A stretch of 64,000 nucleotides of DNA from Microcella alkalica (lineage in GTDB: Bacteria > Actinomycetota > Actinomycetes > Actinomycetales > Microbacteriaceae), in contig NZ_JACGWX010000003.1 in assembly GCF_014137945.1 (NCBI RefSeq), positions 1-64,000 of the forward strand, in the 5' to 3' direction. The translations under genes and the position numbers were made by a program. Every line of letters begins with the position of its first letter. The stretch's first letter is position 1. Shown here piece by piece: positions 1 through 64,000 of the stretch. Under the pieces are notes generated by a model. It ran no database searches. It worked only from the letters and a program-made list of their open reading frames with translations, and was not told where the DNA came from.

Positions 1-355
1 CGACGAGGACGACCGAGAGGATGCCCTGCACGCCGAGGGCCCCGGCGACCGCGAGCGCCGCCGCGAGCCGACCGGGTGCGATCGGGAAGGGCGCGAACCG
101 CCGCGGCTCGAGCGCCGAGCCCAGCCCCGAGGTAAGCGGGCAGATCGCCAGCGCGAGCGCGATGATGCTCGCGATCACGACGAGGCCCGCCCGGTGACCG
201 TCGTCGGCGGGCCGGAAGGCCGCGGCGGCGTCCAGCAGGGCGACAGTGAACACCGCGGAGAGCGCGACGACCACGGCCGTGCGTGCCAGCCGGCGGGGGC
301 CGCGGAAGGCTGACCCGAGCAGGGCGAGCTTCAGTCGGAGAACGTCGTCAGCCAC
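1..355 (-). CDS. ABC transporter membrane subunit, N-terminal part (cut by window edge)
   Basis: About 118 codons can be read from a GTG at 355 before the gene leaves the window. The start lies inside the end of the ATPase gene (25-base overlap, different frame), so the two are probably translationally coupled. The translation begins VADDVLRLKLALLGSAF and then alternates basic and strongly hydrophobic stretches, with likely membrane spans near residues 23-42, 57-76 and 98-118. Its position directly after an ABC ATPase suggests the permease of the same transporter. No family motif is visible in this fragment and the substrate is unknown. Confidence 0.7.
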   Translation of the reverse strand, partial: MADDVLRLKLALLGSAFRGPRRLARTAVVVALSAVFTVALLDAAAAFRPADDGHRAGLVVIASIIALALAICPLTSGLGSALEPRRFAPFPIAPGRLAAALAVAGALGVQGILSVVLV

Positions 356-1458
356 TCGAGCCCCTCCACCGCGCTGCGGCCCCCGGCGAGCTCGACGAAG
401 CGCTCCTCGAGTGTCGAGCCGTCGCGCACCTTCTCGAGAGTGCCCGAGGCGAGGATGCTCCCTCCGACGATGACGGCGACCGAGTCGCACACCCGCTCGA
501 CGAGGTCCATGTTGTGGCTCGACAGCACGACCGTCCCGCCCGCGCGGGCGTAGGAGCGCAGCAGGTCGATCGCGTGAGCCGTCGAGACGGGGTCGACGCC
601 CTCGAAGGGCTCGTCGAGGACGAGCAGCCGCGGCGAGTGGATGAGCGCGGCCGCCAGCGAGACCTTCTTGATCATTCCGATCGAGTAGTCGGCCACCGGC
701 CGGTCGAGCGAGCCCTCGAGCGCGAGTGCACGGGAGAGGTCCTCCGAGCGGCTGCGGGCGGTCGTTCGATCGAGCCCGTGCAGGACGCCGCAGTAGTACA
801 GCATCTGCGCGCCGGTCAGCCGGTCGAAGAGCCGCATCCTGTCGGGCAGAACGCCGAGGACCCGCTTGGCTGCGTCGGGCGAGCGCCAGACGTCGGCCTC
901 GCCCACGACGACGGAGCCGGCATCGGGCCGCAGGAGCCCCGTGATCATCGAGAGGGTCGTGGTCTTCCCGGCACCGTTGGGCCCCACGAAGCCGAAGATG
1001 GCACCCTTCCTGACGGCCAGGTCGATGCCGTCGACAGCAACGGTCCGGCCGAAGCGCTTGCGGAGTCCGGTGACCTCGAGGACCACGGGCGCGGGAGGCT
1101 CCGTCGGCTCGGGCGTCACCGCGACCGCGGGCTTCTTCGCCGCCGCGGGCTTCTTCGTCGCCGGCGTCCGCTTCGCCGCCGGGGCTCTCGTCGCCGGCGT
1201 CCTCGGCGCAGCGGGCTTCTTCGCCGCCGGCGCCTTCGCGGCCGCGGGGCTCGTCGCCTCGGCATCTGCGGGCTTCCGCGGCGCAGCGGGCTTCCGCGGC
1301 GCAGCGGGCTTCCGCGGGGCTGCCGTCCTCTTCGGCGCGGCCTCTCGCTCTGCAGGCTGAGCGCTGCCGGGCCTGTCGGCCGTCTCGGGCTGGGCCGCCT
1401 CCGCCACCTCCGCGCCGGGGGTCGCGCTGCTGGTCGAGGGCGGCGTAGTCGGATCCAC
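331..1458 (-). CDS. ABC transporter ATP-binding protein with a Lys/Pro/Ala-rich N-terminal tail
   Basis: A 375-residue ATPase. The ABC domain covers about residues 125-350: Walker A GPNGAGKTT, Walker B LLVLDEP, an H-loop in SSHNMD, and a signature region that reads YSIGM instead of LSGGQ, as is common in ABC-2-type exporters. The first ~125 residues are unusual: low complexity, built from Lys-Pro-Ala-Ala repeats such as RKPAAPRKPAAPRKPA and AAKKPAA, like a histone H1 tail. Part of this comes from an 18-bp tandem DNA repeat at 1270-1323. The GTG start lies 6 bases after a TAGCGT box at 1465-1470 with no ribosome binding site, so a leaderless message is likely. The overlapping downstream gene is its probable permease. 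The cargo cannot be inferred. Confidence 0.88.
   Translation of the reverse strand: MDPTTPPSTSSATPGAEVAEAAQPETADRPGSAQPAEREAAPKRTAAPRKPAAPRKPAAPRKPADAEATSPAAAKAPAAKKPAAPRTPATRAPAAKRTPATKKPAAAKKPAVAVTPEPTEPPAPVVLEVTGLRKRFGRTVAVDGIDLAVRKGAIFGFVGPNGAGKTTTLSMITGLLRPDAGSVVVGEADVWRSPDAAKRVLGVLPDRMRLFDRLTGAQMLYYCGVLHGLDRTTARSRSEDLSRALALEGSLDRPVADYSIGMIKKVSLAAALIHSPRLLVLDEPFEGVDPVSTAHAIDLLRSYARAGGTVVLSSHNMDLVERVCDSVAVIVGGSILASGTLEKVRDGSTLEERFVELAGGRSAVEGLEWLTTFSD
1270..1323. repeat. 18-bp tandem repeat, three copies, inside the ABC ATPase tail
   Basis: The unit GGGCTTCCGCGGCGCAGC occurs at 1270-1287 and 1288-1305 and, with two changes, at 1306-1323. It is in frame and encodes the repeated hexapeptide APRKPA on the minus strand. 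Such in-frame units expand or contract easily, so the tail length probably differs between strains. Confidence 0.85.
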
Positions 1459-1464
1459 GCGTCC

Positions 1465-1470
1465 ACGCTA
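1465..1470 (-). promoter_or_regulatory. -10 box for leaderless start of the ABC ATPase gene
   Basis: TAGCGT on the minus strand is followed by six bases (GGACGC) and the GTG start at 1458. There is no Shine-Dalgarno. The same spacing recurs in many genes of this window. Confidence 0.55.
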
Positions 1471-1713
1471 GCAACGCTCGAGCCGAAGCCTCCGCCCTCC
1501 CTCCCCGTCCGCTGCCCCATCACGATCGGGCAACAGATGCCCGTCATTCCCTGTTGATCGGCAGTTTTCGTCGCTAAGCTCGCCCGAGCACAATGAAGTG
1601 TCTGATCCACAGCGCGCAGTTGTCCGTTCGGTGAACAAACACCGGCCGATCCCCCGTACCAGAGGCATGATCGTTGAGAGCCTGCGCAGCCGACTGAAGA
1701 CACAGGAGGTCCC

Positions 1714-2406
1714 ATGACCACGCAGATCGTCATCCTCGCCGCCGGTATGGGCAGCCGCCTCGGCCGCTCGCTCCCGAAGCCGCTCACGGAGCTCAGCGAC
1801 GGTCGCACCATCATGCAGCAGCAGCACGACAACATCGCGGCCGCGTTCGGCACCGACGCCACGATCACGACCGTCGTCGGCTACAAGCTCGAGCACATCA
1901 TCGACGCGTTCCCCGACGTCAACTACGTGTACAACGAGCAGTACGACCAGACCAACACCTCCAAGAGCCTCCTCCGCGCGCTCAAGGCGACGGGGTCGCA
2001 GGGCGTGCTCTGGATGAACGGCGACGTCGTGTTCGACCCGCAGGCGCTCGTGCGCGCGGCGAGCCTCGTACACGCCGACCGCTCGTTCGTGAGCGTCAAC
2101 ACCTCGAAGGTCTCCGACGAGGAGGTCAAGTACACGGTCGACGCCGAGGGGTTCATCAAGGAGCTCTCCAAGCAGGTCGTCGGCGGCCTCGGCGAGGCGG
2201 TGGGCATCAACTACGTCTCCTCCGCCGACAAGTCAACCCTCATCCACCACCTGCAGCGCGTCGCCGATCAGGACTACTTCGAGCGCGGCATCGAGCTCGC
2301 GATCGAGCAGAACGGGCTCCGCGTCGAGCCGCTCGACATCTCCGACTTCTACGCCGTCGAGATCGACTTCGCGGAAGACCTCGAGCGCGCGAACCTCTTC
2401 GTCTGA
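1714..2406 (+). CDS. Nucleotidyltransferase (sugar/choline-phosphate cytidylyltransferase-like)
   Basis: A 230-residue single-domain NTP transferase. Residues 8-25 hold the nucleotide-binding signature LAAGMGSRLGRSLPKPL (Gly-rich loop, Arg, and the Pro-Lys pair). WMNGDVV near residue 95 supplies the first metal-binding Asp and EIDFAEDLERA at the C-terminus the second. The size and C-terminal motif resemble LicC/phosphocholine cytidylyltransferase-type enzymes, which make CDP-activated head groups for surface polymers. An excellent ribosome binding site (AGGAGG, 4 bases before ATG) fixes the start. Its place just upstream of a teichoic-acid-type export and glycerophosphotransferase locus suggests it supplies a CDP-linked precursor. 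The acceptor (choline phosphate, glycerol phosphate or a sugar phosphate) is not determined. Confidence 0.8.
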   Translation: MTTQIVILAAGMGSRLGRSLPKPLTELSDGRTIMQQQHDNIAAAFGTDATITTVVGYKLEHIIDAFPDVNYVYNEQYDQTNTSKSLLRALKATGSQGVLWMNGDVVFDPQALVRAASLVHADRSFVSVNTSKVSDEEVKYTVDAEGFIKELSKQVVGGLGEAVGINYVSSADKSTLIHHLQRVADQDYFERGIELAIEQNGLRVEPLDISDFYAVEIDFAEDLERANLFV

Positions 2407-2430
2407 GCGACGCCTCGCCGAACGACCACG

Positions 2431-2462
2431 AACGGCCCGACCCCGACAGGGGGCGGGCCGTT
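2431..2462 (+). terminator. Hairpin terminator after the nucleotidyltransferase gene
   Basis: AACGGCCCGACCCC pairs with GGGGGCGGGCCGTT over 14 positions with a single mismatch and a short loop. It begins 24 bases past the stop codon and separates this gene from the export genes. There is no clear T-run, as is usual in high-GC actinobacteria. Confidence 0.7.
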
Positions 2463-2518
2463 CGGCATCCGCCCCGCCGATTCATCGATCGCCCTCGCCC
2501 CGGGCCTGCGGGAGCGGG

Positions 2519-3337
2519 ATGCCGGTACCGTTGTCGATTGTGACCCTCGCCTCGCCGTCGCGCCCGCCGCGCACCCCCGCACGGGTCTACAGCCAGACGC
2601 TCTGGCTGCTCACGAGCCGGGATCTGAAGGTCCGATACTCCACGTCGTTCCTCGGCTACCTGTGGTCGGTGCTCGACCCGCTCGCCATGGCGGTCATCTA
2701 CTGGTTCGTGTTCACCCAGATCGTCGACCGGGCGATCGGCGCGGAGCCGTACATCGTGTTCCTGCTCGCGGGGCTCCTGCCCTGGACATGGTTCAACGGA
2801 GCGATCGGCGACTCGACGCGGGCCTTCATCAAGGACGCCAAGCTCGTGCGCTCGACGCGCCTGCCGCGCAGCGTGTGGGTCGCCAGGATCGTGCTGTCGA
2901 AGGGAATCGAGTTCCTGCTCGCCATCCCCGTGCTCCTCGCGTTCGCGATCGTCTTCGGCGCCGAGCTCACGTGGGGCGTGCTCTGGCTGCCGCTCGCGAT
3001 CGCGCTGCAGGCGGCGCTCATCCTCGGCCTCTGCCTCATGATCGCGCCTCTCGTGGTGTTCTTCCGCGATCTCGAACGGGCCGTAAAGCTCGTGCTGCGC
3101 TTCCTCTTCTACGCCTCCCCCATCATCTACGGACTCAGCGACCTGCCGGACGGGCTCGACGTGTGGATGGCGTTCAATCCGCTCTCCGGCATCATCTCGC
3201 TCTACCGCGCGAGTTTCTTCCCCGACCAGGTCGAGCCGTTCGCCGTGATCGTGGCGGCCATCATGAGTCTCGTCGCGCTCGGAGCGGGCATCCTCGTCTT
3301 CCGGCGCATGGTGCGCGCCGTGCTGAAGGAGATCTGA
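2519..3337 (+). CDS. Polysaccharide/teichoic acid ABC exporter permease (Wzm/TagG type)
   Basis: A 272-residue ABC-2-type integral membrane protein. After a short cytoplasmic N-terminus with the family-typical sequence RDLKVRYSTSFLGYLWSVLDP (residues ~36-56, seen here as two shorter motifs, RDLKVRY and GYLWSVLDP) come about six membrane spans, ending in a basic tail (FRRMVRAVLKEI). These features match permeases that export lipid-linked O-antigen or wall teichoic acid. The stop codon overlaps the ATG of the next gene (ATGA), so the permease and ATPase are coupled. A GTG at 2540 is an alternative start. Together with the following ATPase it should flip a surface glycopolymer across the membrane, and the neighbouring CDP-glycerol glycerophosphotransferases suggest a poly(glycerol phosphate)-type polymer. 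Confidence 0.87.
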   Translation: MPVPLSIVTLASPSRPPRTPARVYSQTLWLLTSRDLKVRYSTSFLGYLWSVLDPLAMAVIYWFVFTQIVDRAIGAEPYIVFLLAGLLPWTWFNGAIGDSTRAFIKDAKLVRSTRLPRSVWVARIVLSKGIEFLLAIPVLLAFAIVFGAELTWGVLWLPLAIALQAALILGLCLMIAPLVVFFRDLERAVKLVLRFLFYASPIIYGLSDLPDGLDVWMAFNPLSGIISLYRASFFPDQVEPFAVIVAAIMSLVALGAGILVFRRMVRAVLKEI

Positions 3338-4080
3338 TGAGCGACATCGTCATCCGCGTCGAGGGCGCCGGCATCCGGTTCCGTCGGAACCGCCGTGGCC
3401 GCCGGAGCTTCAAGGATCTCTTCGCCGGCAGCAACCGCCGAGCGCGTCCCGACGAGTTCTGGGCGCTGCGCGGCGTGGACGTCGAGGTGCGGGCAGGCGA
3501 GGCGATCGGAGTCGTCGGTCGCAACGGCCAAGGCAAGTCGACCCTCCTCAAGCTCGTCGCGGGCGTCATGCTCCCCGACGAGGGCCGCGTCGACGTGCAC
3601 GGCGGGGTCGCGCCGCTCATCGAGATCACCGGCGGATTCGTCGACGACCTCACGGTGCGCGAGAACGTCCACCTCACTGCTGGGCTCCACGGCATGACGC
3701 GCGCCGAGATCGACGAGCGCTACGACGAGATCATCGACTTCGCTGAGCTGGGCGAGAGCGTCGACACCCCGTACAAGCACCTGTCCAGCGGCATGAAGGT
3801 CCGCCTGGCCTTCTCCGTCATCTCGAGGCTCGAGGAGCCGATCCTGCTCGTCGACGAGGTGCTCGCCGTCGGCGACAAGGCGTTCCGAGAAAAGTGCTAC
3901 CGGCGCATCGACGAGCTCCTCGCAGGCGGGCGGACCCTCTTCTTCGTCTCGCACAACGAGCGCGACCTCAAGCGCTTCTGCACCCGCGGCCTCTACCTGG
4001 ACAAGGGCTTACTGCAGCTCGACGGGCCGATCGAGGGGGTTCTCGCCGCGTACGACAGCGACTACGGTTCCCGTTCATGA
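3337..4080 (+). CDS. Polysaccharide/teichoic acid ABC exporter ATPase (Wzt/TagH type)
   Basis: A 247-residue ATPase with Walker A GRNGQGKST, signature LSSGM and Walker B ILLVDEVLAVGD. The Asp-Glu-Val-Leu-Ala-Val-Gly-Asp stretch is typical of the Wzt/TagH subfamily. It starts about 40 residues late compared with sugar importers and has the basic linker RFRRNRRGRRSFKD before the domain. It lacks the C-terminal carbohydrate-binding domain of long Wzt proteins, so it is the TagH/short-Wzt form. Start and stop overlap its neighbours by four bases on each side (ATGA at 3337 and at 4077), so three genes form one translationally coupled unit. Confidence 0.9.
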   Translation: MSDIVIRVEGAGIRFRRNRRGRRSFKDLFAGSNRRARPDEFWALRGVDVEVRAGEAIGVVGRNGQGKSTLLKLVAGVMLPDEGRVDVHGGVAPLIEITGGFVDDLTVRENVHLTAGLHGMTRAEIDERYDEIIDFAELGESVDTPYKHLSSGMKVRLAFSVISRLEEPILLVDEVLAVGDKAFREKCYRRIDELLAGGRTLFFVSHNERDLKRFCTRGLYLDKGLLQLDGPIEGVLAAYDSDYGSRS

Positions 4081-4967
4081 CCTTCGAGACGCACGACTCC
4101 GCGGCGCATGACCCCACGACGCCCCGCATCGTCCCTCCCCAGCACGCGCAGGCCGACCCGCGCATGGTGCGTGCACTGCAGGCGATCATGTCGTCGCAGC
4201 GCCCCGCGGTCATCGCCCATGTTCGCCGGATCCGCCGCCGATCGCCCGGTGCCTCCCCCGACGAGGTGATCAGGATGCTCGAGAAGCACTACCTGACGCT
4301 CGTCACCGCGAGCGGAGCATCCGTCGGCGCCGCGGCGGTCGTGCCGGCCATCGGGGTCGCCGCCTCCCTCACCCTGAGCGGGGTCGAGACGGTCGCCTTC
4401 CTCGAGGCGAGCGCCCTCTTCGCTCAGTCCGTGACAGAGATCCACGGCATCGCCGTCGACGATCCCGAGCGCGCGCAGAGCCTCGTCATGGCGCTCATGC
4501 TCGGCGGCGCGGGCAAGGACCTCGTGACGCAGTTCGCCAAGCAGATGACGGGCGGAGCGCCCCGCACCGCCTACTGGGGCGAGCTCGTGACCAAGAGCAT
4601 GCCGCGCGTCATGCTGGACTCGCTCGCCGACCGGCTGCGCACCGCGTTCGTCCGCAGGTTCGCCGTCACCCAGGGCGGCTCCGTCCTCGGTCGCGCCATC
4701 CCCTTCGGCATCGGCGCCGTCATCGGCGGCACGGGCAATCACATCCTCGGAAGGAAGGTCATCAGCAACGCGCGCGAGGCCTTCGGGCCCGCGCCCGCGC
4801 TGTGGCCGGCGAGCCTCGAGATCGAGACCCGCGCGCCGGGGGCCCCCCGACCGGGCCGCCGCGTCGTGATCCGCGAGGCAGGCCGTATCGGCCCGCTGCG
4901 CGTGCCGCGCCTGGCGATCGAGCGCCGACGCGGCTCCGACGAGCCCGCCGAGGAGTTCGAGATCTGA
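4077..4967 (+). CDS. Conserved hypothetical protein coupled to the glycopolymer exporter
   Basis: A 296-residue protein with no recognised enzymatic motif. Residues ~75-125 are small-residue-rich and hydrophobic (SGASVGAAAVVPAIGVAASL), followed by an amphipathic helical part with the phrase VTEIHGIAVDDPERAQSLVM. Another Gly-rich segment (GRAIPFGIGAVIGGTGNHI) lies near residue 220, and a basic Arg-rich tail ends in acidic residues. The overall pattern recalls EcsC-like proteins that associate with membranes, but the match is weak. Its ATG overlaps the ATPase stop, so it is made together with the exporter and could be an accessory of the polymer export machinery. That role is inferred from position only. 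Confidence 0.6.
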   Translation: MTFETHDSAAHDPTTPRIVPPQHAQADPRMVRALQAIMSSQRPAVIAHVRRIRRRSPGASPDEVIRMLEKHYLTLVTASGASVGAAAVVPAIGVAASLTLSGVETVAFLEASALFAQSVTEIHGIAVDDPERAQSLVMALMLGGAGKDLVTQFAKQMTGGAPRTAYWGELVTKSMPRVMLDSLADRLRTAFVRRFAVTQGGSVLGRAIPFGIGAVIGGTGNHILGRKVISNAREAFGPAPALWPASLEIETRAPGAPRPGRRVVIREAGRIGPLRVPRLAIERRRGSDEPAEEFEI

Positions 4968-4970
4968 CGC

Positions 4971-6269
4971 TCAGCCCCCACCGGGGGCGGCGTCCTCGTC
5001 GATGTCGGCGTCGAACGGGTTCGACTCGCTCGTGATCGGGTCATGGCGATGCTGCGCCGCCGCGCGCTCCCACTCGGTCATGAGTGATTCCACGGCCGCA
5101 TGGAAGCGCGCGGTCGCGGCGCCGGGGGCCGTGTCACCGAAGTAGCGCTCGACCCAGTGCTGCAGCCGCTCGTGCGCCTCCGTGCTCGTGAGGACCCGGT
5201 CGATCGCCGGGATGACCGCCCTTGCCTCCTCCTGCGTGAGCCACTCGCAGTCGCCGAGGTAGCCGGTCGCGTCGATCTCCGCCTCCGGCGACGCCGGTCG
5301 GGCGATCAGGATCGGCTTGCCGGTCGCGAGCCGGTCGTAGACCATAGCCGAGATGTCGGTGATCGCGACATCCGCCGCCGCCAGCTGCCAGCCGAGCTCG
5401 GCGCCGTCGTCGAAGACGTGCCGCGCACGCGGGTCGGCGGCGTTGGCGCGGGCGATCGCGGCCACGATCCGCGCGCTTGCGGCACCGTAATCGGGGTCGA
5501 CGACGCCGCTGCGCGGGTGAGGGCGGTAGATGACGCGGTGTCGGCCGGAGGCAAGGAGCTCGCTGACGAGGGCCTCCCCGTGGCTCGCGGTCGAGCCGTA
5601 GGCGGCCGTGGGCCTGTCGCCCTCCCACGTGGGCGCGTACAGCACGACGGTGCGATCGTCGGGCTCGTACGGCACCGCGCCGGCGAAGTGATCCGCCTGG
5701 GGACGGCCGATCGCGATCGCCTTGCTCTCCACGTCGTAGTTCCAGAGCTTGCGACGCAGGCGCTCCTTCGCTGCGTCGCCGGCGATGAACGCGTAGTCGT
5801 AGGCCTTGTACTGGTTCGTCGTCATGTACATCTTGTCCGACTCGCCGTGGTTGACGAACACGTGCCACATCCGGCTGTACCGGAACATCTGGAAGTTCTT
5901 GGCGTTCTGGTTCACGTAGAGCACGATCCGCAGCGGCTGCTCGGCGACGAAGCGCTCGAGGTCGACGACCTGGCGCAGGTAGACGGCCGGGACCGGCGAC
6001 TCGTCGAGGAGCGTGAGCATCGTCGCCGGGCTGCGGGCGATGATGGCGACGGGATGCACCGTAGCGAGCTCGGCGAGGGGCGCGTACCACTGCCGGATCT
6101 GGTAGAGGTTCACCTGCGTGTCAGCGAAGTAGACGGCGATCTGCACGCTTCCCGCAGCGGGCTGCTTCTCTGACCGAAGCCGCCGTGCGAGCTCCGCGCG
6201 ATGACGGCGCGAGCGGAGGATGTCGCGCGCGAGACGCCGCGCCGTGCCCAGCTGCTTTGAAATACTCAC
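4971..6269 (-). CDS. CDP-glycerol glycerophosphotransferase family protein (single domain)
   Basis: A 432-residue cytoplasmic or membrane-associated transferase of the teichoic-acid polymerase family (Glyphos_transf). Visible family motifs are VNHGESDKMY (acceptor/active-site His region), VVLYAPTWEGDRP (donor-binding APTW), RPHPRSG, and VAITDISAMVYDRLATGKP (the conserved TDxSxMxxD motif). The N-terminus starts with a basic amphipathic helix that may hold it at the membrane. The start chosen is GTG 6269, preceded by GGAG; the open frame runs further upstream but has no good signal there. It is divergent from the two-domain homologue. In known systems such enzymes add glycerol-phosphate units from CDP-glycerol to a lipid-linked primer. 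Confidence 0.82.
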   Translation of the reverse strand: MSISKQLGTARRLARDILRSRRHRAELARRLRSEKQPAAGSVQIAVYFADTQVNLYQIRQWYAPLAELATVHPVAIIARSPATMLTLLDESPVPAVYLRQVVDLERFVAEQPLRIVLYVNQNAKNFQMFRYSRMWHVFVNHGESDKMYMTTNQYKAYDYAFIAGDAAKERLRRKLWNYDVESKAIAIGRPQADHFAGAVPYEPDDRTVVLYAPTWEGDRPTAAYGSTASHGEALVSELLASGRHRVIYRPHPRSGVVDPDYGAASARIVAAIARANAADPRARHVFDDGAELGWQLAAADVAITDISAMVYDRLATGKPILIARPASPEAEIDATGYLGDCEWLTQEEARAVIPAIDRVLTSTEAHERLQHWVERYFGDTAPGAATARFHAAVESLMTEWERAAAQHRHDPITSESNPFDADIDEDAAPGGG

Positions 6270-6369
6270 TGCTCCATCATGGTCGCCGGCGAGGGCGCGA
6301 CCCCGCGAACGGGGGCCAACCGTTATGCGTTTGTTCGCTGGCGGCCTGGCCATGGAAGAATCGCCCGCG

Positions 6370-9150
6370 ATGGCCCGCTTCACGTTCAGCGCCGGCAACG
6401 CGCGCGCCCTGGCCCGCGCCCCGCTGTACGGGCTCGGCGCGCTCGCCGCGCGCCTAGTCCCTCGCGACCCCGCACGCTGGGTCTTCGGCTCCGGCATCGG
6501 GGTCGGGGAGGGGGCCTTCGCGCTGTGGGAGCTCTGCCGAGATCGCGACCCGGAACGGCGTCTCGTGTGGCTCGCCTCGAGCGACGACGAGCTCGCGGAC
6601 GCGATCGCGCGAGGGATGCGCGCGGTGCCGACCAGGAGCATCCACGGATTCTGGGAGACGCTGCGGGCGGGCGTCGTGGTCGTGACGCACGGCCTCGGCG
6701 ACGTCAACCGCTACGGCTCGAGCCGCGCGGTCGTCGTGCAGCTGTGGCACGGGATCCCGCTCAAGCGACTGCATCTCGACACGGGCGCGGCGCTGAGGCT
6801 GCCCCTCATGGGGTCGCTGCCCGGAGCGCGCGCGCTCATGGCGCGTCTCTACCGCGCTGGGTCGTCGCGCATCACCCTCTTCCCCGTCGCCTCCGAGCTT
6901 GTCGCGGCGCGCATCCGCTCGGCCTTCGGTCTCCCCCGCTCGCGGGTCCGCGTGCTCGGCGATCCCCGTGACGACGTGTTGCTGCGCGGCGACGCGGCCG
7001 CACGGCGGGCCTCGGCGCGCGCGCTCGTCGAGAGCGCCGTCGGCCCACTGCCGGAGGGTGCGCGCGTCGTGCTGTACGCGCCCACGTGGCGCGATGGCGA
7101 ACCCGATCCGGCGATCCCGACCGAGGAGGAGTGGCGCGCGATCGGCGCGTGGGCGGAGCGCGCGGACGCCGTGCTGCTCATCCGCTCGCACCCGCTCGGG
7201 GCCGGCTCGTACGCGCGAGGGCCGGAGCTGACGCCGCGGGTGCGCCTCATGGGGCGCGGCCGGCTCACGGATGCAACCCCGGCTCTCCCCGCCCTCGATG
7301 CGATCGTCACCGACTACTCCTCGATCGCGTTCGACGCCGCGATCGCGGGGGTGCCGAGCGTGTTCTTCGCCCCCGACCTCGCCCGCTACCTCTCGAGCCG
7401 GGGGCTCTACACGCCGTACCGGTCATTCAGCGGAGACGACCCCGCCGCGAGCTGGGAGCAGACGCTCAGCCGGCTCGACGGTCTGCTCGCAGAGGGGCCT
7501 GAGCGCGTCGCGGGTCTCGCGCACGCGGCATGGCTGCGCGACGAGCACGTCGATCGACTCGACGGCCATGCGACGGAGCGGGTGCGAGCGGCGATCCTCA
7601 CGCTCCTCGGCGAAGGACCCGAGCCGGCCGACCTGGAGGTCGCACCGGAGCGCTCGGTCGTCATCGACGCAGTCACGATCGAGGAAGAGTCGATCGTCGT
7701 CGAAGGGCGCAGTTCGGCCCTTGTCGGATCCATCGCGCTCGTCGGACCCCGCCAGACGCTCAGCGGCGCCCTCGAGACGCTCGACGATCGGTTCCTCGCG
7801 CGGATCCCCTTGCTCGCGAGCCGCTGGGGCTCGGAACCGCTGGCGGCGCCCAGCGGCGCCTACGCCCTCGAACTGACCCTCGACGGCGCGACGCGGGCGA
7901 CCAAGCGCGCGACGATCGTCGCGAGGATGCCCGGCGCATCCCTCACCCCGCTGGCGCGCATCGAGGTCGCCGCCGATCGCGGGACGCTGGTCGTCTCGCT
8001 CAGCGCGCCGCTCCCGGACGACGAGCGGGGGCCAGCCGGACAGCGCCGTCTGGAGGTCGAGTACCGTCGCCGGGACGCGGTGCCGGAGCGCGCGGTCTTC
8101 CTCGAGAGCTTCTACGCGCAGACCGCGGCGTGCAATCCGCTCGCGATCGATCGAGAGCTCGCCCGATCGCACCCCGACGTCGTGCGCTACTGGTCCGTCG
8201 TCGACCGCTCGATCGCGGTCCCGGAAGGAGGAGTCCCGATCGTGGAGGGCTCGGCCGAGTGGTGGCGCGTGCGCGCCGACGCGCGCGTGCTCGTCGTCAA
8301 CGACTGGCTGCGCAAGCGCTGGCGGCCTCGAGCGCACCAGACCGTGCTGCAGACCTGGCACGGCACGATGCTCAAGCGCCTCGCGCTCGACCGTGACGGG
8401 GTGGGCCTGCGCACGCGCATCGCCGTGCGGCGCGAGAGTGCGCGCTGGTCGATCCTGCTCGCGCAGAACCCCTACGCGGCGAGCATCCTCCGGCGCGCCT
8501 ACGGGTTCCGCGGACCGGTCTGGATCGAGGGATACCCGCGGAACGACCTGCTGCTCACGGGCGATCGAGCGGCGGTGCGCGCGCGGATCGGCATCGCCGA
8601 GGGCGTCACGGCCGTTCTCTACGCCCCGACCTGGCGCGACGACCGCACCGAGATCGTCGACTACCTCGACTTGCCTGGGTTCGCGACGGCACTCGCCGAG
8701 CTGCCAGGGGACCACGTACTCCTCGTCCGCGGCCACAGCCGCACGCTGCGCTTCGGCCGCGACCTCGAGGCGCCGGGCCTCATCGATGTGACGACCTTCC
8801 CGTCGATGAGCGAGCTGCTGCTCGCCGCCGACGTCGTCGTGACCGACTACAGCTCGATCATGTTCGACGCGACGGCGACGGATGCCCCGCTCGTGCTCTT
8901 CCTGCCCGACCTCGAGCACTACCGCCGTGACCTGCGGGGCTTCTACTTCGACGTCACGACCGAGGCCCCCGGCCCCGTCGTCACGGACGGGAATGCGCTG
9001 CTCGACGCGCTGCGCGATATCGCGACGGGCGCTGCCGGCACCGACCCCGTGGCGCTCGCCGCGTGGCGGGAGCGGTTCAACCCGCTCGACGACGGCGGGG
9101 CGGCCGGACGCGTCGTCGCGCGCATGGCCGCGTCGGGGATGCTCGGCTGA
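6370..9150 (+). CDS. Two-domain CDP-glycerol glycerophosphotransferase
   Basis: About 926 residues containing two complete transferase modules. The first (about residues 30-410) has LWHGIPLKRLHLDTG, VVLYAPTWRDGEPD and AIVTDYSSIAFDAA. The second (about 545-910) repeats the set with TWHGTMLKRLALDRDG, AVLYAPTWRDDRTE and VVVTDYSSIMFDAT. The middle ~130 residues (VIDAVTIEEESIVVEG onward) look like a beta-rich spacer. Both modules keep the key His and the TDYSS motif, so both may be active, for instance one priming and one extending, or adding two kinds of unit. The start could also be ATG 6325 or 6352; 6370 is preferred because GGAAG lies upstream, but this is not certain. With the single-domain enzyme this makes three modules in the locus. 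Confidence 0.83.
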   Translation: MARFTFSAGNARALARAPLYGLGALAARLVPRDPARWVFGSGIGVGEGAFALWELCRDRDPERRLVWLASSDDELADAIARGMRAVPTRSIHGFWETLRAGVVVVTHGLGDVNRYGSSRAVVVQLWHGIPLKRLHLDTGAALRLPLMGSLPGARALMARLYRAGSSRITLFPVASELVAARIRSAFGLPRSRVRVLGDPRDDVLLRGDAAARRASARALVESAVGPLPEGARVVLYAPTWRDGEPDPAIPTEEEWRAIGAWAERADAVLLIRSHPLGAGSYARGPELTPRVRLMGRGRLTDATPALPALDAIVTDYSSIAFDAAIAGVPSVFFAPDLARYLSSRGLYTPYRSFSGDDPAASWEQTLSRLDGLLAEGPERVAGLAHAAWLRDEHVDRLDGHATERVRAAILTLLGEGPEPADLEVAPERSVVIDAVTIEEESIVVEGRSSALVGSIALVGPRQTLSGALETLDDRFLARIPLLASRWGSEPLAAPSGAYALELTLDGATRATKRATIVARMPGASLTPLARIEVAADRGTLVVSLSAPLPDDERGPAGQRRLEVEYRRRDAVPERAVFLESFYAQTAACNPLAIDRELARSHPDVVRYWSVVDRSIAVPEGGVPIVEGSAEWWRVRADARVLVVNDWLRKRWRPRAHQTVLQTWHGTMLKRLALDRDGVGLRTRIAVRRESARWSILLAQNPYAASILRRAYGFRGPVWIEGYPRNDLLLTGDRAAVRARIGIAEGVTAVLYAPTWRDDRTEIVDYLDLPGFATALAELPGDHVLLVRGHSRTLRFGRDLEAPGLIDVTTFPSMSELLLAADVVVTDYSSIMFDATATDAPLVLFLPDLEHYRRDLRGFYFDVTTEAPGPVVTDGNALLDALRDIATGAAGTDPVALAAWRERFNPLDDGGAAGRVVARMAASGMLG

Positions 9151-9186
9151 GGCCGCGCTCGCCCGGATGCTCCGCCGCGGCTCGAC

Positions 9187-10230
9187 CTACGACTCGATGC
9201 GCGAGCGATCGACCGCGTCGCGCGCACCCAGGACGACCCCGCGCAGGAAGCCGGCGCCCCAGGTCACGTGCATCGTGGCGATGACGAGCGCGAATGTGGC
9301 ACGGTCCGCGATCGTGCGCCCGCTGGAGGGCGCGAGCAACAGGCCAGCGAGCAGCAGCAGGTACGCGACCGGCGCAAGATGGACGAGCCCGAGGATCAGC
9401 GAGGTCGGGCCGACGAGCACGCCGGTGGCCTGCAGGAGCAGCACGATGAGGCTCGCGCCGCTCGAGACGACGAGCGCGGGCGGGGCGAAGTAGCGAAGAG
9501 GATGCCGTCCGCCGTGGCGGCGCACGAGCTCCCCGCGCCAGATGCCGGTCGCGACGAACTGGCGCGCAAGCTTCGACCATCTGTCGCGCGGCCAGTAGGT
9601 GACGCGCAGGGTGGGGTCGAGCCACACGACGCTGCCCGCGCTGCGGAGACGGAAGTTGAGTTCCCAATCCTCGCCGCGTCGCAGCCCCTCGTCGTACAGC
9701 CCCACCGCGATGAGCGATGAGCGCCTCATGATGCCCAGGTACGCGCTCTCGGCGGGCCCCTCGACGGCTGAGCCGTGGTAAGCCCCACCGCCGAGCCCCA
9801 GCCGGGAGTTGTAGGCGCGGGCGACCGCCGACTGGAATCGGCTCCGCCCGGAGGCGACCATGAGCCCTCCGAGCGAGGCGGCACCGGTACGGGCGAGGGT
9901 CGCGACGGCTGCGGCGGTGTAGTCGGGAGCGAGCTCGGTGTGGGCGTCCACGCGGACGATCACCTCGTGCCGGGCGGCCAGGATCGCGCGATTGAGGCCA
10001 ATCGGGATCGCCATCTCCGGGTTGTGGACGATGCGGATGCGGCCGTCGACCGCGGCGAGTCGTTCGACCCGCTCGCTCGTGCCGTCGGTCGAGGGGCCGA
10101 GGGCGAGCACGAGCTCCTGGTCCCCGCCGTAGTCCTGCGCGAGCACGCTCGCGATCGCGTCGTCGATGTAGGCCGCCTCGTTGTACACCGGCATCACGTA
10201 GCTCACGCCGGGGAGCGAGGGGGCGACCAT
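9187..10230 (-). CDS. Family 2 glycosyltransferase with C-terminal membrane segments
   Basis: A 347-residue GT-A fold enzyme. The N-terminal domain begins SYVMPVYNEAAYIDDAI, has a DAHTEL motif (the DxD/DxH nucleotide-sugar metal site, residues ~95-100) and the catalytic-base region RRGEDWELNFRL near residue 195. Residues ~240-325 hold three or four hydrophobic spans, as in ExoA/succinoglycan-type transferases that act on a lipid-linked acceptor. It converges with the two-domain glycerophosphotransferase and probably adds a sugar to the same surface polymer. A TAGCCT box stands 8 bases before the ATG and a GGGAG is present, so the initiation mode is ambiguous. Confidence 0.82.
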   Translation of the reverse strand: MVAPSLPGVSYVMPVYNEAAYIDDAIASVLAQDYGGDQELVLALGPSTDGTSERVERLAAVDGRIRIVHNPEMAIPIGLNRAILAARHEVIVRVDAHTELAPDYTAAAVATLARTGAASLGGLMVASGRSRFQSAVARAYNSRLGLGGGAYHGSAVEGPAESAYLGIMRRSSLIAVGLYDEGLRRGEDWELNFRLRSAGSVVWLDPTLRVTYWPRDRWSKLARQFVATGIWRGELVRRHGGRHPLRYFAPPALVVSSGASLIVLLLQATGVLVGPTSLILGLVHLAPVAYLLLLAGLLLAPSSGRTIADRATFALVIATMHVTWGAGFLRGVVLGARDAVDRSRIES

Positions 10231-10248
10231 AGCTCCCGAGGCTATCGC

Positions 10249-11673
10249 CTAGCCGAGCTCGCCCAGGGTCACGGTCACCGACTCGCTCCGGCCTCCCCGC
10301 ACGTACGACAGCTCGGCGCTGTCACCGGCCGCGAGCACCCGCACCTGCGCCGTGAGGTCGATCTGATCGGTGATCGGGACGCCGTTGAACTCGGTGATGA
10401 CATCTCCGGAGCGCAGTCCGGCTTGCTCGGCGGGCCCGCCGGGCGCGACCTGATCGATGAGGGCGCCGACGACGTCGCTCGACGCCTCGGCGCTCGCGTC
10501 CCTGACGATCGCCCCGAGGAGACCGTGAGTGGCCGTGCCCGTCGCGATGAGCTCGGTCGCGATGCGCTGGGCGTAGTTGGCGGGGATGGAGAAGCCGACG
10601 CCGATGCTGCCCGCGCCGCCCTGACCGCCCCCGCCCGCCGTCGCGATCGCGACGTTGATGCCCATGAGCCGACCCTCCTGGTCGAGGAGGGCGCCGCCGG
10701 AGTTGCCCGGGTTGATCGCCGCGTCGGTCTGGATGACCGCGAGCGAGATCGTCGTGGAGGCGGAGGGCCGGCGGTCCTGGCCGGGAATGTCGAAGTTCCA
10801 GAACTCGAACGGGCTCTCCCCGTCCGGCTGCGGAGCCTCCGGCGCATCGGGAACCGCCGAGGACTGCACCGTGATGGAGCGGTTGAGCGCGGAGACGATG
10901 CCGTCGGTCACCGTGCCCGCCAGACCGAGCGGCGCACCGATGGCGATAGCCCGGTCGCCGACGTTGAGCTCGTCGGAGTCGGCGAACTCGATCGGCTGCA
11001 AGCCGGAGGCTCCCTCGATTCGGATGACTGCGAGGTCGGCGATCGGGTCGGCGCCGACGAGGCTCGCATCCCACAGGCGCCCGTCGGAGGTGGAGACGCG
11101 GATGCTCGGGTCGGCTGCCGCGCCGTCGAGCGTCGCGACGTGGGCGTTGGTGATCACGTATCCGTCCTCGCTCAGGATCACACCGGAGCCGCTGCCCTGC
11201 GCGCCGCCGCCCGCGACCTCGATCGTGACCACCGACGGCATGGCCTTCGCGACGACTCCCGTGACGATCGTCGCGTCCTGCGGGTCGTTGACGGTGACGG
11301 AGGCGGGACCGGCCGGAGAGGCGGTCGAGCCGGCACGGTCGCTGAGCGCCCATGCCGCGATGCCGCCGCCCGCGGCACCGCCGACGAGCGCACCCACCGC
11401 GAGCGCCGCGATCATCGGGGCGAGCGAGCGCTGAGGTGCGGTCGCAGCCTGCGCGGAGGCTGCGGCGGGAGCGACAGCGGAAGCGGTGCGGGTCTCGGGT
11501 CCGGCGTGGGCCTCAGGTGCAGCCTGGGCCGGAGGAGCAGCGTGGGCCTCAGCCGCGGGACGAGCCTCGGAAGAGGAGGCAGGGGCTTTCTCCGGCACGG
11601 AGTCGGGGTGGTGAGCCGGCCCGGCCGACGGCGCCGGCGCAGGCGGCTCGGGGGTGTTCGGGTTCTCGGTCAT
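10249..11673 (-). CDS. HtrA/DegP-like membrane-anchored serine protease with PDZ domain
   Basis: A 474-residue protein in three parts: a cytoplasmic Pro/Ala/Glu-rich N-terminus (1-83), one membrane span (about 85-110), and an extracytoplasmic trypsin-like domain followed by a PDZ domain (about 380-470). The catalytic triad is visible as His178 (VITNAHVA), Asp213 (DPIADLAVI) and Ser325 (NPGNSGGALL). This is the standard actinobacterial HtrA layout for degrading or refolding damaged proteins outside the membrane. The start is fixed by AGGAG 8 bases before ATG. It is divergent from the TetR gene across a 207-bp region that contains a strong hairpin. Confidence 0.9.
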   Translation of the reverse strand: MTENPNTPEPPAPAPSAGPAHHPDSVPEKAPASSSEARPAAEAHAAPPAQAAPEAHAGPETRTASAVAPAAASAQAATAPQRSLAPMIAALAVGALVGGAAGGGIAAWALSDRAGSTASPAGPASVTVNDPQDATIVTGVVAKAMPSVVTIEVAGGGAQGSGSGVILSEDGYVITNAHVATLDGAAADPSIRVSTSDGRLWDASLVGADPIADLAVIRIEGASGLQPIEFADSDELNVGDRAIAIGAPLGLAGTVTDGIVSALNRSITVQSSAVPDAPEAPQPDGESPFEFWNFDIPGQDRRPSASTTISLAVIQTDAAINPGNSGGALLDQEGRLMGINVAIATAGGGGQGGAGSIGVGFSIPANYAQRIATELIATGTATHGLLGAIVRDASAEASSDVVGALIDQVAPGGPAEQAGLRSGDVITEFNGVPITDQIDLTAQVRVLAAGDSAELSYVRGGRSESVTVTLGELG

Positions 11674-11793
11674 GGCGAGGTCTCCTTTCGGCCGCTGTCA
11701 GCGTCCTCCGCAAACCTGTGCAGTCTATTTGCCGCTGCTGAGGGCGGCCTGGCGCTCTCAGCAGTGCCGTCTATGCCGGCCGGCCCGCGCCCC

Positions 11794-11813
11794 GCACCCC
11801 CCGAAGGGGGTGC
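11794..11813. other. GC-rich hairpin between the htrA-like and tetR-like genes
   Basis: GCACCCCC, loop CGAA, GGGGGTGC: a perfect 8-bp stem with a tetraloop. It lies between two divergent genes, so it is not an ordinary terminator. It could be part of a leader or an operator. Nothing else is recognisable in 11674-11880 except a TACACT -10-like box at 11837-11842 facing the regulator gene. Confidence 0.5.
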
Positions 11814-11880
11814 ACGCACCGTTCCACCTCCCCGTCGTACACTTCTGACGTCACCTCCCCCACCCGAACGAGGATGCTCC

Positions 11881-12534
11881 ATGCCCGCACCGCTGACAGA
11901 TGTCGACCGCGTCCTCACCGCCGCCGCCGGCGTGCTCATGGCCGACGGATACGACGCCGTGACCATTTCGGCGATCGCGGCGCACGCCGGTCTCCCCGAG
12001 CCCGAGGTCGCCGAACTCTTCGCGACACCGGGAGATGCGCTCGTGGCGATGCTCAATCGCGAGTTCAGCGCGATGTACGCGGGCATCGTCGATCACATCG
12101 AGCGCGATCCGCGCGGCGGCCTCCTGTCGCGCATCTACCTGTACATCCTCGCCGGAATCTACGAGCGACCTCTCGCGAAGACCCTCTTCGTCATCGACCG
12201 CGACGCTCTCAACCGCATCATGCGGCACAGCCACTCCTTCCGCTACGTTCCGCAGGTCGGCATCCGCGGCGAGATGATCGAGCGGCTCCAGGAAGCGGGC
12301 ATGGTGCGCCGTGACATCGACGCGACGATGGTGTCATCAGTGCTCTCGGTCTGCTCGGCGGGCCTCGCCCTCACCGCCCCGCACGACGACCTGGATCTGG
12401 TGATCCGCGGGATCAGCGATCTGCTCTCGCGGAGCGTCGATGCCGAGGTCGACGACACGGAGGCCGGAAAGCGCGTCTTCTACGACTGGGCGACGAGCCT
12501 CACGACCCCCTCTGCCTCCGGCCCAGACGACTGA
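11881..12534 (+). CDS. TetR-family transcriptional regulator
   Basis: A 217-residue regulator. Residues ~8-55 form the TetR DNA-binding domain: helix RVLTAAAGVLMADGYDAVTI followed by the turn and recognition helix AIAAHAGLPEPEVAELFATP. The rest is an all-helical ligand-binding domain with no recognisable signature. The start is supported by GAGG about 8 bases upstream. It is divergent from the HtrA-like gene and 54 bases ahead of the aminotransferase gene, so either could be its target. The effector is unknown. Confidence 0.82.
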   Translation: MPAPLTDVDRVLTAAAGVLMADGYDAVTISAIAAHAGLPEPEVAELFATPGDALVAMLNREFSAMYAGIVDHIERDPRGGLLSRIYLYILAGIYERPLAKTLFVIDRDALNRIMRHSHSFRYVPQVGIRGEMIERLQEAGMVRRDIDATMVSSVLSVCSAGLALTAPHDDLDLVIRGISDLLSRSVDAEVDDTEAGKRVFYDWATSLTTPSASGPDD

Positions 12535-12576
12535 CGGGTGGCGTTCACCTCCCCCTGCGTCGCGGGCGCCTCTCGC

Positions 12577-12582
12577 TAGGGT
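12577..12582 (+). promoter_or_regulatory. -10 box for leaderless start of the aminotransferase gene
   Basis: TAGGGT, then GGGCGC, then the ATG at 12589. No Shine-Dalgarno is present. Confidence 0.55.
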
Positions 12583-12588
12583 GGGCGC

Positions 12589-13788
12589 ATGAGCGCGATG
12601 GAGCCCTGGCGACGATCGCTCGACGCCGCGGGCCTGGTCGACGCCGACGGATCGACGCGACCCACGATCTTCGCCGAGATGTCGGCGCTGGCCACCGCCC
12701 ACGACGCGGTCAATCTGGGCCAGGGCTTCCCCGACGAGGACGGCCCGTCCGAGGTGCTCGACGCCGCTGTCGAGGCGATCCGGTCGGGCGCCAACCAGTA
12801 CCCGCCCGGCCGAGGTACCCCGGACCTGCGTGCCGCGATCAGCGAGCACCGAGCGCGGTTCGGCTCGCCCGCCCTCGACCCCGAGACGGAAGTGCTCGTC
12901 ACGGCCGGTGCGACAGAGGCGATCGCGGCCGCGCTGCTCGCGCTCGTCCCCCCGGATGGCGAGGTCGTGACGCTCTCGCCCTTCTACGACAGTTACGCGG
13001 CGATCATCGGACTCATCGGAGCGCGGCACACGACCATCCCGCTGCGCGGCGCCGACTTCCAGCCCGAGCCGGCAGACATCGACGCGGCGATCGGGCCGAG
13101 CACGACCGTCGTGCTGCTCAACAATCCGCACAATCCGACCGGCTCCGTCATCGCCCCCGAGCTGCTGGAGCGCATCGCGGCGCGCGCCGCAGCGCACGGG
13201 GCCGTCGTCGTGAGCGATGAGGTCTACGAGCATCTGGTGTTCGACGGCGCCCCGTTCACGCCGATCGCGGCGGTGCCGAGCGCGCGCGGCCGCGCCCTGT
13301 CGATCTCGAGCGCGGCGAAGACGTTCCGCGTCACGGGGTGGAAGATCGGCTGGATCACCGGCCCCGCCGCGCTCATCGAGGCTGTCGTCGCCGTCAAGCA
13401 GTTCCTGACGTACGTCAACGGAGCGCCCTTCCAGCCCGCCGTCGCCGTCGGGCTCCGGCTGCCCGATGCGTACTTCACCGAGGCGAGCCTCGTCCTCCAG
13501 CGCCGACGCGATCTGCTGAGCGCCGGACTGCGCGACGCGGGCTTCGCGGTCTCGCCGAGCCGCGGGTCGTACTTCGTGGTGGCCGACGCGGCTCCGCTCG
13601 GCGTCGAGGACGGCGCGGCGTTCGCTCGCGAGCTCGTGAGGGATGCGGGGGTCGCGTCGATCCCGCTGGCCGCGTTCGCGCCGGGGTCGTCCGATCCCGC
13701 TATCCGCAGCTCGCTGCGCTTCGCGTTCTGCCGACGCGACGAGGCGATCGAGGAGTCTGTGCGCCGATTGAGCGCCTACCGCCGCTGA
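12589..13788 (+). CDS. PLP-dependent class I/II aminotransferase
   Basis: A 399-residue fold-type I aminotransferase. Motifs are NLGQGFPDEDGP (N-terminal substrate loop), NQYPPGRGTPDLR, LLNNPHNPTGSV (cofactor Asn), VVVSDEVYEHLVFDG (cofactor Asp/Tyr) and SSAAKTFRVTGWKIGW, where the Lys is the Schiff-base residue. This motif set fits the group of YbdL, kynurenine aminotransferase and N-succinyldiaminopimelate aminotransferase-like enzymes, which transfer amino groups to 2-oxo acids. The exact amino donor cannot be told from sequence. It is monocistronic and converges with the nitrilase gene. Confidence 0.88.
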   Translation: MSAMEPWRRSLDAAGLVDADGSTRPTIFAEMSALATAHDAVNLGQGFPDEDGPSEVLDAAVEAIRSGANQYPPGRGTPDLRAAISEHRARFGSPALDPETEVLVTAGATEAIAAALLALVPPDGEVVTLSPFYDSYAAIIGLIGARHTTIPLRGADFQPEPADIDAAIGPSTTVVLLNNPHNPTGSVIAPELLERIAARAAAHGAVVVSDEVYEHLVFDGAPFTPIAAVPSARGRALSISSAAKTFRVTGWKIGWITGPAALIEAVVAVKQFLTYVNGAPFQPAVAVGLRLPDAYFTEASLVLQRRRDLLSAGLRDAGFAVSPSRGSYFVVADAAPLGVEDGAAFARELVRDAGVASIPLAAFAPGSSDPAIRSSLRFAFCRRDEAIEESVRRLSAYRR

Positions 13789-13827
13789 GCCGCGGAACGG
13801 ACCGAGGGCGCTCGGCGACCGCGCGCG

Positions 13828-14667
13828 TCAGAGGGGCGCGACCCCGAATCGCCGCAGGCCGAGGGCGGGATTGACGGCCCGCACGTCGTCGATGCGCGCG
13901 CGCGTCGGGAAGGCGACCGCGGCATCCGTCTGCTCGCCGATCGAGGCGATCGTGACGCCCATCGGGTCGACGATGAGACTGCAGCCGACCCCGATCGGCG
14001 GGGCGTGGTCGGCGGCGGCGACGTAGACGGTGTTCTCGATGGCTCGCGCGGTGACGAGGGTGCGCCAGTGGCGCTCCTTCTGGGGGCCTCGCACCCACTC
14101 GGCCGGGATGAGCACGAGGTCGGCGCCCGCGTCGACGAGGCGGCGCGTGACCTCCGGGAAGCGAACGTCGTAGCAGGTCTGGATGCCCACCCGGAGCCCC
14201 GCGAACGAGAAGAGCTGCGGCGGCTCGACGTCACCGGCCTCGGCCCAGTCGGACTCGCGCGCCCCGAACGCGTCGTAGAGATGGAGCTTGCGGGAGACGG
14301 CTACGACCGCCCCATCCGGGCCGACCGCGACGATCGTGTTGCGGAAGCGGTCCGAGCGCGAGGCCTGCTCGACGAGCCCCGCGACGAGGACGACTCCGAG
14401 GTCGCGGGCGATCGCGCCGAGCCCGGCGACGAACGGGCCGTCGAGCGACTCGGCGGCGGTGATCCAGTCGGGGCCGAGCTCCGGAGCGAAGTACGAGCTG
14501 TACTCGGGGGCGACGACGAGACCGGCGCCGCGCTCGACCGCGAGGGCGGCGAGCGCGCGGATGCCGGCGAGGTTCTCGTCCCGATCGGCACCGGGCGCGA
14601 ACTGCGCCACGGCGACGCCGGCGCGGGGCGCCACGGCGGTCACGGCGGTCTCGTCGGTCTCGGTCAT
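13828..14667 (-). CDS. Carbon-nitrogen hydrolase (nitrilase superfamily)
   Basis: A 279-residue amidase with the full nitrilase-fold triad: Glu55 (VVAPEYSSYF), Lys127 (VSRKLHLYD) and Cys165 (GIQTCYDVRFPE). The conserved context of the Cys, with CYDxRFPE, fits the omega-amidase/Nit branch, which hydrolyses small linear amides such as 2-oxoglutaramate or deaminated glutathione. The neighbouring aminotransferase would be consistent with omega-amidase work (removal of the amide left by glutamine transamination), but the genes converge and are not an operon. The start follows a TAGGCT box by six bases. Confidence 0.85.
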   Translation of the reverse strand: MTETDETAVTAVAPRAGVAVAQFAPGADRDENLAGIRALAALAVERGAGLVVAPEYSSYFAPELGPDWITAAESLDGPFVAGLGAIARDLGVVLVAGLVEQASRSDRFRNTIVAVGPDGAVVAVSRKLHLYDAFGARESDWAEAGDVEPPQLFSFAGLRVGIQTCYDVRFPEVTRRLVDAGADLVLIPAEWVRGPQKERHWRTLVTARAIENTVYVAAADHAPPIGVGCSLIVDPMGVTIASIGEQTDAAVAFPTRARIDDVRAVNPALGLRRFGVAPL

Positions 14668-14673
14668 GCGCCC

Positions 14674-14679
14674 AGCCTA
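14674..14679 (-). promoter_or_regulatory. -10 box for leaderless start of the nitrilase gene
   Basis: TAGGCT on the minus strand, six bases (GGGCGC), then ATG at 14667. Confidence 0.6.
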
Positions 14680-14708
14680 GAGGCGGACCCTCTGCCAGCA
14701 TGGAGCCT

Positions 14709-15614
14709 ATGAGCGCCCCTCTCGCCGTCCTCGGCTCCGCGAACATCGACTACACGGTCGCGGTCGACCGCCATCCGCGGCCCGGCGAGACGGTGCTGGG
14801 AGGCGATGTCGTGACGGCGACCGGAGGCAAGGGCGCCAATCAGGCGCTCGCCGCTGCGCGGCACGGGGCACGACCGGTGTTCCTCGGCGCCGTCGGCGAC
14901 GACGCGGGCGGGCGGCAGCTGCTCGACGCGCTCACGGTCGGCGGCGTCGACGTCAGCGCGGTCGATGTGGTGGCCGACGCTCCTACGGGCGTTGCCCTCA
15001 TCACCCTCGCCCGCGACGGCGAGAACTCGATCGTCGTCGCGCCGGGGGCCAACGCCCGGGTGGAGGCAGCGCGCGTCGTCGAGCGACTGGGGGCGCTCGC
15101 GGGCGCGGTCCTGCTCGCGCAGCTCGAGGTCCCGCTCGACGTGGTCGCGGCGGCGGCCGCCGCCGTCGAGAAGGCGGACGGTCGCGTCGTTCTCAACCTG
15201 TCGCCTAGCTCCCGGGTGCCGGATGCCCTCCTCGCGGTCTGCGACCCCCTGGTCGTCAACGAGTCCGAGGCGTCCGACCTCGCCGGAGCGCCCGTCGACG
15301 GCCCGCGCTCGGCCGCGGCTGCCGCGGTCGCCCTGCTCGAGCGCTGCCGTAGCATCGTCATCACCCTCGGCAGCGAGGGCGCCGTCTTCGCGTGCCGCGT
15401 CCTCAGCCCGACGGGCGAGCCGGCGGCCACGACCGGCCATCGGCCGTCACAGGTGGTACCGGTCGTCGATACCACCGGCGCGGGGGACGCCTTCGTCGGC
15501 GCTCTGGCGGCCGAGCTCGCGCGCGGCGCCGAGCTCGCCGAGGCAGTCGAGAGCGGAGTCGCCGCGGGAGCCGAGGCGGTGCAGTGGCTCGGCGCGCAGC
15601 CGCCGCGTGCCTGA
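14709..15614 (+). CDS. rbsK: PfkB-family carbohydrate kinase, ribokinase-like
   Basis: A 301-residue sugar kinase. Both PfkB signatures are present: GGKGANQALAAARHGA near residue 40 and VDTTGAGDAFVGAL near residue 255, the latter with the catalytic Asp and anion hole. The N-terminal GSANIDYTV is typical of ribokinase (ribose + ATP to ribose 5-phosphate). No ribose transporter or RbsD lies nearby, so another pentose or nucleoside is possible. Two ATGs (14700 and 14709) are in frame; 14709 is chosen because it sits 7 bases after a CAGCAT -10-like box, the spacing seen at other leaderless starts here. Confidence 0.85.
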   Translation: MSAPLAVLGSANIDYTVAVDRHPRPGETVLGGDVVTATGGKGANQALAAARHGARPVFLGAVGDDAGGRQLLDALTVGGVDVSAVDVVADAPTGVALITLARDGENSIVVAPGANARVEAARVVERLGALAGAVLLAQLEVPLDVVAAAAAAVEKADGRVVLNLSPSSRVPDALLAVCDPLVVNESEASDLAGAPVDGPRSAAAAAVALLERCRSIVITLGSEGAVFACRVLSPTGEPAATTGHRPSQVVPVVDTTGAGDAFVGALAAELARGAELAEAVESGVAAGAEAVQWLGAQPPRA

Positions 15615-15639
15615 GCACCCGTCGCGCGGAGGGAAAGCA

Positions 15640-15670
15640 GAAGGCCCGGAATCATTGATTCCGGGCCTTC
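15640..15670. terminator. Strong hairpin terminator between rbsK-like gene and tRNA-fMet
   Basis: GAAGGCCCGGAATCA pairs perfectly with TGATTCCGGGCCTTC (15-bp stem, one-base loop). It lies 25 bases after the kinase stop and just 3' of the tRNA gene on the other strand, so it can serve both. Confidence 0.85.
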
Positions 15671-15673
15671 GTC

Positions 15674-15750
15674 TGGTTGCGGGGGCAGGATTTGAACCTA
15701 CGACCTCTGGGTTATGAGCCCAGCGAGCTACCGAACTGCTCCACCCCGCG
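15674..15750 (-). tRNA. Initiator tRNA-fMet (anticodon CAT), CCA encoded
   Basis: The minus strand folds as a full cloverleaf of 77 bases including an encoded 3' CCA. The anticodon loop is CTCATAA (CAT). Two marks show that it is the initiator rather than the elongator: the first base C1 faces A72, a mismatch at the end of the acceptor stem, and the anticodon stem ends in three consecutive G-C pairs (CTGGG/CCCAG). The D-arm has AGTTCGGTA and the T-arm TTCAAAT. Confidence 0.95.
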
Positions 15751-15762
15751 GCACGAGGGTTA

Positions 15763-15768
15763 ACGATA
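15763..15768 (-). promoter_or_regulatory. -10 box of the initiator tRNA promoter
   Basis: TATCGT on the minus strand, 12 bases before the first base of the tRNA. Confidence 0.5.
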
Positions 15769-15831
15769 CCAGGGGCCGGAGCATCCGTCGAATCGCCCCG
15801 GGTGGACGCGTCGGGCCGGGCGCGTCGCGGG

Positions 15832-17070
15832 TCAGGAGGAGTGCGCGAACTCGGCCTCCGCCGCCCAGACGACCTCCTGCGCGCGGCGGGCGAGGCTGAC
15901 GAGCAGCCCACGCTCGGCCGCGGTCATGCTCGTCCGCGGCTCGCGATCGATCACGCAGACCGCGCCGACCGGTCGGCCGTCGGCACCTTCGATCGCGGCC
16001 CCTGCGTAGAAGCGGATGCCGCCGGGCGCCGTGACGAGCGGGTTGTCGGCGAAGCGCGCGTCCCGCTGGGCATCGAGCACGATGAGCGGCTCGTCGAGCT
16101 CGACCGCGTAGAGGCAGAAGGAGTCCTGGATGGGCACGCTCTCGGCGATGGGCCCCGTGCGGGCGACGTGCCACTGGCGATCCGGCCCCAGGACCGTCAC
16201 GAGAGCGGACGGCGCGCGGAACGCGGCCGCGGCGACGGCGACGATCCACTCGAGGCGTGCGCGGTGCTGCGAGAGCGCGAGGACGAGCAGGTCGTTGCGG
16301 GCGGCATCGGCGGCACCGAGCGACCGGCGCTGGGCGACCGGGACCCCGACGACGCGATCGAGGTCGTCCATGAGCGCGGCGGCCAGGATCGTCCCGGTCA
16401 GGGCGTAGTCACCGCGAGAGATGGCCGCATCGGGCGCGAGGCCGAGCGCGGGCGCGGGCGGAAGGCGGAGGACATCGATCCCGCGCTCGGTCGCGAGCTG
16501 CGCCTGCAGGATCGCGTTGAGCTCGTTCGCCCGGCGCTCGGCCCAGCCGACGACGGCGCCGTGGAGGCCGGGGAGGTCCCCCAGCTCGGGGATCTGCAGC
16601 ACGACGAGGCGCGTCGCCCATCCGGCGGTGGACCGCCAGCCCTCGAGGAGGTCGTGGATCGCGTCTCGCCATGCCCGCGAGGTCTGCCCGGAGAGCACGT
16701 CGACGGCACCGAGGACGACCACGACGACGTCGTAGCGGCCGGGCGACGCCGAGCGCAGCGCGCTCGCGATGTCGCTCAGGCCCCACCGCTCGTCGGCGAG
16801 CACGTCGACGACGGCGCCCCGGCCCGTGCCCGCGCGCAACGCCCGAGCGACGGAGCCCGGCAGCGCGAGCTCGTGCGAGACGACGCCCCATCCCACCGCT
16901 CCGCCAGCCCCGACCAGCAGGAGCCGATCGGGGGACGGCCCGTCGGCGACCGCGTGCGGCCCGTCTACGGGGCGCGGGATGGCATCGCGCGCGTCGGAGG
17001 CCCAGGCCTCCCAGGCGCGCAGGACAGGGCGGAGAGAGACCGCCATCGCATCGGCCAGATCTGTCGACAT
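15832..17070 (-). CDS. SGNH-hydrolase-like domain fused to a GAF domain
   Basis: A 412-residue protein of two parts. Residues ~45-230 look like an SGNH/GDSL fold: LLLVGAGGAVGWGVV at the first strand, VVVVLGAVDVLSG where GxxD is expected, and a weak C-terminal block. The canonical GDSL Ser is replaced by a Gly-Ala-Gly-Gly run, so activity is doubtful. Residues ~260-400 form a GAF domain of the type found in bacterial sensors, with IQDSFCLYAVE, DARFADNPLV, IRFYAGAAI and VGAVCVIDREPR. GGAGG 5 bases before ATG 17070 fixes the start. It may sense a small molecule or redox state; no output domain such as a kinase or cyclase is present. Confidence 0.7.
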   Translation of the reverse strand: MSTDLADAMAVSLRPVLRAWEAWASDARDAIPRPVDGPHAVADGPSPDRLLLVGAGGAVGWGVVSHELALPGSVARALRAGTGRGAVVDVLADERWGLSDIASALRSASPGRYDVVVVVLGAVDVLSGQTSRAWRDAIHDLLEGWRSTAGWATRLVVLQIPELGDLPGLHGAVVGWAERRANELNAILQAQLATERGIDVLRLPPAPALGLAPDAAISRGDYALTGTILAAALMDDLDRVVGVPVAQRRSLGAADAARNDLLVLALSQHRARLEWIVAVAAAAFRAPSALVTVLGPDRQWHVARTGPIAESVPIQDSFCLYAVELDEPLIVLDAQRDARFADNPLVTAPGGIRFYAGAAIEGADGRPVGAVCVIDREPRTSMTAAERGLLVSLARRAQEVVWAAEAEFAHSS

Positions 17071-17179
17071 GAGCACCTCCGGGGTCGGGTTGCGCTCAGG
17101 CTAGGGCCGACGAGGTCCCCGGCGGCGTGTCCTCCGTTTGGAGGACAGACCGGATGTTCGCAATGCGAACGGTCCGCGC

Positions 17180-18049
17180 TCAGTCCGCGCGACGCGTCGC
17201 GCCGAGACTCATCCCGAGCGGGAGCATCGTCTCGCCCGGCATGCGCCACAGCGCGTCGTCGCCGCGCTCGCACGCCGCGAAGATCCGCCACGGCACCGCG
17301 TCGTGCTCGTGCAGGAAGTCGATGTCGAGCCCGGCGGCGATGAGTTCGGTGATCGTGCGGCCGAGGGGGTGCATCCACTCGACGGTGCGCGAGTTCTCCA
17401 GGCGCGCGTCCGGCTCCGCGTAATCGCCGTCCTCGTCGGTCGACAGCCCGCCCTCGCGGAAGTACCCGTAGGAGGGCAGGGGGAACGGGCGCCCGTCGAC
17501 GGGAACGCTTCCGGCGGCGTCGTCGAAGACGAAGGCGGTCGGATGCCCGTCCGCGAAGTACAGCCGCCCCCCGGGCTTGAGGAACCAGGCGATGATGCGA
17601 GCCCACTCCGCGATGTCGGGCAGCCAGCCGATCGTGCCCCACGTCGTGTAGACGACGTCGAATCCCTCGGGGTCGGGCAGCCGGTGACGGGCGTCGTAGA
17701 GGTCGGCGCACACGAAGCGCGTGCGGTCAGCGAGCCCGAGCTCGTCGGCGAGCTCGCGCGCGGCGCTGATCGCGGGCATCGAGAAGTCGAGGCCGACGAC
17801 CTCCGCCCCCCGCTGGGCGAGGACGAGAGAGTCAGCGCCGAAGTGGCACTGCAGGTGCAGAACCCGCAGGCCGGCCCAGCCGTCGGGCGCGATGCGCGTG
17901 AGCTCGGCCTCCTCGATCGGGTAGAGCCGCCCCTCGCCCCGCCGAAGCGGGGCGAGATCGTAGAAGTCGCTGCCGAGGTGCACGGGGACCTTCTCGTCCC
18001 AGTGGGCGCGGTTGAGGGCGACCCACTCGGGCTCGATGCCGGCTCCCAC
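17180..18049 (-). CDS. Class I SAM-dependent methyltransferase
   Basis: A 289-residue methyltransferase. The SAM-binding glycine region reads VLHLQCHFGADSL (motif I), followed by VVGLDFSMPAI (acidic loop), VCADLYDAR and FDVVYTTWGTIGWL. The C-terminal half (FADGHPTAFVFDD, PSYGYFREGG, TVEWMHPLGRTI) is typical of a widespread small-molecule methyltransferase group in actinobacteria. The GTG start at 18049 has GGAGGAG about 8 bases upstream, which overlaps the end of the UPF0182 gene, so the two are co-transcribed with a 5-base gap. The methyl acceptor is unknown. Confidence 0.82.
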   Translation of the reverse strand: MGAGIEPEWVALNRAHWDEKVPVHLGSDFYDLAPLRRGEGRLYPIEEAELTRIAPDGWAGLRVLHLQCHFGADSLVLAQRGAEVVGLDFSMPAISAARELADELGLADRTRFVCADLYDARHRLPDPEGFDVVYTTWGTIGWLPDIAEWARIIAWFLKPGGRLYFADGHPTAFVFDDAAGSVPVDGRPFPLPSYGYFREGGLSTDEDGDYAEPDARLENSRTVEWMHPLGRTITELIAAGLDIDFLHEHDAVPWRIFAACERGDDALWRMPGETMLPLGMSLGATRRAD

Positions 18050-18054
18050 GCCGC

Positions 18055-20982
18055 CTACTCCTCCGTCTGCAGCTCGCTCAGCTCGAAGAGGCGCTCGAGG
18101 GCCGCCTGCAGACGCTCGTCGGCCTCGGCGGCCGCCACGAGGTCGTTCGACGCGTAGGCCGCCTCGCGCTCGAGCAGAGCCTCGCGGGCCTCCTTGAGCG
18201 CGGCCTCGAAGTCGAGGTCGGGGTCGGCGGGCGGCTCGGGGTCGGCCGGCTGCTCGGGGTCGGCCGGGGCCTCCGGATCGCTCGGCTCGAGCGGATCGAT
18301 CGGGTCGACGTCGCCGTCGCCCGCCTCGGCTCCGGACTCGCCGCCGAAGAGCGCGTCGAGCGCCTGGTCGAGGGTGTCCTCGAAGGCGATCTCGTTGCCG
18401 AACGCGACGAGCACCTTCCGCAGCAGCGGGTAGCTCGTCCCACCGGTCGACTGCACGTAGACCGGCTGCACGTAGAGGAGGCCGCCACCGACCGGCAGGG
18501 TCAGCAGGTTGCCGCTGATGACCTCGGTCTCGCCCTGGCGCAGCAGGTTGAGCTGCTGGCCGACGTTCGCGTCGGAGTCGAACTGGTTCTGCACCTGCCC
18601 GGGGCCGGGAACGGTCGTCTGCCTGGGCAGGGTGAGCAGCGTGAGCTTGCCGTAGTCCTCCCCCGCGTCGGCGTTCGCCGTGAGGTAGCCGTAGAGCACG
18701 TTGCGACTGTTGCCCCCGGAGGAAGCCGGGATGAACGTCGAGTACAGCGTGAAGGCGGGCTCCTCCGTGCCCGGCACCTGCATCGTCAGGTAGTAGGGCG
18801 GCTGGAGCGTCGGGCTGGCCGCGGCCGAGCCCGGGTCGTTCGGGGTCACCCACTCGTCGTCGCGCGAGAAGAAGGAGCCCGGGTCCGTGACGTGGTACTC
18901 GCCGAGGATGTCGCGCTGAACCTTGAAGAGGTCGGCCGGGTAGCGGACGTGGGCGAGAAGGTCATCGCTCATCTCCTCCATCGGCTCGAGGGTCGAGGGG
19001 AAGATCTTCTGCCAGGTCTGCAGGATCGGGTCGCCCGTGTCCCACGCGTAGAGCGTGACCGAGCCGTCGTAGGCGTCGACGGTGGCCTTCACCGAGTTGC
19101 GGATGTAGTTGATGTCGTCGATCGGGAAGGTCGGCGTCGGCGTGTACGTGTCGGCGATCGCGGCCGAGAGCGGCACGGAGGTCGAGTACGGGTAGTTCGC
19201 CGAGGTCGTGTAGCCGTCGATGATCCACTGGATCCGGCCGTCGACGATCGCCGGGTACGGGTCGCTGTCGAGCGTCAGGTACGGGGCGACCTTCTGCACC
19301 CGATCGAGCGGGTTGCGGTCGTAGAGGATCTGCGAGTCGTCGTTGACGGCGTCGGAGAGGAAAATCTGCTCCGACTGGAACTTCAGCGCGTAGAGCAGCT
19401 TCTTGAAGGCGTTGTCGAGCGCCGGCCCGCCGTCGCCCGTGAATGTGTACGTGCGGTTGCCCGAGGTGTCGTCCTCCTCGCCGCCCTCCGACGGGAAGTC
19501 GAGCTCGAGGGCGGGCGCGCCCTCCGGGGCGCCGACGATCGAGTACTCCGGCGAGGTCTCGCCGAAGTAGATGCGCGGCTCGTACTCGCCGACCGAGTCG
19601 GACAGCGGGCCGCTGACCGGGATGCCCGACTCGAGGAAGAGCGGCTGACCGTCGTCGGCCCGCTGGTTGCCGTACGCGGCGACTATTCCGTAGCCGTGCG
19701 TGAAGACGATGCGGGAGTTGTACCAGCTCTCCTCCGTCTGCTCGTTCGGGGTGAGCTCGCGGACGGAGATGACGGTGTCCTGCGTCTCGCCGTCGATCTC
19801 GTAGCGGTCGACGTCGAGGTACTGCGGGAAGCCGTAGTACGGGCGGAACTGCTCGAGCTGGGCGAAGGCGTCGGTGACGAGCGCCGGGTCGATGATGCGG
19901 ATGTTCGCGGTCGTCGCGGCATCCTCCCGCAGCGCGCCCTCCTCCGCGCTCGTCGTCGCCGCGTACGGCACCTCCTCGATGCCCGAGATGCCGTACGCGT
20001 CGCGCGTGGCCTCGATGTTGCGCTCGATGTAGGGCGCCTCTAGGGAGCGGGCGCTCGGCTCGACCTGGAAGCGCTGCACGATCCAGGGGTAGACGCTGCC
20101 GACGAGGATGCCGGAGATGATGAGGAGCGCCGTGCCGACGATCGAGAGTCGCCAGCGGCCGATGATGGCGGTGATGATGAAGAGCACCGCGATGAGCGCG
20201 GCGATGCCGGCGAGGATCTGCCTGCCCGGGATCGTCGCGAAGACCTCGGTGTAGCCGGCGCCTGCCGCGAGGAAGCCGTCGCTCGGCTGCACGAGGGCCG
20301 CGTACTGGTCGAGCCAGATCGACACGGCTTGCAGGGCGATGTAGATCGCCGCGGTCACGGCGAGCTGGATGCGCGCGGTGCGCGAGATGCGCACCTCACG
20401 ACCGGTGAAGCGGATCGCGCCGTAGAGGTAGCTCGTCGCGACGGCGGCGATCGCCGAGAGGAGCACGACGCCCGAGGCGAAGGCGACGATGCCGCGCCAG
20501 AACGGGAGCTCGTAGATGTAGAAGGAGATGTCGAGGCCGAACTGCGGGTCGACGTCGCCGAAGGGGGTCCGGTTGATCCACTGGAGCACCATCGGCCAGC
20601 GACTCGCGGCCGCGACGCCCGCGAAGAGGCCGAGGACGGCCGGGATGCCCAGCATCGCGACGCGGCGCAGCGGCTCCACGACCTCCTGGTAGCGGTCGAG
20701 CTGGCTCGAGAGCTTCGCGTAGACGGGGCGCGAGCGGTACGCGATCTGCAAGCTCGCGAACACGGGGATGAACATCCCGAGGAAGCCGACGAGGAACATC
20801 CCACCGGTCGCGAGCCACTGCGTCGTCAGGACGGGCAGATAGCCGACCTGGTCGAACCAGAGCACGTCGCTGTAGAAGTTCGCGAAGACGAAGAAGAGCA
20901 CGACGACGACGGCGAGGATGCCGGCCGAGATCGCGAGAGTCGCCCGGTTGCGGTTAGCGGGCGGCGTTGCGGTGGACGTCAC
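18055..20982 (-). CDS. UPF0182 family large membrane protein
   Basis: A 975-residue protein. The first ~330 residues contain about seven membrane spans (for example AGILAVVVVLFFVFANFYSD and AALIAVLFIITAIIGRW). The remainder is a large extracytoplasmic domain typical of UPF0182. Near residues 895-930 an acidic Pro-rich linker (PIDPLEPSDPEAPADPEQ) precedes a Glu/Ala-rich coiled segment at the C-terminus. It is well conserved in Actinobacteria but its function is not known. From memory it is the counterpart of M. tuberculosis Rv3193c, and the genes next to it match that neighbourhood. A TAGTCT box at some distance and GGGAGA before GTG suggest a leadered message. Confidence 0.9.
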   Translation of the reverse strand: MTSTATPPANRNRATLAISAGILAVVVVLFFVFANFYSDVLWFDQVGYLPVLTTQWLATGGMFLVGFLGMFIPVFASLQIAYRSRPVYAKLSSQLDRYQEVVEPLRRVAMLGIPAVLGLFAGVAAASRWPMVLQWINRTPFGDVDPQFGLDISFYIYELPFWRGIVAFASGVVLLSAIAAVATSYLYGAIRFTGREVRISRTARIQLAVTAAIYIALQAVSIWLDQYAALVQPSDGFLAAGAGYTEVFATIPGRQILAGIAALIAVLFIITAIIGRWRLSIVGTALLIISGILVGSVYPWIVQRFQVEPSARSLEAPYIERNIEATRDAYGISGIEEVPYAATTSAEEGALREDAATTANIRIIDPALVTDAFAQLEQFRPYYGFPQYLDVDRYEIDGETQDTVISVRELTPNEQTEESWYNSRIVFTHGYGIVAAYGNQRADDGQPLFLESGIPVSGPLSDSVGEYEPRIYFGETSPEYSIVGAPEGAPALELDFPSEGGEEDDTSGNRTYTFTGDGGPALDNAFKKLLYALKFQSEQIFLSDAVNDDSQILYDRNPLDRVQKVAPYLTLDSDPYPAIVDGRIQWIIDGYTTSANYPYSTSVPLSAAIADTYTPTPTFPIDDINYIRNSVKATVDAYDGSVTLYAWDTGDPILQTWQKIFPSTLEPMEEMSDDLLAHVRYPADLFKVQRDILGEYHVTDPGSFFSRDDEWVTPNDPGSAAASPTLQPPYYLTMQVPGTEEPAFTLYSTFIPASSGGNSRNVLYGYLTANADAGEDYGKLTLLTLPRQTTVPGPGQVQNQFDSDANVGQQLNLLRQGETEVISGNLLTLPVGGGLLYVQPVYVQSTGGTSYPLLRKVLVAFGNEIAFEDTLDQALDALFGGESGAEAGDGDVDPIDPLEPSDPEAPADPEQPADPEPPADPDLDFEAALKEAREALLEREAAYASNDLVAAAEADERLQAALERLFELSELQTEE

Positions 20983-21100
20983 GGAGAGTCTCCCAGGAGT
21001 CGGGTGGCGATCCAGGCCAGACTAGCGGGCGGAACCTTGGCGGCGGCCCCGCGCACGCGCTGTTCGCTCAGGGCGCGGACGCCGCTCCGACGGATCGCGT

Positions 21101-22213
21101 CTAGGAGCCGCAGCGCGGCAGAGCGCCCCGGTCGCCCCCGTCCGCGACGGTCTGCAGGACCCCGATCGCGTCGTCGAGCGTCGCGACCCGGAAGACGTCG
21201 AGACCGTCGGGGATGCTGCCGACCACCTCGCCGCAGTTCTCCGCGGGTGCGAGGAATATTTCGGCACCTGCGTCGACCGCGCCGTACATCTTCTGCACGA
21301 CGCCGCCGATGGGGCCGACCGTGCCGTCAGCGGCGATCGTGCCGGTGCCCGCGACCTCGGCGCCGCCGGCGAGCGAGCCGGGAGTGAGCTTGTCGATGAT
21401 CCCGAGCGCGAACATCATGCCGGCGCTCGGGCCGCCCACGTTCGACAGCTCGATCTCGACCTCGAATGGGAACTCGTAGTCGCCCGCGACGAGGATGCCG
21501 ATGACCGGCACGCGCTCGGTGCCCTCGCTGAGGCGCGGCGTGACCTCGACCGTGCGCTCCCGGCCGCCGCGCTCGATGCCGAGCACGACGGGCGATCCCG
21601 TGCCGTTCTCCGAGATCGCGGCGCGCAGCGCCGTGACATCCCGCACCGGCTCGCCCTGGATCGACACGATCACATCGTCGGCCTCGAGGATGCCGACGGA
21701 TGCGCCGCCCTCCTGCGCCTCGACGACGTACAGGCGGCTCTCGTACGGCTCGCCGATCGCGCGGAGCGCCGCCGCGACGGCCTCCTGCTGCGAGTTCTCC
21801 ATCTCGATGCGGCTCTGCTCCCGCCTGTCGTCGGTCGAGAGCCCCGGCGGGAAGACCGATTCGAGCGGCACGACCGACTGCTCGGGGTCGAGCCACGCGG
21901 CCGCGACCTCGAACCACGACGGCTGGGCCTCGGGGTTGCCGAGGACGTTGACCGTCAGGAGGCTCAGCGAGCCCTCGGTGGGGTACGTCGGCTCGGTGGG
22001 GATGGTGATGAGCGCCACCTCCTCACCGTCGACCGAGACCGAGCCGAGGGTGTCGAAGACCGGACCGGGGCGCTCGATGACGTACGGCGAGGGGAGGACG
22101 GCCATGGCGAGCACGCCGAAGACGGTCACGGCGAGCAGGAGCCAGCCGATGCGGCGGCCGCGCGAGCGCGCCTCGTCCTGCTCGGCGTCGGCCCCGTCGG
22201 TGAAGAGCGACAC
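21101..22213 (-). CDS. Membrane-anchored PDZ/Lon-like serine protease (YlbL type)
   Basis: A 370-residue protein: one N-terminal span (about 22-41), a PDZ domain (about 165-235) and a Lon-type (S16) proteolytic domain. The Lon dyad is Ser263 (NVGGPSAGMMFAL) and Lys308 (GPIGGVVQKMYGA), so it should be an active ATP-independent protease outside the membrane. The GTG start at 22213 has AGGA at suitable distance. Conserved actinobacterial synteny places it next to UPF0182 and DUF2342, as here. It is divergent from the DUF2342 gene across 82 bp. Confidence 0.88.
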   Translation of the reverse strand: MSLFTDGADAEQDEARSRGRRIGWLLLAVTVFGVLAMAVLPSPYVIERPGPVFDTLGSVSVDGEEVALITIPTEPTYPTEGSLSLLTVNVLGNPEAQPSWFEVAAAWLDPEQSVVPLESVFPPGLSTDDRREQSRIEMENSQQEAVAAALRAIGEPYESRLYVVEAQEGGASVGILEADDVIVSIQGEPVRDVTALRAAISENGTGSPVVLGIERGGRERTVEVTPRLSEGTERVPVIGILVAGDYEFPFEVEIELSNVGGPSAGMMFALGIIDKLTPGSLAGGAEVAGTGTIAADGTVGPIGGVVQKMYGAVDAGAEIFLAPAENCGEVVGSIPDGLDVFRVATLDDAIGVLQTVADGGDRGALPRCGS

Positions 22214-22282
22214 GGGTTGTTCCTCTCGAAATCCGGCCGTCAGCCTACGGCGAAACCCGGCCGGAGAGCGCGGGCGCCGCAC

Positions 22283-22288
22283 TAGCGT
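22283..22288 (+). promoter_or_regulatory. -10 box for leaderless start of the DUF2342 gene
   Basis: TAGCGT, seven bases (AGGCGGC), then ATG at 22296. Confidence 0.55.
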
Positions 22289-22295
22289 AGGCGGC

Positions 22296-23693
22296 ATGGC
22301 TGACGATTCCCTCGGCGGCGCCGAGGACGAGTTCCGCGAGATGATGCGAAAGTTCCTGGCTGGAGAGGGCGACATCGACCCCGCGAGGCTCGCCGGCGCC
22401 GCGGGGCTCCCCGCCGACCCCGCGATGGTCGCGCGGCTCATGGGGCAGCTGCAGCGCGCGATGAACTCCCCCAGCGAGGGCATCGACGAGAAGCTCGCAC
22501 GCGACGAGGCGGGGCGCATCGCCGCGACGGGCGCCGTGACGCCCTCGGCAGCCGAGCTCGAGGCCCTCCGCCAGGCGCTCCACGTCGCGGCGCTGTGGCT
22601 CGACGAGGCGACGAGCATCACGCAGCTCACCGCCGAGCCCTCGCTCATCTCGCGCGCCGACTGGGCGCGCCAGACCCTGCCGGTGTGGAGCCAGCTCGCC
22701 GAGCCCGTCGCGCTCTCGATCGCCGACGCCCTCACGACGGCCCTCGACACCCAGGTCCCCGAGGAGCTCAAGGCGATGATGGGCGATGCGACGGGCATGA
22801 TGCGCTCGCTCGGCGGCACGCTCTTCACGCTCCAGCTCGGGCACGTCGTCGGCCAGCTGTCGGCCGAGGTCGTCTCCGGCGGCGACATCGGGATCCCGCT
22901 CCTCCCCGGCCGCGACGACCACGACGTGCAGGCGGCCCTGCTGCCGCAGAACGTCGCCGCCTTCGCGCAGGGGCTCGACATCCCCCTCGACCAGGTGCAC
23001 CTCTACCTCGCCGTGCGCGAGCTCGCCCACGCCCGTCTCTTCCGCCATGCCCGCTGGCTGCGGGCGCACCTCATCAGCGCGATCACCGACTACGCGCGCG
23101 GGATCAGCATCGACGCCTCGAGCATCGAGAGCCTCGCGGCCGACTTCGACCCCGCGAACCCCGAGAGCCTCCGCGAGGCGCTCACGAGCGGCGCGCTCAT
23201 CCCGCCGAAGACCGATGCGCAGCTCGCCGCCCTCGCCCGGCTCGAGACGACGCTCGCCCTCATCGAAGGATGGGTCGACGTGGTCACGGCCGACGCGACG
23301 AGCCGGCTGCCCCGAGCGGATGCCGCGGCCGAGACCGTGCGCCGGCGCCGCGGCGCGGGCGGGCCGGCCGAGTCCGCCTTCGCGACGCTCGTCGGGCTCG
23401 AGCTGCGCCCGCGACGGCTCCGCGAGGCTGCCGCGTTCTGGCGGGCGATCACCGACGGGGTCGGCACCGCCGCACGAGACGATCTGTGGGGCCACCCCGA
23501 CCTCCTGCCGACCGCGGAGGACATCGACGACCCCGCGCGCGTCATCGCGGGAATCCAGGCGGGGCCGGTCGACGACGATGCGTTCGACCAGGCGCTCAGC
23601 GAGCTGCTCGCCGACGAGGGCGATCGTCCCGTCGAGGGGGCACCGGGTGTCGAGCCCACCGAGGGCGACGACCCGGGGCCTGTGCACAACTGA
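22296..23693 (+). CDS. DUF2342 zinc-dependent metalloprotease-like protein
   Basis: A 465-residue soluble, largely helical protein. Blocks typical of DUF2342 are QLGHVVGQLSAEVVSGGDIG, IPLLP and the segment VRELAHARLFRHARWLRAH, which sits where the family has its zinc-binding helix and supplies Glu/His ligands. Members are annotated as zinc-dependent metalloproteases or 'coenzyme F420 biosynthesis associated' proteins, but no substrate is established. The C-terminus is acidic and probably disordered. The next gene starts 34 bases downstream on the same strand and is likely co-transcribed. Confidence 0.85.
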   Translation: MADDSLGGAEDEFREMMRKFLAGEGDIDPARLAGAAGLPADPAMVARLMGQLQRAMNSPSEGIDEKLARDEAGRIAATGAVTPSAAELEALRQALHVAALWLDEATSITQLTAEPSLISRADWARQTLPVWSQLAEPVALSIADALTTALDTQVPEELKAMMGDATGMMRSLGGTLFTLQLGHVVGQLSAEVVSGGDIGIPLLPGRDDHDVQAALLPQNVAAFAQGLDIPLDQVHLYLAVRELAHARLFRHARWLRAHLISAITDYARGISIDASSIESLAADFDPANPESLREALTSGALIPPKTDAQLAALARLETTLALIEGWVDVVTADATSRLPRADAAAETVRRRRGAGGPAESAFATLVGLELRPRRLREAAAFWRAITDGVGTAARDDLWGHPDLLPTAEDIDDPARVIAGIQAGPVDDDAFDQALSELLADEGDRPVEGAPGVEPTEGDDPGPVHN

Positions 23694-23727
23694 CGCCCTC
23701 GAGCGGGGCGCCGCGCATCATGTGCCC

Positions 23728-24585
23728 ATGGTCCTGCGCATCGATCCGCGTCGCCCCCTCGTGTGGCGCACGCCGCACAGCATCCAGATCGGCGTCGACC
23801 CCGTCGTCGCGATCATCGACCCCGTCGACGACGGGGACGCGCGGCTGATCGCCGCGCTCGCGACCGGCGTCACGCGCAGCGGGCTCGCAATGCTCGCCTC
23901 GACGCTCGGCGTCCCCTCTTCCCGCCTCGACGAGCTCCTGACCGCCCTCGAGCCCGCTTTCGCTCCTCCGCGCGTCGCCGCCGTGCGACGCGTGGCGGTG
24001 ATCGGAGCGGTGCCCGCCGCGGGGCGGATCGCCCGGATCATCGCGGACGCCGGGCATCCGGTCATCGCCGCGGCGCACGGCGCCGGAGTCCTCGACGAGT
24101 CGATCGACGCCGCCGTCCTCGTGAGCCACCACGTGATCGACCCGACCGAGCACCTCGCATGGCTGCGCCGCGACATCGTGCACGTGCCCGTCGTGATCGG
24201 CGAGGAGGCCGCGACCGTCGGGCCGCGAGTCGAGCCGGGCACGACGCCCTGCCTCGCGTGCGTCGATCAGGCGCGCACGGCCGCCGATCCGTCCTGGCCC
24301 GCGATCGAGGCGCAGCTGTGGGGGCAGCAGGCGCACGCCGACGCGCCGATGCTCGCGACCGAGGCCGCGATCGAGGTGCTGCGGGTGCTGCGCGAGCAGG
24401 ATGCCGCGAGCGTGCGCATCGACGCCGTCACCGGCCGCCGGCACCGTCAGTCGTGGGCGCCGTCGCAGCAGTGCGGATGCCGCGGGCTCGAGCTCGGGCT
24501 GGCTCCCGCCTTCCTCCCCGGGCACGACCTCGCCGGCCCGGTTGACCCAGCCGGTCTCAGCGCCGTGCGGCCCCTCGCCGGCTGA
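23728..24585 (+). CDS. E1/ThiF-like protein with Cys-pair zinc site (TOMM leader-binding-like)
   Basis: A 285-residue protein. A short winged-helix-like N-terminus (residues 1-90, ending TALEPAFAPP) precedes a Rossmann-like part (VAVIGAVPAAGRIARII) in which the glycine-rich ATP motif of true E1 enzymes is incomplete. Four cysteines in two groups, TTPCLACVD near residue 175 and QQCGCRG near 250, look like a structural zinc site. This architecture resembles the E1-like leader-peptide-binding proteins of thiazole/oxazole-modified microcins, but no YcaO gene or precursor lies in the window. It is probably a conserved actinobacterial housekeeping relative. Its last 29 bases overlap the convergent helicase gene. 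Confidence 0.6.
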   Translation: MVLRIDPRRPLVWRTPHSIQIGVDPVVAIIDPVDDGDARLIAALATGVTRSGLAMLASTLGVPSSRLDELLTALEPAFAPPRVAAVRRVAVIGAVPAAGRIARIIADAGHPVIAAAHGAGVLDESIDAAVLVSHHVIDPTEHLAWLRRDIVHVPVVIGEEAATVGPRVEPGTTPCLACVDQARTAADPSWPAIEAQLWGQQAHADAPMLATEAAIEVLRVLREQDAASVRIDAVTGRRHRQSWAPSQQCGCRGLELGLAPAFLPGHDLAGPVDPAGLSAVRPLAG

Positions 24586-26311
24586 CGCTGCCCGCCGCCC
24601 CGACCGGGGGCGAGCCGGGCGCTCTGACCTCGTCGAGGAAGCGGCTCGGTGATCGATCGGCGCGACTCGCGCTCGGCCGCTGGGCCCACGACAGCTCGAG
24701 CGACCGCCGGGCGCGGGTGATGCCCACGTAGAACAGGCGTCGCTCCTCGTCGACGGCCTCGAGCGTCGTCGCGAAGGTGATCGGGACGGTGCCCTCGTTG
24801 AGGCCGACGATGTAGACCGCGTCCCACTCCAGGCCCTTTGCGGCGTGGAGCGTCGAGAGCGTCACCGCCGAGCGGGCAGGAGCGTGCTGCTGCTCGGCGC
24901 GGCGCTGCAGCTCGCGCACGAACTCGGCGAGCGTCGTGCCGGCGGGCGACTCCTCAGCGAGGCCGAGGAGCGCCGTGAGGCTCTCCCAGCGCGAGCGCTC
25001 GGCACCGCCGCCCTCGGGCGGGTCCTGCCGCCAGCCGAGGCCGCGCAGCACGTCGCTCACGCTCTTGAAGAGCGGCTCGTCGCCGATCGAGATGGCCGCG
25101 CCGCGCAAGAGCATGATCGCCTGCCTGACCTCCGGCTGGTCGAAGTAGCGGCTGTTGGCGCGCGTCTGCACCGGCACGCCCGCGCGACGCAGCGCAGCCT
25201 CGAGCGCGATGGACTGCGTGTTGATGCGGAACAGCACGGCGATCGTCTCCGGCTCCGCGCCATCGGCGATGCGGCGGGCGATCGACTCGGCGACGGCAGC
25301 GGCCTCGGAGGCGTCATCGGGGTGCGCGGCCACCGTGGGGGCGGGTGACGGCCCGGCGCCGTCGCGCGCGGCGGCACGCAGAGTGAGCGCGCCCGGCCGA
25401 CCGCGCATGAGACGGTTCGCGAGCGTCACGATCGGGTCGGTGGAGCGGTAGTTGTCCTCCAGCCGGACGACGCGAGCGTCGGGGAACTCGCTGCCGAATC
25501 GCACGAGGTAGTCGCTCGATGCCCCCGCGAAGGAGTAGATGGTCTGCGAGGCGTCGCCGACGACGCAGAGCTCGCGCCGACCGCCGAGCCACAGCGAGAG
25601 CAGGTCGTGCTGGAGGGGCGAGACGTCCTGGTACTCGTCGACGACGAAGAACCGGTACTGCTCGCGCACCTGCTCGGCGACGCGCGGCTCGACCTCGAGC
25701 ATCCCGGCCGTGGCGAGGAGGACGTCCTCGAAGTCGATCTGGCGACGCTCGTCCTTGATCGCCTCATACTGGCGGTGCAGGTCGACCATCGCCGAGACGG
25801 GCAGGCGCGCGGGCATCGTGCGGCTCTCGGCGGCGCGCCCGTACTCGTCGAGCGAGAGCCGCGAGACCTTGCGCCACTCGATCTCGGCCGCGGCGTCGCG
25901 GAGGGCGGCGGTGTCGAGCCTGAGCTTGAGCGCGGACGCCGCCTGGCCGATGAGCGGGCCCTTACCGTCGATCACGCGCGGGGGCGACCCTCCGACGACG
26001 GTCGGCCAGAAGTAGTGCAGCTGCCGAAGGGCCGCCGAGTGGAAGGTGCGGGCAGAGACGCCGTCGGCGCCGAGCGCGCGCAGGCGCCCGACGAGCTCGC
26101 CCGCCGCGCGAGTCGTGAACGTGAGCGCCATGACGCGGGACGGGTCGTACGCGCCGGTCGCGACGCCGTAGGCGATGCGGTGCGTGATGGCGCGGGTCTT
26201 GCCGGTGCCGGCGCCCGCGAGCACGCACACGGGGCCGAGCAGGCTCTCGGCGACGACCCGCTGCTGGTCGTCTAGCTGGGCCAACAGGCGATCGGGTTCG
26301 GGGCCGCTCAT
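24557..26311 (-). CDS. UvrD/Rep-type superfamily 1 DNA helicase (UvrD2-like)
   Basis: A 584-residue 3'-5' helicase. Motifs in order: Q-motif LDDQQRVVAES, Walker A LAGAGTGKTRAI, motif II FFVVDEYQDVSPLQ, motif IV region LEDNYRSTDPIV, motif V LSTLHAAKGLEW and motif VI YVGITRARRSLEL. It ends soon after motif VI, so the HRDC domain and tetra-Cys element that extend mycobacterial UvrD2 are missing. It overlaps the nudC-like gene by four bases (ATGA at 26308-26311), so the two are one operon. It likely acts in DNA repair or replication-fork processing. Confidence 0.9.
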   Translation of the reverse strand: MSGPEPDRLLAQLDDQQRVVAESLLGPVCVLAGAGTGKTRAITHRIAYGVATGAYDPSRVMALTFTTRAAGELVGRLRALGADGVSARTFHSAALRQLHYFWPTVVGGSPPRVIDGKGPLIGQAASALKLRLDTAALRDAAAEIEWRKVSRLSLDEYGRAAESRTMPARLPVSAMVDLHRQYEAIKDERRQIDFEDVLLATAGMLEVEPRVAEQVREQYRFFVVDEYQDVSPLQHDLLSLWLGGRRELCVVGDASQTIYSFAGASSDYLVRFGSEFPDARVVRLEDNYRSTDPIVTLANRLMRGRPGALTLRAAARDGAGPSPAPTVAAHPDDASEAAAVAESIARRIADGAEPETIAVLFRINTQSIALEAALRRAGVPVQTRANSRYFDQPEVRQAIMLLRGAAISIGDEPLFKSVSDVLRGLGWRQDPPEGGGAERSRWESLTALLGLAEESPAGTTLAEFVRELQRRAEQQHAPARSAVTLSTLHAAKGLEWDAVYIVGLNEGTVPITFATTLEAVDEERRLFYVGITRARRSLELSWAQRPSASRADRSPSRFLDEVRAPGSPPVGAAGSVSRRGAARR

Positions 26312-27246
26312 GCGTCGATCGGGCCCCCGTACCAGTCCTCGATGATCGCGCGAGCGATCGAGGTCCGGCCAGGAAGGGCTATGTCATCGAGGGCCGCGCC
26401 GAGCTCCTCGCGGCTGAACCAGCGCAGGTCGAGGATCTCGGTGCCGTCCGGCCGCAGCTCGTGCTCGAGCGCCGGGTCGAGGCGGGCGCGGAAGCCGAGC
26501 ATGAGCGAGGCGGGGAACGGCCACGGCTGCGAGCCGACGTAGACGGGGTCGACGACGCGCAGCCCCGACTCCTCGCGCACCTCGCGCACGACGGCGGCCT
26601 CGAGCGACTCGCCCGGCTCGACGAACCCGGCGAGGAGCGAGAAACGGTTGGCCTCCCACTGCGCGTTCGACCCGAGCACAATGCGGTCGTCGGCGTCGGT
26701 CACGGCAACGATGATCGCGGCGTCCGTGCGCGGGAACAGCTCGCGGCCCGTCTTGACGTCGACTCTCACCCAGCCGCCTCGTCCTGGCTGCGTCGCGTTG
26801 CCCGTGAGCGGCGAGAACGCGTGCGCGGCATGCCAGTTGGCGATGCCGAGCGCCTCGACGGCGAGGCCGGCGTCGCGATCGCCGAGCGCGTGGCCGAGCG
26901 AGCGCGGATTGCCCCATCGCGCGATGTCGGCGGCGAACGCAGGGGCGCGGTCGTCGTCGAGCACGACGGCGACGATTGCGGAGCCGGCGGGAAGGTCGGG
27001 CGCCTCCTCTGTCGCGCGCCCGAGGTAGATGCGCAGGGCATCCGTCGGGGCCGCCTGCACCGGGAGGAGGGCGAGCGCGACGGCGTCGCCCGCCGCGAGG
27101 AGGACCTCGCCGCGCCACACCGGGAGGACGCGCGTGGTCGGCTCGCCCCACAGCTCGTCGAACAGCCGCGGACGCGTGCGCGCCGTGTCGTCGCGATCGA
27201 TGCGATATCGCGAGAGCGGCAGCGTCGCGGTGAGCGAGAACTGCAT
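26308..27246 (-). CDS. nudC: NudC-type NAD(+)/NADH pyrophosphatase, zinc ribbon lost
   Basis: A 312-residue Nudix enzyme expected to hydrolyse NAD(H), or NAD caps on RNA, to NMN(H) and AMP. The Nudix box starts GFVEPGESLEAAVV and continues REVREESGL, matching GX5EX7REUXEEXGU. The signature SQPWPFPASLM, specific to NudC, follows 20 residues later, and FPRTDAAII is also diagnostic. The zinc ribbon that normally carries four Cys between HAF and FPR reads FSPLTGNATQ and VDVKTG, so all four ligands are gone. The start at 27246 has GGAGG 5 bases before. It is operonic with the downstream helicase. Confidence 0.88.
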   Translation of the reverse strand: MQFSLTATLPLSRYRIDRDDTARTRPRLFDELWGEPTTRVLPVWRGEVLLAAGDAVALALLPVQAAPTDALRIYLGRATEEAPDLPAGSAIVAVVLDDDRAPAFAADIARWGNPRSLGHALGDRDAGLAVEALGIANWHAAHAFSPLTGNATQPGRGGWVRVDVKTGRELFPRTDAAIIVAVTDADDRIVLGSNAQWEANRFSLLAGFVEPGESLEAAVVREVREESGLRVVDPVYVGSQPWPFPASLMLGFRARLDPALEHELRPDGTEILDLRWFSREELGAALDDIALPGRTSIARAIIEDWYGGPIDA

Positions 27247-27309
27247 GGATGCCTCCAACTGCCGGGTGGGACCTGCGTGGCGCAGGGCGGCCGGGGGGTG
27301 CCCGCCGCC

Positions 27310-27315
27310 TACCCT
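27310..27315 (+). promoter_or_regulatory. -10 box for leaderless start of the APH-fold gene
   Basis: TACCCT, six bases (GGGGGC), then ATG at 27322. Confidence 0.5.
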
Positions 27316-27321
27316 GGGGGC

Positions 27322-28458
27322 ATGGCCAGATCCCCTCTCACTCTAGCCGCGCTCGCCACGGCGGCCGTCCCGGGACTGGACGTCACGCACGCCTCTCGGC
27401 TCAGCTCCGCCCGGTCGCGCGACATCGACGCCGCCGTGCTCACGAGCCGCGACGGGCGCCACCTGGTCATCCGCGTGCCGCGCACCGAGCCGGCGGAGGC
27501 CGAGCAGTCGGCCGACCTCGTCGCCCTGCGCGCCCTGAGCGACGGCGTGCGCTCGCGCCTGCCGTTCGCGGTGCCGCGCCTCGTGGGGCAGACTCCCGTC
27601 GGCGGCACGCGCGCGATCGTGCACGAGTTCGTCGATGGCGACCCGGTCGCCCTCGAGTCGATCACGCCGGGGCTCGCATCGTCGATCGGGCGCGCGATCG
27701 CGGCCGTCCACGCGCTGCCGACGAGCGTCGTGTCGGATGTCGGGCTCCCCCAGCTGCGCGCGATCGACGTCATGCGCGAATCGCTCGCCACTCTCGACCG
27801 GGCGAGCGAGACCGGGCTCGTTCCCGCGGGCCTCCTGCGGCGCTGGGAGCTCGCGAGCGAGGACCAGTCGCTCTGGCAGTTCACGCCGACCGTGATCAAC
27901 GGCGGCGTCTCCGCCGGATCGTTCCTCTCCATCGGCGAGACCGTCACGGGCGTGCTCGGCTGGTCGCGCCTGCAGATCGCCGACCCGGCGCGCGACCTGT
28001 TCTGGCTGCTGGGCTCCGCCGACGCCGCCGTGCCCGAGTCGGCGTTCGAGGCGTATCACGAGGCGCGCGGCATCCACGATCGAGAGCTCTCGCGTCGCGC
28101 GGTGTTCGCCGCCGAGCTCGAGGTCGCGCGCTGGCTCCTGCACGGCACGACGAGCGGCAGCAGCGAGATCGTCGACGACGCCGTCGAAATGCTCCACGCG
28201 CTGCTCGACCGCGTGCACCGCGACATGACGAATCCGCTCACGATGGAGCAGGACCGCCCCGCGACGCTCACCGAGGCCCACGACCTCGCCGAGCTCGGCG
28301 CGCCCGAGGCGGCGCGGCTCTCGCCCGCGAGCCTCTCGCCGGCGAGCCCGGCATCGGCAGGGTCGGCGGGCTCGGTCGGCTCCGGCGGCTCGTCCGCGAG
28401 CCCCGGCTCGAACGGCAGCGCGGCGACCCCGCCGACGCCGCCCACCCCGCGCGACTGA
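27322..28458 (+). CDS. Aminoglycoside-phosphotransferase-fold protein lacking catalytic residues (probable pseudokinase)
   Basis: A 378-residue protein with the APH/choline-kinase fold: LVIRVPRTEPAEAEQ (nucleotide Lys/Arg region), FVDGDPVAL and IGRAIAAVHALP. The catalytic loop, normally HGDLxxxN, reads VINGGVSAGSFL, with His, Asp and Asn all replaced. The metal-binding IDWxxxxxxDP block reads VLGWSRLQIADPARDL, where the first Asp is Gly. Phosphotransfer as in family members is therefore unlikely. The C-terminal ~65 residues are Ser/Ala/Gly/Pro-rich (SPASLSPASPASAGSAGS) and disordered. It is divergent from the nudC-uvrD2 operon, 75 bases away. A role as an ATP-binding or scaffolding protein is inferred. 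Confidence 0.75.
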   Translation: MARSPLTLAALATAAVPGLDVTHASRLSSARSRDIDAAVLTSRDGRHLVIRVPRTEPAEAEQSADLVALRALSDGVRSRLPFAVPRLVGQTPVGGTRAIVHEFVDGDPVALESITPGLASSIGRAIAAVHALPTSVVSDVGLPQLRAIDVMRESLATLDRASETGLVPAGLLRRWELASEDQSLWQFTPTVINGGVSAGSFLSIGETVTGVLGWSRLQIADPARDLFWLLGSADAAVPESAFEAYHEARGIHDRELSRRAVFAAELEVARWLLHGTTSGSSEIVDDAVEMLHALLDRVHRDMTNPLTMEQDRPATLTEAHDLAELGAPEAARLSPASLSPASPASAGSAGSVGSGGSSASPGSNGSAATPPTPPTPRD

Positions 28459-28476
28459 CGGAGGAGCGCGGACCGG

Positions 28477-28737
28477 CTACTCGCCCGCGGCGATGCGGCG
28501 CGCGATGATCGTGCGGCCGCGCTGCACGGCGCGGACGAGCTCGGGCTGGCGGATGCCGAGCTCCTGCGAGACGTCGGAGTACGTGCGCTTCTCCAGCAGG
28601 ATGCCGCCGAGAGGCGCCCGCAGCTCGGGCGGCAGCTGCGAGATGCGCCCGACGAGCTCGTCGTAGCCGAGAGCGTCGACCGCCGAGTCGTCGATGTCGT
28701 GCTCGGGCGTCACGTCGAGGTCGAAGTCGTCTGCCAT
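28477..28737 (-). CDS. Small sigma-region-4-like HTH protein (paralogue A)
   Basis: An 86-residue protein. After an acidic N-terminus (MADDFDLDVTPEHD) comes a helical part LVGRISQLPPELRAPLGGIL and the helix-turn-helix RTYSDVSQELGIRQPELVRA, followed by a basic end. The pattern, with Leu-Pro-x-x-x-Arg-x-x-Leu ahead of an HTH, is that of sigma factor region 4. A paralogue with the same HTH lies at 29510-29791 on the other side of the puuD-like gene. Region 2 is absent, so it is not a sigma factor by itself. An unusual regulator or an anti-/co-sigma role is possible. Confidence 0.75.
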   Translation of the reverse strand: MADDFDLDVTPEHDIDDSAVDALGYDELVGRISQLPPELRAPLGGILLEKRTYSDVSQELGIRQPELVRAVQRGRTIIARRIAAGE

Positions 28738-28808
28738 GCGAGAAGCCTTTCGAAGCGAGGGAGGGCCGGGCGGCGCGACCCAGCCTAGAGCGCGCCCGTA
28801 CCCGGCGC

Positions 28809-29513
28809 TCAGGAGCTCGCGGCCTCGATCAGTGCCGAGAAGAGCCGCAGATCGTCAGGCGACTCCTCCGGGTGCCACTGCACGGCGACGCCGAACGAGA
28901 GCCCGTCGATGTCGACGGCCTGAATGATGCCCTCGTCGCCGCGGGCGCTCACCGTGAGCCCCGGCGCGAGGTGATCGATGGCCTGGTGGTGATAGCTCTT
29001 GACCGTGAGGCCCGCGCCGAGCATCCCGGCGATGCGCGTACCCGGCTCGGTGAGCACAGGGTTGTCGGCGAACGTCGCGTTGCCGTAGCTGTAGCGGTTC
29101 GAGCCGAGAACGTCGGGCAGGTGCTGCACGAGCGTGCCGCCGAGCGCCACGTTGAGCACCTGCAGGCCGCGGCAGATGCCGAGAACCGGCAGGTCGCGCG
29201 CGATCGCAGCGCGCACGAGCGCGATCTCCCAGGCGTCGCGGTCGGGGCGCGGGGCGTCGTTCTCAGGATGCGCGAGCTCGCCGTAGAGGGCGGCGTCGAC
29301 GTCTTTGCCCCCAGTGAGGATGAGCCCGTCGATGCCGTCGAGGGCGCGCTCGACCGCTGCGGGGTGAGGCGGCTGCGGGGGCAGGCCCGCGACCGCTCCC
29401 CCGGAGGCGATGACGCAGTCGGTGTAGACGCGAGGCAGCACAGAGGCTGGGCGATCCCACAGACCCATGACGGTCTGCTCCATGTAGGTCGTCAGACCGA
29501 TGAGTGCAGTCAC
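28809..29513 (-). CDS. Gamma-glutamyl-gamma-aminobutyrate hydrolase-like (PuuD, peptidase C26)
   Basis: A 234-residue class I glutamine-amidotransferase-fold hydrolase. The nucleophile is Cys114 in LGICRGLQVLNVALGG and the His/Glu pair is in VQWHPEESPD near residue 215. ILTGGKDVDAALYGE is typical of PuuD, which releases glutamate from gamma-glutamyl-GABA or related gamma-glutamyl amides. Its ATG overlaps the stop of the small HTH gene upstream by four bases, and the amine permease gene precedes that, so permease, HTH and hydrolase form one operon. With the PuuA-like synthetase at 32459 it supplies the two halves of a gamma-glutamylation route. Confidence 0.85.
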   Translation of the reverse strand: MTALIGLTTYMEQTVMGLWDRPASVLPRVYTDCVIASGGAVAGLPPQPPHPAAVERALDGIDGLILTGGKDVDAALYGELAHPENDAPRPDRDAWEIALVRAAIARDLPVLGICRGLQVLNVALGGTLVQHLPDVLGSNRYSYGNATFADNPVLTEPGTRIAGMLGAGLTVKSYHHQAIDHLAPGLTVSARGDEGIIQAVDIDGLSFGVAVQWHPEESPDDLRLFSALIEAASS

Positions 29514-29791
29514 GCGGCGCCGCTGCTCGACGAGAGTGCGTGGTCGGCTGCGATGAGGTGGCGCGCTCGGTGCACGGCGCGCACGAGCTCGGCCTGGCGG
29601 ATGCCGAGCTCCTGGCTCACGTCGCTGTATCTGCGGCGCTGCACGAGCACGCCGGTCGCGGCGGCCTGCAGATCGTGCGGCAGGCGGGCGATCGACGTCG
29701 CGAGGTCGGCGGCGTCGAGGCCGGCCACGAGCTGCTCGAGGCGGGCATCCTCATGATCGACCACATCGAGGTCGAAGTCGTCGTCACGCAT
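29510..29791 (-). CDS. Small sigma-region-4-like HTH protein (paralogue B)
   Basis: A 93-residue paralogue of the protein at 28477-28737. It shares the acidic start (MRDDDFDLDVVDHED), the LPxxLQ helix (SIARLPHDLQAAATGVL) and the near-identical HTH RRYSDVSQELGIRQAELVRA. The start has GGAGA five bases before ATG 29791. Its stop codon overlaps the start of the puuD-like gene. Two copies flanking one hydrolase gene suggest local duplication. The proteins may sense or control the amine regulon, which is an inference from position. Confidence 0.75.
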   Translation of the reverse strand: MRDDDFDLDVVDHEDARLEQLVAGLDAADLATSIARLPHDLQAAATGVLVQRRRYSDVSQELGIRQAELVRAVHRARHLIAADHALSSSSGAA

Positions 29792-29806
29792 GGGTCTCTC
29801 CATTTC

Positions 29807-29829
29807 GGTGGTGGTGGTGGTGGGGGGGG
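29807..29829 (+). repeat. (TGG)n/G-run low-complexity tract
   Basis: Five GGT units followed by a run of eight G on the plus strand. On the transcribed (minus) sense this is a C-rich (CCA)n leader between the permease and the small HTH gene. The remaining part of 29792-29877 is a GC-rich spacer. Confidence 0.75.
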
Positions 29830-29877
29830 CGCGGCCCGGGAGCGGCGGGATCAGCGGCCGCCCCCGAGCGAGACGAG

Positions 29878-31398
29878 TCAGCTCGCGAAGTCGCGCACGA
29901 GCTGCTCGTTCTCCTTCTTGTTGATGAGGGCGACGACGTAGCCGACGACCAGGGCGATGAACGGCAAGAGCACGAGGAACCAGCCGAGCGCGTTGAGCTG
30001 GAAGGCGCTCTCGGGCAGCGACGGGTCGACGCCCTCGGGAACCGTGCCGGCCAGCAGGTTGAAGCGCGACATCACGAGGTAGAGGCCGAGCGTCAGGAGG
30101 ATCGCCGAGAGCGCCGGAGCGATCACGGTCTTCCACATCGAGCCGCCGCCGACCTTGCGGAAGAAGACGATGATCGCGATCGAGACCAGGATCTCGACGA
30201 CGATGACCGACATCGCGGTGATCGAGCTCATCCAGAAGAACAGATTCGCGACCGGGTCGAGGCCCGCGACGGCGAACACGATCATGACGATCGCGGCGAG
30301 CACCGAGGTGATGACGACGCCGCCGACGGGCGCCCCCGCGCGGTTCGTCGTGGCCGCGCGCTGCGGTAGCACGCCGCCGCGTCCGAGAGCGAAGAAGTAG
30401 CGCGCCGCGGCATTCTGGAAGGCCAGGAGGCCCGCGAAGAGGCTCGTGATGACGAGCACCGTCATGATCGTGACGAGCCAGGGGCCGACGTACTGCTCGG
30501 TGAGGCTGAAGAGCACGCCCGCGGGGTTCACGAGCGGGTTGCCGTCGGCGTCGGCCGAGCGCGTGACGACCTCGTCGATGATCGAGCCAGCACCCATGCC
30601 CGTCACCATGGCGAACGAGACGATCGCGAACAGGATGCTGATGGTCGAGATCGCGATGTAGGTCGCGAGCGGCACGGTGCGCTTGGGGTCCTTCGACTCC
30701 TCGCCGTAGATGGCCGTGGCCTCGAAGCCTATGAAGCTCGCGAGGGCGAAGGCGAGGGCGATGCCGGCGCCGCCCGCGAAGCCACCGGCGAAGATGTTCT
30801 CGGGGCTGAACGAGGCGACGAGGTTCCAGCCCTCGGGGCCCCCGTCGGCGAGCATCGCCACGGCCGCGACGAGCAGCGACAGCATCTCGAGCACGAGCAG
30901 CACGCCGAGCACCTTGGCGCCGATGTCGACGGTGAGTAGCGAGAGACCCGTCACGAGAGCCCAGGCGATGAACGACCAGAGGTACCAGGGCAGGTCGACG
31001 CCGAGCTCGGCCATCGTGCCGGCGACGAGGCCGCCGAAGAAGCCGAAGATGGCGAGCTGGATCGTGACGTAGGTGAGGACCGAGACGAAGGCCGAGGCGA
31101 CGCCGGCGTTCACGCCGAGACCCTTGCCCACGTACGCGAAGAACGCGCCCGAGTTGGTGACGCGCTGGCTCATCGCGGCGTAGCCGACGCTGAACAGCAG
31201 CAGCGTCAGGCCGACGACGAGGTACGCGCCGGGGGTTCCTGCGCCGTTGCCGACGAGCATCGCGACGGGCACCGCGCCCGTGATGCCGACGAGCGGGGCT
31301 GATGCGGCGACGACGAAGAAGACGACGCCGATGACGCCGAGCCGCCCGGCACGGAGCGACGAGCGCTCCGCCTGGGCCGTGGGGGTGGAACGGGTCAT
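29878..31398 (-). CDS. APC-family amino acid/amine permease
   Basis: A 506-residue transporter with about 12 membrane spans. The N-terminal span carries the APC hallmark VVAASAPLVGITGAVP (unwound helix 1 with small residues), and GFEATAIYGEESKDPKRTVP at helix 6 and following loop is the second family signature. It is related to amino acid, polyamine and gamma-aminobutyrate permeases such as PuuP. GAGGAG 8 bases before ATG fixes the start. It heads the operon permease-HTH-PuuD-like(-HTH), and its promoter region holds an ATCGTT-N8-AACGAC inverted repeat, so it is probably the uptake system of the catabolic island. The exact amine or amino acid is unknown. Confidence 0.87.
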   Translation of the reverse strand: MTRSTPTAQAERSSLRAGRLGVIGVVFFVVAASAPLVGITGAVPVAMLVGNGAGTPGAYLVVGLTLLLFSVGYAAMSQRVTNSGAFFAYVGKGLGVNAGVASAFVSVLTYVTIQLAIFGFFGGLVAGTMAELGVDLPWYLWSFIAWALVTGLSLLTVDIGAKVLGVLLVLEMLSLLVAAVAMLADGGPEGWNLVASFSPENIFAGGFAGGAGIALAFALASFIGFEATAIYGEESKDPKRTVPLATYIAISTISILFAIVSFAMVTGMGAGSIIDEVVTRSADADGNPLVNPAGVLFSLTEQYVGPWLVTIMTVLVITSLFAGLLAFQNAAARYFFALGRGGVLPQRAATTNRAGAPVGGVVITSVLAAIVMIVFAVAGLDPVANLFFWMSSITAMSVIVVEILVSIAIIVFFRKVGGGSMWKTVIAPALSAILLTLGLYLVMSRFNLLAGTVPEGVDPSLPESAFQLNALGWFLVLLPFIALVVGYVVALINKKENEQLVRDFAS

Positions 31399-31426
31399 GA
31401 CCGGTACTCCTCATTGAGCAGGGGTG

Positions 31427-31446
31427 ATCGTTTGGGCCTAAACGAC
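31427..31446. promoter_or_regulatory. Putative operator, permease promoter
   Basis: ATCGTT-TGGGCCTA-AACGAC, an imperfect inverted repeat with 6-8-6 geometry, 28 bases before the permease ATG. Read on the other strand its core (TAGGCCCA) is nearly the core of the site at 33848. Confidence 0.6.
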
Positions 31447-31507
31447 TGGTTCACAGATTGGCCCTCGGCCTCGCTCGCGTCAAGCAGTTCGCCGGGCGAA
31501 TTTGCCT

Positions 31508-31527
31508 ATCGTTAGTTTACGAACGAT
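31508..31527. promoter_or_regulatory. Putative operator, acetoacetate-decarboxylase-like promoter
   Basis: ATCGTT-AGTTTACG-AACGAT, perfect half-sites, 6-8-6. It covers the -35 and spacer region of the promoter whose -10 is TAGGCT at 31532-31537, an arrangement that suits a repressor. Confidence 0.65.
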
Positions 31528-31531
31528 TCGG

Positions 31532-31537
31532 TAGGCT
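31532..31537 (+). promoter_or_regulatory. -10 box for leaderless start of the acetoacetate-decarboxylase-like gene
   Basis: TAGGCT, seven bases (GGTGACC), then ATG at 31545. Confidence 0.6.
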
Positions 31538-31544
31538 GGTGACC

Positions 31545-32357
31545 ATGTCAGACCTCCACGGCTTCATGGCCCCCCAGACCCCGTCGGGCGCGAGCGCGAT
31601 CATCCCCGACATGCCCTGGTACTACTCGGGCACCCTGCTCACCGCCGAGTACCGCACCGACCCCGAGAAGGTCGCGGCCCTCCTCCCCGAGGGCCTCGAG
31701 CTCGCCGACGACGACCCGGGAGCAGTGGCGCTCATCTGGGCCGACTGGCAGTCGTGCTCGGGCAGCGGCGCCGAGCTGCTCGACCCGCAGCGCTCGCAGT
31801 ATCTCGAGACCTTCGCCGTCGTGCGCGTCAAGCACGAGGGCCAGACCTACACGCGCTGCGTCGCCATCTGGGTCACGAAGGACTTCGCGATCGCCCGCGG
31901 CTGGTTCCAGGGCTACCCCAAGAAGCTCGGCTCGATGGCCGTCACGCGCGTCATGAACGTCGGCCGCGCCGCCCCGCGCCTCGCGCCCGGTGCCAAGATC
32001 GGCGCCTCGCTCGCGGCCTACGACCACCGCCTCGCCTCGCTCGTCGTCACGCTCGAGGCCGAGAGCGAGAGCAACGGCTTCGTGAACGGCCACCCCATGC
32101 TGCATTCGCGGTGGATGCCCTCGATCACGCCCGGCGCCGGCAACAGCCTCGACCAGCTCATCACCATGAGCACGACCGACGCCGAGCTCGGCGCCACCTG
32201 GCGAGGCGACTTCGAGCTCGAGCTGCACGACTCTCCGTGGGACGAGCTCGCGTCGATCCTGCCGATGCGCGAGAAGATCGGCGCGTTCTACCGCGAGGTG
32301 GGCGTGACCTTCAATGGGGGAAAACTCGTGAAGGACGCGTCTAACACCTCGATCTAG
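31545..32357 (+). CDS. Acetoacetate-decarboxylase-fold protein
   Basis: A 270-residue protein of the acetoacetate decarboxylase family. The Lys-Lys pair that forms and tunes the Schiff base is retained in FQGYPKKLGSMAVTR near residue 128, and the surrounding blocks (PWYYSGTLLTAEYRTD, TRCVAIWVTKDFAIARGW, GHPMLHSRWMPSI) fit the family. Related proteins include decarboxylases and aldolase-dehydratases acting on oxo acids, so in this cluster it could process an oxo-acid fragment of the pathway. It is monocistronic, faces away from the permease gene, and its promoter is covered by one of the shared inverted repeats. The reaction is not established. Confidence 0.82.
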   Translation: MSDLHGFMAPQTPSGASAIIPDMPWYYSGTLLTAEYRTDPEKVAALLPEGLELADDDPGAVALIWADWQSCSGSGAELLDPQRSQYLETFAVVRVKHEGQTYTRCVAIWVTKDFAIARGWFQGYPKKLGSMAVTRVMNVGRAAPRLAPGAKIGASLAAYDHRLASLVVTLEAESESNGFVNGHPMLHSRWMPSITPGAGNSLDQLITMSTTDAELGATWRGDFELELHDSPWDELASILPMREKIGAFYREVGVTFNGGKLVKDASNTSI

Positions 32358-32371
32358 ACCAATGCATGGAA

Positions 32372-32410
32372 CGAGAGGGGCCCGGGAGCATCGCTCCCGG
32401 GCCCCTCTCG
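32372..32410. terminator. Strong bidirectional hairpin terminator
   Basis: An 18-bp perfect stem (CGAGAGGGGCCCGGGAGC and its complement) with a three-base loop between the convergent decarboxylase-like and glutamine-synthetase-like genes. It should stop transcription from both sides. Confidence 0.9.
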
Positions 32411-32458
32411 TCTGCTCCTTCGGAGGTCCAAGAAGCTGTGTTTGCTGACTTCCTCGAC

Positions 32459-33808
32459 CTACAGGTCGAGGAAGTACTCCTTCACTTCCCACTCGGTGAC
32501 GTCGCGCGTCGAGGGGTCGTCGACCGCCTCGGCGTAGCGCTCGAGCTCGTCGCGCTTCATGACCTCGAAGACGTCGACGAGCGGGCCGCCGAGGATCTCG
32601 ATGAGGGCGGTATCGGCGCGCAGAGCATCCAGGGCATCGCCCAGCGTCATCGGGAGGACGACCTGCGACTCATCCTCGTACGAGTAGCCGACAGCGGGCG
32701 GCGGCGCGACGAGCATGCGGCGGATGCCGTCGAGGCCGGCTGCCAGGATCGCAGCGGTCATGAGGTACGGGTTCGCCGCGCCGTCGCCGAGGCGCATCTC
32801 GAGCCGCGTACCGCCGCCGCGCTCCGGCGGGATGCGCACCATCGCGCTGCGGTTGTCGTGGCCCCAGTTGGCGCGGTACGGCGCGAGCGTGTCGGGCCCG
32901 AGCCGCTTGAACGCGTTCACCGTGGGGTTGCAGAGGGCGGTGAGCGCCGGCCCGTGCTCGACGATGCCGGCGATCATGTGCAGCGCGATCTCGCTGAGCT
33001 CGTGACCCGAGTGCATGAGGTTCTCGCCGTCGACATCGACGACCGAGACGTGCAGGTGGAACCCGCTGCCGCCCTCGTCGCTCCACGGCTTGCCCGAGAA
33101 CGTCGCCGCCTGGCCGACCCTTGCGATGAGGTCTTTCACGGCGGCCTTGAGCATGAAGATGCGGTCGCACGCGTCGAGCGATTCGCCGTGCCAGATGTTG
33201 ACCTCGTACTGGCTCGGGCTGAACTCGTGATTGCCCGCGAAGACGCCGATTCGCAGCTGGTCGAGCATGCGCAGCAGGTGCAGGAAGGTGCCCTTGGGGT
33301 CGACGGTCGCGCCGCTCGAATACACGCGACCGGGCTGCGTGAGCGCACGGCGGTACGAGCCGTCGGAGTTGCGATCGGCGATGTAGAACTCGAGCTCAGG
33401 GCCGATGACCGGCTGCAGGCCGAGGGCCGCGTACTCGCCGACGACGCGCTCGAGGAGCGTGCGGGGCGCGAACTCGTTGGGCGTCATGTCGGGGTTCGCG
33501 GCACCCGCGACGACGTAGGCGACGCCGGGCTCCCAGGGCAGGGCGCGCCAGCTCTCGGGCACGATCTGGCTGATGAAGTCGGAGAGACCGTCGCTCAGGA
33601 TGCTGCCGCCGTCGAGCACGCCGCCCTGGGTCGTGGTGATCCAGACGCCCTGCGAGAATGCCGGGCCGCCGTGGCTGATCTTGTCGAGCTGGCTGACGAG
33701 CAGGTCTTTCGAGCGGACGGTGCCGATGACGTCGGCGTAGATGACGCGGAGCACATCGATGCCCGCTTCGGCGAGCTCGCTCTGCAGATTGACGAGACTC
33801 CGACTCAT
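32459..33808 (-). CDS. Glutamine-synthetase-family gamma-glutamylamine ligase (PuuA-like)
   Basis: A 449-residue GS-fold ligase. Active-site blocks: VIGPELEFYI (metal Glu), FAGNHEFSPSQYEVNI, GSGFHLHVSVVD (ATP/metal His), NPTVNAFKRLGP (glutamate Arg region nearby) and GTRLEMRLGDGAANPYL. The N-terminus and the glutamate-binding loop resemble class III/PuuA-type enzymes that join glutamate to an amine with ATP, rather than housekeeping GlnA; the adenylylation loop is not obvious. Its neighbours (amine permease, PuuD-like hydrolase, P450) support gamma-glutamylation of an amine. It is divergent from the amidotransferase-like gene across a 98-bp region with a shared operator. AAGGAG before ATG supports the start. 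Confidence 0.86.
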   Translation of the reverse strand: MSRSLVNLQSELAEAGIDVLRVIYADVIGTVRSKDLLVSQLDKISHGGPAFSQGVWITTTQGGVLDGGSILSDGLSDFISQIVPESWRALPWEPGVAYVVAGAANPDMTPNEFAPRTLLERVVGEYAALGLQPVIGPELEFYIADRNSDGSYRRALTQPGRVYSSGATVDPKGTFLHLLRMLDQLRIGVFAGNHEFSPSQYEVNIWHGESLDACDRIFMLKAAVKDLIARVGQAATFSGKPWSDEGGSGFHLHVSVVDVDGENLMHSGHELSEIALHMIAGIVEHGPALTALCNPTVNAFKRLGPDTLAPYRANWGHDNRSAMVRIPPERGGGTRLEMRLGDGAANPYLMTAAILAAGLDGIRRMLVAPPPAVGYSYEDESQVVLPMTLGDALDALRADTALIEILGGPLVDVFEVMKRDELERYAEAVDDPSTRDVTEWEVKEYFLDL

Positions 33809-33847
33809 GTGCGACTCCTTCGTGGCACTTCAGTGATCCTGCGGTGG

Positions 33848-33867
33848 ATCGTTAGGCCTCAAACGAT
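33848..33867. promoter_or_regulatory. Putative operator between the ligase and amidotransferase genes
   Basis: ATCGTTAGGCCTCAAACGAT: perfect 6-base half-sites, 8-base spacer, midway in the divergent region. Its right edge overlaps a TACAGT -10-like box (33867-33872) reading toward the amidotransferase gene, so one site could control both directions. Confidence 0.7.
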
Positions 33868-33906
33868 ACAGTAAGTAGCGACCACCGTCGAAGAGGAGGG
33901 TGCCCC

Positions 33907-34623
33907 GTGCGAGCACTGTTTGTCCAGCATGACCACGTCAGCCCGCTCGGGCCGGTCGGCGAGCGCTTCGCGCAGCATGGCTTCGAGATCGACACCTTCC
34001 TCGTCGTGCCGGAGGAGAGTTTCCACTCCCCCGACATCGCCGTCGACTTCCCCGACCTCTCCCACTACGACGTCGTCATCCCTCTCGGCGCCCCCTGGGG
34101 CGCCTGGGACGACGCGTGCATCGGCACGTGGCTGCGCGCCGAGCTCGACTGGCTCGGCGACGCGGTGCGCGGCGGGATGCCCGTGCTCGGCATCTGCTTC
34201 GGCGGCCAGCTCGTCGCCCGCGCGCTCGGCGGCTCGGTCGCGCCAGGACCGAGGGGCGAGATCGGCTGGACCGCCATCTGGAGCGAGGACCCGTCGCTCG
34301 TCGGGCAGGGGCCGTGGTTCCAGTTCCACTACGACCAGTGGCAGGTGCCGCCGAGAGCGGTCGAGATCGCGCGCAGCCCGGTCGCGTCGCAGGCCTTCAC
34401 GATTGAGCGCACGCTCGCGGTGCAGTTCCACCCCGAGCTCGATGCGGCAGGCCTCAAGGGCTGGCTCGATTGGGGCGGCGCGTCGAAGGTGCGGGAGTAC
34501 GGGCAGGATCCGGAGGTCATGCTCGCGCAGACCCGCGCCGAGCAGGAGGCCGCCCGCGAGCGCACCTTCGCGCTCGTCGACGCGTTCCTGAGCCGGGTGG
34601 CCGGGCTCATCCCCGCGGCCTGA
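33907..34623 (+). CDS. Class I glutamine amidotransferase-like protein
   Basis: A 238-residue GATase1-fold protein. The nucleophile is Cys97 in VLGICFGGQLVARALGG and the His-Glu pair lies in VQFHPELDAAG near residue 180, so the triad is complete. WFQFHYDQWQVPP is characteristic of the GMP-synthase-like/GuaA-type single-domain group. It could hydrolyse a gamma-glutamyl amide, as proposed for the amidotransferase-like partner of the gamma-glutamylanilide synthase in aniline-degrading bacteria. It is divergent from the PuuA-like ligase and shares its operator, which supports a joint job. It begins at GTG 33907 behind AGAGGAGGG. Confidence 0.83.
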   Translation: MRALFVQHDHVSPLGPVGERFAQHGFEIDTFLVVPEESFHSPDIAVDFPDLSHYDVVIPLGAPWGAWDDACIGTWLRAELDWLGDAVRGGMPVLGICFGGQLVARALGGSVAPGPRGEIGWTAIWSEDPSLVGQGPWFQFHYDQWQVPPRAVEIARSPVASQAFTIERTLAVQFHPELDAAGLKGWLDWGGASKVREYGQDPEVMLAQTRAEQEAARERTFALVDAFLSRVAGLIPAA

Positions 34624-34662
34624 GCGCAGCATCCGCCGTCGGCAGGCGCCCCGACAGCACGA

Positions 34663-34692
34663 CGCGCCGGGGCCCTGGAATGCCCCGGCGCG
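34663..34692. terminator. Bidirectional hairpin between amidotransferase-like and P450 genes
   Basis: CGCGCCGGGG, ten-base loop, CCCCGGCGCG. The two genes converge on it. Confidence 0.75.
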
Positions 34693-34705
34693 ACGTGGGA
34701 TCGGA

Positions 34706-35947
34706 TCAAACGACGCGGACGGGCATCCGCTTGATGCCGTGCACGAAGTTGCTGCGCAGGTAGTCGATGTCGCCCGTGCGCTCGAGGACGACGTCGCGCG
34801 AGAGCAGGTCTTCGAACATGATGCGCAGCTCGATGCGCGCGAGCGCGTTGCCGAGGCACATGTGCGGGCCACCGCGGCCGAACGACATGTGCTCGTTCGG
34901 GTTGCGGGTCACGTCGAAGCGGTACGGATCGTCGAAGACCGAGTCGTCGCGGTTGCCCGAGGCGAACCACGTGACGACCTTGTCGCCCTCCTTAATCTGC
35001 GTGTCGGAGAACTCGACGTCCTTCGTCGCCGTGCGGCGGAAGTGGTAGACGGGCGAGGCGAAGCGCAGGAACTCCTCGATCGCCCACGGGATGAGCGAGG
35101 GGTCGTTCTTGAGCAGCGCCATCTGCTCGGGGTTGTTGAGCAGGTTGCTCATCGAGTGGGTGATCGTGTGGCGCGTGGTCTCGTTGCCGGCCACGACGAG
35201 CAGGAGGAAGTTGGTGTTGAACTCGTCCTCACTGAGCCTGTTGCCGTCGTTCGGAACGCCGTCGGAAAGCAGCGTCACGAGATCGGCGCCGCCCTTGCCG
35301 GTGCGCTCGGCCTTGAGGTGCCGGCCGTACTCGTAGACCTCGACGGCCGCGGGCGAACGGAACGGCACGTGCTTGTACTTCTCGCTGTCGACCGAGTCGA
35401 CGAGCACGTCGGCGTGCTCGGGGTCGGTGTTGCCGACCATGCGGTTGCCCCAGTCGATGAGCTGGCCGGTGTCGCTGTCCGGCACCCCGAGCAGTCGAGC
35501 GAGCACGCGGATCGGGAAGTCGGCGCTGACCTCCTCGACGAAGTCGAACTCCTTCTTCGCGAGCGCGTCGTCGAGGGTCTTGGCGGTGATGCCGCGCAGG
35601 AAGGTCTCGTACTTCGCGACCGCCTGAGGCGTGAACTCGCCCTGCAGCATGCGGCGCAGCGCGCGGTGGCGCAGGCCGTCCATCTCGAGCAGCGAGCGGC
35701 GCTGCTCCTGCAGCTCGGGGTCGACCTCCTCGAGGTTGGTGAACTTCGTCGAGGTGAAGGTCTCGGTGTCGCGCAGCACCCGCACGATCTCGTGGTACCG
35801 CGTCACCGACCAGAAACCGTGGTTCGGCGACTCCTCACTCGAGAAGTGGAGACCGGGCCTGCGCCGGAGCTCCTCGAACACCTGCCACGGCGCGCCGTGG
35901 GCGAACAGATCGAGGTCAGCGAGGGTGAGGGCTGTCGTCGTCGACAT
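34706..35947 (-). CDS. Cytochrome P450
   Basis: A 413-residue soluble bacterial P450. The I-helix oxygen-binding motif is AGNETTRH (from residue 253), the K-helix ExxR is EEFLR (about 291-295) and the heme loop is FGRGGPHMCLGNALAR with Cys364 as the axial ligand. The phrase NETTRHTITHSM and the heme loop resemble the CYP111/CYP125/CYP142-type group that oxidises terpenoid, steroid or alkyl groups, but the substrate cannot be read. It needs a ferredoxin and reductase, and both are encoded at 39995-41419. It is divergent from the MarR gene; a 24-bp perfect palindrome lies 26 bases before its ATG. Confidence 0.92.
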   Translation of the reverse strand: MSTTTALTLADLDLFAHGAPWQVFEELRRRPGLHFSSEESPNHGFWSVTRYHEIVRVLRDTETFTSTKFTNLEEVDPELQEQRRSLLEMDGLRHRALRRMLQGEFTPQAVAKYETFLRGITAKTLDDALAKKEFDFVEEVSADFPIRVLARLLGVPDSDTGQLIDWGNRMVGNTDPEHADVLVDSVDSEKYKHVPFRSPAAVEVYEYGRHLKAERTGKGGADLVTLLSDGVPNDGNRLSEDEFNTNFLLLVVAGNETTRHTITHSMSNLLNNPEQMALLKNDPSLIPWAIEEFLRFASPVYHFRRTATKDVEFSDTQIKEGDKVVTWFASGNRDDSVFDDPYRFDVTRNPNEHMSFGRGGPHMCLGNALARIELRIMFEDLLSRDVVLERTGDIDYLRSNFVHGIKRMPVRVV

Positions 35948-35973
35948 GGAGCGCCTGCTTTCGTCGGAGGCCG

Positions 35974-35997
35974 AGATTGTTAGGATCCTAACAATCT
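35974..35997. promoter_or_regulatory. 24-bp perfect palindrome, P450 promoter operator
   Basis: The half-site is AGATTGTTAGGA, exactly repeated in reverse complement. The inner part reads ATTGTT-AGGATCCT-AACAAT, the same 6-8-6 layout as the other sites of the island. It lies between the P450 and MarR starts. Confidence 0.75.
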
Positions 35998-36063
35998 TTA
36001 CCGGACCGCGTCGAGTCCTCTTTCTCCCGGCGCGCCGCGGGCGATCGTGAGCGTTCAGCATGC

Positions 36064-36080
36064 TTCGGGCCCGAATGAGG
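36064..36080. promoter_or_regulatory. Possible autoregulatory site ahead of the marR-like gene
   Basis: TTCGGGCCCGAATGAGG contains the perfect 12-bp palindrome TTCGGGCCCGAA. The segment CCCGAATGA recurs in the operator of the dehydrogenase operon at 36663-36682. Confidence 0.45.
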
Positions 36081-36105
36081 TTGGATGCTCTGCAGGAGGA
36101 CTTCG

Positions 36106-36603
36106 ATGCCCAGCCCCCACACGCTCGCCGAGACGGAGCAGCAGGTCGCCCAGAAGCTCGGCGGCCTGACGATCGACTTCGAGGCCATGGCCGTCGCGTC
36201 GAATCTGTTCCGCGCCGCGAATGCGACGCGCAACTACCTCGAGCGCACCGTGCTCGCGCCGCACGGACTGTCGTGGACCGCGTTCGTCGTGCTCTGGGTC
36301 ACGTGGATCTGGGAGCCGATCGAGACGCGCCAAATCGCCGAGGAGGGTGGGTTCTCGAAGGCGACGCTCACCGGGGTGCTCGGCACGCTCGAGGGCAAGG
36401 GCCTGCTGCAGCGAGAGCGCAGCACGAGCGATGGACGACTCGTGCTCGTCTCGATGACGCAAGAGGGTTGCGACGTCATGCAGCGACTCTTCCCCGAGTT
36501 CAACCGTCACGAGCAGCAGGTCGCGCACGCCGCCGGCGATCAGGCCGAGCAGCTGGCCGAGCTGCTGCGGCGCATCACCGCTGACATCGAGTCGCGCCGC
36601 TGA
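36106..36603 (+). CDS. MarR-family transcriptional regulator
   Basis: A 165-residue winged-helix regulator. The recognition part is TRQIAEEGGFSKATLTGVLG, followed by the wing GLLQRERSTSDGRLVLVSMT, in which the DxR of the wing is present. Flanking helices form the dimer interface. The start ATG 36106 has AGGAGG six bases before; an earlier in-frame ATG at 36085 has no signal. It sits between the P450 gene and the dehydrogenase operon, as HpaR-type regulators do in homoprotocatechuate clusters, and is the best candidate in the window for the protein that reads the shared inverted repeats. An aromatic acid or its CoA/semialdehyde product is a plausible effector. Confidence 0.87.
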   Translation: MPSPHTLAETEQQVAQKLGGLTIDFEAMAVASNLFRAANATRNYLERTVLAPHGLSWTAFVVLWVTWIWEPIETRQIAEEGGFSKATLTGVLGTLEGKGLLQRERSTSDGRLVLVSMTQEGCDVMQRLFPEFNRHEQQVAHAAGDQAEQLAELLRRITADIESRR

Positions 36604-36649
36604 CCCGCGGGTCTCTCGAAGCGTCATTCCGCACGCTCGGTTCTTGGGC

Positions 36650-36655
36650 TACTAT
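36650..36655 (+). promoter_or_regulatory. -10 box of the meta-cleavage operon
   Basis: TACTAT, with the operator beginning eight bases downstream, at the expected transcription start. Confidence 0.5.
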
Positions 36656-36662
36656 TGTCAGA

Positions 36663-36682
36663 GTCGTTCGTACCCGAATGAC
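36663..36682. promoter_or_regulatory. Putative operator of the meta-cleavage operon
   Basis: GTCGTT-CGTACCCG-AATGAC: imperfect inverted repeat, 6-8-6, placed just past the -10 box, where a bound protein would block transcription. Confidence 0.6.
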
Positions 36683-36712
36683 TTACCACCGTCACTGCAA
36701 GGGAGCAGCCAC

Positions 36713-38176
36713 GTGCACCAGGTGCAACTCGCCGGCCTGACCGTCGACACCCGCCACGCGATCGGCGGCGAGCGCATCGCCTCGGCCGAGACCTTCGACA
36801 GCGTCTCGCCCATCGACGGCTCGGTTCTCGCGCACATCTCTCGCGGCGGTGCCGCTGAGGTGGATGCGGCGGTGCAGGCCGCTCGCGCGGCCTTCCCCGC
36901 CTGGCGCGACCTCGGGCCGGATGGGCGCGGAGAGCTCCTCCACCGCCTCGCCGACCTCGTGGAGGCGAACCTCGAGCAGCTCGCGAACCTCGAGACCCTC
37001 GACAACGGGTCGCTCCTGCGCAGTCACCGCCGCGGGGTCATGCCGCGCGTCGCCATGAACATCCGCTTCTTCGCCGACTGGGCGATCAACAGACTGCACC
37101 ACGAGGTCTGGCAGACCCGCGGCCACGACAACAACGTCTCGTGGGATCCCTCCGGCGTCGCGGCGCTCATCACGCCGTGGAACGCTCCGCTCATGCTCGC
37201 GACCTGGAAGATCGGCCCGGCGCTCGCGGCCGGCGACACCGTGGTGCTCAAGCCCGCGGAGTGGACGCCGCTGAGTGCGAGCGTGTTCGCCGACCTCGCG
37301 AACGAAGCGGGCATCCCGCCCGGGGTCGTCAACGTCGTGCAGGGCTTCGGCGCCGAGGCGGGGGCCGCGCTCGTCGCCCACCCCGGCATCGCGCGCATCT
37401 CGTTCACCGGCTCGGTGCCGACCGCAAAGGCGATCGCGCGCTCGGCGGCCGACAACCTCACGCCCGTGAGCTTCGAGCTCGGCGGCAAGAGCCCGCTCAT
37501 CGTCACCGACGACGCCGATCTCGACCTCGCCGTCGACCTCGCCGTCGAGCAGTACGACAACGCCGGCCAGGTTTGCCTCTCGGGCACGCGACTGCTCGTC
37601 CACGAGGGCGTCGCCGATCGATTCGCCGAGGCGTTCGCCGCGCGCGTCGCCGCGCTGCGTCAGGGCGATCCCCGCGAGGACGAGACGCAGATCGGCCCGC
37701 AGATCCATCGCGTGCACCTCGAGCGGATCGACGGCTTCGTCCAGCGCGCCCGCGAGGGAGGCGCCCGCATCGCCTTCGGCGGCGGCCCCAACGACGAGCT
37801 CGGCGGCCTCTACTACCGGCCGACGCTCGTGGTCGACGCGGCGCCGGGCAGCGAGATCCTGACGGCGGAGGTCTTCGGACCCGTCCTCGCGATGCAGACC
37901 TTCGCGACCGACGAGGAGGCGGTCGAGCTCGCCAACGGCACCGAGTTCGGCCTCGCCGCGGTCGTCGTGTGCGGCGACCGCGCCCGGGCCGAACGGCTCA
38001 CCAAGAACCTCGTCGCCGGCACCATCTGGGTGAACTGCTTCTTCGTCCGTGACCTCGCGGCACCCTTCGGAGGCAGCAAGAAGTCGGGCATCGGCCGCGA
38101 GGGCGGCACGTGGTCGTTCGACTTCTACGCCGACGTCAAGAACACCGTCTACGCACCGACAGGTTGGAAGGAATAA
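36713..38176 (+). CDS. hpaE: Aldehyde dehydrogenase, 5-carboxymethyl-2-hydroxymuconate semialdehyde dehydrogenase-like
   Basis: A 487-residue NAD-dependent aldehyde dehydrogenase. Catalytic residues: Asn157 (ITPWNAPLML), Glu255 (FELGGKSP) and Cys288 (AGQVCLSGTRLL). The Rossmann motif is FTGSVPTAK. The C-terminal block with VNCFFVRDLAAPFGGSKKSG and DFYADVKNTVYAP is characteristic of the HpaE branch, which oxidises the semialdehyde formed by extradiol cleavage of homoprotocatechuate. It starts at GTG 36713 (GGGAG 7 bases before) and leads the operon; the dioxygenase gene begins three bases after its stop. A 2-hydroxymuconate semialdehyde substrate is also possible. Confidence 0.85.
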   Translation: MHQVQLAGLTVDTRHAIGGERIASAETFDSVSPIDGSVLAHISRGGAAEVDAAVQAARAAFPAWRDLGPDGRGELLHRLADLVEANLEQLANLETLDNGSLLRSHRRGVMPRVAMNIRFFADWAINRLHHEVWQTRGHDNNVSWDPSGVAALITPWNAPLMLATWKIGPALAAGDTVVLKPAEWTPLSASVFADLANEAGIPPGVVNVVQGFGAEAGAALVAHPGIARISFTGSVPTAKAIARSAADNLTPVSFELGGKSPLIVTDDADLDLAVDLAVEQYDNAGQVCLSGTRLLVHEGVADRFAEAFAARVAALRQGDPREDETQIGPQIHRVHLERIDGFVQRAREGGARIAFGGGPNDELGGLYYRPTLVVDAAPGSEILTAEVFGPVLAMQTFATDEEAVELANGTEFGLAAVVVCGDRARAERLTKNLVAGTIWVNCFFVRDLAAPFGGSKKSGIGREGGTWSFDFYADVKNTVYAPTGWKE

Positions 38177-38178
38177 TC

Positions 38179-39090
38179 ATGGGAAGAGTCGTCGGAGCCG
38201 CCATTCTGGCTCACGTGCCCACCATCATGCTCCCGCAGGATGTTCGGTACGACCTCAACGGAGGGCACGAGATCAGCCTCGTGCCCGGCCTCAAGCGCCT
38301 GCGCGAGGAGGTCATGGAGACCCTCGACTACGACACCGTCGTCGTGCTCGACTCGCACTGGGCGACCACCGTCGAGTTCGTGATCACCGCCCAGGCCGAG
38401 CGCAGCGGGCTCTTCACGAGCGAGGAGCTGCCGCGCGGCATGTCGCAAATCCCCTACGCGTTCAAGGGCGACCCCAAGCTCGCGAACCTCACCGCCGGGT
38501 ACGACGAGAAGAACGGGACGTGGATCACGCCCATCAGCGACCCGCACCTGCCGATCTTCTACGCCACCGTCAACCTCTGGCACTACCTCGGCCGCGGTCT
38601 CGACAAGCGCTGGGTCAGCATGTCGGTCTGCCAGACAGCCGAGACGGAGGACTTCCTCCGCGCCGGCCGCGCGCTCGGCGAGGCCATCCATGACAGCGAC
38701 CGCAAGGTGCTGCTGCTCGCGTCGGGTGCGCTTTCGCACACGTTCTACAAGCTGCGCGACCTGCGCCAGCACGAGGCGAGCGACCCCAGCCACATCTACA
38801 GCCCGGAGGCGCGCGAGGCCGACCTCGAGCGCATCGAGTGGATGAAGTCCGGCGATCACGCGCGGATCCTCGACACGATGGACGAGTTCAAGAAGTTCAA
38901 GCCCGAGGCGAACTTCAGCCACTGGCTCACGATGGCCGGCGCGACGGGCGAGGGCGCGAACACCGCGAAGGGCGTCATGTACTCGGAGTACGAGAACTCG
39001 ATCGGCACGGGCCAGGTGCACGTGTACTTCCCCGAGCCCGATGGAGGCTTCCCGCAGCCGCGGGACCTCGTCCTGTCGCGGGAGCGCTGA
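38179..39090 (+). CDS. Class III extradiol ring-cleavage dioxygenase (LigB/HpaD family)
   Basis: A 303-residue non-haem iron(II) dioxygenase. The class III fold is visible from ILAHVPTIMLPQDV (first iron His), VVVLDSHWATT (second His region), ISDPHLPIFYATVNL and LLASGALSHTFYKLRDL (catalytic His), with SHWLTMAGATGEGA near the end. In other bacteria this family cleaves 3,4-dihydroxyphenylacetate or related catechols next to the diol (meta cleavage). Placement between HpaE-like and HpaG-like genes supports a homoprotocatechuate-type catechol. AAGGA before ATG supports the start; the gap to the next gene is two bases. Confidence 0.85.
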   Translation: MGRVVGAAILAHVPTIMLPQDVRYDLNGGHEISLVPGLKRLREEVMETLDYDTVVVLDSHWATTVEFVITAQAERSGLFTSEELPRGMSQIPYAFKGDPKLANLTAGYDEKNGTWITPISDPHLPIFYATVNLWHYLGRGLDKRWVSMSVCQTAETEDFLRAGRALGEAIHDSDRKVLLLASGALSHTFYKLRDLRQHEASDPSHIYSPEAREADLERIEWMKSGDHARILDTMDEFKKFKPEANFSHWLTMAGATGEGANTAKGVMYSEYENSIGTGQVHVYFPEPDGGFPQPRDLVLSRER

Positions 39091-39092
39091 GC

Positions 39093-39998
39093 GTGAGCGA
39101 GGCGACGAGAACGACGACCGAGTACCGCCGCATCCTGCTCGGGGGCGCGCCCGTCCGGGTCCGCCGCGAGGGCGAGGAGCTCGTCGCCCCCGACGGGCGC
39201 CGGGTCGCGATCGCCGAGGCCGTGCACCTCGCGCCGAGCATCCCGACCAAGATCATCGCCGTGCACCTCAACTACGCCAGCCGAACCGAGGAGTTCATGA
39301 CGCGGCTCCCCGACGCGCCGACGTACTTCCACAAGCCGATCACCGCGCTCAACAGCCACGACGGCGACATCGTGCGACCCGTCGGCTGCAAGTGGCTCAA
39401 CTACGAGGGCGAGATCGTCATCATCATCGGGCGCACGTGCCGCAACGTGTCGCCGGCCGAGGCGGGCGACTACATCGCCGGCTACAGCGTCGGCAACGAC
39501 TACGGGCTGCACGACTTCCGCGACACGGATGCCGGCTCGATGCTGCGCGTGAAGGGCTCCGACACCCTCGGGCCCGTGGGCCCCGGCATCGTGGAGGGCT
39601 GGGACTTCCGCGGCAAGATGATCCGCACCTACGTCAACGGCGAGCTCAAGCAGGAGGACTCGACCGACAACATGGAGTGGGACATGCACTACCTCGTCGC
39701 CGACCTCGCCCGCACGATCACCCTCGAGCCCGGCGACATGATCTTCTCCGGCACGCCGGCGAACTCGCGCCCGGTCGTGCCGGGCGACGTCGTCGAGGTC
39801 GAGGTCGAGGGCCTCGGCCGGCTGCGCAACCGCATCGTCGAGGGCCCCGAGCCGATCCGCACCGATGTGGGCGCACAGCCGACCGAGAGCGAGGAGGTCG
39901 TCTCTACCGCGCTCGGCGGAGACTGGGAGTTCCGCGGCATCCGCACCCCCTCGAAAGACCTCTACCCGTCCACCGTCCAGGAGGAGGAAGACGCATGA
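39093..39998 (+). CDS. Fumarylacetoacetate-hydrolase-fold enzyme, HpaG-like isomerase/decarboxylase
   Basis: A 301-residue FAH-fold protein. Metal-binding acidic residues are in NYEGEIVIIIGRT and the block SVGNDYGLHDFRDTD, and substrate loops in FHKPITALNSHDGDI and GDMIFSGTPANSRPV. In the homoprotocatechuate pathway HpaG decarboxylates and isomerises the acid made by HpaE, and catechol meta-cleavage uses related FAH-fold hydratases and decarboxylases. It begins at GTG 39093 two bases after the dioxygenase stop, and its stop overlaps the ferredoxin ATG. The pathway steps expected after it (HpaF, HpaH, HpaI equivalents) are not in the window. Confidence 0.85.
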   Translation: MSEATRTTTEYRRILLGGAPVRVRREGEELVAPDGRRVAIAEAVHLAPSIPTKIIAVHLNYASRTEEFMTRLPDAPTYFHKPITALNSHDGDIVRPVGCKWLNYEGEIVIIIGRTCRNVSPAEAGDYIAGYSVGNDYGLHDFRDTDAGSMLRVKGSDTLGPVGPGIVEGWDFRGKMIRTYVNGELKQEDSTDNMEWDMHYLVADLARTITLEPGDMIFSGTPANSRPVVPGDVVEVEVEGLGRLRNRIVEGPEPIRTDVGAQPTESEEVVSTALGGDWEFRGIRTPSKDLYPSTVQEEEDA

Positions 39999-40189
39999 TC
40001 AAGATCGACGTCGACATGAACAAGTGCCAGCACTACGGCCAGTGCGTGTTCGAGGCGCCCGAGGTGTTCCAGCTGAACGCCGACGACAAGCTCGAGTACC
40101 AGGCCCAGGCGCCGGACGAGATGCTCGCCGACCTCGAGGCCGCGGCCGACGTGTGCCCGATGCAGGCGATCACGATCACGCAGGCCTGA
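39995..40189 (+). CDS. Small ferredoxin (3Fe-4S type, P450 partner)
   Basis: A 64-residue ferredoxin. Its three cluster cysteines are in MNKCQHYGQCVFEAP (Cys-x5-Cys, one of the four canonical positions taken by His/Tyr) and ADVCPMQAI. This pattern is typical of single-cluster ferredoxins that pass electrons to actinobacterial P450s. It overlaps the FAH gene by four bases and precedes the reductase by six, so the electron-transfer pair is built into the meta-cleavage operon although the P450 itself is encoded 4 kb away in a divergent unit. Confidence 0.9.
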   Translation: MIKIDVDMNKCQHYGQCVFEAPEVFQLNADDKLEYQAQAPDEMLADLEAAADVCPMQAITITQA

Positions 40190-40195
40190 ATCTCG

Positions 40196-41419
40196 ATGAC
40201 GGACGCGCCGCTCCTGATCGTCGGAGCCTCGATGGCAGGCCTCCGCACCGCCGAGGGTGCGCGTCGCGCCGGCTACGCGGGCCCCATCGAGTTCCTCGGC
40301 GCCGAGGCGCACGCGCCGTACAACCGGCCGCCGCTGTCGAAGGAGCTCCTGCAGACCGAGGGGCACGGGCACGACGAGGTCGCGTTCCCCATCCGCTCGG
40401 CGCTCGAGCAGGGCGTCACGTGGACGCTCGGACGCGCGGCCGCCTCGCTCGACATCTCGCGGCGGGTGGTGATCGACGAGGCCGGTGACGAGCATCCGTA
40501 CCGAGCGCTCGCGATCGCGACCGGGCTGCGCCCCAAGCCGCTTCCCGTCGACGGGCACGCGCTGACGGGCATCCACGTTCTTCGCACGCTCGACGACGCC
40601 GTCGGGTTGCGCACCTCTCTGCGCCCGGGCGCGAACGTCGTCATCCTCGGCTCGGGCTTCGTCGGCTGCGAGATCGCGGCGACCGCGGCGAAGAACGGAT
40701 GCGCGGTGTCGGTCGTCACGCAGAGCGCGGTGCCGCTCGAGCGGGCCCTCGGCCCGGAGCTCGGGGGCGAGGTGCGGCGACGCCACGAGGCGCACGGCGT
40801 GCGGTTCTTCCCGCGCGACGGGCTCTTCGGGCTCGTCGGCGACCCCTGTGTCGAGCGCGTCATCCTGTCGAGCGGCGTCATGCTCGAGTGCGACGTGCTC
40901 GTCGTGGCGATCGGGTCGGACCCGAACACCGAGTGGCTCGCAGGCTCGGGCCTCGATGTGAGCGACGGCGTGCTCGTGGACGGCGGGCTGCGCGCCCTGA
41001 CCGCGGAGGGTGCCGTCGTGCCCGACGTCTTCGCGGTCGGCGACGTCGCCCGGTACCCCAACCCGCTGTTCGACGGCGTGGCGCGTCGCGTCGAGCACTG
41101 GAACCTGCCGACCGAGACGGGCAAGCGCGCCGGCCAGCTGATCGCCGCGCACCTCGCGGGCGAGAACTGCGAACCGCTCGCGGCCGCCGGGTTCGCGCCC
41201 CTTCCGTCGTTCTGGAGCGACCAGTACGACATGCACCTGCTCGCGTTCGGCATGACCTACCTCGCCGACCGCCGAGAGCTCGTCGCCGGCGCGCTCGACG
41301 ACGAATGCGTGGTCGAGTACCACCGCGGCGACGCCCTCGTGGGCGTGTGCGGCATCGGGATGCGCTCGCTCGTGCAGAGCTACCGCTCGCGCTTCAGCGT
41401 GCCGACCGCCGCGGTCTAG
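40196..41419 (+). CDS. FAD-dependent ferredoxin reductase (rhodocoxin-reductase type)
   Basis: A 407-residue NAD(P)H:ferredoxin reductase with two Rossmann folds. FAD is bound through LLIVGASMAGLRTAEG near the N-terminus and VFAVGDVARYPNP near residue 280; NAD(P)H binds through VVILGSGFVGCEIAATAAK near residue 145. NRPPLSKELL is a hallmark of the family that serves P450s and Rieske oxygenases. Together with the preceding ferredoxin it forms the expected electron chain for the P450 at 34706. Its TAG overlaps the stop of the convergent adnB-like gene by two bases, marking the right end of the catabolic island. Confidence 0.9.
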   Translation: MTDAPLLIVGASMAGLRTAEGARRAGYAGPIEFLGAEAHAPYNRPPLSKELLQTEGHGHDEVAFPIRSALEQGVTWTLGRAAASLDISRRVVIDEAGDEHPYRALAIATGLRPKPLPVDGHALTGIHVLRTLDDAVGLRTSLRPGANVVILGSGFVGCEIAATAAKNGCAVSVVTQSAVPLERALGPELGGEVRRRHEAHGVRFFPRDGLFGLVGDPCVERVILSSGVMLECDVLVVAIGSDPNTEWLAGSGLDVSDGVLVDGGLRALTAEGAVVPDVFAVGDVARYPNPLFDGVARRVEHWNLPTETGKRAGQLIAAHLAGENCEPLAAAGFAPLPSFWSDQYDMHLLAFGMTYLADRRELVAGALDDECVVEYHRGDALVGVCGIGMRSLVQSYRSRFSVPTAAV

Positions 41420-44400
41420 CCGGCCTCTGCGTCGAGCGCCGCACGCCAGAGCACGCGCAGCTCTGCCTCGTCGGGAAGCCGCTCGGGCCGGAGCACTTCG
41501 TCGTCGGCGACGAAGTAGAAGGCCGCGTCGACGTTCGACAGCGGCAGCCCCCGCCAGCGGGCGTAGGCGAGGCGGTACACGGCGAGCTGCAGCTCCTTCG
41601 CCGCGCGATCGTCGGCGTCGCGCGGGGCTCGCCCGGTCTTCCAATCGACGATCTCAACGCGATCGCCGCCGTCCGCGCCCGGCGGCAGCGCGTAGACGGC
41701 GTCGATCTTGCAGACCAGGATGCGGCCCTCGAGCGGCACGTGCAGTTCGCGCTCGACCTCGAGCGGCCGACGGGCGGCCCACGGCGAACGCGCGAAGGTC
41801 TCCTGCAGCACGGCGAGCCGTTCGCGCTCGACCTCCTCGCCCCCGAGCTCGTCGATCGCTCCTGGCTCGAGCACGAGCCCGTCGACCGAGTCCTCCATCG
41901 TCGCGAGCCCGTAGCGCTGCTCGACCCACCGGTGGAACACGGTGCCGAGACGGGTCGCGCGATACGGCCGCTGCGGCATCGGCCGGCGCAGCCGCTCGGC
42001 GATGCCGTCGGGATCGGTGACGAAGTCCTTGAGCGTCGAGGCGGCGACGCGCAGCGGAACGGGCGCTCGACGCGCGCCGGCGAGGCGCTCGGCCCGCTCG
42101 GCGAGCAGCAGCTCGACATCGTCGTGCCAGGAGCTCGCCGCGTCAGGACTCGCCGCGCGAACGCGCGCGGCCGCGCGCTCGAGCACGGGTCGACGAGCGC
42201 CGAGAGGGTCTCCGGGCCACCAGGGCGTCGTGTCGTCGTCGAGCACGAGGGGGTTCGTCTCGTGCTCGCTCGCCTGGGGCACTCGAGGCAGGATGCCCCG
42301 CTCGATGAGGGGCGCGAGGAAGGGGCTCGACGGCCGGGGCTTCGACTGGCCCGCCCAGAAGGATCCGGTCAGCAGCAGCCGGTGGCGGGCTCGCGTGACG
42401 GCGACGTAGGCGAGCCGGCGCTCCTCGCGCTCGAGGTGCGAGCCGACCTCGGCGCAGAACGCGTCGCGGCGCTCGAGGAGCTCCTTCCGCGTCTCGGCAC
42501 TGCGCCAGGCGAAGACGGGCAGCTCGGACGCGTCGCCGCGCAGCTCGTAGGGCAGGACTCCGAGGCTGAGCCAGCCGGTCGTGCCGTCCCGCGGCCGCGC
42601 CGGCAGCTCGTCGGCGACAGCGCGAGGCACGACGACGTGATCCCACTCGAGCCCCTTCGCCCCGTGGATGGTCAGCACCTGCACCGTGCCCGGCTCCGGG
42701 TCCTCGCTGCGGGGCGAGAGGTTGTCGCGCCACTCGGCCTCGCGCAGCCAGGAGAGGAAGCCGCCGAGCGTCGCGTGATCGGCGAGAGCGAGGTACCCGT
42801 CGAGAGCGTCGAGAAAGGCCTCGCGGGGGGCGTCGCGCAGCACGCGGGCGGGGTTGGCGACGACCTCGACATCGAGCTGCAGCTCGTGCTCGACGGCCGC
42901 GACGAGGTCGGGCAGATCGAGAGCCGTCCGCGATCGCAGCCGCGCGAACAGCCGGCCCGCCTCCCGCAGCCGCTCGCGGCCGACCTCGCTCAGGCGAGCG
43001 AGCTGCCCGTGGGTCTCGGGAGCGGTGGCGACGAAGTCGACGGCGTCGACGAGCGAGACGCCGTCGGTGGAGGCGACCGAGGCGCGCATCCGCTCAATGA
43101 CCTCAGGCGGGAAGGCCCGCTGGGCGAGGTCTCGCTCGCGCAGCCAGGAGGCGATGCCGCGCAGCGCCTCGAGGTCGGCCAGCCCGATGCGCCACCGCGG
43201 TCCGGCGAGCAGGCGCACGAGCTCGGTACCCGCCGCCGGATCGTCGACCACGGCGAGCGCGCTCACGAGGTCGGCGATCTCCGGCTCGGCGAGGAGCCCG
43301 CCGATGCCGAGCACGTGGAAGGGCACACCGTGCTCGCGCAGCGCGGCGAGGAACACGGGCTGCAGCGTGCGATTGCGCATGAGCATCGCGGCGCTCGGCC
43401 GCAGCGGCCGGCCGTTATCGTCGACGGCGCCCGCGCCGAGCCCGTGGGGCGGCTCGGCGAGGCGGGCGGCGAGCCACCGCGCGACGGCGTCCGCCTCCTC
43501 CGTCACCGTCTCGAGCTGCACGAGCTCGACGGGCTCCGCGCTCGCGGCGGGGCCGGGGTGCAGGCGCTCGACCGGCACGCCGCCGCGCGCGGTGAGCGGT
43601 TCGACGAGCGCATTGGCGACGTCGAGCACGCGTCGGCCGTTCCGCCAGGACGTGCTCAGCGAGTAGCGGGCGACGCCGCCCTCCTCGCCGCGGGCGAATC
43701 GACGGGCGAAGTCGTCGAGGTTCGACGCGCTGGCCCCGCGCCAGCCGTAGATCGACTGGTGCGGGTCGCCGACGGCCATGACGGGGAGACCGGCGAAAAG
43801 GGACGCGAGCAGGCGTGACTGCGCGACGTTGGTGTCCTGGTACTCGTCGAGCAGGACGACGCGATAACGGTCGCGGACCCCCTCCGCGACCTCGCCATGG
43901 CGCCCGACGATGCGCAGCGCGAGGCTCACCTGGTCGCTGAACTCGACGAGACCCTCGCGGGCCTTGACGGCCTGGAAGCGCTCGACGAGATCGACGATCG
44001 GGAGGGTGGCGCCGAGCGTGAGGAGGGAGGTCATCCCCTGGGCGCGCTCGTACCGGTCGCCGAGCGGCAGATCGGAGACGCGGAGGAAGTCGGTGATGAG
44101 CGTGCGGACGTCTGCGATGTCGGCGTCGTGCTCGGCGACCGCGTGGGCGAGCTGGAGCACGGCCGCGGTGATCCGATCGATCGGCCGGTCGAGATCGGCG
44201 AGCCGCGCGTCGTCGGAGCCGGTCACGAGCTGGCGCGCGAGCTGCCAGGCGCTCGCCTCGCCGAGCACCGCACCCTCGGGGTCGCGGCCGATGAGCACGG
44301 CGTGGTCGCGGTAGAGGGTGGAGGCGAAGGCGTTGTAGGTCGAGACGGTCGGCTGGGTGAACGCGTCGACGAGCGGGGGCGCGCTCGCATCGCCAGCCAT

Positions 44401-44709
44401 GAGCGGTGTGCGCCCGAGGGCGGTGAGCCGTTCGCGGATCCGGTGCGAGAGCTCGCCAGCGGCCTTGCGCGTGAAGGTGAGGCCGAGAACCTGCTCCGGC
44501 GCCACGAACCCGTTCGCGACGAGCCACAGCACGCGCGCCGACATGGTCTCGGTCTTGCCCGACCCGGCGCCGGCGACGACGAGCGCGGGGCCGAGCGGCG
44601 CCTCGATGACGGCCCGCTGCTCCGCGGTCGGCCGATGCTGCCCGATGGCGTCGGCGATGTCATCGGCGCTCACGCGGGCTCCGGGCACGGAGGCGATCCA
44701 GGTCGTCAT
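41416..44709 (-). CDS. adnB: AdnB-like helicase-nuclease (recombination motor)
   Basis: A 1097-residue protein with an N-terminal SF1A helicase and a C-terminal RecB-type nuclease. Helicase motifs: Walker A VVAGAGSGKTETMSAR, motif Ia LTFTRKAAGEL, Walker B VVLLDEYQDTN, SIYGWRGA, TIHGAKGLEWDHVVV and YVAVTRARHRLLL. The nuclease motif is VCKIDAVYAL with VEIVDWKTGRAP (Asp and Asp-x-Lys). Size and order match the AdnAB heterodimer that resects DNA double-strand breaks in mycobacteria and relatives. The ATG shares one base with the stop of the adnA-like gene (TGATG), so the subunits are made in step. Confidence 0.88.
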   Translation of the reverse strand: MTTWIASVPGARVSADDIADAIGQHRPTAEQRAVIEAPLGPALVVAGAGSGKTETMSARVLWLVANGFVAPEQVLGLTFTRKAAGELSHRIRERLTALGRTPLMAGDASAPPLVDAFTQPTVSTYNAFASTLYRDHAVLIGRDPEGAVLGEASAWQLARQLVTGSDDARLADLDRPIDRITAAVLQLAHAVAEHDADIADVRTLITDFLRVSDLPLGDRYERAQGMTSLLTLGATLPIVDLVERFQAVKAREGLVEFSDQVSLALRIVGRHGEVAEGVRDRYRVVLLDEYQDTNVAQSRLLASLFAGLPVMAVGDPHQSIYGWRGASASNLDDFARRFARGEEGGVARYSLSTSWRNGRRVLDVANALVEPLTARGGVPVERLHPGPAASAEPVELVQLETVTEEADAVARWLAARLAEPPHGLGAGAVDDNGRPLRPSAAMLMRNRTLQPVFLAALREHGVPFHVLGIGGLLAEPEIADLVSALAVVDDPAAGTELVRLLAGPRWRIGLADLEALRGIASWLRERDLAQRAFPPEVIERMRASVASTDGVSLVDAVDFVATAPETHGQLARLSEVGRERLREAGRLFARLRSRTALDLPDLVAAVEHELQLDVEVVANPARVLRDAPREAFLDALDGYLALADHATLGGFLSWLREAEWRDNLSPRSEDPEPGTVQVLTIHGAKGLEWDHVVVPRAVADELPARPRDGTTGWLSLGVLPYELRGDASELPVFAWRSAETRKELLERRDAFCAEVGSHLEREERRLAYVAVTRARHRLLLTGSFWAGQSKPRPSSPFLAPLIERGILPRVPQASEHETNPLVLDDDTTPWWPGDPLGARRPVLERAAARVRAASPDAASSWHDDVELLLAERAERLAGARRAPVPLRVAASTLKDFVTDPDGIAERLRRPMPQRPYRATRLGTVFHRWVEQRYGLATMEDSVDGLVLEPGAIDELGGEEVERERLAVLQETFARSPWAARRPLEVERELHVPLEGRILVCKIDAVYALPPGADGGDRVEIVDWKTGRAPRDADDRAAKELQLAVYRLAYARWRGLPLSNVDAAFYFVADDEVLRPERLPDEAELRVLWRAALDAEAG

Positions 44710-47700
44710 CACTCCCCCGTCACGGATGGGACGCGATGGATGCGATGGCGCAAGGCGCCGTAGTCGTAGCGACCGACGGATCGCGCTCCCGTGAGCTCCG
44801 CGACGGCGATCGCGGCGACGGCCTGACGCAGTCGCTCGCGGAACGCCTCGAGCCCGGACTCGTCGAGCACCGGCTGGCTCGCCTCGCGGTAGGGTTTGCC
44901 GCGCACGCCCTCCCTCACGAACAGCAGTCGGGCGCCCTCCGCGTAGTGCGGCCCGAGCCCGTCGAGGATCTCGTCGAACGCCCCGTCCGCGTAGGCCAGC
45001 TGGTACGCGCCGAGCTGCGCGTTCTCGGCCGCACGGGCATCCGTCACTGGCTTGCCGGTCTTGAGATCGATGATCCGCACCGCGCCGTCGGCCCCGCGCT
45101 CGATGCGGTCGACAGTGCCCCGGAGCCGCACGCGGTCGACGTCGACCTCGAAGCGCCGCTCGGCGGCGACGAGAGCGCGGCCGGCGCTCGCGGCGTCCTG
45201 CAGATAGACGGCGACGCCCTGGGCGTAGCGGCGCGCGAGGCGACGCTGCTGGTCGGCGAGCCAGGGCGACTCGAACACGAGCTCGCTCCAGCGCGCCTCG
45301 ATCGCAGCCCACACCGCGTCGACGGTCGGGTCGGTCGCGGTCTCCATCGCGCCGTGCACGATCGTGCCGATGCCCATCGCGGGGCTCGACTCCTCGGGCG
45401 CGACGCGATCGAGGAACCAGTCGAGCGGCGACGACTCGATCGATTCGAGCTTCGACGGCGAGAGCGCGACGCTGTCTGCCTCGGCGAAGAGGGGCGTCGT
45501 CGTCGAGGGCTCGATGAGCCCCCACCACTCCGCGGGATCAGCACCGGGCACCTGAGCGTCGGTGAGGCGCCGCAGGGCGACCGCGGCGTCGGCGCGCGCG
45601 GACTCGCCCGCCGCCGGATCGGCGAGGATGCGCCTCAGGTGCCCGACGAGTCGCCTGAGCGAGCGGGGCCTGCCCCTGCGTCGCTCACGGGCGGCCGCGC
45701 CACCATCGACGCCGCCCGACGCGTCGCTCGCAGCCGCATCGCCCACTGCCGCGGCGTCGGCGACGACCTGCCACAGGGCGCTGGGCTGCTCGTCGTCTCC
45801 GGCGGTCGCCGTCGCGATGAGCTGGTGGCGCGCCCGCGAGAACGCGAGCACGGCCATCCGCAGCTCGTCGTCGAGCACGAGCCGCCGCTCGTCGATGTCG
45901 TCGACGGGCAGGCCGCTCGCGAGCCGGCTGATCGCGGGGGCGTGCAGCAGCGACCCGCGGATCCGCAGGTTCGGCCACACCCCCTCCGTGAGCCCCGCGA
46001 CGATGACGGCGTCGACCTCGAGCCCGGTCGCCGACGCGGGCGTCGTCACGAGCACCGACTCGGCCGTGCGAACCGGGGCGAGCAGGTCGTCGGCGACGTC
46101 GCTGTCGAGCACACGGGCGAGGAAGGCTTCGACCGTCGCCTCCGGCACCGTGTCGACGATGGTCGTGGCCGCCGTGAACACGGCGACGATCGCGTCGAGC
46201 GCGCGGTCGGCTTCCGCGGCCACGACCCCCGCGCCGGCCGACTGGCGGGCCCAGTCGTCGGCGACGCGCGCGTCGCTCCACGCCGCCCACAGCAGCTCGT
46301 CGACGGTGGCTCCTTCCTCATGACGGCGACGGATGCCCGCGAGCGTCCGCGCGACGCGCGCGGCGCGGCGGGCCACGCGATGGTCGATCGTCTCGAGCCG
46401 GTCGGGCGCGGCGAGCGCCTCGACCAGCAGCTGGTCGGCCGGGCGATCGCCGTCGCCCGCGAGCTCCTCCGCCCGCAGCGCCCGACGCAGTCGACGCAGG
46501 CCGATGCGGTCGAGGCCGCCGAGCGGCCCGAGCAGAAGCTCGGTCGCGGAGGCTGCGTCGAGGGGGTTTCGCGCGACCCCGACGTCGACGAAGCGGATGA
46601 GCGCGCGCGCGGCGGGGTGCTCGCGCAGCGGCCGCCCGGCGGCGGTGGTCCGCACGGGGACATCGGCGACGGCGAGAGCGCGCGCGATGAGCGGAACCTG
46701 CGCGCCGCTGCGCACGACCACCGCCATGCGCGACCACGGCACCCCGTCCAGCACGTGCCGCTCCCGCAGCAGGTCGGCGACGAGGGCGCGCTCGCGCGCC
46801 CCGCTCGGCGCGGTGAGGGCCATGAGGGGCGGATCGAGGGCGGGCGAGCTCTCGCCGTCCGCGTCGCTGTTGTCGCGCTCGCGCCCGGGGAGCGCCCGCC
46901 GCTGCCTTCCCGCCGCCGCCGTGCCCACTCGCCCGGCGAGCGACGCGGCAAGCGCGCGCAGAGCGGGCCCGTGCCGGTGGGCCGTGCTGAGCACGAGCGT
47001 CGGCAGCGAGGCCCCGGGAGCGGCGCGCTCGACCACGGAGGCGAAGCGCGCGACCGCGTCGGGCTCGGAGCCGCGGAAGGTGTTCGTGGCGACGTCCGGG
47101 TCGCCGATGACGATGACGGTCGTACCGCGCGCGGCGAGCGCGGCGAGCAGATCGAAGCCGCTCGGCGTCGCGTCGTGAGCGTCGTCCAGGACGACCAGGC
47201 GGGGCGCGGGAGGAGCGGCGGGCAGCGGGTCGCTGATGAGCCCGATCGCGGCGCGCACGAGCTCCGCAGGGTCGACCTGGTCGGCGCGCGCGCCGCCGAG
47301 GACCGCACGGTACTCGTCGACGAAGTCGGCGATCGCCGCCCACTCGGGCCGCGAGCGCCGAGCGGCCGCCGCTCGCAGATCGTGCGTGGACCAGTGGTGC
47401 TCGGAGAGCCGCGCGATGACGTCGCGGAGCTCGGTTCGGAAGGCGCCGAGCGCGCGGACGTCCGGCCCGAGATGATCGGGCCAGAGCGGCCCCGCCCCGT
47501 CGGCGAGGTGCCCGTCGAGCAGCTCGGCGATGTCGGCGTCCTGGTCGGCGCCCGACAGCAGTCGCGGATCGGCAGCCCCCGCGAGCCGCGCCTCGGCCGT
47601 CACGAGGGAGTGCGCGAACGACGCGATCGATCGTGCGAGCGGGCCGGGCAGCACGGGCGCCCGCGTCTCGTCGGGCTCCGCGAGGCGCAGGGCGATCCTA

Positions 47701-47900
47701 TCGCGCAGCGCGGTCGCCGATCGTCGCGACGGCGTGAGCACGAGCACCTCGTCCGGCGCGAGGCCGTCCTCGAGCACGGCGCGCGCGACGATCTCGATCG
47801 CGACGGTCGTCTTGCCCGTCCCCGGGGCGCCGAGCACGACCGCTCCGCGCCCGCGCCGCGCCTCGACGGCGGCGAGCTGCGAGGGATCGAGCGGGGGCAT
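44709..47900 (-). CDS. adnA: AdnA-like helicase-nuclease subunit
   Basis: A 1063-residue partner of the downstream protein. The helicase part has Walker A VVLGAPGTGKTTVAIE, LTPSRRSATALRDRI and LVVLDDAHDATPSG in place of the usual DExx, a weaker motif II as seen in AdnA. The nuclease domain has IGTIVHGAMETA, LRGTVDRIERG and VRIIDLKTGKP, so the metal-binding Asp and Lys are retained. No Cys residue is seen in the protein, so the C-terminal iron-sulphur staple present in some AddB/AdnA-type nucleases is absent. The start follows a TAGCGT box by six bases. It should act with AdnB in end resection for recombination. Confidence 0.86.
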   Translation of the reverse strand: MPPLDPSQLAAVEARRGRGAVVLGAPGTGKTTVAIEIVARAVLEDGLAPDEVLVLTPSRRSATALRDRIALRLAEPDETRAPVLPGPLARSIASFAHSLVTAEARLAGAADPRLLSGADQDADIAELLDGHLADGAGPLWPDHLGPDVRALGAFRTELRDVIARLSEHHWSTHDLRAAAARRSRPEWAAIADFVDEYRAVLGGARADQVDPAELVRAAIGLISDPLPAAPPAPRLVVLDDAHDATPSGFDLLAALAARGTTVIVIGDPDVATNTFRGSEPDAVARFASVVERAAPGASLPTLVLSTAHRHGPALRALAASLAGRVGTAAAGRQRRALPGRERDNSDADGESSPALDPPLMALTAPSGARERALVADLLRERHVLDGVPWSRMAVVVRSGAQVPLIARALAVADVPVRTTAAGRPLREHPAARALIRFVDVGVARNPLDAASATELLLGPLGGLDRIGLRRLRRALRAEELAGDGDRPADQLLVEALAAPDRLETIDHRVARRAARVARTLAGIRRRHEEGATVDELLWAAWSDARVADDWARQSAGAGVVAAEADRALDAIVAVFTAATTIVDTVPEATVEAFLARVLDSDVADDLLAPVRTAESVLVTTPASATGLEVDAVIVAGLTEGVWPNLRIRGSLLHAPAISRLASGLPVDDIDERRLVLDDELRMAVLAFSRARHQLIATATAGDDEQPSALWQVVADAAAVGDAAASDASGGVDGGAAARERRRGRPRSLRRLVGHLRRILADPAAGESARADAAVALRRLTDAQVPGADPAEWWGLIEPSTTTPLFAEADSVALSPSKLESIESSPLDWFLDRVAPEESSPAMGIGTIVHGAMETATDPTVDAVWAAIEARWSELVFESPWLADQQRRLARRYAQGVAVYLQDAASAGRALVAAERRFEVDVDRVRLRGTVDRIERGADGAVRIIDLKTGKPVTDARAAENAQLGAYQLAYADGAFDEILDGLGPHYAEGARLLFVREGVRGKPYREASQPVLDESGLEAFRERLRQAVAAIAVAELTGARSVGRYDYGALRHRIHRVPSVTGE

Positions 47901-47906
47901 GTCCTC

Positions 47907-47912
47907 ACGCTA
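47907..47912 (-). promoter_or_regulatory. -10 box for leaderless start of the adnAB operon
   Basis: TAGCGT, six bases (GAGGAC), then ATG at 47900. The spacer also holds a weak GAGGA too close to the start to act as a normal Shine-Dalgarno. Confidence 0.55.
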
Positions 47913-48002
47913 GCGCCGGGCTCCGACACCCTCGCGGCGGCCCGGCCGAGCGCCGGCGGTCCGCTCTCGGTGAACGCCGCGGAACGGCCTCGTGCGCCGG
48001 GG

Positions 48003-48008
48003 TACAGT
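48003..48008 (+). promoter_or_regulatory. -10 box for leaderless start of the DUF3107 gene
   Basis: TACAGT, seven bases (GACGTTC), then GTG at 48016. Confidence 0.6.
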
Positions 48009-48015
48009 GACGTTC

Positions 48016-48237
48016 GTGGACATTCGCATCGGCATCCTCAACAGCCCCCGTGAGCTCTCCTTCGAGACCTCGCAGACCGCCGCCGACATCGAGAAGGCGG
48101 TGACCGAGGCTCTCGACGCCGGCACCGTCCTCACTCTCGCCGACGACAAGGGCAAGCACTACGTGGTGCCCGCCGCGGCCATCGGCTACGTCGAGATCGG
48201 GTCGGAATCGGCTCGGCGCGTGGGCTTCGTCGGCTGA
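48016..48237 (+). CDS. DUF3107 small protein
   Basis: A 73-residue protein beginning VDIRIGILNSPRELSFE, the conserved start of DUF3107, with the second conserved block TLADDKGKHYVVPAAAIGYV. It is a small beta-rich cytosolic protein found across Actinobacteria; M. tuberculosis Rv3208A (TB9.4) is the counterpart from memory. No biochemical function is established. The GTG at 48016 is chosen over the upstream in-frame ATG because it fits the leaderless spacing and the family start. Confidence 0.85.
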   Translation: MDIRIGILNSPRELSFETSQTAADIEKAVTEALDAGTVLTLADDKGKHYVVPAAAIGYVEIGSESARRVGFVG

Positions 48238-48239
48238 CG

Positions 48240-48560
48240 ATGGAGCTCCTCTACGTCACGGTCATCGGCGCCGCACTCGGCCTCGGCGTGCGCTACGGCG
48301 TTCCCGGCCGCGATACGCACGGCCTGCTGCTGATCCCCGCGACAGCCGCGGCCGCGACGGCGGCGACGTGGGTGCTCCTGCTGTGGCTGGGCTTCACCTT
48401 CGACGGCGGATGGATCTGGGTCTTCAGCCTGCTGATCGGCCCCGGCGTCGCGCTCGCTTTCGCTCTGCTGCTGCCGCCGCGTCGGCGCGAGGCCGACGAC
48501 GCGCTGCTGGCGCGCCTGATGGCGCCGGGCGGGATGCCCGCACCGGCCCGCTCCGTCTGA
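48240..48560 (+). CDS. Small membrane protein of unknown function
   Basis: A 106-residue protein with three hydrophobic segments (about residues 3-17, 27-50 and 57-76; for example TVIGAALGLGVRYG and GGWIWVFSLLIGPGVALAFA) and a short charged tail (RREADDALLARLMAPGG). It begins two bases after the DUF3107 stop, so the genes are co-transcribed. No family was recognised beyond its being a conserved neighbour of this type. Confidence 0.7.
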   Translation: MELLYVTVIGAALGLGVRYGVPGRDTHGLLLIPATAAAATAATWVLLLWLGFTFDGGWIWVFSLLIGPGVALAFALLLPPRRREADDALLARLMAPGGMPAPARSV

Positions 48561-48594
48561 TCGGCGCGCAGACCGCCCGGTACGCCTTCGCGGC

Positions 48595-49311
48595 CTAGGC
48601 CGTGAGCCCGAGGCGGTCGAGCCGCCGGGTGTGCTCGGCGATCAGTTCGGTGAACACGGGCTCGATCTGCGCCTCGTCGCGGGTCCGATCGGCGTGCAGC
48701 ACGAGCGCCGACCTGGCTTGCAGCATGGTGTCGCCGACGAGCCGCCGGCACCACAGCGCGAGCCGGGAGGAGAGCCGCGGATTCGCGGCGATGGCGCGCT
48801 CGACGATCGCGTGGAGCGGCCTCTCGATGTCGCCATCGCCGAGCACGGCCTCGACCCGCTCGCGCGAGTCGCGCGGAAGACCGGCGCCGAGCCTGATCCA
48901 GAAGTCGGTGAGGAAGCCGATCGCGACGTGCGCGCTCGCGACCTGCTCGTGCCAGTCCGCCCCCATCGTCCGTCGCTCGAACTCCTGGACGCCCGCGAGG
49001 TGGGGCTCCATGATCCCCGCCGGATCGAGCTTCATGCGCTCCATCTCCGCGATGAGCCCCCGGTAGCGTGAGAGGACCGTCGCCGCTGCCGCGGCGAGAA
49101 GATCCTTCTCGGCGACGCGGGGGGCGTTCGCGACCGCGTGGCTCAGCTGCTCGAAGAAAGTGAGGTGCAGAGCGGCGCAGTGGCCGAGGAACACGTCGGT
49201 CTCCGGGGTCAGCTCGTGCAGATCGACGCGAGTCGCCGCAGTGGACGTGTCTCGCGCGGGGAGCGTCGGCGCCGGCACGCGCGGGCTGGTGCGTCGGAGC
49301 CACGGGGTCAC
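48595..49311 (-). CDS. Ferritin-like fold protein
   Basis: A 238-residue all-helical protein. Residues ~35-215 give four long helices with the spaced Glu/His residues of a ferritin-like di-iron bundle (LHLTFFEQLSHAV, AEKDLLAAAAATVLSRYRGL, EPHLAGVQEFERRTMGADWH, LHADRTRDEAQIEPVF). It is seen beside DUF3107 and a DEAD-box helicase in many Actinobacteria. Resemblance to tRNA hydroxylase (MiaE) or oxidase folds is possible but not demonstrated. GTG 49311 is chosen because it is six bases after a TAGGCT box; GTG 49317 is the alternative. Confidence 0.72.
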   Translation of the reverse strand: MTPWLRRTSPRVPAPTLPARDTSTAATRVDLHELTPETDVFLGHCAALHLTFFEQLSHAVANAPRVAEKDLLAAAAATVLSRYRGLIAEMERMKLDPAGIMEPHLAGVQEFERRTMGADWHEQVASAHVAIGFLTDFWIRLGAGLPRDSRERVEAVLGDGDIERPLHAIVERAIAANPRLSSRLALWCRRLVGDTMLQARSALVLHADRTRDEAQIEPVFTELIAEHTRRLDRLGLTA

Positions 49312-49317
49312 GCGCAC

Positions 49318-49323
49318 AGCCTA
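49318..49323 (-). promoter_or_regulatory. -10 box for leaderless start of the ferritin-like gene
   Basis: TAGGCT, six bases (GTGCGC), then GTG at 49311. Confidence 0.55.
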
Positions 49324-49403
49324 GGCGATGCGCTCGTCGGCGGTAGCGTGAGCCCTCCGGGTAAAGTGGGCCGTACCAAATACCAGACAAGGCGAACCTT
49401 TAC

Positions 49404-50876
49404 GTGACTTTCACCGATCTGGGCATCGAGACCGACCTGGTCGACGCCCTCGCGAGCCAGGGCATCATCGAGCCCTTCCCGATTCAGCAGCAGACCATCC
49501 CCCTCGCTCTCACGGGGCAGGACATCATCGGTCAAGCCAAGACCGGTACGGGCAAGACGTTCGGCTTCGGCCTCCCCCTCGTGCAGCGCCTCGGCCTGCA
49601 CCCCGCGCCGGGCGTCAAGGCGCTCATCGTCGTGCCGACGCGCGAGCTGTGCGTCCAGGTGACGGAGGACCTCGAGCTCGCGTCGAAGAACCGCGACGTC
49701 AAGATCGTCTCGATCTACGGCGGCAAGGCCTACGAGGGGCAGATCGAGCAGCTCAAGGCCGGCGCGCAGATCGTCGTCGGCACTCCCGGTCGCCTCCTCG
49801 ACCTCGCGAGCCAGCGGCTGCTGAGCCTCGCCAACGTCGAGGTCATGGTGCTCGACGAGGCAGACAAGATGCTCGATCTGGGCTTCCTGTCCGACATCGA
49901 GAAGCTCTTCTCGCAGACCAAGCCCACGCGCCACACGATGCTCTTCTCTGCGACGATGCCCGGCCCGATCGTCGCCCTCGCGCGCCGCTTCATGAACCGG
50001 CCCATCCACATCCGCGCGACGGACCCCGACGAGGGCCTCACGCAGGCCAACATCGAGCACATCGTGTACCGCGCGCACTCGCTCGACAAGGACGAGGTCA
50101 TCGGCCGGATCCTGCAGGCCGAGGGCCGCGGCAAGACCGTCGTCTTCACTCGCACCAAGCGCGCCGCCGCGAAGCTCGTGGAGGAGCTCAACGACCGCGG
50201 CTACAGCGCCGGCGCCGTGCACGGCGACATGACGCAGGAGGCCCGCGAGCGCTCGATGGCCGCGTTCAAGGCCGGCAAGAAGGACATCCTGATCGCGACC
50301 GACGTCGCCGCGCGAGGCATCGACGTCAACGACGTCACGCACGTGATCAACCACACCGTCCCCGACGACCACGATGCCTACCTGCACCGCGTCGGCCGCA
50401 CGGGCCGTGCGGGCAAGACCGGCATCGCCGTGACCTTCGTCGACTGGGCCGACATGCACAAGTGGGCGCTCATCAACCGCGCGCTGGAGATGGGCATCCC
50501 CGAGCCGGTCGAGACGTACTCGTCGTCGCCGCACCTGTTCGCCGACCTCAACATCCCCGCCGGGTCGAAGGGCCGCCTGAAGGCGACGCCGATCCCGAAG
50601 GCCGAGAAGGACGCCTCCCACCCGCCGCGCGAGCGCTCGAGGTCGCGCTCGGGCGGCTCGACCGAGGGGTCGACGCGCGACGGGTCGCGTCCTCCGCGCG
50701 AGCGTCGCCGTAGCGAGCCCGCCGACCGCACCGAGGCGGATGCTCCCGCCGCGTCGCCCGCCGCCGACGGCTCGACCCCCGCGGCGAAGCGCCGTCGCCG
50801 CCGTCGTCGCTCGGGCGGCTCGGGCGGAGCCGGTCAGGCCGGGTCGGGCGAGGGCTCGGCCGCCGCGCAGTCCTAG
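49404..50876 (+). CDS. DEAD-box ATP-dependent RNA helicase
   Basis: A 490-residue RNA helicase. Motifs: Q-motif FTDLGIETDLVDALASQGI with IEPFPIQQQTIPLAL, Walker A GQAKTGTGKTFG, PTREL, TPGRLLDL, VLDEADKMLDLGF (DEAD), SAT, and the second-domain motifs FTRTKRAA, ATDVAARGID and HRVGRTGRAG. After residue ~400 comes a disordered Arg/Ser/Gly/Pro-rich tail ending in a basic RRRRRRR-type run and GGSGGAGQAGSG, which usually aids RNA binding. RhlE/DeaD-type function in ribosome assembly or RNA turnover in the cold is likely. From memory it corresponds to M. tuberculosis rhlE (Rv3211) in this gene order. Confidence 0.92.
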   Translation: MTFTDLGIETDLVDALASQGIIEPFPIQQQTIPLALTGQDIIGQAKTGTGKTFGFGLPLVQRLGLHPAPGVKALIVVPTRELCVQVTEDLELASKNRDVKIVSIYGGKAYEGQIEQLKAGAQIVVGTPGRLLDLASQRLLSLANVEVMVLDEADKMLDLGFLSDIEKLFSQTKPTRHTMLFSATMPGPIVALARRFMNRPIHIRATDPDEGLTQANIEHIVYRAHSLDKDEVIGRILQAEGRGKTVVFTRTKRAAAKLVEELNDRGYSAGAVHGDMTQEARERSMAAFKAGKKDILIATDVAARGIDVNDVTHVINHTVPDDHDAYLHRVGRTGRAGKTGIAVTFVDWADMHKWALINRALEMGIPEPVETYSSSPHLFADLNIPAGSKGRLKATPIPKAEKDASHPPRERSRSRSGGSTEGSTRDGSRPPRERRRSEPADRTEADAPAASPAADGSTPAAKRRRRRRRSGGSGGAGQAGSGEGSAAAQS

Positions 50877-51008
50877 CGCGACCCTGCGCGGAGGAGCTCG
50901 CGCTCCGCGGATTCCTCACGGATGGGAATGACGGAGGGTCGGAGCAGGTTGTGCCTTCGCGGCCACCTCCGCGCATCCCCGATCATCCGCCTCGTGCACC
51001 GGAGAACC

Positions 51009-52568
51009 GTGACCTCTTCCCGCTCCCCCGAGACCGCCGGCACCCCGGCGCCTCAGCCGGTCGAGGGGCCCGACCAAGCGCGCAACATGCTCGTGATCCG
51101 GCTCCTGCTGGTCTCGGCCTTCGTCGTCATCCTGAACGAGACGCTCATGGGCGTCGCGATCCCGGAGCTCATGGAGGATCTGCGGATCACGGCGTCGGCC
51201 GCGCAGTGGCTGACGACGGCCTTCATGCTGACGCTCGCTGTGGTCATCCCGATCACCGGGTTCCTCATGCTGCGCTTCTCCACGCGGCGCATGTTCCTCG
51301 CCGCGATGTCGCTCTTCACGATCGGCACCGCGATCGCGACGGTCGCACCCGGCTTCGAGGTGCTACTCATCGCCCGCATCGTGCAGGCGAGCGGCACCGC
51401 GATCATGATGCCGCTCCTCTTCACGACCGTCTTCGCGCTCGTGCCGGCTCACATGCGGGGGCGCGTCGTCGGGAACATCTCGATCGTGATCTCGGTGGCG
51501 CCCGCGCTCGGCCCGACCGTCTCCGGCGCCATCCTCTCGATCGCCGACTGGCGCTGGCTCTTCATCACGATGATGCCCTTCGCGATCGGCGCGCTCGCCC
51601 TCGGGGCGGCGCGCATCGTGAACGTCGGCGAGCAGCGTCCCGTCCGCCTCGACGTGCTCTCCGTGGTGCTGTCGATCCCCGGCTTCGGCGGCCTCGTGTA
51701 CGGGCTGAGCCTGCTCGGCGAGCGCGGCGGCGGCCAGTTCCTGCCCGGCCTCCTCGCCCTCGGCGTCGGCATCGTCGCGATCGGGCTCTTCGCCTGGCGA
51801 CAGGTCGTCCTGCAGCGCACGGACGGCGCGCTGCTCGACCTGCGCACCTTCGCCTCGCGCGAGTTCGCGCTCGCGATCGCGGCCGTCTCGATCGCCTCGA
51901 TGGCGCTCTTCGGGGCGATCATCCTCATCCCGCTCTACGTGCAGGACGTCCTGGGCGCGGAGGCCGTCATCTCAGGCCTCCTCATCCTGCCCGGCGGACT
52001 TCTCATGGCGTTCGCGGCCCCGTTCATCGGCCGTCGCTACGACCGCGTCGGTCCGCGCTCGCTCGTCATCCCCGGGGCGATCGTGCTCTCCGCATCGCTG
52101 TGGAGCATGACCATGTTCGCGGAGACGACGCCGCTGTGGCTCGTCGCGGTCGGGAACCTCGGCACGAGCCTCGGCCTCGCACTGCTGTTCACTCCGCTCA
52201 TCACGAACGGCATGTCGTCGCTCACCCCGCAGCTGAGCTCCTACGGCAGCGCGATAATCGGGACGGTGCAGCAGGTGTCGGGGGCCGCCGGCATCGCGCT
52301 CTTCATCTCTGTCTCCTCGGCGTTCGCCGGGCCCGGCGGCGCCGCGACCGACTCGGTCACCGCCGAAGGGGTCCGCGCGGCCTTCGCGGTCGGCGCGGTC
52401 ATCGCGCTCGTCACCATCCCGCTCGTCCTCATGGTTCGCCGCGCCTCCGCCGTCGCCCCGACGGGCCACGCCGCTCACTCGGCCGCGAGCACCGCCGAGA
52501 ACTCAGCGGGCAGCACGACGTTGTCGGGCGCGCCGACGAAGAAGGGCGCCACCTCCTCCGGGTCGTGA
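51009..52568 (+). CDS. MFS drug-efflux-type transporter (DHA2-like)
   Basis: A 519-residue permease with about 14 membrane spans, the number typical of the DHA2 (14-TMS) group. ILNETLMGVAIPELMEDL at span 1, WLTTAFMLTLAVVIPI at span 2 and the loop-5 motif-C region ISVAPALGPTVSGAIL are characteristic of proton-driven multidrug exporters. The GTG at 51009 has GGAGA shortly upstream and is preferred to the longer frame from 50922. The C-terminal ~35 residues are Ser/Thr/Ala-rich. Its 3' end overlaps the convergent gene at 52475 by 94 bases. The exported compound is unknown. Confidence 0.85.
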   Translation: MTSSRSPETAGTPAPQPVEGPDQARNMLVIRLLLVSAFVVILNETLMGVAIPELMEDLRITASAAQWLTTAFMLTLAVVIPITGFLMLRFSTRRMFLAAMSLFTIGTAIATVAPGFEVLLIARIVQASGTAIMMPLLFTTVFALVPAHMRGRVVGNISIVISVAPALGPTVSGAILSIADWRWLFITMMPFAIGALALGAARIVNVGEQRPVRLDVLSVVLSIPGFGGLVYGLSLLGERGGGQFLPGLLALGVGIVAIGLFAWRQVVLQRTDGALLDLRTFASREFALAIAAVSIASMALFGAIILIPLYVQDVLGAEAVISGLLILPGGLLMAFAAPFIGRRYDRVGPRSLVIPGAIVLSASLWSMTMFAETTPLWLVAVGNLGTSLGLALLFTPLITNGMSSLTPQLSSYGSAIIGTVQQVSGAAGIALFISVSSAFAGPGGAATDSVTAEGVRAAFAVGAVIALVTIPLVLMVRRASAVAPTGHAAHSAASTAENSAGSTTLSGAPTKKGATSSGS

Positions 52569-52834
52569 CCGGCGATCCCCGTGCCGATGGGGGTGACGAG
52601 GAAGCGCAGCTCGGGGTGGTAGGTCGCGAACTCCAGGAGCGTCCTCACCTCGTCCTGGAGCACACCGAGACCGCTCATCGTGTCGACGGCGTACGAGCGG
52701 CCGTGAAGACCGTGCCCCTCGCCCCACACCGCCCCGAAGCGTTCGAGCGCGGTCCTGGCCGCTCCGCCCGCATGCCAGCCGTCGGGATTGGAGCCGAAGA
52801 CGAAGATCTCGTTCGGGCCGAGCTCGGTGATCAC
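52475..52834 (-). CDS. Small phage-type non-structural protein (A1S_2505-like)
   Basis: A 119-residue protein starting with ELGPNEIFVFGSNPDGWHAGGAA and continuing WGEGHGLHGRSYAVDT, then FLVTPIGTGIAGHDPEEVAPFF. The FGSN, GEGxGLxGxSYA and VTxIGxGxAG blocks define a family seen in phages and scattered in bacterial chromosomes, known as A1S_2505-type; a nucleotide-handling role is only a guess. No other phage gene is nearby. The start codon ATG 52834 has only a weak ribosome binding site. The 3' end overlaps the MFS gene. Confidence 0.75.
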   Translation of the reverse strand: MITELGPNEIFVFGSNPDGWHAGGAARTALERFGAVWGEGHGLHGRSYAVDTMSGLGVLQDEVRTLLEFATYHPELRFLVTPIGTGIAGHDPEEVAPFFVGAPDNVVLPAEFSAVLAAE

Positions 52835-52941
52835 GCGTCATCGCCCCCGGTCGTCGCGCCGACGCGAGCTCGCCCCGCATCGGCATGGACACGACGGTAC
52901 GCCGCTTCCCGCGGCGAGATCGGCGAGCGCCCTCAGGCGCG

Positions 52942-53793
52942 CTAGGAGCGCTCTGCCGCGATCCCTCGCGACCGAGCGACGATCGCCTCGAACGCCTCCG
53001 GGTCGGTCGTGTTCTCGGCCAGCCGGTTCGGCTTGCCGTCGCCGTGGTAGTCGCTCGACCCCGTCATGACGAGGTCGTAGCGCCGCGCCCAGTCGCGCAG
53101 CGTCGCACGGCCCTCTTCGGTGTTCTCGCGGTGGTCGACCTCGAGGCCGACGAGACCGGCGTCGACCAGCTGCTCGAGCATCCCCTCATCGATCACCGCC
53201 TCGCGGCCGCGCGTCGCGGGGTGCGCGATCACCGGGGCGCCGCCGGCGTTCGCGATGATGCGGACGCCGTCGAGCACGGTGGGCGCGGCGTGCGGGAGGT
53301 AGTACCCGGCGCGGAAGTGCAGGATCGACTCGAAGGCCTCGCTGCGCGTGCGGACGATGCCCCGGGCGACGAGCGCATCGGCGATGTGCGGTCGGCCGAT
53401 GGAGACGCCGCCCGACTGCGCGAGCACGTCGTCCCAGGTGACGTCGTAATCCTCGGCGATGCGTGAGACCATGCGCTCGGCGCGCGTGAGACGGTCATCG
53501 CGGATTCTGCCCGTCTCCGCCACGAGGTCGGCGTCGTTCGGGTCGAAGAGGTAGCCGAGCACATGGACGCTCCGCCACTCGAACCGGGTCGAGAGCTCCA
53601 TGCCGCGCACGATCTGCAGCCCCGACCCGGCGGCGGCCGCGACCGCCTCGTCCCACCCGGCGGTCGAGTCATGGTCGGTGATCGCGAGAGTGTCGAGCCC
53701 GGCCGCGAGCGCCGCGCGCACGAGCTGGGTGGGAGTCTCCGTGCCGTCCGAGACGCTGCTGTGGCTGTGCAGGTCGATGAGGGGGCGCGGCAT
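52942..53793 (-). CDS. PHP-domain phosphoesterase
   Basis: A 283-residue metal-dependent phosphoesterase. Metal ligands are visible in LIDLHSHSSVSDG, LAITDHDSTAGW, RGMELSTRFEW, VIAHPATRG and GSSDYHGDG, the five PHP motifs in order. Stand-alone proteins of this size include the RNase AM/YciV (3',5'-nucleotide phosphatase) group, a likely assignment. Three closely spaced ATGs (53793, 53799, 53802) exist; 53793 is chosen because it stands seven bases after a TAGCAT box. It is divergent from the EEP-fold gene. Confidence 0.87.
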   Translation of the reverse strand: MPRPLIDLHSHSSVSDGTETPTQLVRAALAAGLDTLAITDHDSTAGWDEAVAAAAGSGLQIVRGMELSTRFEWRSVHVLGYLFDPNDADLVAETGRIRDDRLTRAERMVSRIAEDYDVTWDDVLAQSGGVSIGRPHIADALVARGIVRTRSEAFESILHFRAGYYLPHAAPTVLDGVRIIANAGGAPVIAHPATRGREAVIDEGMLEQLVDAGLVGLEVDHRENTEEGRATLRDWARRYDLVMTGSSDYHGDGKPNRLAENTTDPEAFEAIVARSRGIAAERS

Positions 53794-53800
53794 GCTCATC

Positions 53801-53806
53801 ATGCTA
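53801..53806 (-). promoter_or_regulatory. -10 box for leaderless start of the PHP gene
   Basis: TAGCAT, seven bases (GATGAGC), then ATG at 53793. Confidence 0.5.
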
Positions 53807-53892
53807 CGCAGATGACGGTCGGGCTCCGCTCGGCGCGTACCGGGCATCCGCCCCCGATCGCTCTCGATCAAGCGGGATAGGCTCACGACGTC

Positions 53893-54900
53893 ATGATTCG
53901 CCGTTTCGCCGCCGCCGCCCTGCTTCTCGGCGTCGGCGCGGTGCTGCTCGTCATCGCATGGCCGAGCCTGTTCGGGCTCGCGGGGGCTCCCGTCATCGCC
54001 CAGCTCGTCTCGCTCCGCGGCCTCACCTCGCTCGTCGCGATTCTCGTCGCGATCAGCCTCCTCATCATCGCTGCCGTGTGGGCGGGGGGCCGGCGTTTCC
54101 TCGCCGGCCTCGCGGTGATCGCGCTCGGGTTCACCGCGATCAATCTGGCGGTCCTCTCCAGTCGCGGCTTCGGGTCGGATGCCCCGCCCGCGCCCGCCGA
54201 CGACGAGCTCGTCGTCCTCGCCTGGAACACTCTCGGCGACGCGACCGGCTCGGACGCCATCGCCGCTCTCGCCATCGCCGAGCAGGCCGACATCGTGGTG
54301 CTGCCCGAGACGACGGAGGAGACCGCGGTCGCCGCCGCCGAGTCGATGCGGGCGAACGACCGGCCGATGTGGGTCCACACGCTCGAGTTCGACCCCGAGC
54401 TCGAGCTCAAGGCCCGCTCGACGAGCGTTCTCATCTCCGTCGAGGTGGGAGAGTACGCGCGCGACGACTCGGTCGGCTCGACGACGGTGCTCCCGAGCAT
54501 CGTGCTGCGGCCGATCTCCGGCGACGGCCCCACCATCATCGGCGTGCACCCGATCTCCCCCGTGCCTGGCGAGCTCGAGAACTGGCGGGCCGACCTCGCG
54601 TGGCTCGACGGAGTGTGCGAGGGCGAGCGCGTCATCATGGCGGGAGACCTCAACGCCACCGCCGATCACTTCACCGTGACCGACTCGGGGCTCGGGCTGG
54701 GCTCGTGCGTCGATGCCGCTCTCGAGACGGGCGACGGGGCCGTGGGCACATGGCCGACGCGTCTCCCCCCGCTGCTCGGCGCGCCGATCGACCACGTCCT
54801 CGTGACTCCCGACATCGAGATCCGCTCCTTCCGCGTGATCACATCCGAGGACGGCGCGGGCAGCGATCACCGACCCGTGGTCGCCCGGCTCCTCCCCTGA
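53893..54900 (+). CDS. Membrane-anchored endonuclease/exonuclease/phosphatase (EEP) family enzyme
   Basis: A 335-residue protein. Residues 1-95 contain three membrane spans; the rest is an EEP (DNase I-like) domain outside the membrane. Catalytic residues: Asn in VLAWNTLGD, Glu in VVLPETTEE, His in IIGVHPISPV, Asp-x-Asn in MAGDLNATAD, and Asp-His in APIDHVLV and AGSDHRPVV. Such proteins hydrolyse phosphodiesters of nucleic acids or lipid head groups. A TAGGCT box lies nine bases before the ATG and no Shine-Dalgarno is seen. Confidence 0.83.
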   Translation: MIRRFAAAALLLGVGAVLLVIAWPSLFGLAGAPVIAQLVSLRGLTSLVAILVAISLLIIAAVWAGGRRFLAGLAVIALGFTAINLAVLSSRGFGSDAPPAPADDELVVLAWNTLGDATGSDAIAALAIAEQADIVVLPETTEETAVAAAESMRANDRPMWVHTLEFDPELELKARSTSVLISVEVGEYARDDSVGSTTVLPSIVLRPISGDGPTIIGVHPISPVPGELENWRADLAWLDGVCEGERVIMAGDLNATADHFTVTDSGLGLGSCVDAALETGDGAVGTWPTRLPPLLGAPIDHVLVTPDIEIRSFRVITSEDGAGSDHRPVVARLLP

Positions 54901-54959
54901 TCGAGCGCTGACGCGAGCATCCCCTCCCCCCGCCCCGCGGCGAGTGGGAGGATGGGCGC

Positions 54960-56507
54960 ATGGCTGAGACCGACCAGAAGGATGCCCCGCGCGCGACCGC
55001 GAACCGCTCGACCACTCCCGGCTCCGAGGCCTTCAAGACGTACATCTCGCAGGGCTGGGCCGAGCGCCCGAGCCGGGCGGGCGGTGCGCGCGAGCAGGCA
55101 GCCTTCGCCGCCGAGCGCCGCGCCCGCATCTCCGCGCTGCATCCGACCGCTCGCCTCGTGATCCCCGCCGGCCCGGCCAAGCAGCGCTCGAATGACACCG
55201 ACTACCCCTACCGCGCGCACTCGGCGTTCGCGCACCTCACCGGCTGGGGCTCGGACACCGTGCCGGGCAGCGTGCTCGTGCTGGAACCGCGCACGAGCGG
55301 TGCAGGCGAGCCCGACGGCCACGACGCCGTGCTGTACTTCCGTGAGGCCGCCGGCCGCGACTCGGACGAGTTCTACGCGAACCCCGAGATCGGCGAGTTC
55401 TGGACGGGCCCTCGCCCGACCGCCGACGACGTCGCCGCCGACCTCGCACTCACCACGCGCGGTCTCGACGCATTCGAGAGCATCCTCGACGCCGTCGACG
55501 CCAACACGATCCTGGTGCGCGAGGCAGACCTCGCCATCACCGAGCGCGTGGATGCTCAGCGCTTCCTCCTCACCGGCCTGGACGAGTCCCCCGCCGATGC
55601 CGACGCCGACCCCGAGACCCTCGCGGGCGAGCTCGCCGAGCGCGACGCCGACCTCGCGCGCGACGTGAGCGAGATGCGGCTGGTGAAGGACGCGTTCGAG
55701 ATCGAGCAGATGCGCCTCGCGGTCGCCGCGACGCAGCAGGGCTTCGAGGATGTCATCGGCGACCTGCCCGAGATCACGGCGCACCCTCGCGGCGAGCGAC
55801 TCGTGGAAGGCACCTTCGACCGCCGCGCGCGGGCCGAGGGCAACACGGTCGGCTACGACACGATCGCCGCGAGCGGCCCGCACGCGTGCATCCTGCACTG
55901 GACGCGCAACGACGGCCCCGTCCTGCCCGGCGACCTCATCCTCATCGACGCGGGCGTCGAGCTCGAGAGCTACTACACGGCCGACATCACCCGCACGCTC
56001 CCGGTGAGCGGCACCTTCACCGAGGTGCAGCGTCGCGTGTACGAGGCCGTGCGCGAGGCGGCCGACGCCGCGTTCGCGATCGTCCGACCGGGCGTCCGCT
56101 TCCGCGAGATCCACGCCGCAGCGATGGAGGTCGTCGCCCGCCGGACCGCCGAGTGGGGCCTGCTGCCGGTCTCCGCGGAAGAGGCGCTGCAGCCCGACGG
56201 CGGTCAGCACCGCCGCTACATGGTCCACGGCACGTCGCACCACCTCGGGCTCGACGTGCACGACTGCGCGCAGGCGCGCCGCGACCTGTACCTCGACGGC
56301 GTGCTCGAGCCGGGCATGGTCTTCACGATCGAGCCGGGCCTGTACTTCCAGCCCGACGACCTCACCGTGCCCGAGGAGTACCGCGGAATCGGCGTGCGCA
56401 TCGAGGACGACGTGCTCGTGACGGCCGATGGCTGCGAGAGCCTGTCAGCGGGCATCCCGCGCACCGCAGACGAAATCGAGGCGTGGATGGCGCGCTCGGC
56501 GCGCTGA
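54960..56507 (+). CDS. pepP: Xaa-Pro aminopeptidase P
   Basis: A 515-residue M24B metallopeptidase that removes an N-terminal residue preceding proline. The N-terminal domain (about 1-240) contains YPYRAHSAFAHLTGWG, and the pita-bread domain carries the metal ligands: Asp pair in LIDAGVELESYYTADITR, His in MVHGTSHHLGLDVHD, Glu in FTIEPGLYFQ and Glu in GVRIEDDVLV. The ATG at 54960 has no ribosome binding site and follows GAGGAT by six bases, a weaker form of the leaderless arrangement. It is cytoplasmic and monocistronic. Confidence 0.92.
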   Translation: MAETDQKDAPRATANRSTTPGSEAFKTYISQGWAERPSRAGGAREQAAFAAERRARISALHPTARLVIPAGPAKQRSNDTDYPYRAHSAFAHLTGWGSDTVPGSVLVLEPRTSGAGEPDGHDAVLYFREAAGRDSDEFYANPEIGEFWTGPRPTADDVAADLALTTRGLDAFESILDAVDANTILVREADLAITERVDAQRFLLTGLDESPADADADPETLAGELAERDADLARDVSEMRLVKDAFEIEQMRLAVAATQQGFEDVIGDLPEITAHPRGERLVEGTFDRRARAEGNTVGYDTIAASGPHACILHWTRNDGPVLPGDLILIDAGVELESYYTADITRTLPVSGTFTEVQRRVYEAVREAADAAFAIVRPGVRFREIHAAAMEVVARRTAEWGLLPVSAEEALQPDGGQHRRYMVHGTSHHLGLDVHDCAQARRDLYLDGVLEPGMVFTIEPGLYFQPDDLTVPEEYRGIGVRIEDDVLVTADGCESLSAGIPRTADEIEAWMARSAR

Positions 56508-56603
56508 GCCCCGGGAGGCCAGCCGCGGCGATCGCCCCTGGTGCTGGCCCGAACGCAGGAGGATACTGGCGCCACCCCGCCATGGCCTCGAGGAGCTCGC
56601 GTC

Positions 56604-57218
56604 ATGATCACCGCACTCACCACCGCACGATCCGCCCGATTGCGCACCGCCCATCGCACCGCGCTCGGGGTGCTCGTCGGGCTCCTGCTTCTCGTCGGCC
56701 TCGCGCTCGCGGCATCCGCTCTCGCGCCGGAGCAGCTCGACCCGGTGCTCGGGCACCTCTCGCCCACGACGGCCATCCTGCTCGGCTCGGCATCGGTGCT
56801 GGGGCTCGTCCTCTTCCGCTGGCTCGACACGATCGGGCGCATCGGGGCCGTGATGCTCGCCGTGCCCGTCGTCGTGCTCACCGTCGCGAATCAGCTGCTC
56901 GGGAGCGACTTCGCGGGCGCCCCGACCGGCACGCCGCTCGACTATCCCGTGCTTCTGCTCGTCCCCGCGGGTCACCTGACGCTGCTGTTCGGAGCGCTCC
57001 GCTCGGCCGGATGGGGACACCGCGGCTCATGGCTCGTGTTCGCCCTCACTGCGGCGCTCTCGCTCGTCATCATGATCGTCCCGACGCCGCCGATCTCCGA
57101 CTCGTTGCTGGCGAATCGGATCGTCTCCGGCGCGCTGATGACGGCGGCACTCATGACGGCCGCGATCGCGGTGCTCCTCGAGCGCGGGCGCCGCGCGTCC
57201 AGCACCGGTCTCGGCTGA
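56604..57218 (+). CDS. Hypothetical integral membrane protein
   Basis: A 204-residue protein with six predicted membrane spans, for example ALGVLVGLLLLVGLALAAS, TTAILLGSASVLGLVLF, IGAVMLAVPVVVLTVANQ and ALMTAALMTAAIAVLL. No family motif is recognised. ATG 56604 is preceded by GAGGAG with an 8-base spacing, which decides the start over the longer frame from 56541. Confidence 0.65.
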   Translation: MITALTTARSARLRTAHRTALGVLVGLLLLVGLALAASALAPEQLDPVLGHLSPTTAILLGSASVLGLVLFRWLDTIGRIGAVMLAVPVVVLTVANQLLGSDFAGAPTGTPLDYPVLLLVPAGHLTLLFGALRSAGWGHRGSWLVFALTAALSLVIMIVPTPPISDSLLANRIVSGALMTAALMTAAIAVLLERGRRASSTGLG

Positions 57219-57236
57219 TGCCGCGGCGATCGCCGC

Positions 57237-57389
57237 TCAGTCGTCGTCGTCGCGTGAGTCTCGGAAGTACCGTACGGCCTGCCAGACCAGGACGGCAACG
57301 GTCGTGACGCCCATCGCGAGAAAGAGCGGACCGGCGGCCCCCGCCGTTCCCGGGTCGGTCGGGATGGGGAAGGCGAGCAGGCCCGTCAC
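57237..57389 (-). CDS. Very small membrane protein coupled to the LON-domain gene
   Basis: A 50-residue protein that begins at GTG 57389, overlapping the stop of the LON-domain gene by four bases (GTGA). The sequence starts VTGLLAFPIPTDPGTA, has one membrane span (AGPLFLAMGVTTVAVLVWQA) and ends with YFRDSRDDDD. The tight overlap and sensible topology support expression by translational coupling. The function is unknown. Confidence 0.6.
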   Translation of the reverse strand: MTGLLAFPIPTDPGTAGAAGPLFLAMGVTTVAVLVWQAVRYFRDSRDDDD

Positions 57390-58036
57390 GCGCCACCGTC
57401 TCGGAAGTCGTCGGGAGTCGGGAAGTCATCGATGTCGTCCCACGTCACGGCGAGCACCTCCATCGCGTCGTTGGCGAGCTCGATGAGCTGGCGCAGGAGG
57501 GCCTCGGCGTCCCCCGCTCGCAGCAGTCGGACCTGATCGAGCGGTCCGAGCGGGGCGATCCCGGCCAGCTGCCACATGGCCTCGACGGGGTCGGCGCTCA
57601 GCTCGACGTCGGCGCCCCACTGCTGCTCGACGAACTCGCTCGCCTGCGCGAGCGCGCGGCGTACGGTCGACTCGGCCTCGTCGAAGAGGGGGCCGAGCGC
57701 ATCGTGCCATTCCAGCTCCGGCAGCGTCGTGATGCGCGCACGCGGGTACGGGTCGTCCTCGAGCCACTCCTCGACCTGCACGCGCGCGGTGCCCTGCGCG
57801 ACGAGACCGATGAAGCCCTCGCTCGCCTGCACCTGGGCGATCCGTGCGATCGTGCCGACGGGGAAGCGCTGCTCGCCACCCCCGACCTCCGAGCCGCGCT
57901 CGATGAGGACGATACCGAACTCCGCCGGCTCCTCCTGCAGCACGGTCGAGAGCATCACGATGTAGCGCTCCTCGAAGATGCGCAGCGCCGTCGGCATCGA
58001 CGGGAAGAGCACCGAGCCGAGCGGGAACATCGGCAT
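57386..58036 (-). CDS. LON substrate-binding-domain protein
   Basis: A 216-residue stand-alone LON N-terminal (PUA-like) domain protein: MPMFPLGSVLFPSMPTALRI at the start, then EERYIVMLSTVL and IVLIERGSEVGGG, all typical of this family, with a C-terminal helical extension ending DFRDGGA. The ATPase and protease parts of Lon are absent. Such proteins may deliver or bind unfolded substrates, but this is not proven. ATG 58036 has GGAGG ten bases before; ATG 58045 is an alternative. It is coupled to the tiny membrane protein downstream. Confidence 0.82.
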   Translation of the reverse strand: MPMFPLGSVLFPSMPTALRIFEERYIVMLSTVLQEEPAEFGIVLIERGSEVGGGEQRFPVGTIARIAQVQASEGFIGLVAQGTARVQVEEWLEDDPYPRARITTLPELEWHDALGPLFDEAESTVRRALAQASEFVEQQWGADVELSADPVEAMWQLAGIAPLGPLDQVRLLRAGDAEALLRQLIELANDAMEVLAVTWDDIDDFPTPDDFRDGGA

Positions 58037-58183
58037 GACCGTCATGCCTCCACTGTGGCACCGCAACCTGGGTGCGTCGACCCCGTCGACGGGAACCACG
58101 GGTCGAACGGCCCTGACCAGCGGGCCATGAAGGCCCTAGCCTGAGGGCAGCGCGCGCCGCGCATCCCGCCCCGAAGGAGCAGC

Positions 58184-59005
58184 ATGCAGATCACCGGCAG
58201 AGTCCTCGCCGTCACGGGAGCCGGCAACGGCATGGGCAGGGAGGTGACGCTCCAGCTCGTCGCGAAGGGCGCGCGCGTCGCCGCCATCGACATCAGCGAG
58301 GCGGGGCTGGCCGAGACGGTCGCTCTCGCGGGCGCGCACAGCCAGGCGATCTCGACGCACGTCGTCAACATCGCCGACCGCGCCGCGGTCGACGCGCTCC
58401 CCACGGCGATCATCGCCGCGCACGGCACGGTCGACGGCCTGCTCAACATCGCCGGGATCATCCAGAAGTTCGTGCCCGTCAACGACCTCGCCTTCGATCA
58501 GATCGAGCGCGTGATCGCCGTCAACCTCTACGGAACGATCAACACGATCAAGGCCTTCCTGCCCGAGCTGCTGAGCCGGCCGGAGGCGGCCATCCTCAAC
58601 GTCTCGAGCATGGGCGCCTACGCCCCTGTGCCCGGCCAGTCGGTCTACGGAGCGACGAAGGCGGCCGTCGCGCAGCTCACGCGCGGACTGCACTCCGAAC
58701 TCATGGCGACGAACGTGCAGGTCACGGTCGTGTTCCCCGGCGGGATCGGCACCAACATCGCCCTCAACTCAGGCATCGCGACCGAGGCGGAGATGGCGGC
58801 GATGGCCGCGAAGGCCGGCAAGGGCAAGCCGCGCACGACGACTCCGGCGCCCGAGGCGGCCCGCCAGATCATCGAGGCGCTCGAGAAGGGCAGCTACGAG
58901 ATCTTCATCGGGCAGGATGCGCGCATCATGTCGCGCCTGAGCCGCCTGTCACCGAAGCGCGCGGCTGCCCTCATCCACTCGCAGATGAAGGACCTGCTGG
59001 GCTGA
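58184..59005 (+). CDS. Short-chain dehydrogenase/reductase
   Basis: A 273-residue classical SDR. The cofactor motif is VTGAGNGMGREV, with IDISEAG after strand 2 (Asp favours NAD), NIAG at strand 4, and the catalytic Ser-Tyr-Lys in NVSSMGAYAPV and YGATKAAVAQLTRG. The C-terminus (YEIFIGQDARIMSRLSRLSP) is typical of the group of SDRs used for lipid or ketone substrates. GAAGGAG six bases before ATG fixes the start. The substrate is unknown. Confidence 0.87.
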   Translation: MQITGRVLAVTGAGNGMGREVTLQLVAKGARVAAIDISEAGLAETVALAGAHSQAISTHVVNIADRAAVDALPTAIIAAHGTVDGLLNIAGIIQKFVPVNDLAFDQIERVIAVNLYGTINTIKAFLPELLSRPEAAILNVSSMGAYAPVPGQSVYGATKAAVAQLTRGLHSELMATNVQVTVVFPGGIGTNIALNSGIATEAEMAAMAAKAGKGKPRTTTPAPEAARQIIEALEKGSYEIFIGQDARIMSRLSRLSPKRAAALIHSQMKDLLG

Positions 59006-59156
59006 GCCGCCCGCGCCGGGCTGCCCCTGTCCCGGCGCTCGTGAGGGAACGGAGCCGGTCAGGGTCGGAAGTCCGCCAGCAGAGCGTCCGTCACGGCGAT
59101 CGCGGGCCGGACATGCCGAGAGGCGGGCCGCTCGCGCGACGCCGCCTCCCGGGGTG

Positions 59157-59173
59157 CGGCGCCAAGGGCGCCG
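59157..59173. terminator. Possible hairpin between convergent genes
   Basis: CGGCGCC, three-base loop, GGCGCCG, in the 210-bp region between the SDR gene and the GPGG gene. No convincing gene is seen in 59006-59215. Confidence 0.4.
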
Positions 59174-59215
59174 TGATCCATGTCGCATCGGGGGCTCAGG
59201 GCCTGCCAAGCCCGA

Positions 59216-59359
59216 TCAAGTGAAGATGCTGACGCCACCGGGGCCGACGAGCAGACCGAGGACGATCAGCACGATGCCCCACAGCATCTGACCGCGGACG
59301 AGCGTGACGATTCCCGCAATGACGAGGATGGCCGCGATGATCCAGAGAAGTGTTCCCAT
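59216..59359 (-). CDS. GPGG-motif small membrane protein
   Basis: A 47-residue protein, MGTLLWIIAAILVIAGIVTL with a second span QMLWGIVLIVLGLLVGPGG and the ending VSIFT. The two-span hairpin with a Gly-Pro-Gly-Gly turn is the hallmark of a small actinobacterial membrane family of that name. GGAGG seven bases before ATG 59359 gives strong support although the gene is very short. The function is unknown. Confidence 0.8.
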   Translation of the reverse strand: MGTLLWIIAAILVIAGIVTLVRGQMLWGIVLIVLGLLVGPGGVSIFT

Positions 59360-59518
59360 GATGGTGCCTCCTTCCGGTCGCGGATCGCGCCCCGGCTCGT
59401 GCCGTGACCTCCGACGACCTGTCGGTATGGGCTGACGCTAACGGTCAGCGCGAAAGAGCGAGAAGGGGGTTGACGGGGTCACGATGTGCTGACATGCGTT
59501 CTCGCCGAGCCCCGGTCG

Positions 59519-60112
59519 TCAGGGGCGCTGCAGGCTCAGCCAGCGCTCGGTCACGCGGAACCCGACGGCTCGGATCATCGCCAGGCTGCGGGCGTTCTGC
59601 AGGGCGCCCCCGGCGGAGAAGCTGCGCTCGCCCGCCTCGATGGCACCGAGCATCCACGCCGCGACGACGGCCCCGCCGATGCCCCGCCCACGCTGATCGG
59701 GCGCGACGACGACGAAGTCGTTGTCGCCGGCCGCGCCCACGCACAGGCCGACGAGGCGGTCGCCGTCGAGGGCGCCGAACGCGCGGCGACCTCGGGTCGC
59801 CCAATCGCGCACATCGAGGGCGCTCACCGGCACATGGACGGTCGCGGGAGTGGTCGGCACGTCGACCCAGCTCTCGGCGTCGAGTGACTCGATCGCGGCG
59901 GCGTCGCGCGCGTCGAGCTCGCGGATCTCGAGCCCTGCGGCGCGCGCCGTCTCCACGAAGCCGCGCAGCCGCTCTAGGGAGGCAGTGGACTCTGCCCCGC
60001 CGTCGATCACGAACTCGGCGCCCCACGACTCGCCGACGACCTCGAAGCCGTCGGCGAGGAGCGCCGGGAGGTCGGGGTCGGTGTCCTGCAGCACATGGGT
60101 CTCGAGAAGCAC
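59519..60112 (-). CDS. GNAT-family N-acetyltransferase
   Basis: A 197-residue acetyltransferase. The acetyl-CoA-binding motif A is VAPDQRGRGIGGAVVAAW (Q/RxxGxG/A) and the C-terminal motif B is NARSLAMIRAVGFRVTERW. The N-terminal ~70 residues may be a partial second GNAT repeat. GTG 60112 is chosen over the longer frame from 60181 because it stands seven bases after a TAGTCT box. The acceptor (amine, antibiotic or protein N-terminus) cannot be inferred. Confidence 0.82.
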   Translation of the reverse strand: MLLETHVLQDTDPDLPALLADGFEVVGESWGAEFVIDGGAESTASLERLRGFVETARAAGLEIRELDARDAAAIESLDAESWVDVPTTPATVHVPVSALDVRDWATRGRRAFGALDGDRLVGLCVGAAGDNDFVVVAPDQRGRGIGGAVVAAWMLGAIEAGERSFSAGGALQNARSLAMIRAVGFRVTERWLSLQRP

Positions 60113-60119
60113 GGAATCG

Positions 60120-60125
60120 AGACTA
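60120..60125 (-). promoter_or_regulatory. -10 box for leaderless start of the GNAT gene
   Basis: TAGTCT, seven bases (CGATTCC), then GTG at 60112. Confidence 0.5.
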
Positions 60126-60202
60126 CGTCGATGCTCCGACACTGCCCAGGGGCTTGCGCGTTTCGCGTCACACGCCGTCACGCCGGGTGCTCGCCGCTCG
60201 CC

Positions 60203-60715
60203 TCAGCGAGCGCCCTGGGCGGGCGCTGGCAGGTTCTCGGCGAGCCGCGCGTTCCCCTCGCGCACCACGCGCCAGCCGGCGCGCACGCGATCGACGAGCT
60301 CGGGGCCGGTCATCCCGTCGGCGGGTTCGTGGTCGGCGGCGATGGCCAGACGCTTGAGCCTGAGCAGGGCGATCTTCGGGTGGTCGGCTCGGAAGCCGCG
60401 CGGGGGGTGGCGAGGGCATCCGTCGTCATGATCGCGAAGCCGCGCTCGGCGGCCTCCTCGAGGGTGGCCTCGAGGTCGCCGACCAGGCGGTTGTCGTCGC
60501 AGATCTCGCGGAACCGCGCGAGCTGCTCGCGGCTCGGCTGGTACTGGCCACCGGCGAGCAGGAGGCCGTGCTGCGAGACCTGCAGGTAGTAGGTGCCGTC
60601 GGCGTGAACGGCGCTCACGAGCCCGAGGTGATCCTTGTCTAGGCGCTTGTCGGCGCTCGGGCGGCGTCGGCTGCCGCGCGGTGCATCGAATCGGTCACGG
60701 ATGCTCGCTCTCGGC
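60203..60715 (-). pseudogene. Frameshifted and 5'-truncated DUF2461 gene
   Basis: The upstream part (to about 60408) reads RRRPSADKRLDKDHLGLV, YYLQVSQHGLLLAGGQY and EQLARFREICDDN, all typical of the middle of DUF2461. At 60402-60407 a run of six G (six C in the sense strand) breaks the frame; with seven, the sequence would continue PPRGFRADHPKIALLRLKRL to a stop at 60203, which is the normal DUF2461 ending. A second defect is the missing first ~70 residues: no start codon is found before the neighbouring gene. It is either a decaying gene or, for the run of G, a base-calling error. The upstream limit given is approximate. Confidence 0.65.
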
Positions 60716-61261
60716 TCGGGCGGCGGCCAGGGCTCCGCGCGCGAGGTCGACGCGCTCGGCCAGGTACGCCGCGAGGGGGCGCAGCGCGCTGTCCGGAGCC
60801 GAGGGGACCCAGCGGACCAGGGCCTCGGCCCCGTCGGCGTCCGTCTCGCGCAGCACGAGCGGCCCGCGCTCGACGCGCATCGCCTCGACGTCGTCGAGCG
60901 GGATGGGCCGCGCCTCGAGCACGAGGGTCTCACCCTCGTCGAATCCGGAGTCGAGGGCCAGCTGGCGCAGGGCGCGGCGCTCCTGGGCGCTCGCCGACTG
61001 GTGGCCCGGCAGCACCTGCCGGCTCGCGCGCACGATGCGGCCCGGCTCGAACGCGTCTCCGGCGGGGGTGGCGAGGAGGGCGCCGAGGAGGAATCCCTCG
61101 CCGGTGCGCCGGAGCTTCTCGCGCACGGGGATGAACCCGAGAGCGCGGTGCGCGGCGACCGTGGTCGCGAGCTGCTCGGGGCGGGCGCCGGCGGCGGCGA
61201 GCTCGGCCGCGGCCTCGGCGAGCGCGGCTCGGGCGGCGGCGAGCGCGCGGGGAGCATCCAC
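60695..61261 (-). CDS. Hypothetical protein
   Basis: A 188-residue soluble protein with no recognised domain. An Ala-rich helical N-terminus (AAARAALAEAAAELAAAG) is followed by AHRALGFIPVREKLRRTGEG, LLATPAGDAFEPGRIV and RALRQLALDSGFDEGETLVL, which look like a real globular fold. The start is uncertain: GTG 61261 begins the homogeneous helical part, and the open frame goes on to 61345. It ends just where the remnant DUF2461 begins. Confidence 0.5.
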   Translation of the reverse strand: MDAPRALAAARAALAEAAAELAAAGARPEQLATTVAAHRALGFIPVREKLRRTGEGFLLGALLATPAGDAFEPGRIVRASRQVLPGHQSASAQERRALRQLALDSGFDEGETLVLEARPIPLDDVEAMRVERGPLVLRETDADGAEALVRWVPSAPDSALRPLAAYLAERVDLARGALAAARAESEHP

Positions 61262-61400
61262 GCGATCATCGTGCCCGATGCGGCTGGGTGCCCACATCCC
61301 GAAGCGGCGCCATTCGATGGGCGCACCTCGTCCTGATCCGGGCACACCGTGCGCCCGGGGGCGGACGAGTCGCCCCGAACAGGCCGGAATGCGCGAGACG

Positions 61401-61829
61401 TCAGCCGATGAGGCCGACGACCAGGCCCGCGAGCGTCAGTCCGATGACGTCGCCGCCGACCTCGATCGCCCACACTCGGAATCCGTCGCCGCCGAAGAGA
61501 CGGTGCGAGAGCGAGCTCGCGGCGACGAGACCGATGCCGAGGAGGAGGCCACCGAGCGCGCCGCCGAGCGGCCCGACCGGGTCGCCCGTCGCTCGCGCGA
61601 CGAACCCGAGCACGATGGCGAGCGTGAGCACCTGCACGAGCGCGCCGAGCGCGGTCATGCCGAAGACGACCGCCATGCCGTGGGAGCCCTGCGGCTCGGC
61701 CGGGTCGAGGCCCTTCGCGCGCATCCACGCCGGGTAGAAGGTCTTGGGGCCGAACCAGATGGCGCCGGTGACGAAGTAGACGACTAAGCCGGCGAGGACG
61801 GCCAGCCAGTTGAGCTCGGGGAGGGTCAT
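61401..61829 (-). CDS. DUF1761 membrane protein
   Basis: A 142-residue protein with four membrane spans. The conserved N-terminus, NWLAVLAGLVVYFVTGAIWF then GPKTFYPAWMRAKG, is that of DUF1761, a small membrane family without known function. The last segments (GGLLLGIGLVAASSLSH and VGGDVIGLTLAGLVVGLIG) close the bundle. The ATG lies six bases after a TAGCGT box. Confidence 0.82.
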   Translation of the reverse strand: MTLPELNWLAVLAGLVVYFVTGAIWFGPKTFYPAWMRAKGLDPAEPQGSHGMAVVFGMTALGALVQVLTLAIVLGFVARATGDPVGPLGGALGGLLLGIGLVAASSLSHRLFGGDGFRVWAIEVGGDVIGLTLAGLVVGLIG

Positions 61830-61835
61830 GGGTGA

Positions 61836-61841
61836 ACGCTA
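61836..61841 (-). promoter_or_regulatory. -10 box for leaderless start of the DUF1761 gene
   Basis: TAGCGT, six bases (TCACCC), then ATG at 61829. The rest of 61842-62025 shows nothing recognisable. Confidence 0.55.
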
Positions 61842-62025
61842 TCGGGGGCGCGCAAGCGCGGCATCGTAGGATCGCGAGTCGGCGCGAGAGTGCGCGAACC
61901 GATCAGCGCGTCAGGTACCGAGGACGCTGGCGGGTCGGCTGCGGAGTCGGCGAGGACTCGGTCATGCGGAGATCGTGTCAGCTTGTCGACGACCGCCCCG
62001 AGGCCATGGACGGAACGCGGCGACC

Positions 62026-62031
62026 TAGGCT
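62026..62031 (+). promoter_or_regulatory. -10 box for leaderless start of the acyltransferase gene
   Basis: TAGGCT, six bases (GGAACC), then ATG at 62038. Confidence 0.55.
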
Positions 62032-62037
62032 GGAACC

Positions 62038-62616
62038 ATGCTCCTGCGCCGCCTCGCCGCCCGCGCGTTCTGGACCGTCAGTCGGTGGCGCCTCGTGACC
62101 GAACCGGCACCCGGTCGTCCGACTCTCCTCATCGGCGCACCGCACACATCGAACTGGGACTTCATCTTCATGCTCGCGATCACGTGGAAACTCAACATCC
62201 ACATCCGCTGGCTCGGCAAGAAGAGCCTCTTCACCAGCTGGCGAGGCCCGATCATGACGAGGCTCGGCGGCATCCCCGTCGACCGGGATGCGCCCGGCCG
62301 CGTGGTCGCCGAGGTCGTCGAGCGCATCCGGTCGGGCGAGGTCTTCAGCCTCGTCGTGACGCCCGACGGCACGCGCTCGGGGCACACGCACTGGAAGTCG
62401 GGCTTCTACCGGATCGCGCGCGAGACGGGGATGCCGGTGACCCTCGGGTACGTCGACCGGGCGACCATGACGACCGGTCTCGGGCCTACGTTCGAGCTCA
62501 CGGGCGACGTGGCGGCCGACATGGATCGCATCCGGGCGTTCTACGCGGACAAGGCCGGGGTGCGGCCGGAGCACCGGGTGGAGCCGCGGCTGCGCGAGGA
62601 GCTCGCGGGCGGCTGA
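62038..62616 (+). CDS. PlsC-like acyltransferase
   Basis: A 192-residue glycerolipid-type acyltransferase. The catalytic HX4D is HTSNWD near residue 36, the substrate-binding block is LGGIPVDRDAP, and the EGTR-type motif reads TPDGTRSG with Asp-Gly for Glu-Gly. The N-terminal basic/hydrophobic helix (LRRLAARAFWTVSRWRL) probably attaches it to the membrane. It is shorter than typical PlsC and resembles small actinobacterial acyltransferases that may act on lysophospholipids. The next element is a hairpin. Confidence 0.83.
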   Translation: MLLRRLAARAFWTVSRWRLVTEPAPGRPTLLIGAPHTSNWDFIFMLAITWKLNIHIRWLGKKSLFTSWRGPIMTRLGGIPVDRDAPGRVVAEVVERIRSGEVFSLVVTPDGTRSGHTHWKSGFYRIARETGMPVTLGYVDRATMTTGLGPTFELTGDVAADMDRIRAFYADKAGVRPEHRVEPRLREELAGG

Positions 62617-62646
62617 GGCCGTGCCTGCCGACCAGAGTCCCTCCCG

Positions 62647-62690
62647 CGCAATGTGCCTCCGGCGACACATGCCGTGAGAGGCACATTGCG
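62647..62690. terminator. Large hairpin between convergent genes
   Basis: CGCAATGTGCCTC pairs with GAGGCACATTGCG (13 bp, perfect); the 18-base loop holds a smaller CGGC/GCCG stem. It fits a bidirectional terminator between the acyltransferase and the small gene at 62699. Confidence 0.7.
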
Positions 62691-62698
62691 AAAGACGA

Positions 62699-62992
62699 CT
62701 AGGCAGCCTGGTGCCAGCGTGCGTGGACTCGCTCGATGAACAACAGTTCCTCCGCCGCGATCGCCTCATCCAGTCCGCAACGAGACCGAAGGGCCGATGC
62801 GAACACCTCGCTCAACTCCGCAGGCGACAGGCCGATACCCAGACCGTCGCGCAGGGTGCTGACGAGGTCGTCGTACTCATCGTCGTCGTCCGGGCGAATG
62901 TCTGGGTCGACGTAGACGCCGAGAAGGTCGTACCCGCGCAGCAGGTCGGCAAGCAGCATCGACCGGCTATCGAAGCGATCGCGCAGGCTCAC
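62699..62992 (-). CDS. Small hypothetical protein
   Basis: A 97-residue acidic, helical protein. The central segment (LRGYDLLGVYVDPDIRP, then DDDDEYDDLVSTLRDGLG) and the end LLFIERVHARWHQAA recall DUF1871-like small proteins, but the match is weak. Its stop is 6 bases from the hairpin, and its start is 6 bases past the ychF stop, so it may be read with ychF as an operon. No function can be given. Confidence 0.6.
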   Translation of the reverse strand: MSLRDRFDSRSMLLADLLRGYDLLGVYVDPDIRPDDDDEYDDLVSTLRDGLGIGLSPAELSEVFASALRSRCGLDEAIAAEELLFIERVHARWHQAA

Positions 62993-62998
62993 GGCCGG

Positions 62999-64000
<1,002 letters not shown>

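Follow-up and report, generated by a model that had tools for sequence, protein, structure and literature searches.

Which reaction sequence could be served by genes for gamma-glutamylation of an amine, a cytochrome P450 and aromatic meta-cleavage lying side by side is the question raised by a 64,000-nucleotide stretch of Microcella alkalica DNA, referred to here as the window. Open reading frames together with Pfam and NCBIfam scans gave a 13-gene cluster at 28.8-41.4 kb of the window, in which every gene listed in an earlier note on this DNA was recovered (Table 1).

Gene content of the cluster

Table 1. Genes of the cluster, with positions in the window (start codons approximate), strand and profile matches.
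Gene product	Position	Strand	Matches
PuuD-like class I amidotransferase (Peptidase_C26)	28809..29513	-	PF07722, 197 bits; NCBIfam gamma-Glu-GABA hydrolase, 91.6 bits (cut-off 266)
Small ORF, ~93 aa	29510..29791	-	4-bp overlap with PuuD-like gene
APC-family permease, candidate amine importer	29878..31398	-	PF00324, PF13520
ADC-fold MppR-like protein, candidate hydratase-aldolase	31545..32357	+	PF06314; TIGR04460, 185.6 bits (cut-off 380)
GS-like ligase, proposed gamma-glutamyl-amine ligase	32459..33808	-	PF00120, 291 bits
GAT2, second class I glutamine-amidotransferase-fold hydrolase	33907..34623	+	PF00117; PRK07053, 108 bits (cut-off 250)
Cytochrome P450, proposed aromatic ring hydroxylase	34706..35950	-	PF00067, 97.7 bits
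MarR-family regulator	36085..36603	+	PF01047; best NCBIfam HpaR, 48 bits (cut-off 121)
HpaE-like semialdehyde dehydrogenase	36707..38176 (start approximate)	+	TIGR02299, 522 bits (cut-off 638)
Class III extradiol dioxygenase, LigB fold, HpaD-like	38179..39090	+	PF02900; TIGR02298 (HpaD_Fe), 125 bits (cut-off 316)
Single-domain FAH-family protein, candidate decarboxylase/isomerase	39081..39998 (start approximate)	+	PF01557; TIGR02303 HpaG C-terminal, 193.5 bits (cut-off 276)
Small ferredoxin, proposed P450 partner	39995..40189	+	PF13459; three conserved cysteines
Ferredoxin reductase	40196..41419	+	PF07992, PF14759

None of the cluster proteins reached a curated NCBIfam cut-off among the matches listed (the best 25 of 43 for the aldehyde dehydrogenase and the best 25 of 32 for the reductase), and therefore HpaE, PuuA and the other names used here denote family resemblances only. 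The small ORF had no Pfam or NCBIfam match; homologues of it occur in some related loci, several of them directly downstream of the ferredoxin reductase.

Conservation of the cluster as a unit

A scan with a dioxygenase profile gave 80 named loci, and the genes were found to be kept together in many actinobacterial relatives, which agrees with the earlier note's view of glutamylation, P450 oxidation and meta-cleavage as one unit and contradicts the possibility, raised there, that homologous clusters always occur separately. Upstream genes were counted over the 45 loci having at least 9.9 kb of upstream sequence: the ligase, the P450 and the HpaE-like dehydrogenase were each present in 45/45, the MarR-family regulator in 44, GAT2 and the ADC-fold protein in 43 each, and the permease in 41, while the PuuD-like gene was found upstream in 29 and not found upstream in 16. 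Where downstream sequence was available, the ferredoxin was present in 59/60 loci and the reductase in 60/60. Furthermore, gene order is conserved among related loci carrying the cluster, and the distance matrices of seven genes (44 loci) correlated with Mantel r values of 0.43-0.91, none of 500 permutations being as high for any of the 21 gene pairs. Because the order recurs and the distance matrices correlate, the gene set is more than a product of chance.

That the locus consists of two unrelated adjoining modules, one for gamma-glutamylation of ethanolamine or polyamines and one for meta-cleavage of aromatic acids, is hardly credible. The genes in the window do form several transcription units of opposite direction, as two modules might, but the constant company of ligase, P450 and HpaE with the dioxygenase and the co-varying distances speak against it, and the ligase adjoins the dioxygenase also in differently ordered clusters from other families of the order.

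The cluster is not confined to the window's genome: the dioxygenase was found at E<=1e-60 in 51 of 398 genomes of the host family. It is also kept by actinobacteria whose genomes measure just 1.2-1.8 Mb. The HpaE, FAH and ADC genes are absent from L024-L026, L021-L023 have the dioxygenase with no other cluster gene, and annotation of the flanking genes of L020, L022 and L026 gave no additional pathway gene that could be placed.

Two other descriptions of the locus were rejected. Chance juxtaposition is contradicted by synteny, and the term genome-specific island is inadequate as a full description because the right-hand neighbour of the reductase (provisional label AdnA) adjoins the reductase in nine relatives as well (L028-L030, L032, L035, L037, L038, L040 and L041).

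Proposed tagging of the amine and oxidation by the P450

Residues of catalytic type were compared at a conservation of at least 98% of the aligned rows, the window's row included. In the ligase, many residues of the glutamine synthetase core are conserved at this level (62 rows), the FDGSS motif is missing, and Leu308 stands in 62/62 rows where glutamine synthetase has the glutamate of GYEAP. Given the roles of the core and ammonium-site residues, the ligase appears to belong to the GoaS class, in which the glutamine synthetase catalytic core is kept and the ammonium-site residues are lost, and it is proposed to glutamylate an organic amine at the expense of ATP. Its score with the PuuA model was 239.8 bits against a cut-off of 650. 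C97/H175/E177 are conserved in GAT2 (62 rows) and C114/H214/E216 in the PuuD-like protein (28 rows); these residues, like those of the P450, LigB and ADC-fold proteins given below, are of the type expected at a catalytic site. The PuuD-like protein is named here as a candidate hydrolase of gamma-glutamyl-GABA or of a gamma-glutamylamide.

C365 of the P450 is conserved (67 rows, >=98%), as are C11/C17/C54 of the ferredoxin (74 rows, >=98%), which fits a 3Fe-4S type. The P450, this three-cysteine ferredoxin and the reductase are encoded together, and they would be expected to function jointly. The best PDB match of the P450 was CYP125MRCA (8vxi, 371 bits); literature searches for CYP125MRCA and, separately, for the entry 4obu found no paper.

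An attack of the P450 on the alkyl side chain of the tagged amine, or on an O- or N-methyl group, rather than on ring C-H is quite improbable; under this reading the substrate would bring a catechol or methoxyphenol ring with it, as dopamine and 3-methoxytyramine do. Such a role would suit the CYP125/CYP124-type enzymes that are the closest solved relatives, and also L018, whose fetched stretch carries ligase, LigB and HpaE genes but no P450; L019 shows the same picture, apart from its ligase, of which a 30-residue fragment lies at the stretch edge. The second P450 of five loci (L100, L101, L103, L106 and L107), however, fits successive ring hydroxylations at least equally.

Candidate enzymes for ring cleavage and chain splitting

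The LigB dioxygenase conserves H12/H60/H187/E243/E258 (90 rows, >=98%). Its best PDB match was the 3,4-dihydroxyphenylacetate 2,3-dioxygenase 8iq8 (78 bits), and it also matched the beta subunits of 2-aminophenol 1,6-dioxygenases (39 bits).

Which protein might hydrate and split the product of ring cleavage was considered in 11 cluster genomes. HpaI (TIGR02311) had no match at E<=0.001 in 11/11, and no control genome was over its cut-off; similarly, the TIGR03217 aldolase was over cut-off in 0/11, and in 0/14 controls either. In one genome (G352) PF01557 matches nothing but the FAH gene of the cluster itself, and the remaining ten have 2-5 PF01557 genes each, so that a separate hydratase is possible in those ten. 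Since TIGR02311 was unmatched and G352 has no other PF01557 gene, the ADC-fold protein is left as a candidate hydratase-aldolase. It has K124-K125 in 54/54 rows, and its closest solved structures by sequence are MppR (4jm3), then 6eej/4zbo. The window's genome also encodes one protein of the HpcH/HpaI superfamily (PF03328, 100 bits, above the Pfam cut-off), which could be an aldolase. An aldolase step has been proposed for MppR-like proteins in phenol meta-cleavage by Saccharolobus solfataricus (PMC7820114).

Linked genes and the possible substrate

PLP-dependent amino-acid decarboxylases flank 18 of the 80 loci (two being the query loci) and come from two separated clades. Among the matches listed, 12 of 14 decarboxylase-dioxygenase pairs on the same contig were 3.7-8.6 kb apart, five of these 12 being loci already in the 80-locus set. 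The best NCBIfam model of the linked decarboxylases was L-2,4-diaminobutyrate decarboxylase, far below its cut-off, and glutamate decarboxylase 2 ranked third among the PDB matches of the one in L082; the aromatic specificity proposed for them draws no support from these matches. Decarboxylases were found neither within the 64-kb window nor in L018-L027, and that of the window's genome is unlinked, on another contig. At E<=1e-30, PF00282 was present in 50/51 dioxygenase-positive and 202/347 dioxygenase-negative genomes of the family; the higher share among dioxygenase carriers speaks for the explanation that we favour, and its commonness even without the dioxygenase counts against it.

The second group of linked genes encodes PuuC-type dehydrogenases, represented by the query from L105 (best model PuuC, 523 bits, below the cut-off of 850). 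At E<=1e-165 such a dehydrogenase was found in 12 of 398 family genomes, of which 11 also carry the dioxygenase (Fisher 6e-10, ignoring kinship; 2e-7, again ignoring kinship, without the query's genome G384 and G681 and G537, where the dehydrogenase was known earlier). The two genes are 8.2-12.3 kb apart in eight of nine genomes having both on one contig; in the ninth, G419, they lie near opposite contig ends. Four first-look aldehyde dehydrogenase candidates were scored per genome, and absences are therefore soft throughout, including that from the window's genome, in which four of 17 candidates were scored. In L082 a different aldehyde dehydrogenase after the cluster exceeds the aminobutyraldehyde dehydrogenase cut-off (627 vs 615), and homologues 67-95% identical to it follow the cluster in L071, L075 and L088. 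A PuuC-like step had been foreseen before the families of the neighbouring extra dehydrogenases were known, with extra matches of this kind already visible; the decarboxylase linkage, unlike it, was unforeseen.

The earlier note had the amine released before ring cleavage. On this aniline-like model the ligase tags an arylamine with glutamate, the P450 hydroxylates it, and loss of the tag leaves a free catechol or aminophenol for meta-cleavage. Aniline clusters carry the amidotransferases TdnT/AtdA2. The 2-aminophenol dioxygenase match of LigB would also fit, as would the GS-like ligase that opens 1-naphthylamine and aniline breakdown (PMC11335346). We nevertheless regard this route as rather unlikely: no Rieske oxygenase is present among the cluster genes, the 3,4-dihydroxyphenylacetate dioxygenase match is the stronger (78 vs 39 bits), and the linked decarboxylases, the PuuC-type dehydrogenase and the PuuD-like gene are left unexplained. 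An arylethylamine that keeps its tag fits better and is preferred, because PuuC-type and decarboxylase genes are linked in several relatives and the PuuD-like gene lies inside the cluster. Whether the cluster serves arylethylamine catabolism through tag-retaining ring cleavage, with tyramine as the most likely substrate and phenethylamine, dopamine or a methoxy-tyramine as alternatives, is about evenly balanced, with doubt slightly ahead.

A benzylamine-type substrate such as vanillylamine, taken by the same route to gamma-glutamyl-3-aminopropanal and beta-alanine, is very improbable. The enzyme logic would be identical, and O-demethylation by the P450 is conceivable, but one linked dehydrogenase exceeds the aminobutyraldehyde dehydrogenase cut-off and benzylamines are not products of decarboxylating the common aromatic amino acids.

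Proposed pathway

For an arylethylamine with a retained tag, a substrate, an order of steps and a reaction for each enzyme may be suggested. The amine would be imported by the permease, or made from an aromatic amino acid by a decarboxylase, and converted to its gamma-glutamyl amide by the GS-like ligase. The P450 with its ferredoxin and reductase would bring the ring to a catechol, which the LigB dioxygenase would cleave in the homoprotocatechuate fashion; the HpaE-like enzyme would oxidise the resulting semialdehyde, and decarboxylation by the FAH protein would follow. Hydration and chain splitting by the MppR-like ADC-fold protein would yield pyruvate and gamma-glutamyl-4-aminobutyraldehyde. 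If the substrate is an arylethylamine and keeps its tag, cleavage of this type is predicted to give that aldehyde, an intermediate of the Puu pathway. A PuuC-like dehydrogenase, encoded beside the cluster in some relatives, would then form gamma-glutamyl-GABA, and a PuuD-type hydrolase (the PuuD-like protein or GAT2) would release GABA and glutamate; GABA and pyruvate might in this way feed central metabolism. The retained tag would prevent the amine from cyclising with the ring-cleavage semialdehyde. This fused Hpa-type/Puu route in full, with the tag carried through ring cleavage, pyruvate and GABA as products and the ADC-fold protein replacing hydratase and aldolase, is possible, and we hold it with more doubt than belief.

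If the proposal is right, it accounts for a possible use of aromatic biogenic amines by actinobacteria whose genomes are small, provides a chemical rationale for tagging the amine ahead of ring opening, and assigns to the ADC-fold enzyme the part of a hydratase-aldolase, which is open to direct assay. In genomes and metagenomes the gene set is readily recognised.

Comparison with known systems

The earlier note knew of no described pathway with this gene set, and our literature search likewise found no description of a glutamylation/P450/meta-cleavage unit; the cluster looks like a new variant that joins known glutamylation and meta-cleavage pathways. In the Puu pathway of putrescine, the steps are those of PuuA, PuuB, PuuC and PuuD. 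The cluster resembles it in a ligase that would gamma-glutamylate an amine and in an identical predicted end (aldehyde dehydrogenase and gamma-Glu-GABA hydrolase), but the predicted substrate is aromatic, the P450 and ring cleavage stand in PuuB's place, with no PuuB flavin oxidase among the annotated cluster genes, and the ligase, the L105 dehydrogenase and the PuuD-like protein are below the PuuA, PuuC and PuuD cut-offs. With the Hpa/Hpc homoprotocatechuate pathway the cluster shares HpaD-, HpaE- and HpaG-like enzymes and a weakly HpaR-like MarR protein. It differs in that all of these are below the HpaD/E/G/R cut-offs, the FAH protein is single-domain, cluster genomes have no TIGR02311 match (0/11), and an ADC-fold protein and an amine ligase are added.

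The Tdn/Atd/Npa systems for aniline and 1-naphthylamine have in common with the cluster a GS-like ligase, an aromatic amine and ring oxidation, and a class I amidotransferase is present in Tdn/Atd as it is here. In contrast, the cluster has a P450 instead of a dioxygenase system, the Rieske dioxygenase subunits of Tdn/Atd being absent from its genes, its dioxygenase is of the class III HpaD-like kind, and its relatives have linked decarboxylase and PuuC-type genes. The mor/pip clusters for cyclic amines in mycobacteria, like the cluster, have a GS-like gene next to those for a P450, a ferredoxin and a reductase, but to our knowledge they contain no extradiol dioxygenase or meta-cleavage genes. 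Finally, phenol meta-cleavage in Saccharolobus solfataricus (Sso1221/1222), which is archaeal and, in the part of PMC7820114 used here, is described without mention of glutamylation, shares with the cluster an MppR-like ADC-fold protein and the aldolase step proposed for it.

Conservation of the cluster

Scans of the window's ORFs with Pfam and NCBIfam models recovered all of the genes listed in the earlier note. Contig C3, whose first 64 kb make up the window, belongs to a genome of 2.74 Mb and 13 contigs. The window's LigB dioxygenase shares 95-96% identity with its counterparts in Microcella and Yonghaparkia records, so that the organism is probably a Microcella-like member of the Microbacteriaceae. 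The genes for MarR, the HpaE-like dehydrogenase, LigB, the FAH enzyme, the ferredoxin and the reductase share one strand, with intergenic gaps of +2, -10, -4 and +6 bp from HpaE to the reductase, and the remaining cluster genes lie on both strands. In 2-kb bins, the G+C content is 67-70% in the five between 30 and 40 kb and 72-74% in most of those around them. The ~93-aa small protein is present in some related clusters at variable places, in several loci directly downstream of the ferredoxin reductase (e.g. L064, L066 and L058, near 13.2 kb).

Coordinates of selected features in the window
Feature	Position	Strand	Observation
Carbon-nitrogen hydrolase	13828-14667	-	~14 kb before the cluster; 63% identical to one directly after the reductase in Salinibacterium loci (L093, 13254-14066)
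APH-fold phosphotransferase	27310-28458	+	Weak macrolide phosphotransferase similarity (48 of 550 bits, far below cut-off); Ser/Pro/Ala-rich tail
Small ORF, ~93 aa	29510-29791	-	4-bp overlap with PuuD; no family match
P450	34706-35950	-	Best PDB match CYP125MRCA, 371 bits, versus ~228-230 bits for CYP125 entries

Of 347 genomes in the order searched for the dioxygenase, 7 had matches, including the window's. Among the 6 others, gene order was variable. Five have the ligase close to a dioxygenase copy and four have a P450 nearby; in the sixth genome (locus L019) a ligase fragment of 30 residues lies at the border of the fetched sequence. Several absences count against a unit: that of the P450 from the fetched stretches of L018 and L019, that of HpaE, FAH and the ADC-fold protein from L024-L026, and that of every other cluster gene from the second dioxygenase copies L021-L023. 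The L018 and L019 clusters combine the dioxygenase with HpaE and FAH, and their substrate may already be a catechol. The second LigB copies adjoin ORFs 1333-1370 aa long, with an EmrB-like transporter as a further neighbour in L022, and possibly have a different role.

Named genomes scanned with a profile yielded 454 confirmed dioxygenase relatives, the best 80 of which were kept; being selected by dioxygenase similarity, these are near relatives. They include records titled Microcella, Rhodoluna, Aurantimicrobium, Salinibacterium, Nanopelagicales (two short contigs ending before the ligase or P450) and Blastococcus, in whose locus the ADC-fold protein had no match. The earlier note had proposed looking for the same gene set in other genomes. 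Where the upstream sequence extended for at least 9.9 kb (45 loci; tblastn, at least 50 bits), the ligase, P450 and HpaE accompanied the dioxygenase in all 45, MarR in 44, the ADC-fold protein in 43 and the APC permease in 41. Downstream, FAH and the reductase were present in all 60 loci with at least 2.9 kb of sequence, and the ferredoxin in 59. The distances of seven genes co-vary across 44 loci, as expected under co-inheritance. Of 398 genomes (85 genera) drawn evenly from the window's family, 51 from 12 genera have the dioxygenase at E<=1e-60; some of these genomes measure 1.2-1.8 Mb, and part of those are incomplete. It is highly probable that the unit is real and widespread. Among the open-access papers listed, none described amine glutamylation combined with a P450 and meta-cleavage; a description may exist in subscription journals, which were mostly outside this scope.

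Enzymes of the cluster

The ligase has an intact GS core, with Leu at the GYEAP glutamate position in 62/62 rows, and lacks FDGSS. Such a pattern fits a ligase acting on organic amines, a group of enzymes called GoaS in the NpaA1 paper (PMC11335346). Of the two hydrolases, GAT2 is more constant than PuuD (43/45 versus 29/45 loci), and may therefore be the main one. A second P450 occurs in the related clusters L100, L101 and L103 (~4.6-5.8 kb), L106 (986) and L107 (3056), with identities from 45-47% (L106, L107) down to 25-26% in a distant one, which suggests two successive oxidations or another substrate.

For the hydratase and aldolase steps, the HpaI model TIGR02311 matched none of 11 cluster genomes, and no control genome exceeded its cut-off or that of TIGR03217. 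Genes with PF01557 number one in G352, inside the cluster, and 2-5 in the other ten cluster genomes. Among solved structures, MppR is the nearest match of the ADC-fold protein; a paper on S. solfataricus calls MppR an aldolase and proposes ADC-fold proteins for the last meta-cleavage step (PMC7820114). Hydration and aldol cleavage could thus fall to the ADC-fold protein as a candidate hydratase-aldolase; a single PF03328 protein above the Pfam cut-off in the window's genome speaks against its being the exclusive aldolase.

Linked aldehyde dehydrogenases and decarboxylases

The homoprotocatechuate route proceeds by ring cleavage, semialdehyde oxidation, decarboxylation, hydration and retro-aldol cleavage to pyruvate and succinic semialdehyde. 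With a side chain CH2-CH2-NH-gamma-Glu in place of CH2-COOH, the same steps would yield pyruvate and gamma-glutamyl-4-aminobutyraldehyde, and such a product would therefore require a PuuC-like aldehyde dehydrogenase (ALDH). This step was predicted before the flanking genes had been assigned to families; extra ALDH-like matches near some loci were already visible, so that their kind was foreseen and not their presence, and the prediction did not include a decarboxylase.

In L094, the best model for an ALDH fragment located before the permease was PuuC (464 bits), as it was for the full-length homologue in L105 (523 bits, below the cut-off of 850). With the latter as query (E<=1e-165), 12/398 family genomes were positive, 11 of them with the dioxygenase; the exception, G587, has the least similar ALDH (54%). 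Fisher's test gave 6e-10 with all genomes and 2e-7 without the query's own (G384) and two whose ALDH was known beforehand (G681, G537), figures uncorrected for kinship. Both genes shared a contig in 9 genomes and were 8.2-12.3 kb apart in 8, of which five were new cases. The ninth, G419, has each of them close to a different end of a ~1.6 Mb contig, so that they would be neighbours only if it is circular; G712 and G522 carry them on separate contigs. Absences are soft because only four candidates were scored per genome; the window's genome had no PuuC-type gene at this threshold among the 4 of its 17 candidates that were scored. In L071, L075, L082 and L088 a further ALDH lies after the cluster, and the copy scanned (L082) exceeds the aminobutyraldehyde dehydrogenase cut-off. 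A zinc alcohol dehydrogenase follows some clusters (L043, L044, L056 and L061, near 13.2-14.3 kb; the L043 copy Ahr-like, below cut-off) and might act on a pathway aldehyde.

Group II PLP decarboxylases (PF00282) occur in the flanks of 18/80 loci, including the two query loci, and in neither L018-L027 nor the window. Their place varies: Salinibacterium and L094 have them between GAT2 and the P450, L044 and L056 ~5 kb downstream, and others directly downstream of the reductase or of the second ALDH. At E<=1e-30, PF00282 was present in 50/51 dioxygenase-positive versus 202/347 negative family genomes, and in 8/8 versus 0/2 within the window's genus; among the matches listed, 12/14 same-contig pairs of decarboxylase and dioxygenase were 3.7-8.6 kb apart (5 of the 12 already known), kinship inflating all of these figures, and the pairs of G434 and G709 were >200 kb apart. 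The stronger decarboxylase of the window's genome, on contig C2, is 59% identical to a cluster-linked one of Aurantimicrobium. A tree of 32 rows (7 duplicates omitted; long-branch warning) has two separated clades, with linked members in both. Five changes of linkage were counted, at least four forced by well supported branches. The linkage label is itself soft, since "unlinked" also covers copies that fragmented assemblies place on a different contig, as well as one copy 26 kb away.

In the PDB, both query decarboxylases match best 4obu, which we take to be a gut bacterial tryptophan decarboxylase; DOPA decarboxylase 7xin ranks sixth and second, and glutamate decarboxylase 2 third for that of L082. 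The best NCBIfam model for the linked enzymes is diaminobutyrate decarboxylase, far below its cut-off, and W follows HK in 31/32 sequences (all except L142). Judged by these similarities, the substrate may be an aromatic or another amino acid.

Relation to known pathways

The substrate is probably an arylethylamine; that the gamma-glutamyl tag is kept through ring cleavage is a more tentative reading, to which we give somewhat less than even weight. Among the papers listed, gamma-glutamyltyramine is named in some on methanofuran and methylofuran. In that context the compound belongs to cofactor biosynthesis. Gamma-glutamyl-4-aminobutyraldehyde is an intermediate of the Puu pathway, and the occurrence of Hpa-like and Puu-like genes in one cluster could be explained because tagged ring cleavage would yield this very intermediate.
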